From the NCBI GenBank assembly GCA_017435745.1, contig JAFSEN010000080.1:1-46384 (forward strand): a DNA stretch of 46,384 bases, in the 5' to 3' direction. Origin of the DNA: Oscillospiraceae bacterium. Lineage in GTDB: Bacteria > Bacillota > Clostridia > Oscillospirales > Ruminococcaceae. Below, piece after piece: positions 1 through 46,384 of the stretch (positions are counted from its first letter, which is position 1; the number at the start of each line of letters is the position of its first letter). A program made the position numbers and the translations under genes. The notes under the pieces were generated by a model that did not search any database, was not told the DNA's origin, and was given only the letters and a program-made list of their open reading frames with translations.

Positions 1-57
1 CGTTCGTGCCGAAGATACTTGGAGGGCAGCCTCCCGGAAAAATAGGTCGATGCCGAC
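1..57 (+). rRNA. rrf: 5S ribosomal RNA, 3' end only
   Basis: The first 57 bases match the 3' third of a bacterial 5S rRNA: the CGAAGATACTTGG segment, then a short hairpin made by GGAGGG and CCTCCC, then AATAGGTCG and the terminal GCCGAC strand that would pair with the missing 5' end. A terminator follows directly. The 5' part lies outside the window, so an rRNA operon ends here and runs on the plus strand. Confidence 0.85.
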
Positions 58-84
58 ACAGCACAGTATTACTGTGCTGTTTTT
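58..84 (+). terminator. Rho-independent terminator after 5S rRNA
   Basis: A 9-bp perfect stem, ACAGCACAG at 58-66 with CTGTGCTGT at 72-80, has a 5-base loop and is followed by a T run. It ends the rRNA transcript, though the tRNA genes begin only six bases later and may be reached by read-through. Confidence 0.75.
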
Positions 85-89
85 CTTAT

Positions 90-165
90 TCCTCCTTAGC
101 TCAGTAGGTAGAGCGCATGACTGTTAATCATGATGCCGTTGGTTCGAGCCCGACAGGGGGAGCCA
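90..165 (+). tRNA. tRNA-Asn (GTT)
   Basis: Complete cloverleaf. Acceptor strand TCCTCCT pairs with AGGGGGA (one T-G wobble), discriminator G, and CCA is encoded at 163-165. The anticodon loop CTGTTAA puts GTT at 123-125. The T-arm GGTTCGAGCC is canonical. It lies directly behind the 5S rRNA, as is common in Firmicutes rRNA operons. Confidence 0.95.
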
Positions 166-166
166 G

Positions 167-196
167 ATCCGGGTGTTCTTTTTAGAGCACCCGGAT
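167..196 (+). other. Strong hairpin between two tRNA genes
   Basis: ATCCGGGTG at 167-175 pairs perfectly with CACCCGGAT at 188-196, and the stem can extend inward by about four more pairs. It is followed by AATTTC rather than a real T run. It may be a weak terminator or a processing signal that separates the Asn and CAT tRNAs. Confidence 0.45.
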
Positions 197-210
197 AATT
201 TCAAAAAAAT

Positions 211-287
211 GGGCCTTTAGCTCAATTGGTCAGAGCAACCGGCTCATAACCGGTCGGCTTGGGGTTCGAGTCCCTAAAGGCCCACCA
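211..287 (+). tRNA. tRNA with CAT anticodon (elongator Met, or Ile2)
   Basis: Full cloverleaf: acceptor GGGCCTT pairs with AAGGCCC, discriminator A, CCA encoded at 285-287. The anticodon stem is ACCGG/CCGGT around loop CTCATAA, with CAT at 245-247. The acceptor stem lacks the initiator-type 1-72 mismatch, so it is not tRNA-fMet. The GGGCCTTTAGCTCA start is seen both in Met elongators and in Ile2 tRNAs whose wobble C becomes lysidine. I cannot separate these by eye. Confidence 0.9.
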
Positions 288-302
288 TTTTTTTAGTTCA
301 AT

Positions 303-376
303 AGGGGCATAGTGTAATGGTAACATGCCGGTCTCCAAAACCGTTGTTGAGGGTTCGAGTCCTTCTGCCCCTGCCA
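303..376 (+). tRNA. tRNA-Trp (CCA)
   Basis: Acceptor AGGGGCA pairs with TGCCCCT, discriminator G, CCA encoded at 374-376. The anticodon loop CTCCAAA gives CCA at 335-337. This sequence is close to the usual Firmicutes tRNA-Trp. It is the last RNA gene of the cluster. Confidence 0.95.
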
Positions 377-380
377 TAAA

Positions 381-407
381 AACCGCTTTTTATAAGCGGT
401 TTTTTTG
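381..407 (+). terminator. Terminator after the tRNA cluster
   Basis: AACCGCTT at 381-388 pairs with AAGCGGTT at 394-401, with a 5-base loop and then a run of T. It closes the rRNA/tRNA transcript just before the aph gene. Confidence 0.85.
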
Positions 408-423
408 TTATATAGGTGATTTT

Positions 424-1218
424 ATGAAAGATTTTCGTTTTCCAAAAGAAATTGATGAATTTATTGCGGGAAAAAACTATTATATTGATGAAACCGGGAT
501 GTCAGATTCATCAGTGCTCATTTTTGATGATATGGTGCTCAAAATTCAGCCGGAGAAGAAATCCTTAAAAAATGAGCACGAAATGATGGGTTGGCTTAAA
601 AATAAGATCTCTGTGCCGAAAATTCTCTGTGATGTTCTGGAAAACGGTTTAGATTATACATTAATGACTAAAATTCCGGGAAAAATGTCCTGCGAAGAGG
701 AATATATGTCAAGACCGGAATTTTTGGTTTCTGTACTTTCAGATGCTTTGAAAATGCTTTGGGAAATCGATATTTCCGATTGCCCCGTTAAAAATGATTT
801 GAGCACGGTACTCTGTGAGGCTGAATATCGGGTTGAGCACGGCTTTGTCGATGTTGATGACGCGGAACCGGAAACATTTGGCAAAAACGGATACAGGAGC
901 CCTGAGGAGCTTCTTAAATGGCTTTGTGATAACCGCCCGGAAGAAGATTTTGTTCTTTCTCATGGAGATTTCTGCCTTCCGAATATTTTTATTGCCGATG
1001 ACAAATTTTCCGGTTTTGTTGATGTGGGCAGAACGGGTGTTGCGGACAGATATCAGGATATTGCGCTTTGTTTCAGAAGTCTTCGACATAATTTTGATGG
1101 AACTTATTGCGGAAAATCTTACGGCGGATATGCTGATTCTATGTTATTTGATGCTCTTGGATTAAAACCGGATTTTGATAAAATACGATATTATATTCTT
1201 CTTGATGAATTGTTTTAA
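424..1218 (+). CDS. APH(3')-family aminoglycoside O-phosphotransferase
   Basis: 264-residue kinase of the APH(3') type, which moves the gamma-phosphate of ATP to the 3'-hydroxyl of kanamycin/neomycin-class drugs; 264 aa is the usual length for the family. Seen: Brenner-type catalytic motif HGD at residues 180-182 with Asn187, then the Mg-binding DVG at 200-202 followed by RxGxADRYQD, as in APH(3')-IIIa, and a C-terminus ending LLDELF. The ATG at 424 is chosen because AGGTGA lies four bases upstream; an in-frame ATG at 325 falls inside tRNA-Trp and is rejected. It follows the tRNA terminator by only 17 bases, and I see no convincing separate promoter, so expression may depend on read-through from the rRNA/tRNA operon. 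It could be an intrinsic chromosomal resistance gene; exact drug range cannot be read. Confidence 0.88.
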   Translation: MKDFRFPKEIDEFIAGKNYYIDETGMSDSSVLIFDDMVLKIQPEKKSLKNEHEMMGWLKNKISVPKILCDVLENGLDYTLMTKIPGKMSCEEEYMSRPEFLVSVLSDALKMLWEIDISDCPVKNDLSTVLCEAEYRVEHGFVDVDDAEPETFGKNGYRSPEELLKWLCDNRPEEDFVLSHGDFCLPNIFIADDKFSGFVDVGRTGVADRYQDIALCFRSLRHNFDGTYCGKSYGGYADSMLFDALGLKPDFDKIRYYILLDELF

Positions 1219-1220
1219 AA

Positions 1221-1250
1221 AAAGGAACCGCCGCAGACGGTTCCTTTTTT
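1221..1250. terminator. Bidirectional terminator between convergent genes
   Basis: AAGGAACCG at 1222-1230 pairs with CGGTTCCTT at 1238-1246. T tracts on one side and A tracts on the other serve both the aph gene (plus) and the lipoprotein gene (minus), whose stop is at 1253. Confidence 0.85.
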
Positions 1251-1252
1251 AT

Positions 1253-2572
1253 TTATTCAAGATATTTTATCTTTTTTAATTGCTCCGTTTCGGTATCGTA
1301 TATTTCCACAAATTTTTCTTCAAGAATTTCGTGCTGAATTTCGAAAGGAATTTCTTCAAAATAATCGGCAGGAAGGCCGGTGTTTATGTAATTTATTATT
1401 TCGTATGTTTCGCTGTCCAAAACGGCAATTTCAACAGCAGCTTTTGAAAGATCGCTTATAACGGCGTTGTAGGAAATGATTATATATCCGTCGGAATCTA
1501 CCCAAGCGTTCCGTATATAGTGGGTTTTGTTATATTCCGAAGGAACTTCGGAAATCCGGATAAATTCATTCGTTTCAAAACGGTAAAAATAAAGCCCGGA
1601 AGCTGTAAAGAAGAAGCAATAGGGCTTTTCTCCGAAATACATTTTGTGGCCGAAAGGATTACCGATATCGACGCTGTAATATTGATTTTTATTGAAGATT
1701 ACGTAATTGAAAGAACTTTCCGAAGACATTTTCGGGGTGGTGAAATGGGAAAATGCGGAAAAATCGCTGTTGTGCCAACGGGGAGAATAAAGGCTTTTTT
1801 CGTAAGTTTTTTTGTTGGAAAGATATTTCCAGCCTTTTTCCTCAATTTTAATTTTCATGGTGTGGTTTGAAAAAACTTCGAGATATTCGCCTTCGCCCAA
1901 GCCGTCATAAATCGAAAAATCTATCGTAAGGATATCGCCGTCAAAACGGTAATCTCTTACGCAGGAATAGGTGTAACCTCCGCCGCAGCCGGGAATTTTG
2001 TATTGGTCCGTTTCCGGAATATATTCAAAATATTTGCGGTAATCCTCCGGATCCCAAGGGAACCAGCGGCTGATGCTTTCTTCGGTTTTTCTTCCGTCAA
2101 CAAAATAGTTTTCGGACATATCAAAACCGCTTTTTTCAATTCCGTAATATTTATTATCAAGATTTTCGCACTGGTAAAAAATATAGGTGTAAATTGCAAT
2201 GTTTCCGCTTGGGGCGTTGTTCTCATCAAAATCAAGAGCAAGGGGCATTCCGGATTCGATCGGCGCGATGTATTTTTCCCAAATTTCGTAAGTTTCGCCG
2301 GTCATTTTGGCTTCCTCGGCGGTTATGACTTTAAAAGTTTCAAACTCATCGGAAGGCTCTATTCCCGAGGGAAGAGCGTTTGAATCGGTAACAAGACTTA
2401 CTGTAAAAATTTCCGGTTCGGTTTCTTCCGGCTGTCCGGCGGCCGGAGATTCCGCTTCCGTTTCGCTTTCGGAAGATTCCGGAGATACGATTTCTTTCTC
2501 CGGAACGTTCCCGCAGGAGCACAGCAAAAGAACAATAAGCAGCATCAAAAACGCAGAAATAAATTTTCTCAT
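1253..2572 (-). CDS. Secreted lipoprotein of unknown function
   Basis: 439 residues. The N-terminus is a lipoprotein signal: basic MRKF, a hydrophobic core, then a lipobox LCSC with Cys20 as the probable lipidated residue. After it comes a Ser/Glu/Pro-rich linker of about 35 residues, typical of Gram-positive lipoproteins held off the membrane. The rest has many aromatic residues and beta-strand-like patches, including a GCGGGY stretch, but I recognise no domain. The protein would sit on the outer face of the membrane. RBS GGGAGG lies about eight bases before the ATG and is inside a hairpin (2578-2626) that also looks like the terminator of the upstream MerR gene. No catalytic motif is visible, so function stays open. 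Confidence 0.8.
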   Translation of the reverse strand: MRKFISAFLMLLIVLLLCSCGNVPEKEIVSPESSESETEAESPAAGQPEETEPEIFTVSLVTDSNALPSGIEPSDEFETFKVITAEEAKMTGETYEIWEKYIAPIESGMPLALDFDENNAPSGNIAIYTYIFYQCENLDNKYYGIEKSGFDMSENYFVDGRKTEESISRWFPWDPEDYRKYFEYIPETDQYKIPGCGGGYTYSCVRDYRFDGDILTIDFSIYDGLGEGEYLEVFSNHTMKIKIEEKGWKYLSNKKTYEKSLYSPRWHNSDFSAFSHFTTPKMSSESSFNYVIFNKNQYYSVDIGNPFGHKMYFGEKPYCFFFTASGLYFYRFETNEFIRISEVPSEYNKTHYIRNAWVDSDGYIIISYNAVISDLSKAAVEIAVLDSETYEIINYINTGLPADYFEEIPFEIQHEILEEKFVEIYDTETEQLKKIKYLE

Positions 2573-2577
2573 AATAA

Positions 2578-2626
2578 AACCTCCCGAAAAAAGTTTCCAC
2601 TTATATAGTGTCTTTTTCGGGAGGTT
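2578..2626 (-). terminator. Hairpin: MerR-gene terminator that contains the next gene's RBS
   Basis: Inverted repeat with arms of about 13 bases (ACCTCCCGAAAAA and TTTTTCGGGAGGT) around a loop that itself holds CACTTATATAGTG, a second small palindrome. On the minus strand the 3' arm is followed by TTTTATT, as in an intrinsic terminator for merR. The same 3' arm is the GGGAGG ribosome binding site of the lipoprotein gene. The fold would therefore both end transcription and hide the RBS. Confidence 0.6.
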
Positions 2627-2674
2627 TTTGTTGCATTGCAGAAAAAATATTTATACTTGATATGAATAGCCGTA

Positions 2675-3457
2675 TTATATTTTAATTGGCACGGCGATCT
2701 GCGTAATGTAATCTTCCTTTTTCTTGCCGCGGTTGGGCGGACCTTCCATATAAACAGAACGGAAGGGACCGGCGACCTCGATATTGTTCTCCTTCACATA
2801 TTGCATCAATGCGCGAATGGCAATGCCGGATTCTTCATACGGTCCGCGATAATAAATACACAGAGCAGGTGTTTCGGGGAACTCTATTCGCTCCGGACCT
2901 TCAAAATCATCGGTTACGGGAATACAGCACATCAAATCCAGTTTATCGGGTGAAGGCGACATACGCATTGTAAACATTCGACCGGGCATATACATTTTTC
3001 CGGTGCGAGCGACGTCAATATAGGTATCCCTTAAATTATTGGATGCTTCGGCTACATCATTACAGTCATAGCGGCGGCAATAGCAGACAAGCTGCGGCAG
3101 AGTTACTTTATGCACAGTAAGATCCCCGGGTTTTGCTGCCCGAACTTGCAGCATCTGGATATTTTTATCCAAAGAAGCACGCAGCTCCATCAGACGCTGT
3201 AAGTGAATGTCGATATTTTCTGTGTCATAATAATAAGACTGCACCTCTTTTAGAGTAAGACCCAATGATTGCAAAGAACGGATTGCGCGAATCTGTGTCA
3301 TATTGTCCGCTGAATAATAGCGGTAACCGCTTTTGTTGTCTTTGACAGCAGGGGTTAAAAGGCCCATGTCCTCATAGACAATAAGCGTCTTACGGGTGAT
3401 GCCCATAATCTTTATTACATCGCCGATTTTAAATAAAGTGTCGTCATATTTTTTCAT
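2675..3457 (-). CDS. MerR-family transcriptional regulator with GyrI-like effector domain
   Basis: 260 residues. Residues 9-76 form a MerR winged helix-turn-helix (FKIGDVIKIMGITRKTLIVY, then YEDMGLL and SGYRYY), followed by a dimerisation helix (about 78-120). The C-terminal half resembles the GyrI-like ligand-binding domain of BmrR/Rob-type regulators (YYRGPYEESG and an ending with TQIAVPI). Such regulators bind small hydrophobic compounds and untwist promoters with long spacers. AAGGAG lies about eight bases before the ATG. A matching 19-bp-spacer promoter lies just upstream at 3503-3533 but fires away from this gene. The MFS exporter gene is the next gene upstream on the same strand and is a possible target by function, although not by promoter orientation. 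Confidence 0.9.
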   Translation of the reverse strand: MKKYDDTLFKIGDVIKIMGITRKTLIVYEDMGLLTPAVKDNKSGYRYYSADNMTQIRAIRSLQSLGLTLKEVQSYYYDTENIDIHLQRLMELRASLDKNIQMLQVRAAKPGDLTVHKVTLPQLVCYCRRYDCNDVAEASNNLRDTYIDVARTGKMYMPGRMFTMRMSPSPDKLDLMCCIPVTDDFEGPERIEFPETPALCIYYRGPYEESGIAIRALMQYVKENNIEVAGPFRSVYMEGPPNRGKKKEDYITQIAVPIKI

Positions 3458-3502
3458 TGGGTATTCTCCTTGATAACTTTCAAAAGAATCACAGAAAAGC
3501 TA

Positions 3503-3533
3503 TTGACTTGAACCTTAGGGTACAAGTTATAAT
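3503..3533 (+). promoter_or_regulatory. MerR-type promoter/operator with 19-bp spacer
   Basis: -35 TTGACT at 3503-3508 and -10 TATAAT at 3528-3533 are 19 bp apart, the hallmark of MerR-activated promoters. The spacer carries a dyad, CTTGAACC and GGGTACAAG around TTA, of the kind bound by MerR proteins. It points to the right, antisense to the end of the MFS gene. No plus-strand gene follows. Confidence 0.75.
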
Positions 3534-3566
3534 TACAATGTATCACAATATTTGTTTTTTTTTGAA

Positions 3567-4796
3567 TCAGACGTTTCTGTTATATATCGGCGCAATATGT
3601 TTTTTGTTTCCGCCGATTATAACAAGCGCGGAAACAGCGGAGAACAGCATGAATATCATAAGGGTGGCGCGCATCGGAATGAATTCGGAAAGGATTCCGG
3701 AAAGAAGTTCGCCGGAAAGAGTTCCGACGGTGTTGAGCATAAAGAACGCGCCGTTGAAGCGCCCTTTTATGCTGTCCGGAACGTAGGATTGGGTTGCGGA
3801 AACGCGGATGTTGTAAGAAGTTACGCCAAGAATTCCGATCATGAAGCTTCCGATCATCATTGTGATAAGCGGGGTGTAAAGATAGAAAGCCTCAACAAGA
3901 GCGATGCTGACATATACGAAAAGCGCGATTTTAAATTTCTTTTCCGCCGGAAGTTTTGTAAGATAATGAACAATTCCCCCAAGGCTTCTTCCGATTACGC
4001 TGAAGATTGAAACCAGCATAAAGGTATATTCGCCGTTTTCAAAAGTTCCCTTGAACCAGGGAAGAGTGATTACCTGGGAAGCACCGCCCACGAAACTTAT
4101 TACCATAAAATAAAGTGTAACGGCAAAAAGACCTTTTTCGGAAAGAAGATAACGAACCCCTTCGCGCATATCGCTGAAATATGTTTTGGTGCTGTAATGT
4201 TCTGCCCGAAGATTTCCGGCGGAAGCTTCAACGTCGGAAATCTTTGTTTCGCAAATTGCGGCAATGAGGAAAAAAACGGAGTTTGCCCCAAGAAGGGGAG
4301 CAATGCCGAAAGCGTTGTATGCAAGAGTTGCAAGGGGCATCATAAAAAAGGTCATTGTCTGGAGCGTTCCGGAAATGGAATATGCTTTCGAATAATTTCC
4401 TTCGGTTATCAGCATAGGATAAAAGCTTTCGAAAGCGACCATGTAAACGCTGTTTATCGTTCCGATAATAAGGGTTGCCGCGGCAAAAAATGCGAAGCTG
4501 AAAGAGTCGGAAAAAATCAGAAACGCAAGAGCAATATAAAGCGCGGCGGAACAGAAATCCAAAGTATAAATCGTTCTTCTTCGGGAAAAACGGTCCATCA
4601 GCGGGCCGGAAATAACCGGCGCCGCAATCTGCGGAAGAGTGTAGAGAAAAATATAGACCGCGTAATAGAAGGTCGATTCCATATAGTCCAGCACAAAAAG
4701 GCTCATGGCAAATCCGGCGATGGAGTTGCCCATCATGGAAACAACACTTCCGAGCGTTATTGTAGTAAAATCCTTTGTCCAAAGTTTGCTTTGCAT
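3567..4796 (-). CDS. Major facilitator superfamily (MFS) efflux transporter
   Basis: 409 residues with about twelve hydrophobic segments, the normal size for a 12-TM MFS exporter. The family signature between TM2 and TM3 is clear (GPLMDRFSRRR). The overall look is the EntS/MFS_3-like group of drug or metabolite exporters. Substrate cannot be deduced. Start ATG at 4796 has GAGGT just upstream and a good sigma-A promoter at 4840-4868. It lies 109 bases upstream of merR on the same strand with no visible terminator between, so merR may be co-transcribed. Its 3' end is opposed by a convergent MerR-type promoter. Confidence 0.9.
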   Translation of the reverse strand: MQSKLWTKDFTTITLGSVVSMMGNSIAGFAMSLFVLDYMESTFYYAVYIFLYTLPQIAAPVISGPLMDRFSRRRTIYTLDFCSAALYIALAFLIFSDSFSFAFFAAATLIIGTINSVYMVAFESFYPMLITEGNYSKAYSISGTLQTMTFFMMPLATLAYNAFGIAPLLGANSVFFLIAAICETKISDVEASAGNLRAEHYSTKTYFSDMREGVRYLLSEKGLFAVTLYFMVISFVGGASQVITLPWFKGTFENGEYTFMLVSIFSVIGRSLGGIVHYLTKLPAEKKFKIALFVYVSIALVEAFYLYTPLITMMIGSFMIGILGVTSYNIRVSATQSYVPDSIKGRFNGAFFMLNTVGTLSGELLSGILSEFIPMRATLMIFMLFSAVSALVIIGGNKKHIAPIYNRNV

Positions 4797-4839
4797 TTTT
4801 ACCTCAAAAAAAGACCGTTTATTTTCTGTTTTTTTTCGT

Positions 4840-4868
4840 ATTATATCATATCATATCGGCTTAAACAA
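4840..4868 (-). promoter_or_regulatory. Sigma-A promoter of the MFS gene
   Basis: Read on the minus strand: TTGTTT (4868-4863), a 17-bp spacer, then TATAAT (4845-4840), about 44 bases ahead of the ATG. The spacer contains repeated ATATGAT words. Confidence 0.65.
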
Positions 4869-5235
4869 GTGCTACAGAAGCGGTACAAAAATTGAACAAA
4901 AACGGAAAATTTTTGTTCCGGAAAAAAGCGTTTTTTTGGCCTCTTCAGAAAAATCCGGGAAAATTTGTGTTTTAAAAGAGTTTTCTACGGATAAAAATCT
5001 TCGGCAGGCTGCAAAAAACGGATTGTGTAAGTTTTGTGATGGAAAATCGACGTTTTTTATATCCTTAAAATGGAAAAAATTACAGAAATACGGAAAAAAG
5101 ACGGTAAATTCATCTTAAAACGCAAAATTGGATTTTTGGAAAATTTTTCAAGAACAAATTGCGGAAGTATGGAAAAAACGGCATAAAATAGCGGTTTATT
5201 GTGTAAAAATGCAGGAAAAGAAAGGGGGAGGGTTG
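4869..5235. other. AT-rich intergenic stretch with nothing recognisable
   Basis: About 370 bases between divergent transcription units, with many A and T runs. I see no tRNA, no riboswitch consensus, no strong hairpin and no open frame with a good RBS. Confidence 0.6.
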
Positions 5236-5264
5236 TTGACATTTAATATGTAATAGGCTAATAT
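5236..5264 (+). promoter_or_regulatory. Sigma-A promoter of the surface-structure locus
   Basis: Perfect -35 TTGACA at 5236-5241, 17-bp spacer, -10 TAATAT at 5259-5264. It lies about 97 bases before the first gene of the 5361-31708 run and is the best promoter seen for it. Confidence 0.8.
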
Positions 5265-5360
5265 ATTAATATCTATAAATGGGCAAATTATGTCCATTTG
5301 CCAAAATTCAACTGTAGTTGAGAAATGGAACGAAAAAATAACTTGGAGGGCAATATTTCC

Positions 5361-6227
5361 ATGAGCAGAACCATGAACATATTGAAAAAAATCTCCGCAT
5401 TTTTCCTTGCGGCGGCAATAGCTGTAACAATGGGTGTTGAAGCGTTTGCCGAACCGATGGAAGGAATACGCAACCCGAGCAGCGCCGCAAGTCTTGAGGA
5501 AGTTCCGGAGCAGAATGCCGAAATTGCAGAAAAGCTTACCGTGCCTCTTGATTTTACCGGTCTTGAATATCAGGTAGCTATTGCCAACGGACTTAACGAA
5601 TATGACTACACCAAAGAAAGCTGGTCCGTTCTCAAAGATTCCGTAATAAAAGCTCTTATAATAATCGATGAAGCGAAAGAACAGAGCATTATCGATAACG
5701 CAGAAAAGGAACTTGAAGCTGCAATCGACGGTCTTGTTAAAATGGATTATTCCGGTCTTGAAAAAGCGCTCGGCGTTGTTTATTCGATGACGGAAGAAAA
5801 TTCAGGATACATAGATACCTGGAAAAAAATCGATGAGGCTGCGGAGCGCGCAAGAAAAGCACTTATCAGCGGCGACCAGACCGAAGTAAATAACCTTACT
5901 AACGAACTTTATTCTCTTATCGAGGAAGCAAAAGAAATTTCCGTCGGTGAAGAAAAAGAACCGGAAATCGTTATCAAGGAAGTTGAAGTCCAGGTTCCCC
6001 CTTCCGATGATTTCTGCAACATTGCAGGACACAAAGCATGGCCCGTTCTTTTCATCATAAGCTTTGTGCTCAATATTGCAATGGTCGGTTTTGTGGTTTT
6101 TATTTTGCAAAAGAAACGCAACACCGACGACACAATTCCTCTTGTTCAATATGATATCGACGACGACATGGATATCGATATCGACGATATTGATGATATC
6201 GACGACATTGACGACGAGGATATGTAA
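5361..6227 (+). CDS. Membrane-anchored surface protein with FIVAR-like helical repeats
   Basis: 288 residues. A Sec signal peptide (1-30, cut after AFA) is followed by two FIVAR-like helical units (about 69-126 and 132-192), a linker, one transmembrane helix (227-249) and a cytoplasmic tail that is almost only Asp and Ile (264-288). FIVAR units occur in extracellular wall or sugar-binding proteins of Gram-positives. The tail is encoded by a near-repetitive GATATCGAC tract. ATG 5361 is chosen because GGAGGG precedes it; an ATG at 5325 lacks an RBS. It is the first gene after the promoter at 5236 and opens the putative fibre locus. Its job may be to tether the structure to the membrane; this is inference. 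Confidence 0.8.
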   Translation: MSRTMNILKKISAFFLAAAIAVTMGVEAFAEPMEGIRNPSSAASLEEVPEQNAEIAEKLTVPLDFTGLEYQVAIANGLNEYDYTKESWSVLKDSVIKALIIIDEAKEQSIIDNAEKELEAAIDGLVKMDYSGLEKALGVVYSMTEENSGYIDTWKKIDEAAERARKALISGDQTEVNNLTNELYSLIEEAKEISVGEEKEPEIVIKEVEVQVPPSDDFCNIAGHKAWPVLFIISFVLNIAMVGFVVFILQKKRNTDDTIPLVQYDIDDDMDIDIDDIDDIDDIDDEDM

Positions 6228-6280
6228 GTTTTTTAAGTAAAAAAATCCGGACAGAATGACATCTTGAGGAGAAGAGTATT

Positions 6281-7750
6281 ATGGATGAGATGAGCTGGAA
6301 AAGAACAGAATATGAAACATGGGAAGAAGCCTTCCATGGCCTTGCCCCGGTTGTAAGACAGCAGTCCGTAAGAGTTGCGGCATATACCCAGGCGCTTTTT
6401 GTTCAGGCCTGCGAAATGAATTTCGGAAAAGATTCCAAAGAAAATTCCGAAAGGATGAAAGGAAAATATGCCGACCTTGCTTATAAATGCGGCATGTATC
6501 ACCAGCTTGGAAAAGCTCTTGTTCCTCCGGAATATCAGATTTGGAACGAAAGCTTTACCGAAGAAGAAAAAGCTGTTTATAAAAAATATACTTCCCACGG
6601 ACGCGTTCTTGCCGCTGTTCTTCAGGAAAAGGGAACAAAAGGCGGAAAGAGCAAAGGCGATTTTTCCGAACAGCCCACCAAAAACATTCCCTGGCTTATG
6701 ATCCGTGAAAGCTGCGAACAGCATATGGAACGCTGGGACGGAGCGGGTTATCCGGAAGGAAAAACCGGAAAAGCAATAAGTCCCATCGCGCAGATAGTCG
6801 GTATTGCAAAGGAGCTTGACAGACTTGCTTCCGGAACAAAATCCGAAGATCCTTTCGCAGAAGCGATGCAGATCCTTATCGACCAATCCGGAACCGCTTG
6901 GAACCCGGCGCTTGTGGAAGTTCTTACTTCCTCCCGTTCCAAATGCAGAGCGATTTATAATAAATATATTCACTATACCGAAGCTCTTCCGAAAACAATT
7001 CCGCTGGTTGAAAAGAAAAAAGACCGCCCAATGGGTCTTAAATATCGCCCGATGATAAGCGATACCGCAGGAACCGTAGTTGCATACGAAGCGATTCCCT
7101 GGTTCGGCGGAGTTCTCGGACGTCCCGGCGAAACCGAAACCGCGGATGAAGTTGAAGATATGCTCGTCAGAAAAAAGATGGTCGAGGATATCTCGAAATA
7201 TTTCCTCTATGAGGCTGCCGATGCGGTGCTCAGAATTGAAAACTGCAAGCTCAACCTTAAATGGGTGCTTCTCAGAATGATGCCGAGCTTTTACCAGCTT
7301 GGAACCCAGCTCCAGAACTTCAGCCAGCTTTTCAAGGACCAGCCCATTTCGAAGGAAAAACTCCTTCTCACCGTTCCGGCGGAAATGCTTGCAAACGGCC
7401 CGAAAAACACCCTTACTCTTGCTGAACGCTATCTCAGAAACGGAATCCAGCTTGTGCTCGACGGATATGACCCGAAAAAACACGCAGAAAAGCTTCCTTC
7501 CGAAAAACTTAAGAGCATGGGATTCAATTATATCCGCATCGACCCGGAACTTTATATGCGCACAGAAACCGCGGACGCAATAGCTTCTCTTAAAGAAGAA
7601 AACTTCGTGATAATCGGCGGCGAAGCCGACAGCCACGATACCGTAAGCTGGCTCGAAGCCTGCGGAGCAGATTGCATGAGCGGAACCATTTCCGGAATTA
7701 TGGTAAGCGAGGATGAACTTATAAGAGATTCCCTTGTAAGGGAGAGGTAA
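6281..7750 (+). CDS. Degenerate HD-GYP / EAL-like two-domain signalling protein
   Basis: 489 residues, no signal peptide or TM, so cytoplasmic. Residues 25-225 look like an HD-GYP domain: RVAAYTQAL, then HQLGK at 74-78 where active enzymes have HDIGK, then HMERWDGAGYP at 148-158, which keeps the GYP signature. Residues 255-489 look like an EAL phosphodiesterase fold: YEAIPW at 269-274 for the EAL strand, LVLDGYD where DDFG is usual, RID for KID, and IIGGEA for the AEGVE strand. Several metal ligands of both domains are replaced, so it probably binds c-di-GMP or a partner rather than cleaving it (inference). RBS GAGGAG lies about ten bases upstream. It overlaps no gene, and the next CDS begins five bases after its stop, so the two are translationally linked. 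Confidence 0.72.
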   Translation: MDEMSWKRTEYETWEEAFHGLAPVVRQQSVRVAAYTQALFVQACEMNFGKDSKENSERMKGKYADLAYKCGMYHQLGKALVPPEYQIWNESFTEEEKAVYKKYTSHGRVLAAVLQEKGTKGGKSKGDFSEQPTKNIPWLMIRESCEQHMERWDGAGYPEGKTGKAISPIAQIVGIAKELDRLASGTKSEDPFAEAMQILIDQSGTAWNPALVEVLTSSRSKCRAIYNKYIHYTEALPKTIPLVEKKKDRPMGLKYRPMISDTAGTVVAYEAIPWFGGVLGRPGETETADEVEDMLVRKKMVEDISKYFLYEAADAVLRIENCKLNLKWVLLRMMPSFYQLGTQLQNFSQLFKDQPISKEKLLLTVPAEMLANGPKNTLTLAERYLRNGIQLVLDGYDPKKHAEKLPSEKLKSMGFNYIRIDPELYMRTETADAIASLKEENFVIIGGEADSHDTVSWLEACGADCMSGTISGIMVSEDELIRDSLVRER

Positions 7751-7754
7751 GCCG

Positions 7755-9086
7755 ATGGATCTCGGAAAATTCAAACCGCAGCGCGAACCGGAAAAGCTGG
7801 AAGCTTATCTTATCGCGGCTAACGACCCGGACGGAAGCCCCCAGCTGCGACCGATATTCAGAAGAAAACGCGCCGGCGAAGTTCTTACAAGACAGCAGGT
7901 TTCCGCAATCAAAAAAGGCCGAAAACTCCTCCGCAAGGAAATGAAGGAACAGGGCCTTAAGCGCAGAATCGATTTTGAAATCACGGCCACAAATATGGGC
8001 CTGTTCTTCGACAGGAACAAACTTTTCTGGCCTTTCTTTCTCTGGCTCATCAGGGACAACACGGTTTTAAAGGTTCTTACTACAACCTTGCTTCTTACAA
8101 CAGCGGTAACCGTTTCGGTCCCGGTGATCCAGTATGTGACCCAATACATAACCGAATACATCCAGGAATTTATCGATAGGATAGTCGAGCGAATCGTCAC
8201 CGAAATTGAGGAACAGGAAGTTGACCGTTTTACGATCAACCTTTCGGATGAGCTTTTCAATTCCGGTTTCGTTCTCAGCGAAGATTATACCTTTGAAGAA
8301 ACCGCAAGCCAGCTTATTTCCGTTCCGGCGGAAGGCGTTCCCTGCACTTCGATCCGCGATATTCCCCAGAATGTTCATACAGTTGACGGACGCTATCCGG
8401 ACAATTCGTTCTATGCCTACACCTTCTATTGCCGCTATGAAAGCAGCACCGAGGACCCGATAGATTATCATTGGTCACTCAACATCACCCAGGAAACGGA
8501 ACACACCGTTGAAAACGCCGAAACCGGCGAAACCACAACGCGCCATCTTTCCGATGCAATCTGGGTAATGGTTTTTGAAGACAACAAAATGATGTTCTAT
8601 GCAAAACTCGGCGAAGACGGGGAAATGGAAACCATTCCGGAACAGACAGTTACGGATATGGGATATATCGAAGCCCCGATGATGCCTTTTGCAAGGGAAC
8701 CGGAAAACCAGTACGAAATAATCCAGGAAGGCGAATATTACAATTATTGGAGGGTTAAACCCCAGAATTTCGTTTCCGACACAATCGTGGCGGAAGGCCT
8801 TATGATGGGCGTTACCCCGTTCAATATGGAATCTTTCAACCCAGAAGTTCCCTTCGACCCGGAAAACCCCAACGGAATCCACAAATACACCATTGTAATC
8901 TGGCTTGAAGGCGACGACCCGGAATGCACAAACGCCCTGATCGGCGGTTCCATCGGAATGAACTTTGTCATCAAGTTTGCCGACGAAGTTATTGACGAGG
9001 AAGAAGGCGAAGAAGGCGAAGAGGGTGAGGAAGGCGGCGAAGGTTCCGAAGATTCCTCAAGCGATGAATCCGGCGAGGGAAATTAA
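7755..9086 (+). CDS. Membrane protein with C-terminal WLEG beta module (locus core protein)
   Basis: 443 residues. A basic cytoplasmic part (1-100) is followed by one transmembrane segment (about 103-126), a short helical stalk rich in Tyr, Ile and Glu (127-155) and a long extracellular part. Near residues 376-405 it has HKYTIVIWLEGDDPECTN, a motif also present in the products at 12316 and 18254 and in looser form in those at 9756 and 24568. The tail is an acidic Glu-Gly-Glu repeat ending in Ser/Asp. Unlike its neighbours it has no SipW-type cleavage motif, so it may stay in the membrane and form the base of the structure (inference). RBS GGGAGAGG lies ahead of ATG 7755, five bases after the previous stop. 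No known family name can be given. Confidence 0.75.
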   Translation: MDLGKFKPQREPEKLEAYLIAANDPDGSPQLRPIFRRKRAGEVLTRQQVSAIKKGRKLLRKEMKEQGLKRRIDFEITATNMGLFFDRNKLFWPFFLWLIRDNTVLKVLTTTLLLTTAVTVSVPVIQYVTQYITEYIQEFIDRIVERIVTEIEEQEVDRFTINLSDELFNSGFVLSEDYTFEETASQLISVPAEGVPCTSIRDIPQNVHTVDGRYPDNSFYAYTFYCRYESSTEDPIDYHWSLNITQETEHTVENAETGETTTRHLSDAIWVMVFEDNKMMFYAKLGEDGEMETIPEQTVTDMGYIEAPMMPFAREPENQYEIIQEGEYYNYWRVKPQNFVSDTIVAEGLMMGVTPFNMESFNPEVPFDPENPNGIHKYTIVIWLEGDDPECTNALIGGSIGMNFVIKFADEVIDEEEGEEGEEGEEGGEGSEDSSSDESGEGN

Positions 9087-9089
9087 AAC

Positions 9090-9290
9090 TGTCATTGCGA
9101 GGGCGAAGCCGCGACAATCTTTAATCAAAGGAACGGATTCTTCACTTCGTTCAGAATGACAAAAAAGATGTCATTGCGAGGGCGAAGCCCGTGGCAATCC
9201 GTAATCAAAGGAACGGATTCTTCACTTCGTTCAGAATGACAAAAAAGATGTCATTGCGAGGGCGAAGCCCGTGGCAATCCGTTATCAAAT
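9090..9290. repeat. Tandem 80-bp palindromic repeat array (2.5 copies)
   Basis: Two units are joined in tandem. Unit A (GTCATTGCGAGGGCGAAGCC, continuing to GGCAATCC) can fold as ATTGC, GGGC / GCCC, GCAAT. Unit B (GGAACGGATTCTTCACTTCG, continuing to TTCAGAATGAC) can fold as ATTCT/AGAAT. Copies A1-B1 lie at 9090-9169, A2-B2 at 9170-9249 and A3 at 9250-9290. The partner B3 is found only after the GIY-YIG gene at 9588. The array looks like a REP/MITE-type dispersed element. Confidence 0.85.
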
Positions 9291-9617
9291 ATGAGCTATT
9301 ACATTTATATTCTGTCAAATAAAACAAATGTTGCGATATACACAGGCGTTACGAATGACCTTGTACGCAGAGTGTATGAACATAAGAACGATTTGAACAA
9401 AAACAGCTTCTGTTCAAAGTATGGAATTCATAAACTTGTTTATTACGAGGTAATTGATGATGTAAAATCGGCAATTTCCCGCGAAAAACAAATTAAAGGT
9501 TGGAAAAGGGCAAAGAAAAATGATCTTGTCGAAAGTATGAATCCGGATTGGAAAGAACTGTATGATTTTGTAATAGGAGCAGAAAGAGGAACGGATTCTT
9601 CACTTCGTTCAGAATGA
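9291..9617 (+). CDS. Small GIY-YIG nuclease-domain protein inside a repeat
   Basis: 108 residues. A GIY-YIG domain of the short UPF0213 kind: YYIYIL at the N-terminus, IYTGVTNDLVRRVYEH (the YTG part of the motif with catalytic-type Arg), and a later Glu in AISREKQIKGW. Members are single-domain nucleases of unclear role. The gene sits exactly between half A and half B of the third 80-bp repeat, and its last ten codons (RGTDSSLRSE) and stop are supplied by repeat half B. No strong RBS is seen before ATG 9291. This suggests a GIY-YIG gene carried by, or captured in, the repeat. It interrupts the surface locus and is unlikely to be part of it. Confidence 0.8.
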   Translation: MSYYIYILSNKTNVAIYTGVTNDLVRRVYEHKNDLNKNSFCSKYGIHKLVYYEVIDDVKSAISREKQIKGWKRAKKNDLVESMNPDWKELYDFVIGAERGTDSSLRSE

Positions 9618-9625
9618 CAAAATAA
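9588..9625. repeat. Third copy of repeat half B
   Basis: GGAACGGATTCTTCACTTCG and the following TTCAGAATGACAAAA repeat the sequence at 9130 and 9210. Here it follows the GIY-YIG gene body instead of half A, and overlaps the gene's 3' end. Confidence 0.85.
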
Positions 9626-9627
9626 AA

Positions 9628-9755
9628 AGCACAGATTTGTTGTGCTCTCCGCGTGATGGGCGAAAAGGTATGCAATCCGCCATAACGTGGTTCACATAGT
9701 TCCGGCGGGAACAGAAACACGCAAAAAAATATTTCGAAAGGAATGGAAAAAAACT
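9628..9755 (+). other. Leader of the large fibre gene with three small hairpins
   Basis: Between the repeat and ATG 9756 there are three stems: AGCACA/TGTGCT (9628-9646), an imperfect stem of about nine pairs (9652-9687, CGT-ATGG-CG with CG-CCAT-ACG) and GTTCC/GGAAC with a GGCG loop (9699-9712). A purine-rich AAAGGAATGG ahead of the ATG is the RBS. I do not recognise a known riboswitch; the conserved c-di-GMP-I core is absent. Confidence 0.45.
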
Positions 9756-12038
9756 ATGATTAGTAAAGCACAAGCTAAGCGTAAACAGGACATCAAAACC
9801 AAATTGATGGCCGCAATCGCTATGCTGCTGGTGTCCTCCATCATGATGGTATCCTCCACCTATGCATGGTTCACACTCTCAACCGCACCTGAGGTAACCG
9901 GTATCCAGACCGCTGTCGGAGCTAACGGTAACCTCGAAATTGCACTTCTCCCTAAAGATGGACTGACTTCTTCCATCACTACTGCCGTTGGTGACAGCAA
10001 CCTTGCAATTGAAGCAAAGAACGTAACCTGGGGTAACCTTGTTGACCTCAGCGAAAGTTCAATTTATGGCCTTGATGGCATCACCCTTTATCCCGCTGCA
10101 ATCAACTATACTGGTGAGAGTGCAGATGCTGAAGTTGAGGGTATCGGAGCAACTTTCCTGAAGACTCCTCAGTATGGTTCCGACGGCCGTGTTGCGCAGC
10201 TTGCAGCAAACACCTCCACCGGTTATTTTAATGCAACAAAGGGCGACTTCTATCCCAATAGCGATATGGGTGTTCGCGGCATCGGTACCGCATCCGGAAT
10301 GACTCCCCGTCAGCTTGCATACCGCAATGCTGTTTCTGCTGCTAATACCGCAACCGCAAGCGCAAAGAGCACTGCTTCCCAGTCTCTTAACAATAACGGT
10401 TCCGATCTTGCAAACATCGTTATCAAAAAAGCTACAAGCGATAATCCTACTTTTACTCAAGCTGATATAAGCGCGCTTCTTACTATCGTAAATGACCTTC
10501 TTGGTACTGAAAGTAAAACCGGTGCTCTTGAGTATATCGACAGGGCTTATATGAACTATATTCTTGCTGCTGCTGCTTCTGCTGCCGCAGGTGAAGGTGC
10601 TACTGCTGATCAGGCATACGTTCAGGTTGAAGAGGCTATGGAAGTAGAAAACGCAACAGCACAAAGCGTTCTTGATTCTCTTCCTAGCGGAGTTACTGTC
10701 GATAGTCTTTCAACTGCAATCGGAAAACTCGAAGCAACCAAAAATGCTGTTAATACTGCAAAAGGCGAACTCGAAGCTCTTGAAGGCGAAAGCATTACTT
10801 GGGCGCAGTTGTCTATCCCTCTTGAAAAACTTGCAAAATATGATGCGATGCTTGTTAACGGTATTGCGGCTAAAGACATTATGACCGGTGATAACATGAG
10901 CAACCTCGTAAACTCCGTTGCTTCCGGCGGTCTTAAAGTTACCATGGCAACCGGCGGCGGCGTTTATGCAGATATTGCTGACCATTGCGGCGACTATACC
11001 GCTCAGGTTCTTATTGCAGAGGTATCTTACGGCGGTTTAACACTCAAAAACACTCCTGCACGTATGGAAACCAAGACCACCGCTAAATATCTTGCAAATA
11101 TTTCTACTGTTGTAACCGGTTTTGGTGCGCCTGCTTCCGGTAACACCACTGATATGCCTATCACCGATATGTACGGCTATATCATCGACCTTGCATTCCG
11201 TACCAATGCTGCTGACTCTAACCTTCTTCTTCAGCAGGAAGCTATAGACCGTATCTACAGCGATAACGCTAACGATGCTACCATGGGCCACGGTTCCAAT
11301 ATGACCTTCAACATCACTGCAGGCGGTCTTACTCTTACACAGCTTAGAGACCTTATGGATGCAATCCGTATCGTATTCTTCACCACTACTACTGAAGGCG
11401 GCAATACTGTCGTTAAAGCAGCAAAACTTGATGTTCCTCAAAACGCAGATGATATGGCTGGTCTTTTGGGAGCAGACGGATATAAAGCAAACATCATTCT
11501 CGGTTCTATTAATGGCAAAGGTGGATTCACTCCGGATCCTGAAGAAAGCAATGTTCTTATGGATCTTAACCAGAACCAGGCACATCAGCTTTCCGTTCTT
11601 GTATATCTCGACGGTAACCTTGTTGGAAATGAAGACGTTGCAGCACAGGCAGCAACTTCTATGAGCGGCAAACTCAACCTTCAGTTTGCTTCCTCCGCAA
11701 CCCTTGTTCCTATGGATTATTCTCAGCTCCATACTCCGAACACCGCAGGCGGCAGCCAGACCCAAACCCAGTATGAACAAGCAACCTCTTATACTGAAGG
11801 AACCACTTATTACACCAGAAGCGATAAATATGTTGAGAAAGAAGTAACAGCTGATACTTTTGCTGATCTTAAGGATACTTTGTATACTGACACCAATGGT
11901 ACCCCGGCAGATTCTTTTGATGAAAATGCGACATATTATGTAAAAGATGGTTATACTTATACCGAAGCAAGTGGTGTAACTTCTGAAAACTTCGGTAGTG
12001 GCACATATTACGTAGTAAAAACCACTACTACACCTTAA
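9756..12038 (+). CDS. Large SipW-type (TasA/camelysin-like) secreted fibre protein
   Basis: 760 residues. The N-terminus has a basic stretch, a hydrophobic core and the signal-cleavage zone SSTYAWFTLSTAPEV (about 33-47), the pattern of SipW-dependent substrates such as TasA and camelysin. It is followed by GANGNLEIAL, which recurs almost exactly in the product at 24568. The mature part is Ala/Ser/Thr-rich with a helical stretch (about 195-380), a segment DLAFRTNAADSNLLL that matches DLWVRTNAPNSYLIL of 24568, and a C-terminal VYLDGNLVGNEDV module (about 612-650). After residue 660 come T-Y-Y repeats in a Thr-rich tail. ATG 9756 is chosen because it gives the normal signal length and follows AAAGGA. 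It is the likely major secreted subunit. No LPXTG-type anchor is seen. Confidence 0.82.
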   Translation: MISKAQAKRKQDIKTKLMAAIAMLLVSSIMMVSSTYAWFTLSTAPEVTGIQTAVGANGNLEIALLPKDGLTSSITTAVGDSNLAIEAKNVTWGNLVDLSESSIYGLDGITLYPAAINYTGESADAEVEGIGATFLKTPQYGSDGRVAQLAANTSTGYFNATKGDFYPNSDMGVRGIGTASGMTPRQLAYRNAVSAANTATASAKSTASQSLNNNGSDLANIVIKKATSDNPTFTQADISALLTIVNDLLGTESKTGALEYIDRAYMNYILAAAASAAAGEGATADQAYVQVEEAMEVENATAQSVLDSLPSGVTVDSLSTAIGKLEATKNAVNTAKGELEALEGESITWAQLSIPLEKLAKYDAMLVNGIAAKDIMTGDNMSNLVNSVASGGLKVTMATGGGVYADIADHCGDYTAQVLIAEVSYGGLTLKNTPARMETKTTAKYLANISTVVTGFGAPASGNTTDMPITDMYGYIIDLAFRTNAADSNLLLQQEAIDRIYSDNANDATMGHGSNMTFNITAGGLTLTQLRDLMDAIRIVFFTTTTEGGNTVVKAAKLDVPQNADDMAGLLGADGYKANIILGSINGKGGFTPDPEESNVLMDLNQNQAHQLSVLVYLDGNLVGNEDVAAQAATSMSGKLNLQFASSATLVPMDYSQLHTPNTAGGSQTQTQYEQATSYTEGTTYYTRSDKYVEKEVTADTFADLKDTLYTDTNGTPADSFDENATYYVKDGYTYTEASGVTSENFGSGTYYVVKTTTTP

Positions 12039-12072
12039 TCGCAACCCTTTAAAATTTAACCCCGATACATAG

Positions 12073-12137
12073 TTTTTTCCGAACGCAAAGAAAAGGTCCC
12101 TGCCCCGGTTTTTCCGGGGCGGGGACCGCGGAAAAAC
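12073..12137. repeat. Very stable GC-rich hairpin
   Basis: GGTCCCTGCCCCGG (12095-12108) pairs with CCGGGGCGGGGACC (12114-12127) over 14 positions with one T-G wobble and a T5 loop. An outer TTTTTCCG/CGGAAAAA pair extends it. It may end the 9756 transcript, but no T run follows immediately. Confidence 0.7.
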
Positions 12138-12148
12138 AAAAGGGTCGG

Positions 12149-12267
12149 GGGTTGCTCCTTGTGTTTTTTGAAAAAAAGCCTCCCTTGCCTAAAGGGAGGG
12201 GGACCGCGAAGCGGTGGAGGGATTCTTCCGCCTTCCAAAAGAAAACACAAAGAGGAGCCCGCAACCC
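12149..12267. repeat. Nested inverted-repeat, MITE-like block
   Basis: Outer arms GGGTTGC with GCAACCC, then TTGTGTTTT with AAAACACAA, enclose two inner hairpins: CCTCCCTT/AAGGGAGG (12179-12199) and ACCGC-GAA-GCGGT (12203-12215). There is no open frame inside. The whole looks like a small non-coding mobile or dispersed repeat placed in the gap before 12316. Confidence 0.65.
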
Positions 12268-12315
12268 AAACTTATTATTATATATAGTATAAATATATAA
12301 GGAAAGGAGAAACCG

Positions 12316-13578
12316 TTGAAAGCAAAAGCAGCCGCTTCTGAAAAAGCGAAAAAACAAAGAAGACGCACAATAATTTATATTTATATGCTCCTGATCCTGC
12401 TTTCCCTTTTCGTCGGTGTTTCATATACCTGGTTCACCCTTTCCCGAAGCCCAAGAGTAAGCGATATGAACGTTTACATAACCACCCAACCGGGACTTGA
12501 GCTTTCGGCGGATATGGAAAACTGGGATCTCCAGCTTGATTTCTGGGATATCATAAACGTAACGGACCCCCTTGATGAAGAAAAGGACAAGCCGGTGCTA
12601 AGGCCGGTAACCTGGTCCGAAGAACAGCAATGTTTTGTTGCCGCTGCCTATGGCGCAGACGGAAGGCTTCTTGCCTACCGGGACTGGCACAATCTTTCCG
12701 ACGAAAGGAACGCCAACAAACAGAATTTTGAAGGTTATTACGTAAAGGCAACCTTTTACGTCCGCTGCGGACAGAACGCAGATATTTCTCTTTCGCCCGC
12801 GGTTGAAGTAAACGAAGGAATCGACGGTTCCGGTACATACGTAAGGGGCGTTCCGGTCTGGAATCCGGGATACCCGAAACCGAAGGACGAAAGCAGCGGG
12901 GAATCTTCCGAAGGTTCTTCTTCCGAAGAAAGCTCTTCCTCCGGTGAAAGTTCTTCCGAAACTTCCTCCGGCGACGGAAGCCTTTCCCTTTCGGAAGTAA
13001 GTTCCGAAAGTTCGCCGGAAAGCGAAAGTTCCGAAGGCGGCGGAGGTCTTGAACTTGAAGAATGGGTCGGAATGGGCCACGACAACGGCGGCCTTGGCGC
13101 AGAAGGCGCGATCCGCTTCGGTTTCAGAATAACGAACCTTAAACAGAACGAAGAAGGCCAGTTTGTTCCGGACGAAGAAAACGAACCGTTCTTTATGATC
13201 TATGAACCCAACTGCGATGCTCATGTAAACGGTGCGGAAGGATATTTCAGAACCCCGAGCATGGACGGAACGGAAGACCTTATCGACCCGGAAAAGATTA
13301 TTCTTCAGAGCAAAAGCTTTTGGGAAGAATCCGACCCGATTGAGCACGGAGTTGTTATCCACACCCTCGGCGATTTTGTTGACGCAGAGGGAACGGTTAT
13401 CGACCCGCCGAAACTTTTCTCCATTAAAACCGGAGAAATCGTAAAAATTGAACTGTATGTCTGGCTTGAAGGACAGGATATGGACTGTGTCAACATGAAC
13501 AGCGAAGCCATGATCGAAGCGAGCATCCAGTTTGCCGGAAAAGGCGAAGGCAATTCCGGCCTTGTAAAAATCGAGTAA
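12316..13578 (+). CDS. SipW-type secreted protein with Ser/Glu linker and WLEG module
   Basis: 420 residues, TTG start. It begins with a basic stretch (KKQRRR), a hydrophobic core, and SYTWFTLSRSPRV as the SipW-type cleavage zone (about 36-48). The mature protein has a first beta-rich part, a low-complexity Ser/Glu linker (about 191-245) and a second part with FMIYEPNCDAHVNG, parallel to FTIYEPNADFHP of the product at 18254, followed by ELYVWLEGQDMDCVNMN near 378-394. TTG 12316 is preferred because AAAGGAGA lies six bases before it and it gives a normal signal. The gene precedes the first signal peptidase by 70 bases. It is probably a fibre or adaptor subunit; no exact family match is claimed. 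Confidence 0.78.
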   Translation: MKAKAAASEKAKKQRRRTIIYIYMLLILLSLFVGVSYTWFTLSRSPRVSDMNVYITTQPGLELSADMENWDLQLDFWDIINVTDPLDEEKDKPVLRPVTWSEEQQCFVAAAYGADGRLLAYRDWHNLSDERNANKQNFEGYYVKATFYVRCGQNADISLSPAVEVNEGIDGSGTYVRGVPVWNPGYPKPKDESSGESSEGSSSEESSSSGESSSETSSGDGSLSLSEVSSESSPESESSEGGGGLELEEWVGMGHDNGGLGAEGAIRFGFRITNLKQNEEGQFVPDEENEPFFMIYEPNCDAHVNGAEGYFRTPSMDGTEDLIDPEKIILQSKSFWEESDPIEHGVVIHTLGDFVDAEGTVIDPPKLFSIKTGEIVKIELYVWLEGQDMDCVNMNSEAMIEASIQFAGKGEGNSGLVKIE

Positions 13579-13648
13579 TATTAGCGAAACCGGACGCGTG
13601 GGTTTTGCTTTTATATAAATTGTAAAGAAAAGAAGGGAGAAATCCAAA

Positions 13649-14596
13649 ATGAAAAAAGAAAAGGAGCTTGCCGCAGCACCCATTCCATCAGAGGCAGAGG
13701 AAGAAATCATTGTTGCGGAAGAGGAAAGCAAAGGTAAGCGAATTCTTAACACCGTGGTAAATATTGTTCTTGTGGTAGCCATCGCGCTTGCGGCAGTATG
13801 TACCTATGCTTCCTATGTTTCAACTTCCGGCAATGGCGTACCCAATATTTTCGGCGTAAGGATTTTCTCCATTCAGACCGAATCTATGTACCCGACTCTT
13901 CTTCCCGGTGACCTTATTTTTGACACCGGTATTAAAGAAACTTCCGACCTCAGAAAAGACGACATCATCACCTATTGGACCGTTATCAACGGCGAAAGAG
14001 TGCTCAACACCCATAGAATCCACGAAATCTATGACGGCGGCGGCTATCTTATCTTCTCCACCAAGGGTGATAACAACACCTCTGCCGACCCTCTTACGGT
14101 ACATGAATCGGAAATCGTTGGTAAATATTCTTTCCGCGTGCCCGGAGTTGGTAAAGTTTTTGACTATCTCCAGACCAGCACCGGATTCCTTATTGTAATC
14201 GTAATCCCGGTATTCCTTTTCTTCCTGTTCCACCTTGTTCAGTTCTTCAGAGTTCTCTTTGAATATCAGAACGTCAAGAACCGCATTAAATTTGAACAGG
14301 AACGCGGACGCACAGAAGACCTTATTGACCAGGAACAGAAACGTCAGTCCGAAGCGCAGGCAGCTGCAAGAGCAAAAATGGAAGAAGAGATCCGCGAGCG
14401 TCTGAGAGCGGAAATTATGGCTTCCATGGCAGCGCAGCAGGCAGCACAGCCCGCCGAACCTGCAAAGGAAGAAGTTCCTGCTCCCGAAACCGAGGAACCT
14501 GCTGAAGAAATTGCAGCAGAAGAAATCGCAGCAGAAGAAATTGAAGAAGCTGCCGAAGAAGCAGCCGACAAAACGGAGGAAACTGCAGAAGTCTGA
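13649..14596 (+). CDS. sipW: S26B (SipW/ER-type) signal peptidase with long cytoplasmic tail
   Basis: 315 residues. TM1 (about 35-56) and TM2 (about 178-200) enclose an extracellular peptidase domain: QTESMYPTLLPGD with Ser79 as nucleophile, NTHRI with His122, and TKGDNN with Asp141. His replaces the usual Lys base, which is the mark of the archaeal/ER/SipW branch of type I signal peptidases. The C-terminal tail (205-315) is a charged helix rich in Glu/Ala/Arg that is absent from typical SipW (about 190 aa), so it may dock partners on the cytoplasmic side. RBS GGGAG precedes ATG 13649. It most likely cuts the SipW-type substrates made by its neighbours. A second paralog lies at 19485. Confidence 0.88.
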   Translation: MKKEKELAAAPIPSEAEEEIIVAEEESKGKRILNTVVNIVLVVAIALAAVCTYASYVSTSGNGVPNIFGVRIFSIQTESMYPTLLPGDLIFDTGIKETSDLRKDDIITYWTVINGERVLNTHRIHEIYDGGGYLIFSTKGDNNTSADPLTVHESEIVGKYSFRVPGVGKVFDYLQTSTGFLIVIVIPVFLFFLFHLVQFFRVLFEYQNVKNRIKFEQERGRTEDLIDQEQKRQSEAQAAARAKMEEEIRERLRAEIMASMAAQQAAQPAEPAKEEVPAPETEEPAEEIAAEEIAAEEIEEAAEEAADKTEETAEV

Positions 14597-14627
14597 TTTT
14601 TCTCCGGGAAAAAACAGGTGAGAATTG

Positions 14628-16193
14628 ATGAATAATTTCTTTAATTATTTTACAGAGGATATCGGCCGGGTTTTTCAGGCTTTTGTTGAAGTCATAAGTT
14701 CTATCTTCAACTTCCTGAACTATCTGTTCAATTTCCCTATGAGGATGAATATAATCAAAGAGCACAGCGCAACTTTCAGCACCACCGACTGGGTAATGCT
14801 TCTTATTGCGAACATTATGATAATTGCTCTTTGCGGAATTATCATCTATTTTGTCGGAAAATTTATTACAAAAGTTTTCCATGGGGGAATTTCCCGAAAA
14901 GAATATGAAAAAATGGCCGCCCAGGTAAGAACCCTTCAAAGGGAACTTTTGCGTTCCAACTATGAAAAGGACAAGATCCTTTCCCTCAAGATGGGCGATC
15001 CCGAATTTCCGGAACCGGAAGAGGAAAACAAGGAAGAAGAAACGGAAGAAGAAAACGCCCTTGTTCCTTCCAACAGAAACACCCTGGAATCTCCGTGCGT
15101 CGATCCTTCGGACAGCCGTTTCTTCCGTCTTACCTGTGTTGATAACTATTACAAAACCGAGTACGTAAAGCCGGAATATGACGATGAAATAACCCTTGAA
15201 CAGCTTTGCGAAAGGTTCCGGAACTTTGCCGCTTCCCAGTTGAAACTCTATTATGATATCGACATGATGCGTTTCTTCATTGCCTCGATGGGAACTTCGA
15301 GAATCATCATTCTCCAGGGTATTTCCGGTACCGGTAAAACTTCTTTGCCCTATGCTTTCGGTAAATTTGTTCAGAAAGATACAACCGTTGTTTCCGTCCA
15401 GCCTTCCTGGCGTGAAAGAACCGAGCTTTACGGCTATTTCAACGAATTTACAAAACGATATGCCGAAACGGAATTTCTCCAGGCGATTTACGAATGCAAC
15501 TATTTCCGCGATCCTCATATGGTAATTCTGGACGAGATGAACATCGCCCGTGTTGAGTATTATTTTGCGGAAATGCTTTCAATCCTTGAAATGCCTCTTC
15601 AGGAAGAATGGAAAGTTGATATCGTAACCGCCGTATGGGACAACGACCCCTGCCTTATCGAAAACGGAAAAGTACAGATCAGCAACAACGTCTGGATCGT
15701 CGGAACCATCAACAACGACGACTCCACCTTCGCCGTTGCGGATAAAGTTTACGACCGTGCTATCCCGATAGACCTTGACAGCAGAGCCGACCCCTTCGAT
15801 TGCGAAATGACCGATCCTATTTATATTTCCACGGACCGTCTTAACGATCTTTTCGATAAAGCAAAGGACGAATATCCCGTTTCGCAGGAAATTATAGATA
15901 AACTTGAACTTGTAAACTCCTATCTCATCAAGAATTTCCGTCTTGCTTTCGGTAACCGTATTATGAAACAAATCGGCGACTTCGTTCCTTGCTTCATAGC
16001 CTGCGGCGGAACCGAAACCCAGGCAATCGACTTTATCGTTGCAAAAAAAGTTCTCCGTAAGTTTGAATCCTTAAGCCTTGGATTTATGAAAGATGAACTT
16101 ACAAAGTTCAGCAACTATCTCGACAAGGTTTTCGGAAAAAACACTATGGTGATCTGTAAAGAATATATCGAACAGCTGAAGAAAAACAACTGA
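14628..16193 (+). CDS. Membrane-tethered McrB-like AAA+ ATPase
   Basis: 521 residues. An amphipathic N-terminus and one transmembrane helix (about 55-78) precede a coiled segment, an acidic linker (127-143) and a C-terminal AAA+ domain of the McrB/dynein-related clade: Walker A GISGTGKT at 231-238, Walker B MVILDEMN at 298-305 followed by IARVEYYFAE, sensor-1 region IVGTINNDDSTF at 357-368 and an Arg-finger-like VYDRA at 374-378. McrB-type ATPases normally pair with a nuclease and use GTP or ATP; here there is no DNA-recognition domain and no nuclease next door. ATG 14628 follows AGGTGAG. The gene lies between the first signal peptidase and a coiled-coil partner, so a role in driving or remodelling the surface assembly is inferred. 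Confidence 0.85.
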   Translation: MNNFFNYFTEDIGRVFQAFVEVISSIFNFLNYLFNFPMRMNIIKEHSATFSTTDWVMLLIANIMIIALCGIIIYFVGKFITKVFHGGISRKEYEKMAAQVRTLQRELLRSNYEKDKILSLKMGDPEFPEPEEENKEEETEEENALVPSNRNTLESPCVDPSDSRFFRLTCVDNYYKTEYVKPEYDDEITLEQLCERFRNFAASQLKLYYDIDMMRFFIASMGTSRIIILQGISGTGKTSLPYAFGKFVQKDTTVVSVQPSWRERTELYGYFNEFTKRYAETEFLQAIYECNYFRDPHMVILDEMNIARVEYYFAEMLSILEMPLQEEWKVDIVTAVWDNDPCLIENGKVQISNNVWIVGTINNDDSTFAVADKVYDRAIPIDLDSRADPFDCEMTDPIYISTDRLNDLFDKAKDEYPVSQEIIDKLELVNSYLIKNFRLAFGNRIMKQIGDFVPCFIACGGTETQAIDFIVAKKVLRKFESLSLGFMKDELTKFSNYLDKVFGKNTMVICKEYIEQLKKNN

Positions 16194-16220
16194 TTTTGTT
16201 CTGTATGAAAGGAGCCGCTT

Positions 16221-18206
16221 ATGGCTGCATCCACGAAAAACAATTCCGGAAAAACCGGAGCAAAAAAGAAGGATTCTTATATTGATCCTCTTTACGAAAA
16301 ATACACTAAAAGTGTCATAAGAGCTCTTGGAAGCACGGAATTTTACGAGTTTTTCATGGACGCTGTTTCAAGAGCAGAAAACCGTTTTCAGTTTTCGAAC
16401 AGAAAAATGGAAAAAACGGTTGACCTCAACTGGGTCGATGCAATTGAAGAATCCCTTCCGGCAATCCAAAATATTATTTCAAGCCCCCGAAACATCATCA
16501 GGGAAGAGGAACTTATTGTAAACGTTGCAAACGCAAAAAAAGCGGGTTCCGACGTTGTTCGCCATCTTGCACAGCACGCAAGCCTTGTTGAAAAATACGA
16601 TTTCGAAACAGGCGAAGTCCGCCCGAGCAAACTTATGCAGAAATACCGCGAGGACACAATCGGCCTTTATGAAAACCGCCTTGTTTTCACGGCGCTTGAA
16701 ACCGCATTTCAGTTTGTAAAAATCCGTCACGATGCGCTTTTTTCCGCAATGAGCGATGAATTCGGCGCAAAGCTCAAGGTAGATTCCACCATGGAAACCG
16801 CAACGGAGCTTGTACGCGTCGATATGTTCATGCATATCAAGGAAACGGACAGCGCCATTGAAACCGACGACAAAAACGGCCATGTTTTTGACAGGATTTC
16901 GAAAATTTACAGAATCCTCAGCGTTCTTATGCGAAGCCAGTTTGCCCAGCAGATGGAAAGACTTCCGAGGGTAAAGGGCGCGCTTACCAAGACGAACGTT
17001 CTTAAAAAGAACCCGGATTACCGAAGAGTTCTTGCCCTTCTTGAATTCCTCAGAAGTTATGAGGATATCGGTTATACAATCCGCGTTGTCGAACAGAACC
17101 CGGAAATCGACGGAATTATGGAAAGGGATATTTACCACAATATTCTTTTCAACTACCTTATTCTTAAAGGATATCTTGAAGATGAGCGCGACCGCGTTAT
17201 TCCTGCTCCGGCAAGGGGAAGAAAACGCACCCTTAAACCCAAATTCATAAAAGAAATTATTGAAGAACTTACGGAAGATTATGATCTTCCGGATATTGAA
17301 ATCCGCAAGGTCCTTATAGAGGAACTTACGAAAGAACAGCTTATGCTCGAGGAAGAAGCGGAACGCCGCAGACTTGTTGAAGAACAGGAACGCCGCCGCC
17401 TTGAAGAACAGGAAAGACTTCGCCTTGAAGCAGAAGCGGAAGAAGCCCGCCGCAAAAAAGCGGAGGAAGAAGAAAAAGAACGCATCCGCAAGGAAGAGGA
17501 AGCCGAAAAACAGCGTCTGTTTGCAGAAAAAATGGAACGCGAGGCGGAAGACCGCCGCAGAACCAAGATTTTCCGCGATGAGCTTGACCGCTTTATGGAA
17601 ACTCTTGAAGAACGCAAAGAAGCAAGAGAAGCCGCGGTTGCCCGTCGCCTTGAAGAAATCAGAGCGTTTGAAGAAGCGCAGCGCAAAATTGAAGAAGAAA
17701 AACGCCGCAAGGAAGAAGAGGCGGAACGCATCCGCCTTGAAAAAGAAGCGGAGGAAGAACGTCTTCATAATATTCAGGCCCAGAGAGAAGCGGAAGATAT
17801 CCGCAGATGCGAAATCTTCGGAAAAGAGATCGAAAGCTTTGCTTCCGCCCTTGAACAGAGAAAAGAAGCAAGAGTTTCCGCGCTGGAACGCCGCATGAAG
17901 GAAAAAGCCGCTTTCGAAGAAACCGCAAGACTTATGGAAGAAGCGGAACAGAAGAAGATCGAAGCGGAAATTGCCGCAAGAGAAGAGCGGGAACGCATTG
18001 TTCTCGAAAAAGAACAGCTTAAGGAACAGGCAGAAAAAGACGAGATCCTTTCCGCACCTTATAAAGAGGAAATCGTCGTTTTCCTCGAATCTCTTCCGAA
18101 ACGAATTGCAATCCGCGAAGCGGAAAACAGAAGAATCCGCCTTGAAAAGGAACAGAGGGAACTTGAAAGACAGCGCCGCCTTGCGGCAAGAGCCGCAAGA
18201 GGATAA
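16221..18206 (+). CDS. DUF2357-like N-terminus fused to long coiled coil (AAA+ partner)
   Basis: 661 residues, no signal or TM. Residues 20-345 are globular and contain DTIGLYENRLV (about 145-155) and NPDYRRVLALLEFL (264-277), which recall the TYENR and YRRVL signatures I associate with DUF2357 proteins, the usual partners of McrB-like ATPases; this link is from memory and moderate. Residues 375-661 are an almost pure Glu/Arg/Lys/Ala coiled coil with three internal repeats centred on FxxELxxFxxxLExRKEAR. The nuclease half of classical partners is missing. It begins 27 bases after the AAA+ stop with an AAGGAG RBS. Probably a cytoplasmic scaffold or lever for the ATPase; a purely structural role is the alternative. 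Confidence 0.7.
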   Translation: MAASTKNNSGKTGAKKKDSYIDPLYEKYTKSVIRALGSTEFYEFFMDAVSRAENRFQFSNRKMEKTVDLNWVDAIEESLPAIQNIISSPRNIIREEELIVNVANAKKAGSDVVRHLAQHASLVEKYDFETGEVRPSKLMQKYREDTIGLYENRLVFTALETAFQFVKIRHDALFSAMSDEFGAKLKVDSTMETATELVRVDMFMHIKETDSAIETDDKNGHVFDRISKIYRILSVLMRSQFAQQMERLPRVKGALTKTNVLKKNPDYRRVLALLEFLRSYEDIGYTIRVVEQNPEIDGIMERDIYHNILFNYLILKGYLEDERDRVIPAPARGRKRTLKPKFIKEIIEELTEDYDLPDIEIRKVLIEELTKEQLMLEEEAERRRLVEEQERRRLEEQERLRLEAEAEEARRKKAEEEEKERIRKEEEAEKQRLFAEKMEREAEDRRRTKIFRDELDRFMETLEERKEAREAAVARRLEEIRAFEEAQRKIEEEKRRKEEEAERIRLEKEAEEERLHNIQAQREAEDIRRCEIFGKEIESFASALEQRKEARVSALERRMKEKAAFEETARLMEEAEQKKIEAEIAAREERERIVLEKEQLKEQAEKDEILSAPYKEEIVVFLESLPKRIAIREAENRRIRLEKEQRELERQRRLAARAARG

Positions 18207-18253
18207 CTTCTTCGGAAAAAATCCGGAAAGAAACAGAGTGAGAGGTAAAAGCT

Positions 18254-19492
18254 ATGACGAAAATTTATTTCAAGTTAATAGCAATGGCTGTCGCGCTGAT
18301 GCTTTCCGTATCGGTTCTGATAATGTCGTCCTATGCGTGGATGGTCCTTTCGGGAAATCCGGCGGTGAGCGGAATACAGGTTGCAATCGGCGGTGGAAAC
18401 ACCATTCTTGTTGCTCCGGACGTAAAAGTTGTTGAGGGCGAAAAAGTTTATCATTATCCTGGATATTTTTCGGACAAGATGAACTTCGGCGCAAACACAA
18501 ATTATGATTACCTTAAAGAAATCGGCGGACTTACTCCGGTTTCGACCTCCAACGGAATCGATTGGTTCCTTTCGGACACCCTTGTTGACAGCGAACTTAT
18601 GTATGCAAACCTTCCTTCGGGAAGCGAAAACATTAAAAAAGGAAATTATATATATCTTGATTTTTGGGTGGTTTCCCCAAGCGGAGATTATACCCTTCGC
18701 GTTTCTACCGGCGACGAAAACCCCAACGGCGGAAGCTTTGTGGTCGATCTTCTTGAACCGGTAAAAAACGGCGAAGCATGGAACCTTGCAAAGCCGGAAG
18801 GTAGTGCGGCTGCCGCAATCAGAATCGGTTTTCTTGCAAACGAATACCATGCGGACACCGAAACAATGCTGAAATATAAAGACACCCACGCGTATAACGA
18901 AAGATACACCGCTCTCCGGGGACTTTACAGCGAACCGGATTCGGGAACGGTGTATGACAGTTCCGTTTTCACGATTTATGAACCGAACGCGGATTTCCAT
19001 CCGCTTAAAACGGAATTTGAAGGACAGTATAAAGCTACAGATTATAAGTATGACGAAGATCATCCTTATAATATACAAAGCCGCATCACCGCCCAGCTTA
19101 AAAGCAGCTGGATTTCCGGAAACGAAGGAGAATCTTCCCCAATTGAACAGAAGTTCCAGACTGCAATTTACGGAAACGATGACATCGAGGAATCGGAGAT
19201 CATGTCCTATTTTTACGGACAGTATCTCCAGGGACAGATCGCCCCTTATATTTCAAAAGGCGATTTTATAAAACTTAACGCAAATCTTAGCGACGAAAAG
19301 AGTTTTGCTGAAAACGACCTTGCCGGAGCAACGAACGACGTTTATATTATAAAGCTGGAACAGAACAAGCCCCAGCGAATCAGAATGTTTATCTGGCTTG
19401 AAGGAATGGATATTGACTGTGAGGCAAGCGCCGCTTCCGCAAGATTTGCGGTGAATATCGAATTTGCCGGCGCATCTGAAAAAAATGAGTAA
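18254..19492 (+). CDS. SipW-type secreted protein with WLEG module
   Basis: 412 residues. The signal core runs to SSYAWMVLSGNPAVSG (about 25-40), with AIGGGNTILVAP after it, similar in layout to the 9756 and 24568 proteins. The mature part carries FTIYEPNADFHP and ends with MFIWLEGMDIDCEAS (about 377-391), then NIEFAG, as in the 12316 protein. So 12316 and 18254 are paralogs in two places of the same locus, each beside a signal peptidase. GAGAGGT precedes ATG 18254. Its stop overlaps the start of the second peptidase gene (ATGAGTAA), so translation is coupled. Likely a fibre subunit or tip adaptor. Confidence 0.8.
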   Translation: MTKIYFKLIAMAVALMLSVSVLIMSSYAWMVLSGNPAVSGIQVAIGGGNTILVAPDVKVVEGEKVYHYPGYFSDKMNFGANTNYDYLKEIGGLTPVSTSNGIDWFLSDTLVDSELMYANLPSGSENIKKGNYIYLDFWVVSPSGDYTLRVSTGDENPNGGSFVVDLLEPVKNGEAWNLAKPEGSAAAAIRIGFLANEYHADTETMLKYKDTHAYNERYTALRGLYSEPDSGTVYDSSVFTIYEPNADFHPLKTEFEGQYKATDYKYDEDHPYNIQSRITAQLKSSWISGNEGESSPIEQKFQTAIYGNDDIEESEIMSYFYGQYLQGQIAPYISKGDFIKLNANLSDEKSFAENDLAGATNDVYIIKLEQNKPQRIRMFIWLEGMDIDCEASAASARFAVNIEFAGASEKNE

Positions 19493-20294
19493 TATTATAA
19501 AAGAAAGCGGGGATGTCCGCCTTCAGCGAAAAATCAGCGCCCTTGTAACGGTGCTGCTCGTTCTGGCGGTTACCCTTTGCCTGTATGCAACGATACAGGT
19601 TTTAAGCAAAGGATACGCAAATATTGCCGGTTTTATGATGTTCCGTGTTGTAACCGGAAGCATGGAACCGGAAATCCCGGTGGGTGCTCTTCTTCTTACG
19701 AAGGAAACGGATATCGAAAACATAGAAAAAGGCGATATCGTGTGTTTCCGCACCCAGGTATCCGAAATTTGGGGAAAGATTGTTACCCACAGGGTTGTGG
19801 GTGTTATAAATCCGGAATCCGGAGGGATCCTTCTTGAAACAAAGGGGGACGCAAACCCGGTTGCGGACAGTTATTACGTTGACGAAACAAACCTTTTGGG
19901 AAAAGTTATTTGGCATACGGGAGATGGAAGTATGTTTGCGGATGCAATGTCCTTGTTCACAAGCGAAATCGGTTTTCTTGGGTTCATCGCCCTTCCAAGC
20001 CTTTTGCTTGCGGGTTTGATTTTAAAGAACACCGTTGGAAACATCCGCCAGGATATGCTTATTGCGCTTGAACTCGAGCGGCAGAAAAACGCCGTAAAAC
20101 AGGAGGAAGATCCTCTTGGAGGCATATCCGAGGAAGAATATAACGAGATGTACGAGCGCATACGAACGGAACTTATGGAGGAGCTGATTCATTCTGATGA
20201 AATTCGATCTGAAGAAGATAGATCTTGCGAAGATCAATCCGATGAAATTCATACGGAACCTGAGCAGTGTTCCGGAGAAACAGAAAGCGAATAA
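19485..20294 (+). CDS. sipW: Second S26B (SipW/ER-type) signal peptidase
   Basis: 269 residues. TM1 (about 18-38) is followed by VVTGSMEPEIPVG with Ser59, KIVTHRV with His102, and TKGDANPVAD with Asp122, the Ser-His-Asp set of the SipW/ER branch; TM2 lies at about 163-182 and a charged tail follows. Only modestly similar to the first peptidase at 13649, so they may serve different substrates. ATG 19485 overlaps the previous stop by eight bases without a clear RBS; a TTG at 19464 is an alternative. The last 98 bases can also be read in another frame as an N-terminal extension of the next gene. It lies next to the substrates at 18254 and 20296. Confidence 0.87.
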   Translation: MSNIIKESGDVRLQRKISALVTVLLVLAVTLCLYATIQVLSKGYANIAGFMMFRVVTGSMEPEIPVGALLLTKETDIENIEKGDIVCFRTQVSEIWGKIVTHRVVGVINPESGGILLETKGDANPVADSYYVDETNLLGKVIWHTGDGSMFADAMSLFTSEIGFLGFIALPSLLLAGLILKNTVGNIRQDMLIALELERQKNAVKQEEDPLGGISEEEYNEMYERIRTELMEELIHSDEIRSEEDRSCEDQSDEIHTEPEQCSGETESE

Positions 20295-20295
20295 T

Positions 20296-22359
20296 ATGAA
20301 TTCCGCGAACCCTGCAAACGCAGAGATTGCGAAAGTTCAGAAGAATATATACATGCAGGCGGGGCTTGCTCTTCTTACAATGGTGCTCACTGTTGTAATA
20401 CTTTTTGCAATGACTTCCGCATGGTACACCAACATTGCCCAGACCAGCGGACTTATGTTCGAGGTCGAACCCTGGGGTTTCAGCGGCGAAGTTGTTGTTG
20501 ACCAGGACGAATCCAATCCGATAAAAGCCGGCCCCGGCGACGACGGAATTATTCATCTTAAAGTTCTTCGCAATTCCCCGGCGGGAAACGAAGAAGAGGA
20601 AGAAGTTTCTGCAATTCTTGAGGAAGCGGGAGCTTCCGCAGAGGTTACAACCGATATAATCGACGTTGACGTAAAAATCGTAAAAACCGGAATGTCAGAA
20701 GATATCCGAAAAAGAATTTTCTTCTATGTTGATTCCCCGGCGGTTATCAACGGCGAGCAGGTCGAAAAAGTTTATGTAAACGCAAGAGAAAGCTATGTCT
20801 ATACTCTTTTCGGCGGAAGCGACCTTGTTATAAGCGAGGATTTCAGCAACGTTCCGGAACTTAAATGGGAATGGGTTTATGACGTTCTCGGATACTACGT
20901 TTACGGAACGGGAACAGAGGTCAATGAAAAATTAGTAGTAACCGCAAATGAATATCTTCGCCCCATTGAATATGACCTTGACAAAGCAACTTTCGACGAA
21001 GATTTTGAGCTTCTTACCGTTGACGGAGAAACAACCCCGGCGGAGTTCCTCAATTCCGTTTTTGCAACTGACGGTTACACTGTTTCCGAAGGCGACGGAT
21101 ATACACAGCAAATTTTCGGTGAAAATGATTTTGCCGAAACCGGAGTTTATTATCCGGTAAAAGTTGATGAAAACGGCGTTGGAATTTACGCATATCTCTG
21201 TAATTACGCGCAGATAGTTAAAGAAACAGAAACCGACACAGGCCTTGGAAATCTTGCATACCAGGCGGCGCAGAAAGACAGCACTCTTTCGGATGAGGAA
21301 AAAGCAAAAATCCGTTTCCCTGCGGAAATAAGCGTTACCGCACAGGAAAGGGAAACTGCCGCAAAAGCAGTATCCGGAGGAACAGAACTTATTGCGGCTT
21401 TGGCTGTGGATTCCGGAATCGATTCGGTACAGCTTGAAAGCGATATAGCTCTTGGCGGCGTTCTTGAAATTCCGGAAGGCAAAAAAATCCTTGTGGATCT
21501 CAACGGACACACAATTTCCACCACCAGCACCGAAAAGAATAATTTTGCAGTTTATGCAAAAAGCGGAAGTTCCGTTACTATGACAAACGGAACAATTGAA
21601 GGTAAAAGCGCAAGCACAAAGGCGGCGATCAACTCTGCAGGTGCGGAAGTTAACCTCAGTTCCGTAACTATAAAGAATTCCACCTATGGAATTTATGTGA
21701 GCGACGACATCGCGGCAGCGGGAGGAAAAGATTCTTCCGTGCGCATGGTCAATTCCACAGTTGACAGCAGCGTAAGCTATGGGGTTCTGTTCTATGGAAA
21801 CGGAGAAACCTCCGCCCAGGACAGCAGCATTATAATTGAAGGCTGTACATTTTACTCTAAAAGAGGTATTTATACAAACGGAAATGCAACATCGGCCGGA
21901 ATAAAAGTTACCGTTGTTGACACTAAAATTAATTCTAATACAGGAGCGGGTATATATAATCCGCAGGGCGACAGTTCCGTTACCATTTATAACAGCACCA
22001 TTGAAGGATATACAGGCCTTGCAATAAAAGGCGGTTCAATCCGTATTCTCGGCGGATCTGTAATAAACGGTATCGGTGAAAAAGGCGACCCGAAATTGTC
22101 CAACAGCGGATTTTCCGACACCGGCGACGCCCTTTATATTGAAACCAACTATAACAACGATATTTATATCGAAATAGAAAATTCGAAACTTTCGAGCCAG
22201 AAATCGAATGCAATCCAGGTTTATAACAGCGAAGAAAAAGTAAAAATCAATATTGTAAGCGGAACATTCAGTACTGCTGTAAAAGAAAATTGGGTCGCCG
22301 AAGGTTCCGAACTCGGCAGCGAACAAAAATCTGTTCACGTAAAAACTTCCGAAGAATAA
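20296..22359 (+). CDS. SipW-type secreted beta-helix protein
   Basis: 687 residues from ATG 20296. The hydrophobic core ends in FAMTSAWYTNIAQTSG (about 37-52), the SipW-type zone. An acidic mid-part is followed by a right-handed parallel beta-helix (about 390-660): LVDLNGHTIS, then many short turns with NGTIEG, NSTVDSS, GCTFYS and NSTIEG. Such helices occur in polysaccharide-binding or -cleaving proteins and adhesins; no catalytic set is evident. ATG 20296 is taken because it begins one base after the peptidase stop and gives a normal signal. ATG 20197, behind GGAGGAG with a long 13-base spacing, would add 33 residues and overlap the peptidase gene by 98 bases. It may be a tip adhesin (inference). 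Confidence 0.75.
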   Translation: MNSANPANAEIAKVQKNIYMQAGLALLTMVLTVVILFAMTSAWYTNIAQTSGLMFEVEPWGFSGEVVVDQDESNPIKAGPGDDGIIHLKVLRNSPAGNEEEEEVSAILEEAGASAEVTTDIIDVDVKIVKTGMSEDIRKRIFFYVDSPAVINGEQVEKVYVNARESYVYTLFGGSDLVISEDFSNVPELKWEWVYDVLGYYVYGTGTEVNEKLVVTANEYLRPIEYDLDKATFDEDFELLTVDGETTPAEFLNSVFATDGYTVSEGDGYTQQIFGENDFAETGVYYPVKVDENGVGIYAYLCNYAQIVKETETDTGLGNLAYQAAQKDSTLSDEEKAKIRFPAEISVTAQERETAAKAVSGGTELIAALAVDSGIDSVQLESDIALGGVLEIPEGKKILVDLNGHTISTTSTEKNNFAVYAKSGSSVTMTNGTIEGKSASTKAAINSAGAEVNLSSVTIKNSTYGIYVSDDIAAAGGKDSSVRMVNSTVDSSVSYGVLFYGNGETSAQDSSIIIEGCTFYSKRGIYTNGNATSAGIKVTVVDTKINSNTGAGIYNPQGDSSVTIYNSTIEGYTGLAIKGGSIRILGGSVINGIGEKGDPKLSNSGFSDTGDALYIETNYNNDIYIEIENSKLSSQKSNAIQVYNSEEKVKINIVSGTFSTAVKENWVAEGSELGSEQKSVHVKTSEE

Positions 22360-22391
22360 ACCAATGAATAAAAAAACAAAGGAGAAAGCCT

Positions 22392-23090
22392 ATGGAAAGA
22401 GAGAAAAAGAATAGCTCCCTTTTGCAGATTTCTGTGCTGGTTTTGCTCCTTTGTTTCGGAATTCTTGTTGCGTCGGTCGGAACAGCCTTCGGACGGTATA
22501 AATCGAGCAGCGAGGGAACAGTTGTTTTTGAAATGCGCGAACCGGCAAAAATATATCTCGGAAGAGTTTCGGTTGCCGATAACATTGAAACTTTTTCACC
22601 ACTTAATGCCGATGAGGAGCTTTTGTGGAACGTTGACGAAAACAAAGCAACTCTTGAAATTGCTGTTTCGAACGGAATTCCGTCGGACTATGAAAACCGT
22701 ATAGGGGCGGAATTTCCGGAAGAGGATCTTAAAGTAAAAATACGCCTTATAAGCGATCTGGGGCTTACCGCAGGAACGGAAAAGAACGACAAGGATGAAT
22801 CTGTTCCTTTTCCTGCAGAGGTAAAAATCAAGGTTACCCAGGAAGGAATAAACGGCGAAAGCGTTGAAAAAACAGCCGCGGCCGAAAGGATACTTAAAGG
22901 TTCAAGCCTTTTTTATACCAACGGCGACGGTTGGGTATATTCGTTCCTTGATGACGGAAAAGAAATTTTTTGGGACCTTAGGGGCGGAGAACTTTCTTAT
23001 ATAAAACTTACGATAGAAGTCGATATTTCCGGAATCGACGCGAAGGCCTTGAAGCTCGAGCCTGAAATTATTGTTGAAAGAGCAGAATGA
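22392..23090 (+). CDS. Secreted protein with TasA/TapA-like signal
   Basis: 232 residues. A basic N-terminus, a hydrophobic core and SVGTAFGRYKSSSEGTVVF (about 28-46) form a variant of the SipW-type cleavage zone with G-R-Y in place of A-W-F. The mature part is about 190 residues, beta-rich and acidic, with no Cys after the signal; length and layout resemble minor subunits or anchoring proteins of TasA-type fibres. AAAGGAGA lies upstream of ATG 22392. It starts 32 bases after the beta-helix gene and the next CDS starts 24 bases after its stop. I recognise no named domain. Confidence 0.7.
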   Translation: MEREKKNSSLLQISVLVLLLCFGILVASVGTAFGRYKSSSEGTVVFEMREPAKIYLGRVSVADNIETFSPLNADEELLWNVDENKATLEIAVSNGIPSDYENRIGAEFPEEDLKVKIRLISDLGLTAGTEKNDKDESVPFPAEVKIKVTQEGINGESVEKTAAAERILKGSSLFYTNGDGWVYSFLDDGKEIFWDLRGGELSYIKLTIEVDISGIDAKALKLEPEIIVERAE

Positions 23091-23114
23091 TGATTTACGA
23101 AAGGAGAATGAACA

Positions 23115-24554
23115 ATGGCAAACAAAAGAATAAATGTCTGCTGTGTTCTCCTTTCGGTTATCTTATGCGCGGCTTTTCTCTTTGTTTCGGTAACCGAAAG
23201 TTACGCGAGATATGCGGAAACTTTTTCCTGCAGAACGATTCTTGTTCCGGGAGAAAAAACTGCGTTTCAGAGCGATTACCTCGTTAAAAACACCGATGCT
23301 CAGCAAACCGTAATCGTCGGCGAACTTTCCGCCGAAAGCAGAGAAAAGAGCATCACTTTCACTATCGAATCTTCTGGAGATTCTGCCGGAGAGATTTTGA
23401 GCATCACGAATGAGCACGGAAGCTACGTTGAAGTTTCTTCGGACGTTGTTTCGGAAGATCCCGAGCAGGAAGCAAGACTTGAGGTTCCGGCAAACGATTC
23501 AAAAACCGTTACACTGAGCTTTAAAGCGACGGATACCGCGTTCAGCACGCCCCATGAAAAGCTTGATGTTGACGTAAACGTTGCCTGGGGAGATCTCACC
23601 GGAACGTTCCGCGTGCTCATACCGGCGGTTGAAGCACCGCAAACGGAAACAGCGGAAAACCCGGAAGGTTCTTCCGAAAGCGGAGAAAACCTCGGGCTCA
23701 GTTCTCCGGAAGAACAGGAAGCTTCGGAAACATCCGAACCGGCGGAAGAAGATTCCGCAGAGCAGGATAATTTGGAAAACGGAATCATGAGCATCAGTAT
23801 TTTTGATGCTTCCGCGCTGCTTCCGGTAAAAGTTACTCTTAAAGATGAGGTTACAGAAGCGGTTTTCGGCCTGTTCGACCAGAACAAACCGGAACCCCAG
23901 CCCTTCCCGGAAGGGACAAGATTCAGCCTTGATAACGGCGAAAGTTTTTATATGTTCTGCGGCGAAAGCACCGCAAGAATTGAAAAAGAAGACCTTAACG
24001 GTTCGGTGCTTTTCGATTTCAGCAAAACGGCGCTTTTGGAACAGGAAAATATTTCGGTTGCAATGCAGCCCTGGGAATCCGGAACGAACAATTCGATTTG
24101 TTCGGTAACGGTGAGCACCGGAGCTGAAAAAGCTTTTGGAACAGCGCAGTATTCCGGCGAAGAAGAAATAGGAATTGCCGGAAGCGAAGATTCCGGAGCG
24201 GGGAATATTTCCGAAGGTTGGAAAACCTGCACTCTTGACAGAAACGAAACAGCCGAGTTCTTCTTCCCCACGGAATGGGCGGATGCGGAACTTTCCTGTT
24301 CGGTGCAGATACTTAACCTTCGGGAAAACGGAACGGCCGGTTATGACAACACAGATATGGTCGCGACGGAATACCGGATCGATGAGGAAACGGGAACACC
24401 GAGTTTTTGCATCAGGACCGGCGAAAACAACCCCCAGGCGGGAGCATACAGAATTTATTTGATTTGGAAGTTCAAGGATATAGTTTTTTTGAAAACAGAG
24501 ATTCCTTTCTTTATAAATTATTCAACCCCTTCCGACAGTTTGTCGGAGAGTTAG
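23115..24554 (+). CDS. Secreted protein with A-R-Y type signal and acidic linker
   Basis: 479 residues. Signal core, then VTESYARYAETFSC (about 26-39) as the cleavage zone. The first mature part (about 40-175) has immunoglobulin-like strand spacing (FTIESSGDSAGE, KTVTLSFKATD) typical of a beta-sandwich. A Ser/Glu/Pro linker (about 178-220) follows, then a second beta-rich part of about 250 residues ending without an anchor. AAGGAG precedes ATG 23115. It may be an anchoring or accessory subunit, as TapA is for TasA; that comparison is by position and signal only. Confidence 0.68.
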   Translation: MANKRINVCCVLLSVILCAAFLFVSVTESYARYAETFSCRTILVPGEKTAFQSDYLVKNTDAQQTVIVGELSAESREKSITFTIESSGDSAGEILSITNEHGSYVEVSSDVVSEDPEQEARLEVPANDSKTVTLSFKATDTAFSTPHEKLDVDVNVAWGDLTGTFRVLIPAVEAPQTETAENPEGSSESGENLGLSSPEEQEASETSEPAEEDSAEQDNLENGIMSISIFDASALLPVKVTLKDEVTEAVFGLFDQNKPEPQPFPEGTRFSLDNGESFYMFCGESTARIEKEDLNGSVLFDFSKTALLEQENISVAMQPWESGTNNSICSVTVSTGAEKAFGTAQYSGEEEIGIAGSEDSGAGNISEGWKTCTLDRNETAEFFFPTEWADAELSCSVQILNLRENGTAGYDNTDMVATEYRIDEETGTPSFCIRTGENNPQAGAYRIYLIWKFKDIVFLKTEIPFFINYSTPSDSLSES

Positions 24555-24567
24555 GAGGTGCCCCAGA

Positions 24568-27500
24568 ATGACAGAAACACAGAAAAGGATAGAGGCTTAT
24601 CAGAATCTTCTTCCGGGAATCAGAGAAAAGGTGACGGCGGTGGCGCTTTTGCTTGCGCTTTCTGTAATCATGCTCACTTCTGCATCCTTTGCGTGGCTTA
24701 CAATTTCCCGCGCACCGGAAGTTACCGCGGTAAGCACCAACATCGCCGCAAACGGCAACCTTGAGATTGCGCTGGCGACAGGGGATGGAACAATTGCTCC
24801 GGGAGAATCTCAAGTCGGAGATTCTATGGCGACGCAGGATGTCAAATTGGCGAACATCACTTGGGGTAACCTTATCAACCTTGGCGACCCGAGTTACGGA
24901 CTTGATAACCTTGTTTTAAGACCGGCACAGCTTGGAACTGGTAACCTTAACAGAGACCCGCTGGTTGCAGCGGGATATGATTCCCAAGGTCGTATAACCG
25001 GTTTGAACGCTGATTTTGGTTATGCAAAATGGCATGTGGAAGACGAAGAAGATGACGGTATATTTAAGATAACAAATGAATTTGGCGTCAGAGCTATATC
25101 CTCAGTTACATATAAAGATATAACGAGCGATAGCATTTCAAGAGAATATAGACGAATGCTTTCCGAAGCATCCAGCTTGAATGCTTTGGCACAAAATACA
25201 TATTTATCGCTTAACGACGGGGGAAAATCAGGAGGATATATTGATACTCTTTCAAAGCTTGTCGGAAGTTACGCTGAAGAACATCTAGGTCAAAGTTCAA
25301 AAAAAGTTACCAAGCAGCAGCTTAATACTCTTAAAGGTATGTATGATGTGCTGATTGATGCATATGAGCAGGAAGCGGAAGCGATAGCAATGTGCATTAA
25401 TATTCAGATTTATCTTAAGGACAGAGTAAAAGATAACGCAATTTATACGGGAGATATGTTATTTAACCTTTCGAATTCCGATATAACTAATTTACAAAAC
25501 GGAACCAACGGAGTTAAAATAAACAATCTCATAAAGTTTTTGAGCGACTACAAAAAAATTAAAAATACAGATTATCCGAAGTTAGAGAAAATATACGATG
25601 AATGTCCCAGCGATGGTGTTACGTTTGGGGAAATCGATTTTTTGATCAATACACTTGTAGATATGAATACAGCTACAATCAACGATCAGACTGTAAGTCA
25701 GTTTGCAGATAATGCAATGAATAACATTGGCTCTGTTTTAGGAGGGAGCTTGACGGTAAAAATTAAAGGAGGAGCCCTGTTTAATATTGAGGAGAGAACC
25801 GGGGCAAGAATAAAAATAAGCACGAAGATACCGATATTATTTTTATCTCCTAGTGCCAATATTACCACAAACGCGACTAACAACTATTTTGAAAGTGACG
25901 TATCACATATTAATAACGCTGCAGGAAATATGAGTTCAAAAACAGATGCTGTAGCGGAAGATACTTTTGGCCTTGCGGTTGATCTGTGGGTAAGAACAAA
26001 CGCACCTAACAGCTACCTTATTCTTGAGGGAAGCCTTAAACGAAGCGAAGAAGAAAGAGAAGTTGAACTTACCACAAAAAACTCAAAAGGTGAAACTGTA
26101 CCGGTTTATAAGATAAGCAGGGTGGAAGATGTTGTTGTTGGCGATATTGAAATGACAATGACAAATGACTACCAAATATATGAGGACGATGCTTTAATTT
26201 GGAAAAACTCCGTAGATAAAGAAGTATTCAACCTAAAAACAGGTGAACTGCCGTTAAAAACAGAAAGAAAGATAACGATTGATGGAAAAGAATTAAGCCT
26301 TTATTCCCTTAAAAGGGATAATATGGAATATATGCTTTATCAGGAAGAAGGAAGAGCTTGGTTTAAAGTGGATGATAATACCATCTTCCCTCTTTATGAA
26401 AGCGATGGAGAACCAACACCTGTAATAGTAACTATACGCGATATAATCGGATACGAAGGCGAAAACCGTGTTTGGGATAGCGAAAATCTTGTAAGCGCAG
26501 ATATGATTTCCACAACACAAGGTACAGGAAGCTGCTATGTTTATTATATAGATTCTCCTGAAGATCATGAGAGAAGCCTTGGGATGCTTAAAGCGATGGA
26601 AGTCGCATTTGTAGGTGAGGATGGAAAATTGCTTGTAAAAGCATATATGGATACAGATAATGCTTATGAAGATAACGGACGTGTTACTGTTCCTCTTATA
26701 ATAGACCCTATGGTGCAACCGATGGGAACGGATTCCGAAGGAAATGAAATTCGCGGCATTACACATCTTGAGCAGAATACTCCAACTCGTATAACGGCCA
26801 TTGTGTATCTTAACGGCGAAAAACTTGAAAATGATGATGTTCTTTCCGCTGCGGATATCCAGGGACAGCTCAATATCCAGTTTGGAAGCAGCCATAATCT
26901 TGAACCTATCAAAAATGAACAACTTGAGGTTTCTGCGTTGAAAGTTTCCGCAGAAGTAAGCCCACTTTCCGAAGATCTTACAACAACAGTTACGGTTTCT
27001 ATTGACAGCACAATCGAAATGCGTGACAGTATTGTAAAGGCATTTTTCCTCCGTAAAATCAACTCTGCACAGGGTTCGCGAGAAGATGATATGACTTTCA
27101 CAAAAGAAGCGGACGGAAAATGGAGAGCCACATATACTTTCAAAACCCCTGGAAAATATGTACTTCGTACGATAACGATTGATGGTAAGGAATATGTTCT
27201 TGAAAATCCTCCGGAAATTGAGATTGAAGGTTTTGCAGTACAGTCTGTTTCTTGCGAAGCACTGAGCGGAAGTGAAAAAAGAGTAACAGTACTTACTGCA
27301 GATGAGCATTTTGATACAAATGTTCGAGTAATGTTTGCGACAAACGAAGAACATAATATTCCGAGTACAGTTAAAGGCCAGTTCCAGAACATGGAAGATG
27401 GTTCGGTGGTAACCATAAGCTTTGCTTTGAGTTCGCAAGGTTATTGGGAAGGTAAAGCAATATTCCAATCCTCCGGAGATTATGAATTCAGATATCTTAT

Positions 27501-29829
27501 CGTAGATGACGCAATTCAGGATCTTGCCGCCGATGATGAAGCCTTGGATAAACGTTTTTATTTAAACCTCAATCTCGGTATAAAGGTTGAAATCGAGGCA
27601 TATGAGGAAACTTCTATCCTGTTTGTTCCGGAGGAAATGACCGAGGAACAGAAACTTATCGAATTGGGCGTAAAGATTAAGGACAATAATGGCGATGAAA
27701 TAAGAGGTATTTCTGGCGCAAAACTATATTACAGCTCAGCAACATCCGGTTCGGATTACATGGACACAGACCTTATCTGGAACGTGGACGACTATAAAGG
27801 TGCGCTCCAGACATTAAGCGCAGGTATCGGAAAATGGGAATTCAACAGAGTTACTATTGGCAAAAGTGTTATTACAAAAGCAACAAAAGCCCCGACAATT
27901 GCGCTCATGTCGCCAAATCCTCCTGCATATCAAAGTTCCGGAACACCAGGATATCAGTATGTCGGCTCAAGCGTATATATGAGCGCGTTTGTTTCCGATT
28001 CGGATACCGCCTTGATGAAAGCTTATTTAATCAAGGACGGGGAGACCAACGGACAATGGATAGATCCTCAGCCGACAATTCCGGGTCAGGCAGGCAGCGA
28101 GGGCAAGGAATGGAGATTTACAATTCCGGCTGATGATAATGAAGGAAATTATCAGCCCGCAACATGGAAACTCACCAAACTAAAAGTCTGGAACGTATAT
28201 GACACCGACGGAACTTTGCTTGATGAAAATAATCCGATAGAAATCAATGTTGAAGGAAACTCTACTGTCCTTTATGAAGATGTATATCTCGGCGGAATCG
28301 ATTTGGGACAGACCGATTCTCCGGAAAACACTCCTATTAATGGTGGAAACGCATTTGCCGAATATACCATCAATCAAGCATGGTTTAAAGTTAACTTTGT
28401 TGATGTTGAGGGAGGAACTGTAGGCTCTCAGAATTTCCTTGATTATGGATATCTTACTTTTGAATATGTCGGAAATTCCGGACCTTACGGACACTACACT
28501 ACGAGTAGCAGCATAAATTATTCGTTCGAAATTGAACTTACAGGTTTGTCGAACGGAACGATGCAGGTTATCAACGGCGGTGAAGGATTTAAATATGCCG
28601 GTGAATACGAAGTCGGTTTGAGATATAAGGTTAAAAATGTTGATGGAGAAGTGGTTTATACACACGATGATCTGGAAGAAATGGGAATCGAACTTTCCGA
28701 TGTTATTGTAAAATCGAACAAGCCCACTGTAGAGATTATCAATGTTGGTTCAACAAACAGCGATATTAACGGCAGCGGAGCGTATCGTGTTTACACCGCA
28801 TCTGAACCTAATGCCAACACTATACTTATAGGTGGAGATTCCGGAACAAAATTCTCTACATTTAATCTTGAAAGTGCTTCTGTATATATTCAGGTTCCTG
28901 CTAAAAACGGTAGCTATGATACAAACAAAGCGTATGCTTACGCTCCTACCGTAACGCTTAAGCTTTCAAACATTGCAACCGGATATACAGCTGCTTCGAT
29001 GGTATTTGAAACACAGAATGTAAATTCCAACAATTCGACATTCAATTTTGGAGGAGCCACAACCGCAACCGCATCTGTTGGTAATGCAATATCCGGAACA
29101 GTTTCCGGAAATACGGTGGCAACATATCCGAAATGTTATCCGGCAGGAACGATGACTCAGAATATGATAACCATAACTTATGGAGATTATACTTTTGAGG
29201 CAGAAATTTCCAAGACCATAACTATCGAAAACAAACAGAGCCCGCTTTATGCAAACGTTGTTATTGGCGAGGATTCCTATCCAGGAAGCAAAAACCTTGT
29301 AATATTCAGTACGAACGGAAAAACCGTTACACTTCCCAACGCAAGTTTGGTTGATCTTGAATGGGATGACAGCACCTCGACAACCACACCAAGAGTTTTT
29401 ACTGAAACCAAAAAAACACCTAATGGAACGTATTATGAAACTTGGAGGAGTGGTTGTAACAACCAATATCAGGCATACACATTGTATGAATTTGAACAAG
29501 AAGCCATAACGACCACAACAACTAATACAACTAAATGGAAAATAACGGGTTGGAGAATAAATGGTGTGGAATATGCTCCGGGTGCAATTATAGAAATTGA
29601 AGAAGGCGCAAATGTCGAGGCTATATTGGAATACAATGTACTCGCTCCTGTAGAAATCCAAACAAAGATAACGCAGACCGGAATATATTTCGAGCGTGGA
29701 AACGATACAACAGGAGATCCGCCTACAGGTTATACAAATATTACAGAATGTGAATATAGACAATATATGGATGAATATAGCGATAAAGGAGTTAAAACGG
29801 TTCTTACAGAAAATGAAACAACCATATGA
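24568..29829 (+). CDS. Giant SipW-type protein with TasA-like head and beta-sandwich tail
   Basis: 1753 residues. The N-terminus has a SipW-type zone ASFAWLTISRAPEVTAV (39-55) and IAANGNLEIALATGDG, nearly the same as in the 9756 protein; ITWGNLINL and DLWVRTNAPNSYLIL also match. The head module closes with IVYLNGEKLENDDV and NIQFGSSHNLEPI near residues 742-785, again like 9756. From about 790 on, repeated beta-sandwich-like units follow (SVSCEALSGSEKRVTV and others), then Ser/Thr/Asn-rich segments. No C-terminal anchor is present, so it should be held through its head module or by polymerisation. GGAGGTG precedes ATG 24568. It looks like a fibre subunit extended by adhesin domains. Its base composition is more AT-rich than the genes before it. 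Confidence 0.78.
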   Translation: MTETQKRIEAYQNLLPGIREKVTAVALLLALSVIMLTSASFAWLTISRAPEVTAVSTNIAANGNLEIALATGDGTIAPGESQVGDSMATQDVKLANITWGNLINLGDPSYGLDNLVLRPAQLGTGNLNRDPLVAAGYDSQGRITGLNADFGYAKWHVEDEEDDGIFKITNEFGVRAISSVTYKDITSDSISREYRRMLSEASSLNALAQNTYLSLNDGGKSGGYIDTLSKLVGSYAEEHLGQSSKKVTKQQLNTLKGMYDVLIDAYEQEAEAIAMCINIQIYLKDRVKDNAIYTGDMLFNLSNSDITNLQNGTNGVKINNLIKFLSDYKKIKNTDYPKLEKIYDECPSDGVTFGEIDFLINTLVDMNTATINDQTVSQFADNAMNNIGSVLGGSLTVKIKGGALFNIEERTGARIKISTKIPILFLSPSANITTNATNNYFESDVSHINNAAGNMSSKTDAVAEDTFGLAVDLWVRTNAPNSYLILEGSLKRSEEEREVELTTKNSKGETVPVYKISRVEDVVVGDIEMTMTNDYQIYEDDALIWKNSVDKEVFNLKTGELPLKTERKITIDGKELSLYSLKRDNMEYMLYQEEGRAWFKVDDNTIFPLYESDGEPTPVIVTIRDIIGYEGENRVWDSENLVSADMISTTQGTGSCYVYYIDSPEDHERSLGMLKAMEVAFVGEDGKLLVKAYMDTDNAYEDNGRVTVPLIIDPMVQPMGTDSEGNEIRGITHLEQNTPTRITAIVYLNGEKLENDDVLSAADIQGQLNIQFGSSHNLEPIKNEQLEVSALKVSAEVSPLSEDLTTTVTVSIDSTIEMRDSIVKAFFLRKINSAQGSREDDMTFTKEADGKWRATYTFKTPGKYVLRTITIDGKEYVLENPPEIEIEGFAVQSVSCEALSGSEKRVTVLTADEHFDTNVRVMFATNEEHNIPSTVKGQFQNMEDGSVVTISFALSSQGYWEGKAIFQSSGDYEFRYLIVDDAIQDLAADDEALDKRFYLNLNLGIKVEIEAYEETSILFVPEEMTEEQKLIELGVKIKDNNGDEIRGISGAKLYYSSATSGSDYMDTDLIWNVDDYKGALQTLSAGIGKWEFNRVTIGKSVITKATKAPTIALMSPNPPAYQSSGTPGYQYVGSSVYMSAFVSDSDTALMKAYLIKDGETNGQWIDPQPTIPGQAGSEGKEWRFTIPADDNEGNYQPATWKLTKLKVWNVYDTDGTLLDENNPIEINVEGNSTVLYEDVYLGGIDLGQTDSPENTPINGGNAFAEYTINQAWFKVNFVDVEGGTVGSQNFLDYGYLTFEYVGNSGPYGHYTTSSSINYSFEIELTGLSNGTMQVINGGEGFKYAGEYEVGLRYKVKNVDGEVVYTHDDLEEMGIELSDVIVKSNKPTVEIINVGSTNSDINGSGAYRVYTASEPNANTILIGGDSGTKFSTFNLESASVYIQVPAKNGSYDTNKAYAYAPTVTLKLSNIATGYTAASMVFETQNVNSNNSTFNFGGATTATASVGNAISGTVSGNTVATYPKCYPAGTMTQNMITITYGDYTFEAEISKTITIENKQSPLYANVVIGEDSYPGSKNLVIFSTNGKTVTLPNASLVDLEWDDSTSTTTPRVFTETKKTPNGTYYETWRSGCNNQYQAYTLYEFEQEAITTTTTNTTKWKITGWRINGVEYAPGAIIEIEEGANVEAILEYNVLAPVEIQTKITQTGIYFERGNDTTGDPPTGYTNITECEYRQYMDEYSDKGVKTVLTENETTI

Positions 29830-29868
29830 TGATTTTATTATCATCAATAACCAGTCCTAATTTAAAAA

Positions 29869-29910
29869 AGGTCAGCCCTTAAAAAAGGGCTGACCTGCAG
29901 CAAAAATTTT
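29869..29910 (+). terminator. Hairpin after the giant gene
   Basis: AGGTCAGCCCTT at 29869-29880 pairs with AAGGGCTGACCT at 29885-29896 over 12 bp. A run of T follows after a short GCAGCAAAAA gap. It may be a partial terminator, lowering expression of the LRR gene behind it. Confidence 0.65.
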
Positions 29911-29932
29911 TTATAGTAAGGAGGCACCAACA

Positions 29933-31708
29933 ATGCTTGAAAGAATAAATAAATATTTTCCGCGGCTTTTGGCGGTGCTTTTTGCGGTCATAATCATTTT
30001 TATTTCTGCCCCGATAGTTTATGCCGAAGAAGGAACCTGCGGAAGCAATCTTACATGGAGTTTTTCAGCAGGAACCCTTACAATTTCCGGTTCGGGAGAA
30101 ATGTACAGTTACAACGATAAGAATTATGCGCCTTGGTATGATTTAAGGGAGGACATAGTCCGTATTGTTCTTCCGGAAGGATTAACTTCCATCGGCAGAC
30201 TTGCTTTTTATGAATGTAAAAACATTTCTTCGGTAACGATTCCCTCTTCGGTAAAAACAATAGGCGAGAGTGCTTTTGCTTTCTGTGAAAATATACAGAT
30301 AATGAACATAGGTAAGGCAGTGGAGATTATCGGAAAATCAGCTTTTTCGGATTGCTATTCGATTACAGCAATAAAGCTTCCCAATTCATTGTTTTCCATT
30401 GGTACAAAAGCATTCTATAGATGCGAAACCATTACAACGATAACGGTTCCCGCAAATGTTACCAAAATGGGAACATCGGTTTTTTCATATTGTAAAAACC
30501 TTGTTTCTGCAACGATAAATGCTAACATTTCAGAACTTCCGGAATATACTTTTTATGGATGCGAAAAACTGAGTACCGTAAAACTTCCGGACAGTATTAC
30601 TGAAATAAGCGATTATTCTTTTGAAGGCTGCAATATGCTTGATACGGTTTATTATAATGGAGAAAACATTGAACGGGAAGAACTTCAGGAAAAAATTGAA
30701 GAAAGTGCACCTTCCTTTGAAGAAAACGGAAGTGTTTCTTCCGGAGAGGTTGGAAATGTGAGCGGAACAAACATATTTGTTGAAAATCCGGATGGAAGCG
30801 TTCATTTGGAATCAACAACAGTTGAACAAGACGAGAATTCAACTGTTTCAACAAACAGTAATGCAACAATTAATCTAGACGGAAGTGTAACGGATGTTGT
30901 TACAGAGATGGATGTTGTTGTAAACAATGATTCCGGCTGGACAGAAGCTGTTGATTCAACAAAAGATGTGCTCAATGAGTACGGAACCAATGAGGACGGA
31001 AGCGAAAACCACGTTGATATGTATCTTTACCTTGAGGAAGGAGCTTCTATCGACAGCACTTTTGTCGAAACCATTGCAGGAAAAGACATAACAGTAACCA
31101 TTATGACCGCGGACGGTTCCGTATGGAAGCTGAACGGTAAGGATATTGACGTTGCGGCTCTTTCCGGAGAATACAATCTTTCCTATGTTCTTGAACCGGG
31201 AACACCGGAACTTTGTGAAGAACTTGGAGTGAGCACTTGCTTTGTGCTCAAATTTCTTGCTCCGGCGGAAGTCAATGCGGAAGTGCTCATTCGCATTGGA
31301 CCTTCTTATGGAAGACAGAATGCAACCCTATTCCAGAAGGATAAAAAGGAACTTGAACGTCTGCAGAGCGTTGTGGTTGACGGCGAAGGATATGCTCATT
31401 TTTATCTTGGTTCTGTAAGCGACAAAACGGAATATTATATTGCTATGAACCTTCCCGGTGCAGCGGAGGAAGCAATCGTTCCGGAGAATATGATGGCTGA
31501 ATACGGCAACCTTGAATATACCGAGCCGATCCAGTACGAGATAACGGGAAGAAAATCTTCCTGGGGAATGAACCTTGGACAGGTAATGGGAATTCTTGGA
31601 ATTGTTATGGCTGCAGTCATAATTTTCGTTGGCGGAATCATGTTTATGTGGAATAAAGCAAGGCTTAAAAACGGCTATGTTCCAAAATTTGATGACGACG
31701 AAGAATAA
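29933..31708 (+). CDS. BspA-type leucine-rich-repeat membrane-anchored protein
   Basis: 591 residues. Signal peptide (1-31), a bacterial beta strand pair (LTWSFSAGTLTISGSG), then about seven BspA/TpLRR-type repeats of 22-23 residues (about 78-240; units like LTSIGRLAFYECKNISSVTI). Next comes an acidic Ser/Val/Asn region, a globular domain, one C-terminal TM helix (about 550-572) and a short cytoplasmic tail ending FDDDEE. Such LRRs bind host or neighbour proteins on the cell surface. AAGGAGG precedes ATG 29933. It shares the signal-ectodomain-TM-acidic-tail plan with the products at 5361 and, without the tail, 38996. It closes the locus before a strong terminator. Confidence 0.85.
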   Translation: MLERINKYFPRLLAVLFAVIIIFISAPIVYAEEGTCGSNLTWSFSAGTLTISGSGEMYSYNDKNYAPWYDLREDIVRIVLPEGLTSIGRLAFYECKNISSVTIPSSVKTIGESAFAFCENIQIMNIGKAVEIIGKSAFSDCYSITAIKLPNSLFSIGTKAFYRCETITTITVPANVTKMGTSVFSYCKNLVSATINANISELPEYTFYGCEKLSTVKLPDSITEISDYSFEGCNMLDTVYYNGENIEREELQEKIEESAPSFEENGSVSSGEVGNVSGTNIFVENPDGSVHLESTTVEQDENSTVSTNSNATINLDGSVTDVVTEMDVVVNNDSGWTEAVDSTKDVLNEYGTNEDGSENHVDMYLYLEEGASIDSTFVETIAGKDITVTIMTADGSVWKLNGKDIDVAALSGEYNLSYVLEPGTPELCEELGVSTCFVLKFLAPAEVNAEVLIRIGPSYGRQNATLFQKDKKELERLQSVVVDGEGYAHFYLGSVSDKTEYYIAMNLPGAAEEAIVPENMMAEYGNLEYTEPIQYEITGRKSSWGMNLGQVMGILGIVMAAVIIFVGGIMFMWNKARLKNGYVPKFDDDEE

Positions 31709-31719
31709 ATTTTTCGATA

Positions 31720-31750
31720 AAAATACCCGGGGAAAATCCCGGGTATTTTT
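31720..31750 (+). terminator. Strong terminator closing the surface locus
   Basis: AAATACCCGGG at 31721-31731 pairs with CCCGGGTATTT at 31738-31748, 6-base loop, T run after it. Confidence 0.9.
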
Positions 31751-31784
31751 GTGCTATTTTATTACCATTTTGACTGAAAAAAAC

Positions 31785-31813
31785 TTGCATATTGTATGGA
31801 AGTGTGATAGAAT
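31785..31813 (+). promoter_or_regulatory. Promoter of the 2299-residue wall protein
   Basis: TTGCAT at 31785-31790, 17-bp spacer, TAGAAT at 31808-31813. The untranslated leader is about 115 bases. Confidence 0.6.
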
Positions 31814-31936
31814 ATTATCGAATAGTTATAGCCGTATTATGCCTTTTTTTGGAAAAAGCAAGTTTGCGGATTCAAAATCAGGTAAAAATCGGCTTGAAAT
31901 CTGTATGTTTTTACATACATAACTATAGGAGGAGAT

Positions 31937-34900
31937 ATGATGAAAACCAAAACCCCGATTCTGTCGCGTTGTTTGGCAATGCTCCTTGCGTTGGTTCTTT
32001 CTTTTGCCAACGTTCCGGGTCTTGTTGTAACTGCATTTGCGGCAGATAAAGTTGTTTCGGCGGGTTCTGTTATTGCAGATAACTATGAACTTACTGAAGC
32101 AGAAGAAGCACTTCTTAACTCCGGATATCTTGCAGGAGATTATACCATTGAGTATGATTTCCCCAAAGAATCTGATGTTGAAGTAGATGCCGAGAACAAA
32201 ATAATTACTGCAGCCAAGAAAAATGGCTGGAAAGCGGAAACCGCAGTAGTTGCTGTTGAAGGTGAAGAGGACAAAGATGTAACTCTTACCGATAAAGGCG
32301 ATTATACTGAAGGCACTTATACCTATGATGGTCATGCTTTTACTGTAAAAGTAAATTATGTTCTCGAACAGAATATTGATAATCAGGAACAGATGCTTAA
32401 TGCAATTGTTTCTCTCGTAAGCGGCGTAGAAGCTCTTGATGCAGGATATGAATCGGAGACCAACCTTGGAACTGTTATACTTGCTCTTGATGTTCTTGGC
32501 GACCTTGCAGACGGTATAGAAATGAAATTTTCTGGAGGCGGAAGCATTTCTGCACAGTTTGGCCCTGATGCAATAGCTGCAATAGAAGCATTTGAAGCTG
32601 AAAGCAAGGCTAATGGAGGAAAACTTGATCTTCAGGTTATGAATATGGCTTATGCAACCGGCGCTTCCAAACTTGAGTATGTTCTCAAAAACGGCGCGGA
32701 TTACAGAGAATGCCTTGCGGAAACCCATAGCAACATTTCCGCAATCATCAATGACCCGCTCTGCAACAACGCCATTCTTGATAGCTATCTCCAGAGCAGC
32801 GACCCCGCAGGTCATACTCAATGGATGGCTTTCAAGAACATTATGCATGACCTTGAAGAAACCCTTGAGGCTGCAATGAATTGCAACTGGACTGCAGCAG
32901 AAAAAGGAACTGCACTTGTTTATGGTGGCGACGAATTTGACAGCTATGTTGATCTTGATGCTAAAGTTGCGGCTATCAACGAAATTTCCACTGTAACCGT
33001 AACTAATCCTCTTACTATTGCAGAAAAGGTTGTTACTGCAAACATGAACACCAAAAACGTTGCAGTAAAAGTTGTTCTCAATGTTGTTGAAAATGCAGCT
33101 GATTCCGCTGTACTCGTTGAATATGCTCCCAAAGAAGCAGTTATCATTGTAAACGAGGACGCAACTGAAGAAGAAATTACTGCAAAAGTTGTTGAAACCA
33201 AAATTGAAGAAGAAGCAATTGCAGCATGGGGCGATAAATATGTTGCAGATCATTATAATAGAGAAGTAATCGTAGAAGGAAATGCTTATACTGTAAGCTA
33301 TTCCCCCAAAACTTATGCTGTAACCGGTTTTGTAACTTTGAATGTTCCTTACGGATACAAACTTACTCTTCCTAAATATAATAATGCCGAAGATTCCGAA
33401 AATCCCCAGGCATACGATTATTTTGTCGGCGGCGTTAAAACTGCAGAAGGAACCGTAGTTGAAATCCTTGGAAATGTCGAGATTACCCGCAGCATCGGTA
33501 AAGCCTATGCTGTAGGAAACCTTTATACTATCGTTGCAGATAACTACGGTGATGATGTTGTTAAAGCAATCCTCAAATCCGGAGCACTTTTCGGAAATGA
33601 AGTTATCAGCTACCGTAAACCCGACCCGGCAGACGCAGGTTCAATCCTTACTCTTAAGGACGGAATTCTCAGCGCTGCAAATTATCCCTCCAACTACAAC
33701 AATTTCGATTGGAAACCTGAAACTTACAATGTAAACGGAAATAATAATGCATTTTCCGGAAACACTGTTGAAGGCCTTGAAGACGCAAAAGAAGTAAAAG
33801 TTCAGTACAAACTTCTTCTCGAAAACTTCGGCCAGGAAAAAGCACAGGAAATCCTTGATCTTGCTGCAACTCTTAAAGCAGATGCTGAAGCACAGAAGAG
33901 TGCAATGGACAGCCTTAAGGGAATGAAAGATGACCTTGCAAAGCTTGACAGGTCTAAATTCGGTGCTCTTAACGGTGTTATAGAAACGACCGACTTTACT
34001 CCCGGCGATGGTCCCGACGGATATGATGATTTCACTGATGCAGAAAACCTCAGAATGCAGGAATATTTCTCTGATGTTGTAGGAAAAATCATCAATGGAC
34101 ACATTGCTCCCAACAACTATCTTAAAATTTATAACTTTGTTACTGCATATGAAGCAGAAGGCGATAATGGTCTTGCTTATTATTATAAAAATGCAGATGC
34201 AATCATTAACGAAGTTACTAAACTTGCGAGCTACCTCGGTGATATGACCAAAGAGGAAGAAGCTCTTAAAATCATGGTAACTGCTGCAGGTTTCCCTGAT
34301 TACGCAGATAAAATTTCTGACGTAGAAACCAAGCTCAAGGATTACCTTGCAGATCTTTCTGCTCCCAATGAAGCAATCAATGTTGAAGGAGACCTTACCG
34401 CACTTATTGCTGCTCTCAACATGGAAGGCGACGCAGTATGCACTGCAACAGGTGCTCCTTATATCAGATCTGAAGTTCTTACCGCTATGGATGAAAGCCA
34501 GGTCAACGTTCAGGTTATCATCAGCACTTCCTACGGCAATGCAACCGTAACAACTCCTTCTATGGATAAAAACACTGTCCTTGACCAGGCTGTTGTAAAC
34601 GAACTTAAAGCAGCTGTTGAAGCAGAGGTTGCAAAACTTCTCAAAGCAGATGCAAAATATTATAATCTTGCAGTCGAAGGCAATAAAGTTGAAGATCTCG
34701 TTGGCACCGAAGTAGATGCACAGATCAACATTTATTATACTTATTCTGCAAAAGATTACACCGTAGTAATCGAAGGTGTTGCCGGTACTCAGACTATTAC
34801 CGTAGATAATCTCAGCATTAATCTTCCTAAACATGAAAAGGAAGAAGAAGGCTGGGAATACAGATATGTAATCGACGGTGAAGAAGGCATTACTGCTACC

Positions 34901-37900
34901 GCTTATACCTTTAACCTTGAACAGATCGACAGACTCTTCAAAGACGGCACCTACACAATTACTCGTGCAGAAGCTAACAAAGAAGAAGAAAAGATCGAAG
35001 AAACTTTCGGTGAATGGCTTGTTAAGGACGAAAACGGAAAAGTTGTCGGAATCCATGCTGATATTGATGGAAATAAAGACGGCATCATGGAATTTGTAAA
35101 TGTTCTTGTAAACTCCGGATACACCTACATTGCACTTAACAATGCAGAGTTCCTTTACATGAACGAATCCGACGTAACAGAAGTAAAACTTCAGTCCCTC
35201 ATTGATGCTCTCGTTAAAGATGCTTCCTTCTCCAGCGAAAAACTTATCAAACTCGGCAAAGACGGAAAAGGCGAATTTATCAGAGCAACTATGGACCTTG
35301 GTAATACCTCCAAAGACCTCCAGTGCGACGACATTGAATTTGTTCTCTATTTCAATTCCGTTCCCAGCCAGATGGCAACCGTTGCAAACGGCCTTGAAAA
35401 AATCAGACCTTATCTTACCTTCAAATCTTCCGGTCCTATCGCAACCAGAAGTGCAGAAGAAGCTTACCTTGACATCAATGTAAACCTTCCCGAAAAAGTA
35501 TATGAAGTATATCTCGCAGCACTTCTTGCAACCGACAATATCGATAAATCCGATATGGATGCAGTAAACTCCGAGATCGCTCTTATGTTCCTCTGGGATT
35601 ACATCGATATCATTCTCAGTTCCGATGCAGACATCGATACTTTTGAAAACACTCTTGAAAAACTCGGAGTAAGCCGCGACCTTTCCGGCGCAGACGAATA
35701 TTATGATCTTGTAAAAACCGCATTCAGCGAAGGCCTTGCTGTTAACAGCGTTGAAGGCGACGAGATCTTTGATGTAGTTGTTTCTGCAAAAGGTCAGGAT
35801 ACAATCGATGCTCTCATCGAAATGCTCGGCGTTGATCTCGGTACTTATGAAACCTATGTTAAAATGGTATATGAGTATAAGAACAACGAAGAAATCGTTG
35901 CTCCCGCAAGAGTAAATCTTGAAAACACCGAATACGGTTTTGAAGCTGTTATCATCGACGTAAGAGCTTCCGAAACCACCAACAAATTTGACTTTACCAA
36001 AGATCTTAACAAACGCGCAGCAGAAATCAACGGCGAAGCAGTTATCATGCTTCTCGAAGATGTAACCGCTGACCTCGTTCTCAAAGATGCAACCATTATC
36101 GACCTTAACGGTAAAGACCTTAACGGCAGCATCACCGCAAACGGCAAAACCCTTATCTTTGATTCCAGCCTCAACACTTACGAATGCGGTAACGTAACCG
36201 GCGCTCTTAAAGGCGAACTTACCATCGTAGGCGGTAAATATGACGACGCAAATGTCGGCAAATATGTTCCCGAAGGCTATATCGTTGAAGAGGGCACCGT
36301 TCGCAACGTACTTTACACCGTAGGCGAAAAACAGAGCAAATCTTTCCGCAGCTATGCACTTGCAAAGAGCGGCAAAAACGTAACTTTCAACCTTGACGTT
36401 GATGTTATCAACAACGACATCGCAAGCTACACCGAAGCTGCAGCAGCAATCGGCATCGACCTTGCAATCGACCTTGTTCTCAACTATTTCACCAGCGCAT
36501 CCATGGTTGTTGACGGTGAACACGTTCTTTACAACATCGAAGTTGAAGATATCATCGGTATCATCGACGGCGCAGACCGCAAAGAAGCTCTTATCAACGA
36601 AGTTCTCGATTTCGTTGATCCCAGCGAACTTGAAGATTTTGTAAACAGCGTAATTGCTAAGATGCTTGACTTCAAAGCAATCGCAGACGGAATGGCAAAC
36701 GAAGTTCCTTTCATGACCTTCAAAGTTGCAACTTCCCCGATTACCGTTGACGTAAGACACGAAACCACCGAAGATTACATCACCTTTGATATCAAAGCTG
36801 ATGAAACCAGAGCAACCGAATTTGAATTCGGCCTCAGACTTGAAGACAGCGGCTATAACGGCGTTGGTCTTTCCAATAAAGAAAAAGCAATCCTCGACGT
36901 AGTTGCAGTTCTTGCTGACGTTACCGAAAAAGCAGAAGCAACCGTAAGCATTGACAAACCTTCTTACGCTGACAAACATCTCGAAGTTTCCGGTTCTGCA
37001 AAAGCAGAATTCAGATTCGACGTAACCGTTGATCATCACGATACCAACGACATCGAATACACCGCAGAAGAATATGTAAACGCATTTGCAGTTGTTGTTG
37101 CATACGGCAACAAAGGCAGCGAAACCGCAAACAAACTTGTTGAAGCAATCAACAGCGGCAAAGATATGAAGAAAGCAATCGATGCTGTAACTGTTGAAGA
37201 CGTAGTCGACGGCCTTAAGAAACTCAGCAGATCCAAGACCTTCGCTCAGATGGTTTCCGAACTTGGAATCACCGAAGATCTCGGCAACGAAGCAAATCTT
37301 GAAGGAATCTATCATCTTATTCTTACCGCAGCAGGCAAAGGTCTTGAAGAACTTGAAATCAACGGACCGAAGAAAGCTATGGGCGGTATCTATAATGAAC
37401 AGACCGGATACTATGAATTCGAACTCACCAGCGTTGAGAGAGAAAAGACCGTATCCAGAGGCGGATATTCCGTAACTGCAAAAGCAGAACTTGAAAAACT
37501 TCTCGTTGCAGTAAAACTCTTCGACGAAGTGGATGAACCGGAACACGTACATGTTTGGGGCGAAACCGAGTACAACTGGACCCAGGATGCAAACGGAGCT
37601 TATACCGGATGCACTGCAACCCGCGAATGTACCGATCCTGCATGCAACCATTCTGAAACTGCAGTAGCTGATATCACTGTTGATACCAAAGACGCAACCT
37701 GCAAAGAAGAAGGAAAAGTAACCTATACTGCAAACTTCAACGGTTATACTTGGGCAGAAACCCAGACCAAGACCAAAACCATCGACAAACTTCCTCATAC
37801 TGAAGGAAACCCTGTAAGAGAAAATGTTGTTGATGCAACCTGCGCAAAAGAAGGTTCTTACGACGAAGTAGTTTACTGCTCTGTTTGCGGTGAAGAACTC

Positions 37901-38836
37901 AGCAGAGTAGAAAAAACTATTGACAAACTTCCTCATACTGAAGGAAACCCTGTAAGAGAAAATGTTGTTGATGCAACCTGCGCAAAAGAAGGTTCTTACG
38001 ACGAAGTAGTTTACTGCTCTGTTTGCGGTGAAGAACTCAGCAGAGTAGAAAAAACTATCGACAAACTTCCTCATACCGAAGCAACCAAAGAAGTTGACCG
38101 TGTTGAAGCAACTTGCCAGGCAGAAGGTTCCTACAAAGTAGTAACTTACTGCTCCGTATGCTACGAAGTAATTAAAGAAGAAACCGTTGTAATTCCGAAA
38201 CTCGACCATACTCCTGTTAAGGATGAAGCAGTTGCTCCCGATTGCGTCAACACCGGTCTTACCGAAGGATTCCACTGCGGTGTCTGCGGTGAAGTTCTTA
38301 TAGCACAGGATGTAATTCCTGCTCTCGGCCATACCGAAGTTGTTGACGAAGCAGTTGCACCTACCTGCACCGAAACCGGTCTTACCGAAGGCAAACATTG
38401 CTCTGTCTGCGGCGAAGTTCTCGTTGCACAGGAAGTTGTTCCCGCACTCGGACATGATTACAAATATGAAACCATTAAAGAGCCTACCTGCACCGAAAAA
38501 GGTGAATTCAGAAAATACTGCGCAAACGGCTGCGGTGAAGAAGAATTCGGCGAAATCGATGCTCTCGGCCACGATTGGGGCAGATGGACTGTTGTAAAAC
38601 CTGCAACCTTCTATACCACCGGCCTTATGCAGCGTGTCTGCGAAAGATGTGGCGAAGTTGAAACCAGAGTAATTCCGAAACTCGAGAAACCCTCCATTCC
38701 TGACGATGATGAAGAGGAAGACAGAGAAGACGAAGATAACCCTGATACCGGCGCACCTTACATGGGTTCCGCTCTTGCAGCAATCGCAACCCTTGCAGGC
38801 GTTGCAGTTATTATCGAAAAAGCAAGAAAACATTGA
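31937..38836 (+). CDS. 2299-residue cell-wall-anchored surface protein
   Basis: Signal peptide (1-35, cut after AFA), then a very long, mostly alpha/beta repetitive ectodomain rich in Glu, Ala and Val. A beta-helix-like stretch near 1370-1430 has [13 protein letters not shown], similar in style to the 20296 protein. Residues about 1870-2250 hold at least six Cys-x-x-Cys units (CSVCGE, CGVCGE, CERCGE) of about 46 residues, of a kind found in clostridial surface proteins; zinc binding is likely but not proven. The C-terminus is an acidic linker, NPDTG (2268-2272), a hydrophobic helix and a basic end, a sortase-type sorting signal. AGGAGGAG is very close to ATG 31937; ATG 31940 has better spacing. 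No sortase gene is in the window. Probably a stalk-like adhesin; own promoter. Confidence 0.85.
37784..38059 (+). repeat. Two near-identical 138-bp tandem repeats in the coding sequence
   Basis: Units at 37784-37921 and 37922-38059 differ at one base (the last position) by my reading. Each codes for 46 residues with one CSVCGE. More diverged units follow up to about 38690. The near-identity points to recent duplication. Confidence 0.9.
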
Positions 38837-38875
38837 TAATCGATAATTGAAAAAACAAGCTGAGCATTCAGCATA

Positions 38876-38910
38876 AAAATGAGCACGGCAGAGCCGTGCT
38901 CATTTTTTTT
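38876..38910 (+). terminator. Terminator of the wall-protein gene
   Basis: ATGAGCACGGC (38879-38889) pairs with GCCGTGCTCAT (38893-38903), loop AGA, followed by a long T run. A smaller stem GCTGA/TCAGC lies just before it. Confidence 0.9.
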
Positions 38911-38933
38911 ACCTTCGGAAAACGCGAATGGAG

Positions 38934-38962
38934 TTGACGAAAAGGAAGAAAAAGAATAAAAT
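38934..38962 (+). promoter_or_regulatory. Promoter of the small membrane-anchored protein gene
   Basis: TTGACG at 38934-38939, 17-bp spacer, TAAAAT at 38957-38962. Confidence 0.7.
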
Positions 38963-38995
38963 ACTATATATAGAAAAATAATAAGGAGAAAACAT

Positions 38996-39451
38996 ATGAA
39001 GAACCTTAAAAAGGCCTCGGCTTTGTTTTTATCGTTGATTATATTATTTATATTACCGGTTACCGCAAACGCTTCGCTTATGGAAAATGACGGACTTGAG
39101 GTAACCATCGATACGGACCGGGAAAATTATGAAGAGGGCGAAGCCATAACCGCCACAATAACCGTTACCAACACAAAGGACGAACCTGTTCAGATACTTA
39201 ACCTTGAACAGCTTGTTCCGGAAGGTTACGTTATTGAAGAAGGTTCCGATTTTGAAGGCGAAGTTACCCTTGGAAAAGGTGAATCCATAAGCATAAACGT
39301 AAGGTATGCCGGAGAAAACCCGATTCCGGATGAGAACAAGGTTGAAGATTTTCTGAACAATCTTATATACGGAGAAACCTGGGTAATTCCGAATATTCTT
39401 CTTGTAATCGGTGGTATTGCGGCAGTTGCAATTTTCTTTAAACTCACATAA
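38996..39451 (+). CDS. Small membrane-anchored Ig-like (BsuPI/DUF11-like) surface protein
   Basis: 151 residues. Signal peptide (1-27), then one compact beta-sandwich of about 90 residues: GLEVTIDTDRENYEEGEAI and ATITVTNTKDEPV are the first strands of CARDB/BsuPI-type domains. One C-terminal TM helix (about 131-149) and a two- to three-residue tail follow. Same plan as the larger products at 5361 and 29933 but without an acidic tail. AAGGAG precedes ATG 38996, and it has its own promoter and terminator. Function unknown. Confidence 0.78.
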   Translation: MKNLKKASALFLSLIILFILPVTANASLMENDGLEVTIDTDRENYEEGEAITATITVTNTKDEPVQILNLEQLVPEGYVIEEGSDFEGEVTLGKGESISINVRYAGENPIPDENKVEDFLNNLIYGETWVIPNILLVIGGIAAVAIFFKLT

Positions 39452-39454
39452 CAA

Positions 39455-39482
39455 AAAAAGCACCTTAAAGGTGCTTTTTTTA
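39455..39482 (+). terminator. Terminator after 38996-39451
   Basis: AAGCACCTT pairs with AAGGTGCTT around position 39467, with A run before and T run after it. Confidence 0.85.
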
Positions 39483-39595
39483 TTGCATAAATTATTATCG
39501 GGGTACCGAATTATAATCTTGCCACAAAAGGTTTAATATGATAAACTGTAACTAATAATAAACAAAAGTTGAAATTCCCGATTGGACGTGAAAAT

Positions 39596-40888
39596 ATGAA
39601 AATAAACGTAAAAAACATGCCCTATGACAAGGTTCTGGAACTTCCGAGACTGAAGCATAAAAAACCGAGAAAACCAAGCGCCTTCCTTGCGGCCGTTGTG
39701 CGCCTTGCTGTTGAACCGACTCTTCGGCAGATAAAGTTCTCGTACACAACAGAAAGAATGGATCTGGTGGGCGATAAGCCCTGCCTGATACTGATGAATC
39801 ATTCAAGCTTCACCGACATGAAACTTGCCTACGGAATTTTCTATCCGAGAAAGCTCGGAATTGTAACTTCCGTTGATGCAATGTCCGGAATCCTTGGAAA
39901 ACTTATGCGCATTCTTGGCTGTACCCCGACCCATAAATACATCGCGGATTATTCGCTTATCAAGGATATTGAATATATGCTCAAGGTCAACAAAAGCAGC
40001 GTTCTTATGTATCCGGAAGCGGGATATTCCTTCGACGGAAGAACAACCGCCCTTCCGAGAAAGCTCGGCGTTCTCATGAAGAAGCTTGGGGTTCCGGTAG
40101 TCACCGTAATCACCGAAGGCGCCTTTGCAAGGGACCCGCTTTATAATATGCTCCAGATAAGGGACGTTAAAGTAAGCGCCCATGTAAAATGTATTGCAAC
40201 GGAAGAGGAACTGAAGGAAAAATCCGTTGCGGAGCTTGACGCTCTTCTTGACGAAGCTTTTTCTTTCGATAACTTTGCATGGCAAAGGGACAACAAAATC
40301 GTGATCGACGAACCTTTCCGGGCTGACGGACTTCACAGGATACTCTATAAATGTCCCCATTGCGGAAAAGAGAACGAGATGGAAGGCAAGGGAACAAAAA
40401 TTTCCTGCAAAGCCTGCGGAAAAGAATGGGAAATGGACGTTTACGGCCAGCTTTCCGCCATTTCGGGAGAAACTGAATTTTCCCATGTTCCGGATTGGTA
40501 CGATTGGCAAAGGGAATGTGTACGCAGGGAAATTGAGGAAGGAACCTATTCGATAGATACCGAAGTTGATATTGCCGTTCAGGTAAACCTTGACGGGGTT
40601 TGCATGATAGGGCCGGGAAGGCTTACCCACAGCATGGAAGGTTTCCGCCTTACGAGCAGCGACGGCAAGCTGGATTATGAACAATCGCCCACCGCAAGCC
40701 ACACCCTTTATTCCGACTATTACTGGTACGAAATAGCCGATACCATCGGAATAGGGGACAACGAATTTTCCTATTTCTGTTTCCCGAAAGAGAAGGTTTC
40801 AGTAACAAAAGCGCGCCTTGCAACGGAAGAGATATATAAAATTGCAAGAGCACAGAAAAGAAAAAGAAGAAAAACCGAAGAACAATAA
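39596..40888 (+). CDS. PlsC-like acyltransferase with internal zinc ribbon
   Basis: 430 residues. The N-terminal half (about 50-235) is a glycerolipid acyltransferase of the PlsC group: NHSSFTD at 68-74 gives the catalytic His-Asp pair (His69, Asp74), and YPEAGYSFDG at 139-148 fits the second motif. Such enzymes acylate lysophosphatidate or related lipids at the inner membrane face. It is followed by a treble-clef/zinc-ribbon element (CPHC at 253-256, CKAC at 271-274) and about 150 C-terminal residues of unknown role, giving almost twice the size of a simple PlsC. ATG 39596 is preferred to the in-frame TTG 39569, but no strong RBS supports either. It ends with a basic tail. Confidence 0.8.
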   Translation: MKINVKNMPYDKVLELPRLKHKKPRKPSAFLAAVVRLAVEPTLRQIKFSYTTERMDLVGDKPCLILMNHSSFTDMKLAYGIFYPRKLGIVTSVDAMSGILGKLMRILGCTPTHKYIADYSLIKDIEYMLKVNKSSVLMYPEAGYSFDGRTTALPRKLGVLMKKLGVPVVTVITEGAFARDPLYNMLQIRDVKVSAHVKCIATEEELKEKSVAELDALLDEAFSFDNFAWQRDNKIVIDEPFRADGLHRILYKCPHCGKENEMEGKGTKISCKACGKEWEMDVYGQLSAISGETEFSHVPDWYDWQRECVRREIEEGTYSIDTEVDIAVQVNLDGVCMIGPGRLTHSMEGFRLTSSDGKLDYEQSPTASHTLYSDYYWYEIADTIGIGDNEFSYFCFPKEKVSVTKARLATEEIYKIARAQKRKRRKTEEQ

Positions 40889-41389
40889 AAAGCTTTGATG
40901 TAAAATTTTTGTGTTTTTGAAAAAGGGCTTGTTAAACAAATACTGAAAAAATAAATTTATATTTGTAAATAAAATAGCCATGTTTGAAAAATAAGCATGT
41001 GTTTAATGTTTTACAAGTAGTGAGGCAAGCGATGTAAGATGGTTACAAAAAGGTCAAGAAGCATTTTAGAAATTGAGCAATCTTAATTTTTATTAGTTAT
41101 GGTTATTACGCTGTTTTCACATTGGACTTCGATTTATAAGCTAAAAATTAAACGCTGAGTTGACGTATTTGATTTTTTACTATAGCTAGTGTATACGAAG
41201 TTTAACTTTGCACATTCTCATTATATTTCGCTTGTGTATCAGTTAATTCACTTATCATTTGAAAAATATCCGAATCTATTTATGAATGTGTTTTTTAATT
41301 TACATATTTTATTTTTTCTTATTTTATGTTATAATAATATTTTATTTAAAGCATGTTTTAAATAATAAAATGGAGGTTATAATAAAATA
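40889..41389. other. AT-rich intergenic region
   Basis: About 500 bases, clearly richer in A and T than the flanks. Two weak promoter-like spots (TTGACG near 41160 and TATAAT at 41330-41335) and an imperfect AT hairpin at about 41338-41371 lie before the next gene. No open frame with a convincing RBS and no known RNA seen. Confidence 0.5.
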
Positions 41390-42127
41390 ATGATTATCCT
41401 AAATAACATAATTAGTTTTTTTAATTCTCTCACAAATTCTTCAAATAATTTATATTGGGGTTGTTATATACTAGGTTTTTTAACAATATTTGTGTTTAAT
41501 ACTTTCTATGCAAAAAAATTTGACATAAATAAAGGTAAGGCGTTTGTATTGACGGTTTTGTCATATATTTTGATTCTTGTTTGGGCTTATGTTTTGGCAT
41601 GGGCGGAAAGTCTTTTTACAAATTGGGGACATCATAATGCAGTTAGAGTGTATATTTGGATGCCGGCATTGTTATATGTACTCGCAAAACCTATGTCTAT
41701 AGAATGGAAAAAGGCTTGTGATTTTATTGCTCCATCTACTTGTATTGTTTATGGAATAGCTCGTTTGGGTTGTTTATTCCCAGGATGTTGTTATGGTATT
41801 CCGTGCGAATGGGGTATTTATAGTGATTGTACAGGTTATGAAGTCTTTCCCGTTCAACTGTGTGAAGCGATAACTTCCCTTGTCATAGCTTTTTTTGCAA
41901 TCTATATGAACAGAAAAAAAGAATATATCGCAGACTCAAAAACATATTTTATAATGCTTATTCCTTATGGAATCAGCAGATTTATATGGGAATTTTTTGC
42001 AGACAATGAAAAGGTGTTTTTGAACATTTCTTCACTGGCATTACATGCACTTTTAATGTCCGTTGTAGGTATAGTGATGCTGATAATTTTGAATAAAATG
42101 GAAAAAAAGAAAAAAATTATCCCATAA
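41390..42127 (+). CDS. Lgt-like prolipoprotein diacylglyceryl transferase homolog
   Basis: 245 residues with about seven hydrophobic segments, as in Lgt. Lgt moves diacylglycerol from phosphatidylglycerol to the lipobox Cys. The signature part is YGIARLGCLFPGCCYG (121-136), a Cys-rich variant of the Lgt R-x-G-N-x-x-N-G-E-x-x-G motif; the usual Asn and Glu are absent, so activity may differ. GGAGG lies about 14 bases before ATG 41390. Codon use is much more AT-rich than in the neighbours, and the gene sits between AT-rich gaps, which suggests transfer. It may be a paralog of the housekeeping lgt rather than the main copy. Confidence 0.7.
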   Translation: MIILNNIISFFNSLTNSSNNLYWGCYILGFLTIFVFNTFYAKKFDINKGKAFVLTVLSYILILVWAYVLAWAESLFTNWGHHNAVRVYIWMPALLYVLAKPMSIEWKKACDFIAPSTCIVYGIARLGCLFPGCCYGIPCEWGIYSDCTGYEVFPVQLCEAITSLVIAFFAIYMNRKKEYIADSKTYFIMLIPYGISRFIWEFFADNEKVFLNISSLALHALLMSVVGIVMLIILNKMEKKKKIIP

Positions 42128-42136
42128 TATATTAGG

Positions 42137-42173
42137 AAACAGGGACAAAACACTTTTTGCTCCTGTTTTTTTA
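42137..42173 (+). terminator. Terminator after the Lgt-like gene
   Basis: AACAGG at 42138-42143 pairs with CCTGTT at 42162-42167 with an internal A/T extension, followed by a long T run. Confidence 0.7.
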
Positions 42174-42275
42174 TAAGCGCTTTTAATTTTAATCAAATAC
42201 CTATTTGCCATCGATAGAATATCTTGACTTAATTTATGTATTAAAAAATGCTTTATGATTGCATTACTAAATAAT

Positions 42276-42314
42276 AAAGAATGAGCACCGCTTAAAAAGC
42301 GGTGCTCATTCTTT
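42276..42314. terminator. Long perfect hairpin, terminator of gldA
   Basis: AAAGAATGAGCACCGCTT and its exact complement form an 18-bp stem around AAA. T-rich flanks on both sides let it serve the minus-strand gldA gene, whose stop is at 42353. Confidence 0.8.
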
Positions 42315-42352
42315 ATATCGTCCGTGCTCACACGGCGGATTTCAGGGAAAAA

Positions 42353-43438
42353 TTATTTGAGATATTCGCCGATTTCGTTTGCGGCAAGGATTGCAGCATA
42401 GACATCTTCGGGAGTAACTTCGAAAGGCATGTTGCCAACGGTATCTCCGGGTGCGCAAACGGTTTCTGCAACAGCCATGATCTCTTCGGGTTTGATTTCG
42501 GTTACGTCAAGGTCTGCAAGAGTGGTGGGAAGGCCAACTTCCTGGCAGAGGGTGACAACTTCTTCAATTTCGTCTTTGGGTGCATTTTCAAGAACAAGCT
42601 GAACAAGAACGCCGAAAGCAACTTTTTCGCCGTGATAGAATTTGTGGGTTGCTTCGATTGCGGTAAGACCGTTGTGAACAGCATGTGCTGCTGCAAGGCC
42701 GCCGGATTCAAAACCGATACCGGAAAGGTAGGTGTTTGCTTCGATGATGTTTTCAACAGCTTTGGTGCAGACTTTGTTCTTTACTGCGAGATATGCGGAA
42801 ACGCCGTCTTCAAGAAGGGTTTCGTAGCAAAGTTTTGCAAGAGCAAGAGCGGTTTTGGTGGGTTTGCCGCCAACGCAGTTGCTTGCCTGGCTCTGTGCGC
42901 AGGCTCTTGCTTCAAAATAGGTTGCAAGAGCATCGCCGATACCTGCTGCAAGAAGTCTTGCGGGAGCTTTGGAAACAACGTCGGAGTCAACAAGAACGAT
43001 GTTGGGGTTGCTGGGAAGGAAGAGATATTTTTCAAAAACGCCTTCGTCGGTGTAAATTACGGAAAGTGCGGAGCAGGGAGCATCGGTGGAAGCGATGGTG
43101 GGAACGATTACAACAGGTTTTCCGGTGTAATAACCAACTGCTTTTGCGGTGTCGTGTGTTTTGCCGCCGCCGATACCTACAACAACGTCGCCGCCTTTTT
43201 CTTTAAGAACTTCGATAACGCGGTTGATTTCGGTCATGGAGCATTCGCCGCCGAATTCTTCAACTTCGAATTTTTTGTCAGCCATGCCTGCTTCAACAGA
43301 AGGCATTACGATGGGTTTTACAAATTTGTCAACGAGGATGAACATGGAATTGCCGATTGCGCCAGCGTGTTTTGCAAGGTTAACAAGTTCGCCTCTGCCC
43401 TGGATATATCTGGTAGGGCTGCCGATGATTTTTGCCAT
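42353..43438 (-). CDS. gldA: Glycerol dehydrogenase, NAD-dependent
   Basis: 361 residues, the normal length of GldA. It oxidises glycerol to dihydroxyacetone with NAD+ and uses one Zn. Seen: the Rossmann-type GIGGGKTHDTAK at 88-99, the TIASTDAPCSAL stretch (114-125) and the metal ligands Asp169 (GIGDALATYFEARA), His252 or His255 (AHAVHNGL) and His269 (HGEKVAFG). ATG 43438 follows AAGGAG at good spacing; an upstream in-frame ATG at 43471 has none. The promoter at 43477-43505 is strong and contains an inverted repeat. Monocistronic. Confidence 0.93.
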   Translation of the reverse strand: MAKIIGSPTRYIQGRGELVNLAKHAGAIGNSMFILVDKFVKPIVMPSVEAGMADKKFEVEEFGGECSMTEINRVIEVLKEKGGDVVVGIGGGKTHDTAKAVGYYTGKPVVIVPTIASTDAPCSALSVIYTDEGVFEKYLFLPSNPNIVLVDSDVVSKAPARLLAAGIGDALATYFEARACAQSQASNCVGGKPTKTALALAKLCYETLLEDGVSAYLAVKNKVCTKAVENIIEANTYLSGIGFESGGLAAAHAVHNGLTAIEATHKFYHGEKVAFGVLVQLVLENAPKDEIEEVVTLCQEVGLPTTLADLDVTEIKPEEIMAVAETVCAPGDTVGNMPFEVTPEDVYAAILAANEIGEYLK

Positions 43439-43464
43439 AGTGATTTCTCCTTTTTGTATAAAAA

Positions 43465-43494
43465 TTAACATCTATATTTATACCACTATGTTAA
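43465..43494. promoter_or_regulatory. Inverted repeat over the gldA promoter, possible operator
   Basis: TTAACAT at 43465-43471 and ATGTTAA at 43488-43494 face each other 16 bases apart and bracket the -10 box. The half-sites resemble Rex-type TTGTTAA only loosely. Operator function is a guess. Confidence 0.3.
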
Positions 43495-43505
43495 ATTTTT
43501 GTCAA
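43477..43505 (-). promoter_or_regulatory. Sigma-A promoter of gldA
   Basis: Minus strand: perfect TTGACA (43505-43500), 17-bp spacer, TATAAA (43482-43477). Confidence 0.8.
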
Positions 43506-43528
43506 CAGGAAACAAAGTTATGCAAATA

Positions 43529-43558
43529 AAAAAATCCGGACAGAAATCCGGATTTTTT
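43529..43558. terminator. Terminator downstream of the vanW-type gene
   Basis: AAAAATCCGG pairs with CCGGATTTTT around ACAGAAAT, with A and T runs on each side. It serves the minus-strand gene ending at 43557. Confidence 0.8.
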
Positions 43559-44393
43559 ATTCTTCAGCGTTTAAATCGTTTTCAATAACAAGGTTATCGG
43601 TATTATACATAACCTTTGCGTTGTTGTCACGGATAAGTTCCCGGAGCAATTCGTTTCCGGTTGTTTTGTCGATGCATATCCTAAAAACTTTTCCTTTGCG
43701 GTAAACCGCGCCGCCTTTTCGTACAAAATGTTCGTTTTCGGTTTTTATATGATATTTTAATGCCGGGGCTTCGGAAGCGCGAATTTCGCCGCAAAGATGG
43801 GTTTCGGTAACATAAGTGACCAGCTGATAGGTGACGTCCGTTTCGTTTTTAAAACGGTAGTCAAGATAGTTATATAATATGGAAGTGCCGGTTCCGAAAG
43901 GTACCTGCCTGTTGTAATCCGGGAACAAATCAATTCCGTCGTGATGATGATGCTCAACGATTGTCAAAGGGGTGTGCAAAATCATCCAATGTATCAGATT
44001 TGTAAATTGGCATAAACCGCCGCCGATTCCGGCTTTTACCCGATTTTTAAAAAGCGTAACGCCTTCTTTAAAACCCTTGGATGCTGTGGGGTTTCCCACA
44101 AGCTTCCAGAAGGAAAAAGTTTCTCCCGGGCGAATAAGAATTCCGTTTATTTTCGGTGCGCAAAGCCCAAGGTTTACGGCCTTGTTATCCTGGAGCTTTG
44201 GTTCCGTGTTTCCAAGCTTTCTCCGTATAAGCGAGTTATGCTTATATATAACGACCGGCAAAAGTTCCTCCTGTTTGATTTTGGAAAAACGGCTATGGGA
44301 AAACAAATCTTTGGCTTTGCGAACCATCCGGCATTTCAGTACAGATATTTTATAAGTCGTTGGGGAAATCTGGCAAAAAAGTTTTCTGCTCAT
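43557..44393 (-). CDS. VanW-family protein
   Basis: 278 residues, no clear signal or TM. The VanW core is plain: ILIRPGETFSFWKLVGNPT, then GFKEG, GIGGGLCQFTNLI and a His-rich VEHHHHDG. VanW domains are common in clostridia and occur in vancomycin-resistance clusters, but their activity is unknown. ATG 44393 has GGAGGG six bases upstream; a second ATG two codons earlier directly abuts that GGAGGG. It has its own promoter at 44440-44468. No other van genes are near, so a link to resistance is not supported. Confidence 0.88.
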   Translation of the reverse strand: MSRKLFCQISPTTYKISVLKCRMVRKAKDLFSHSRFSKIKQEELLPVVIYKHNSLIRRKLGNTEPKLQDNKAVNLGLCAPKINGILIRPGETFSFWKLVGNPTASKGFKEGVTLFKNRVKAGIGGGLCQFTNLIHWMILHTPLTIVEHHHHDGIDLFPDYNRQVPFGTGTSILYNYLDYRFKNETDVTYQLVTYVTETHLCGEIRASEAPALKYHIKTENEHFVRKGGAVYRKGKVFRICIDKTTGNELLRELIRDNNAKVMYNTDNLVIENDLNAEE

Positions 44394-44439
44394 AAACATC
44401 CCTCCGAAATAAAATTTGCAAATATCAATTAACGTTTTC

Positions 44440-44468
44440 AATATAGCATAAAGGCTGCTGCTTTTCAA
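44440..44468 (-). promoter_or_regulatory. Promoter of the vanW-type gene
   Basis: Minus strand: TTGAAA (44468-44463), 17-bp spacer, TATATT (44445-44440). Confidence 0.7.
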
Positions 44469-44509
44469 TAAATATGATTTTTTGGAATATTCAATATAAT
44501 TAGAAAATA

Positions 44510-44543
44510 AAAAATCCCCCGGGAAAATCCGGGGGGATTTTTT
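44510..44543. terminator. Terminator after the serine recombinase gene
   Basis: AAATCCCCC and GG pair with CC and GGGGGATTT, with A/T runs on both sides. It abuts the recombinase stop at 44542-44544. Confidence 0.8.
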
Positions 44544-46377
44544 AATCAATATTCTGATTATTTGTTTCTGATTGCTGCCTGTGCTGTAACGAAGTATCAT
44601 AGGTAGGCGTGCTAAAACTGGTTTGATTTGAGCATATTAAGCCGTGCTCACGGCTTCGTAAAGGGAAATCGGATTCAATATCCTCCAATTTGAATACGGG
44701 ATTTTCCTTTTTGCCATTGAGTGTAAGATCAGCATGAGCACGAGTGTTTCCACTGAGATTAATATACCATACATAAGAACTGTTGGATATCGGAACCACT
44801 TTCTCCACAAACTTATTAATTATTGCCGGATGAATCTTTTCTTCTTCAAGATCAAGATATGTGTTTAAAACCTTTTCTATGGTTTTGTAATCTGGTTTAG
44901 TGCTTTTCGAAGAAATATCCGGCTGATTCTTTAAAGCTTCTTTCAGGTTGGTAATTTCACTGTTGATCTTATCGCGAAGAGGCTTGTATTCTTCAGAAGT
45001 GATTTCACCAGAGATTCTCATATTAACAAGATTGGCGAGTTTTTGTTCTGCCTTTTCAAGTTCTCTTTGAATTTTTTGAACAGAGTTGTCCATCAGGCTT
45101 TGTTTATCTTTATAATACTTTTTTATTAGATCCAATGCAATAAGAATAGATTCTTTTCTGTCTTTCCAAAGATGTTCAAATATGAGTTTTGCCATGTAAT
45201 CAAGTTTCCAAGCGGCAATCATTTTGATATCGCAATATCCCGTGCTATCAAGACCCATGGATTCGCGTTTGCTTTTGCTTCCGTTGTTAATTTGATTGTA
45301 ACATTGGTAGCCAAAAGTTTTGGAACCATCTGCGTGTCTATTCCATTGATTTCGCCTGAATGAAGAGCCGCAAGAACATTTTAACTTTTGTACCCAAATG
45401 TCCTTTGATTCTCTGTAAGCAATGTTAGTTTTTTCTTCTGTGACAAGAGTTTCTCTTTTTCTGCTAATTCTGATTTCCTGTGCTTTGTTCCATACTTCCC
45501 ATGAAACAATAGCGGGAAAATCGCCTTTGACATATTCGTAAGTATCCATGTCGAGATTGGAAATTCTGCGTTGTTCAAGATAGTTGTTGCTTCGTGATTT
45601 GTTGTAACATATGGTCCCGGTATAAGTTGCATTTTTTATAGTACGCATGACATTCCAGGTTGTCCATTTTATTAAACCAGTTGCGGTTTTTCTTTTTCTT
45701 TCATTTAAGATACCGGCAATTTTCATTGAGCCGTTACCTTCAAGATAGAGATCGAATACCATTCTGACAGTTTCAGCTTGTTCTTCATTAATAACATAAG
45801 TGTTGCCAACTCTGTCATATCCAAGAATATTCCCACAGCCATAAAGTACGCCATTATCACGACTGATTTTTTGTCCTGCTTTAACTCGTTCGGACGTTTT
45901 TCTACTTTCTTCCTGGGCAAGTGTTGCCATGAGCGAAAGTCTTAATTCACCATCGCCGTCCATAGTCCAGATATTATCATCAATAAAGAAAACTTCAACA
46001 CCTATGTTTTTAAGTTCTCTTGTGACAACAAGTGTATCGACAACATTCCTTGCAAAACGGCAGACCTCACGAGTAACAATCAAATCAAATTTGTGTTGTT
46101 TTGCATCTTCAATCATTTTCAAGAAAGACGGACGCTTTTTAGCTTGAGTTCCGGTAATACCTTCATCAATGTAGCGGTCATATTCTTCCCAGTTTGGATG
46201 ATACCTGAACTGGTCATCATACCATTGTAATTGATTTTCAAGAGCAGACAATTGTGCTTCATGCTCGGTTGAAACACGTCCATAAATTGCGACTTTTCTT
46301 GGTCTGTTACGGTCAAACAGAGCATAGTCGGTAAGTTTGAATTTGTAGTTGTAATCCTGTGCAGTTGCTGTATTCAT
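44542..46377 (-). CDS. Large serine recombinase (site-specific integrase/resolvase type)
   Basis: 611 residues. Residues 28-170 form the serine-recombinase catalytic domain: YGRVSTEHEAQLSALENQ with nucleophile Ser36, and VTREVCRFARNVVDT with the Arg pair. A Recombinase domain (GYDRVGNTYVINEEQAE and on), a zinc-ribbon-like part (LKCSCGSSFRR, then GYQCYNQ) and a long coiled coil (about 425-490) follow, the full plan of large serine recombinases from phages and conjugative transposons. These join attP and attB via a Ser-DNA bond. ATG 46377 lies seven bases from the window edge, so a longer start cannot be excluded and the RBS is not visible. It marks a mobile element that probably continues to the right. 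Confidence 0.92.
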   Translation of the reverse strand: MNTATAQDYNYKFKLTDYALFDRNRPRKVAIYGRVSTEHEAQLSALENQLQWYDDQFRYHPNWEEYDRYIDEGITGTQAKKRPSFLKMIEDAKQHKFDLIVTREVCRFARNVVDTLVVTRELKNIGVEVFFIDDNIWTMDGDGELRLSLMATLAQEESRKTSERVKAGQKISRDNGVLYGCGNILGYDRVGNTYVINEEQAETVRMVFDLYLEGNGSMKIAGILNERKRKTATGLIKWTTWNVMRTIKNATYTGTICYNKSRSNNYLEQRRISNLDMDTYEYVKGDFPAIVSWEVWNKAQEIRISRKRETLVTEEKTNIAYRESKDIWVQKLKCSCGSSFRRNQWNRHADGSKTFGYQCYNQINNGSKSKRESMGLDSTGYCDIKMIAAWKLDYMAKLIFEHLWKDRKESILIALDLIKKYYKDKQSLMDNSVQKIQRELEKAEQKLANLVNMRISGEITSEEYKPLRDKINSEITNLKEALKNQPDISSKSTKPDYKTIEKVLNTYLDLEEEKIHPAIINKFVEKVVPISNSSYVWYINLSGNTRAHADLTLNGKKENPVFKLEDIESDFPLRSREHGLICSNQTSFSTPTYDTSLQHRQQSETNNQNID

Positions 46378-46384
46378 CGTTAAA

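Follow-up and report, generated by a model that had tools for sequence, protein, structure and literature searches.

The SipW-dependent fibres of TasA, CalY and BsaA assemble outside the cell, in the case of TasA by donor-strand exchange, and we know of no energy source for this assembly. McrBC-type motors are known from DNA restriction. In the described operons of Bacillus, tapA-sipW-tasA of B. subtilis and sipW-tasA, calY and capP of B. cereus, a single peptidase is found with two or three cargo proteins, and the word ATPase does not occur in the available text of that account (PMC13082335). The sipW-bsaABCRSD operon of C. perfringens also has one peptidase, together with a two-component system; bsaA, the gene of the polymer-forming subunit, is followed by a predicted terminator with read-through, and again the available text contains no occurrence of ATPase (PMC7395162). 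TasA has at P2' an aromatic residue, which is handled poorly by LepB (PMC10269814).

The initial annotation of the locus described here held that it matches no known system, but an association of McrB and DUF2357 proteins with signal peptidases has already been published. Bell et al. (eLife 2024, PMC11090510) named such McrBC-signal peptidase systems CoCoPALM in one short paragraph, and called the signal peptidases likely pilus assembly factors. By their definition, an NxD-clade McrB-like GTPase is fused to an FtsB-like TM and coiled-coil helices, and is accompanied by a DUF2357 McrC homolog with a coiled coil and by associated proteins of the signal peptidase family. They deal with the wider NxD clade as part of a type IV restriction census, and the main text of that paper, as available, has no occurrence of SipW, TasA, biofilm or amyloid. 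The name itself was found in the literature only in this paper and its preprint.

Gene content and predicted products

The gene cluster occupies positions 5361..31708, on the + strand, of the window, that is, the whole stretch of 46,384 nucleotides that was analysed (Table 1). All genes named beforehand were found on this one strand at the positions listed. The mostly short gaps that had been claimed hold from S2 to S7, where genes overlap or are separated by at most 70 nt, but not throughout: there are breaks of 204 nt 3' of 9086 (before the GIY-YIG ORF), 277 nt 3' of 12038 and 103 nt 3' of 29829. Promoter scans gave sites no more numerous than in shuffles; terminator-like sites numbered 36 against a shuffle mean of 27.9, or 23 against 15.3, and serve as context only.

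Table 1. Features of the cluster, in window positions
Feature	Position	Strand	Description
A	5361..6227	+	secreted FIVAR-like protein, C-terminal TM, acidic tail (accessory)
B	6281..7750	+	degenerate HD-GYP and degenerate EAL
C	7755..9086	+	TM-anchored WLEG protein; domain after the TM ends in WLEGDDPxC
GIY-YIG ORF	9291-9617		
S1	9756..12038 (start also given as 9687)	+	SipW-type secreted protein, A-WF site
Hairpin	12095..12127	+	GC-rich, 14 pairs, just 3' of S1
S2	12316..13578	+	SipW-type secreted protein, WLEG module, T-WF site
P1	13649..14596	+	S26B (SipW/archaeal-type) signal peptidase
AAA+	14628..16193	+	McrB-like NTPase with predicted membrane anchor; a TM and a short coiled-coil-like stretch precede the AAA domain, which carries the NxD motif
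McrC-like	16221..18206	+	DUF2357 domain, then long charged coiled-coil tail
S3	18254..19492	+	SipW-type secreted protein, WLEG module
P2	19464/19485..20294	+	second S26B signal peptidase
S4	20197..22359	+	SipW-type secreted protein, A-WY site; start codon uncertain
S5	22392..23090	+	SipW-type secreted protein, G-RY site
S6	23115..24554	+	SipW-type secreted protein, A-RY site
S7	24568..29829	+	giant SipW-type protein, 1753 aa, S1-like start
BspA-type LRR protein	29933..31708	+	C-terminal TM; accessory

Both presumed S26B peptidases proved to be such, P1 and P2 scoring 88.5 and 89.1 bits with TIGR02228 (cut-off 51.85). With the Bacillus SipW model NF046067, P1 reaches 99.9 bits, below the cut-off of 190. 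Ser-Met, Thr-His-Arg and Gly-Asp are kept in 96-100% of 48 aligned S26B copies. Seven proteins, rather than the six first counted, appear to carry SipW-type signals and predicted cleavage sites (S1-S7, starting at 9687, 12316, 18254, 20197, 22392, 23115 and 24568). Among 134 S proteins from 21 loci of a 22-locus clade, which was taken from a quick AAA tree, 129 have [AGTS][WR] after the hydrophobic core, and in 80 of these 129 the next residue is aromatic. The starts of S1 and S7 are 46% identical, S2 and S3 are related (hhalign probability 99.8%), and the S4 profile has 20 matches. The TasA/camelysin family PF12389 has no match in the source genome, none of the NCBIfam SipW-cargo models matched, and the S2 and S3 profiles gave nothing meaningful against PDB and Pfam.

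The hairpin after S1 recurs in position among the loci, with different letters and length. It is present in 16 of 21 S1-S2 gaps, the 21 including that of L040, where an LRR gene precedes S2, and that of L044, of 6 nt. Among 145 other gaps, 13 have such a hairpin. L043 and L044 also have strong hairpins between their S1 copies, which do not contribute to the 16. For the S1-S2 gap as a whole, z is -6.4.

Judged by their sequences, the AAA+ protein is McrB-like and its partner is McrC-like, without a detectable nuclease, identities that the initial annotation overlooked. Compared with PDB at E 0.01, the AAA profile matched only McrB (6hz4, 6ut6 and 7vsr; E 5e-4 to 1e-3), and the McrB NCBIfam model is matched by 8 of 10 members, weakly and far below cut-off. 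GT[IA]NND is present in all 44 AAA rows of the membrane group. The AAA+ protein is likely to be enzymatically active, as the Walker A, Walker B, NND and DRA motifs do not vary among the 10 aligned proteins. Its expected place in the membrane agrees with one predicted TM at residues 51-69, the numbering beginning at the TTG codon; at about residues 90-117 there is a heptad signal, though a crude one. The partner does possess the coiled coil ascribed to it, as a tail with charged heptads, and it scores 29.0 bits (cut-off 23.3) with PF09823, that is, DUF2357, the McrC N-terminal domain. This family is matched by 9 of 19 aligned members, the other 10 having no Pfam match at E 0.01; at that threshold no nuclease family, and no family besides DUF2357, was found in the 19 proteins. 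Since the profile of the partner matched no solved McrC structure in PDB, the link to McrC rests on DUF2357 in Pfam.

As for the supposed degenerate HD-GYP/EAL protein B, the HD part stands (HD_5, 58 bits; cut-off 27.2), while the EAL match stays under its cut-off (26.9 against 31.3 bits). HQ[LI]GK occurs in all 16 full-length copies, no TM is predicted, and B is read as a putative cytoplasmic pseudo-enzyme; reduced loci have in its place a protein with EAL alone, which in one case reaches 111.6 bits. C has one predicted TM. Its N-terminal part, a conserved basic region of 103 aa with a net charge of +10, is read as cytoplasmic, and the terminal module of C resembles S2 (hhalign probability 82.8%) and, more weakly, S3 (39.8%). 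In A the FIVAR match is weak and below cut-off, and two TMs are predicted; of the 21 extended loci, 16 have a gene matching its profile 5' of B. The LRR protein scores 202 bits with LRR_5, and an LRR gene is located beside S7 also in G105 and G168.

Conservation and distribution

The order S1-S2-S26B-AAA-McrC-S3-S26B-S4-S5-S6-S7 is repeated, with losses in some loci, across the 22-locus clade. In the full set of 44 member loci, which are related and therefore not independent, an S26B gene is found within 10 kb of the AAA gene in every case (43 by script, and L039, with both peptidases, by reading of the locus, as the ORF picker had dropped its S26B), compared with none of 25 other McrB relatives. 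Chance neighbours are ruled out by this comparison. The distance is at most 163 nt in 37 of the 44 loci (36 by script and L039), and two or more S26B genes are present in at least 32. A McrC-like gene lies within 10 kb in 41 loci, and in the remaining three the AAA gene is at a contig end. Profile matches to S proteins, C and B were obtained in 38, 36 and 32 of the 44, several of the absences being contig ends and others not. The quick tree places the 44 S26B-linked AAAs in one group (SH-aLRT 95, in a tree with long-branch warnings), and the members are spread over at least nine families and one Bacilli MAG. The cluster is one real, conserved system of gut bacteria, and its recurring gene order in related genomes is more than chance. 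The absence of conserved co-occurrence that would have spoken against the initial annotation was not found: in the loci examined, the AAA pair is accompanied by the peptidases and, in most cases, by the secreted proteins.

The member set excludes L112, whose contig equals that of L039 in length and gene order, and counts the duplicate row L051 once. Outside it are also G553, the match of 360 bits at a contig end in G298, the second places of G404, G442 and G545, and weak family matches in G005, G018, G101 and G135. The 25 control relatives, some of them on short contigs, comprise the 7 genomes with weak matches in the class, taken in full, 13 of the 49 such genomes in the phylum, and 5 loci in which the membrane part is missing. 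In these controls the B profile matched once, on the opposite strand (L149), while 3 out of 20 matched the McrC profile; relatives lacking the membrane part are devoid of S26B.

In the family, 11 of 197 genomes bear the AAA gene and 59 an S26B gene over cut-off; all 11 are among these 59 (9e-7 if genomes are assumed to be independent). The other 48 of the 59 have no AAA, so S26B cargo systems function without it and the motor is an add-on. The source genome is about 90% complete, and the window contains both of its S26B that exceed the cut-off and every one of its four S1-like matches. Two genomes of the same genus have neither AAA nor a P1 match, and their TIGR02228 matches (E 8e-5 and 2e-6) are far weaker than those of the window. 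When these genomes were searched for the empty site, the closest matches to the two flanking genes were only 27-31% identical, and one gene was unmatched in one genome. Partial AAA matches of less than 60% identity occur in 239 of 72,556 plasmid and 2 of 50,697 phage records, none of them spanning 80% of the query. Two plasmid relatives that were examined adjoin other AAA-domain genes and have no annotated signal peptidase nearby; the following gene is annotated as DUF2357 in one and as hypothetical in the other.

A possible motor for SipW-type export

On balance, we favour the view that a CoCoPALM-type NTPase at the inner membrane face serves SipW-type export of surface fibres, with gated processing or handover. 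S1-S7 would be exported by Sec and stay anchored in the membrane as long as their SipW-type signals are not cleaved. P1 and P2 would cleave at the W/R sites, often with an aromatic residue next, which an ordinary signal peptidase would handle poorly. It could be imagined that the AAA+ protein forms a membrane-anchored ring, which is stimulated by the DUF2357 stalk of the partner and spends NTP. Acting from the cytoplasmic side on C, the peptidases or uncleaved precursors, it may gate processing or the handover to a growing fibre, and the degenerate EAL/HD-GYP protein may set the gate upon sensing a signal, plausibly a cyclic dinucleotide. S1, with the hairpin after it, would be made in excess and is proposed as the major subunit, S2-S7 acting as minor subunits, tips or anchors. 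The best reading of the pair is a nuclease-free, membrane-docked motor that would gate the processing or assembly of fibre subunits. The fuller statement, that SipW-dependent assembly of fibres is powered or gated by a membrane-docked McrBC-type NTPase without a nuclease, with a degenerate EAL/HD-GYP sensor in control, is more tentative, and we give it slightly less than even weight. The energised or gated fibre machine of the initial annotation is still something that we infer, and no homology to TasA was found by sequence. The S26B genomes that do without the AAA, the SipW-model score below cut-off, the lack of a match to solved McrC, with DUF2357 matched by 9 of 19 partners, and the loci without matches to B, C or S proteins likewise count against the favoured view.

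Alternatively, the AAA pair might have no part in building fibres, and might instead extract from the membrane, and recycle, SipW-type precursors that are stuck or mis-targeted, or else the signal peptides once cleaved. An AAA protein with a predicted membrane anchor that adjoins both peptidases would suit this task, and a helper is expected to be missing from most genomes of the family that have S26B, as is the case. The position of the pair amid cargo genes and the conserved basic N-terminus of C nevertheless argue, if weakly, for a dedicated partner, and we regard extraction or quality control as unlikely.

It is more doubtful still that the cluster is a membrane-bound, type IV restriction-like defence system in which the surface proteins would act as sensors or decoys. 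The McrB/McrC ancestry, the census in which Bell et al. place the wider NxD clade (PMC11090510), a match of the AAA protein to the PADLOC candidate PDC-M26A (8e-42) and the GIY-YIG ORF point in this direction. However, among the listed loci this ORF is seen again in L035 only, the 19 McrC-like proteins are devoid of any recognized nuclease family, and the S26B and S proteins that mark the member loci (44 and 38 of 44) are not found with the 25 other McrB relatives. A defence ancestry is possible, in view of the relatives without the membrane part, which have no S26B, and of the plasmid relatives beside AAA-domain genes. That an ordinary, enlarged tapA-sipW-tasA-type operon received an unrelated AAA pair by chance insertion is highly improbable: in this family S26B is often found without AAA (48 of 197 genomes), but this explanation is disfavoured by the conserved linkage of S26B and McrC-like genes to AAA in members from nine families and from a Bacilli MAG.

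If the gated motor is real, it would to our knowledge be the first NTP-driven pathway for a TasA-like matrix and the first McrBC relative that builds surfaces, a second trade for these motors besides DNA restriction. With a conserved cytoplasmic NTPase tied to the SipW pathway, assembly or its initiation would have to be powered or gated. As the trio of S26B, AAA+ and DUF2357 proteins is present in at least nine families, the question is testable in any culturable member.

Relation to known systems

The cluster shares with E. coli McrBC type IV restriction and with the CoCoNuTs (PMC11090510) a McrB-like AAA and a DUF2357 partner. It differs in its predicted membrane anchor, in its S26B and secreted neighbours and in the partner: those systems have a nuclease within or next to the McrC homolog, whereas no nuclease family was found in the 19 McrC-like proteins, and within the window only the GIY-YIG ORF is of this kind. 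A SipW peptidase with dedicated cargo is common to this locus and tapA-sipW-tasA of Bacillus, from which it is set apart by its second peptidase, by an ATPase that the Bacillus account does not mention and by a cargo without detected sequence homology. The sipW-bsaABCRSD operon resembles it in being a SipW operon from a clostridial species that encodes several secreted proteins, and the hairpin after S1 recalls the terminator after bsaA; here, an EAL protein is found instead of a two-component system, and a second peptidase is added, along with an ATPase of which the C. perfringens text makes no mention.

On three features, the NxD McrB-like domain, the DUF2357 partner and the signal peptidases, the cluster can be classified as a putative CoCoPALM-type system. 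As in CoCoPALM, the DUF2357 partner has a coiled coil, and signal peptidases are neighbours; the predicted TM and coiled-coil-like stretch in front of the NxD domain may correspond to the FtsB-like helices. What goes beyond the published paragraph is the presence of two S26B peptidases and a WLEG membrane protein and, as new elements, seven genes for SipW-type cargo, a degenerate EAL/HD-GYP protein and the hairpin after S1.

Gene order and secreted proteins

The host genome (1.8 Mb in 103 contigs, 89.8% complete) carries in contig C69, the window, a run of genes that all lie on the plus strand, as proposed in the initial annotation. Its SipW-type signal zones are also present, in seven proteins (S1-S7) and not in the six counted there. 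At 21 extended loci, related loci with the long S1-S7 cargo array, the pattern [AGTS][WR]X stands where the hydrophobic core ends in 129/134 S proteins (W in 105, R in 24), followed directly by an aromatic residue in 80 of the 129. TasA, according to an earlier report (PMC10269814), has a Phe at P2' that LepB cleaves poorly and SipW cleaves. S2 and S3 are akin (hhalign, 99.8%), while the WLEG membrane protein C has only the terminal WLEG module in common with S2 (82.8%) and matches S3 more weakly (39.8%). Searches of the own genome, of PDB and Pfam with the S2 and S3 profiles, and of NCBIfam yielded nothing matching TasA, camelysin or a relevant solved structure.

Features of the window
Feature	Position	Strand	Description
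Three tRNAs	90-373		left end
Gene set	5361-31708	+	in order: A (FIVAR-like), B (HD-GYP/EAL), C (WLEG), GIY-YIG ORF, S1, S2, S26B, AAA+, McrC-like, S3, S26B, S4, S5, S6, S7, LRR
GIY-YIG ORF	9291-9617		62.6 bits; between C and S1
Hairpin	12095-12127		directly downstream of S1; strong; same gap in relatives, T tail usually absent
Inverted repeat	~12142-12267		downstream of hairpin; long, imperfect
Surface protein	31937-38836		2299 aa; C-terminal NPDTG-TM-basic tail, possible sortase signal
VanW-like gene and large serine recombinase	43557-46383		right end

Several side observations concern the surroundings. The GIY-YIG ORF has a close relative at the same place in L035, and the C protein at L047:2780-4210 has an insert that, in the alignment, resembles FIVAR repeats. 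Six sortase matches occur in the host genome, none of them on the contig of the window. The genes at both window ends suggest that this region may be mobile or variable. Contigs of loci with the reduced core carry giant ORFs of about 3250-3460 aa (L028:2423-12808, L030:2068-11826, L020:8790-19160); two of the three adjoin ORFs with a SipW-like signal match, and the one scanned had no Pfam match.

The AAA+ protein and its linkage to signal peptidases

The AAA+ protein matches the McrB model NF008457 weakly (E 1.6e-4, far under the cut-off) and the PADLOC candidate PDC-M26A strongly (8e-42); its profile finds McrB as sole match at E 0.01 among 177,635 PDB sequences. In 10/10 aligned proteins, including one from a Bacilli MAG, the motifs Walker A (GISGTGKTSL), Walker B (LDEMN), NND and DRA do not vary. 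Ahead of the AAA domain lie a single predicted TM and a short stretch resembling a coiled coil. The McrC-like partner combines DUF2357 (29.0 bits, cut-off 23.3) with a coiled-coil tail; DUF2357, and no other family, is matched at E 0.01, by 9/19 aligned members. Since its profile did not recover McrC among PDB sequences, the McrC half of the McrBC assignment is weaker. The McrB-like proteins of L127-L131 have no match to the membrane part and no S26B (SipW/archaeal-type signal peptidase) nearby; L127-L130 have the McrC-like gene between two AAA genes.

Relatives in named records (n=19) are all MAGs, mostly Oscillospiraceae or Clostridia, with a ruminant host given for 12. Orthologues occur in 10 other genomes among 197 of the family, where four further weak matches are other relatives, and in 14 other genomes of the class sample (391) at above 490 bits; besides the window, the phylum sample (398) yields only weaker matches of at most 128.3 bits. 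Family and class genomes and the 19 named-record loci together give 44 distinct member loci, the window included and L051 counted once. Profile matches were scanned within 10 kb of AAA+ on the same strand. S26B was found by script in 43/44, and in L039, missed by the ORF picker, both peptidases are listed; lack of co-occurrence, the initial refuting condition, was not observed. The McrC-like gene is near in 41/44, and in the remaining three AAA+ sits at the end of its contig; C is near in 36, B in 32, and 38 loci have an S-profile match. These counts are not independent because the loci are related. The same profiles detect S26B at 0/25 comparison loci, namely 5 relatives lacking the membrane-part match, four of which carry two AAA genes, and 20 McrB relatives that are more distant. 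A quick tree, with long-branch warnings, unites the 44 (SH-aLRT 95) and, within them, a clade of 22 (support 100) in which the cargo array is long, intact at some loci and altered by losses or insertions at others (L039, L040, L044). All 11 AAA-bearing genomes of the 197 fall within the 59 with an over-cut-off S26B; AAA is absent from the other 48. The window contains every over-cut-off S26B (two) and every S1-like match (four) of the host genome.

Candidate levels of control

Stems with 9 or more pairs, at least 6 of them G-C, occur in the S1-S2 gap of 16/21 loci versus 13/145 other gaps, many S1 gaps being long, which favours detection there. Dinucleotide shuffling gave z from -2.1 to -10.0 in 16/17 folded S1 gaps, and -1.0 in L039. 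Because letters and length vary and the T run is mostly missing, the stems are read as candidate mRNA 3'-end or processing signals, raising S1 over downstream genes. L043 and L044, with duplicated S1, have a strong hairpin between the copies. The fold at 12085-12275 has z -7.8, and a 25-base piece of the inverted repeat occurs once in the own genome.

HDxGK and EAL are catalytic motifs. In B, HQ[LI]GK replaces the former in 16/16 full-length copies; its counterpart in seven reduced loci consists of EAL alone, and in 7/7 a Gln occupies the EAL Glu position. For the one scanned, the EAL score is 111.6 bits, and aligned with RocR it has the same Gln. These proteins are read as putative pseudo-enzymes.

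Proposed mechanism and relation to CoCoPALM

Families, motifs, gene order, linkage, cleavage-site pattern and hairpin are established. By inference, AAA+ would form a ring, spend NTP at the membrane and contact C, the peptidases or the precursors, under control by B and with fibres as product. The strongest support is the peptidase in every member locus examined; what weighs most against it is that elsewhere S26B cargo systems do without such a motor.

The initial claim that no known system matches is not supported. Bell et al. (2024; PMC11090510) named CoCoPALM, McrBC-signal peptidase systems with an NxD GTPase bearing an FtsB-like part and DUF2357 with coiled coils as neighbours of a signal peptidase family, and deferred them to a later paper; a search of the literature library for the name found no later paper. 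CoCoPALM is named but hardly described. The window locus shares three of these features, the NxD-clade domain, DUF2357 with a coiled coil and signal peptidase neighbours, and SipW and TasA have zero occurrences in that main text; the locus is therefore a new, enlarged form of CoCoPALM.
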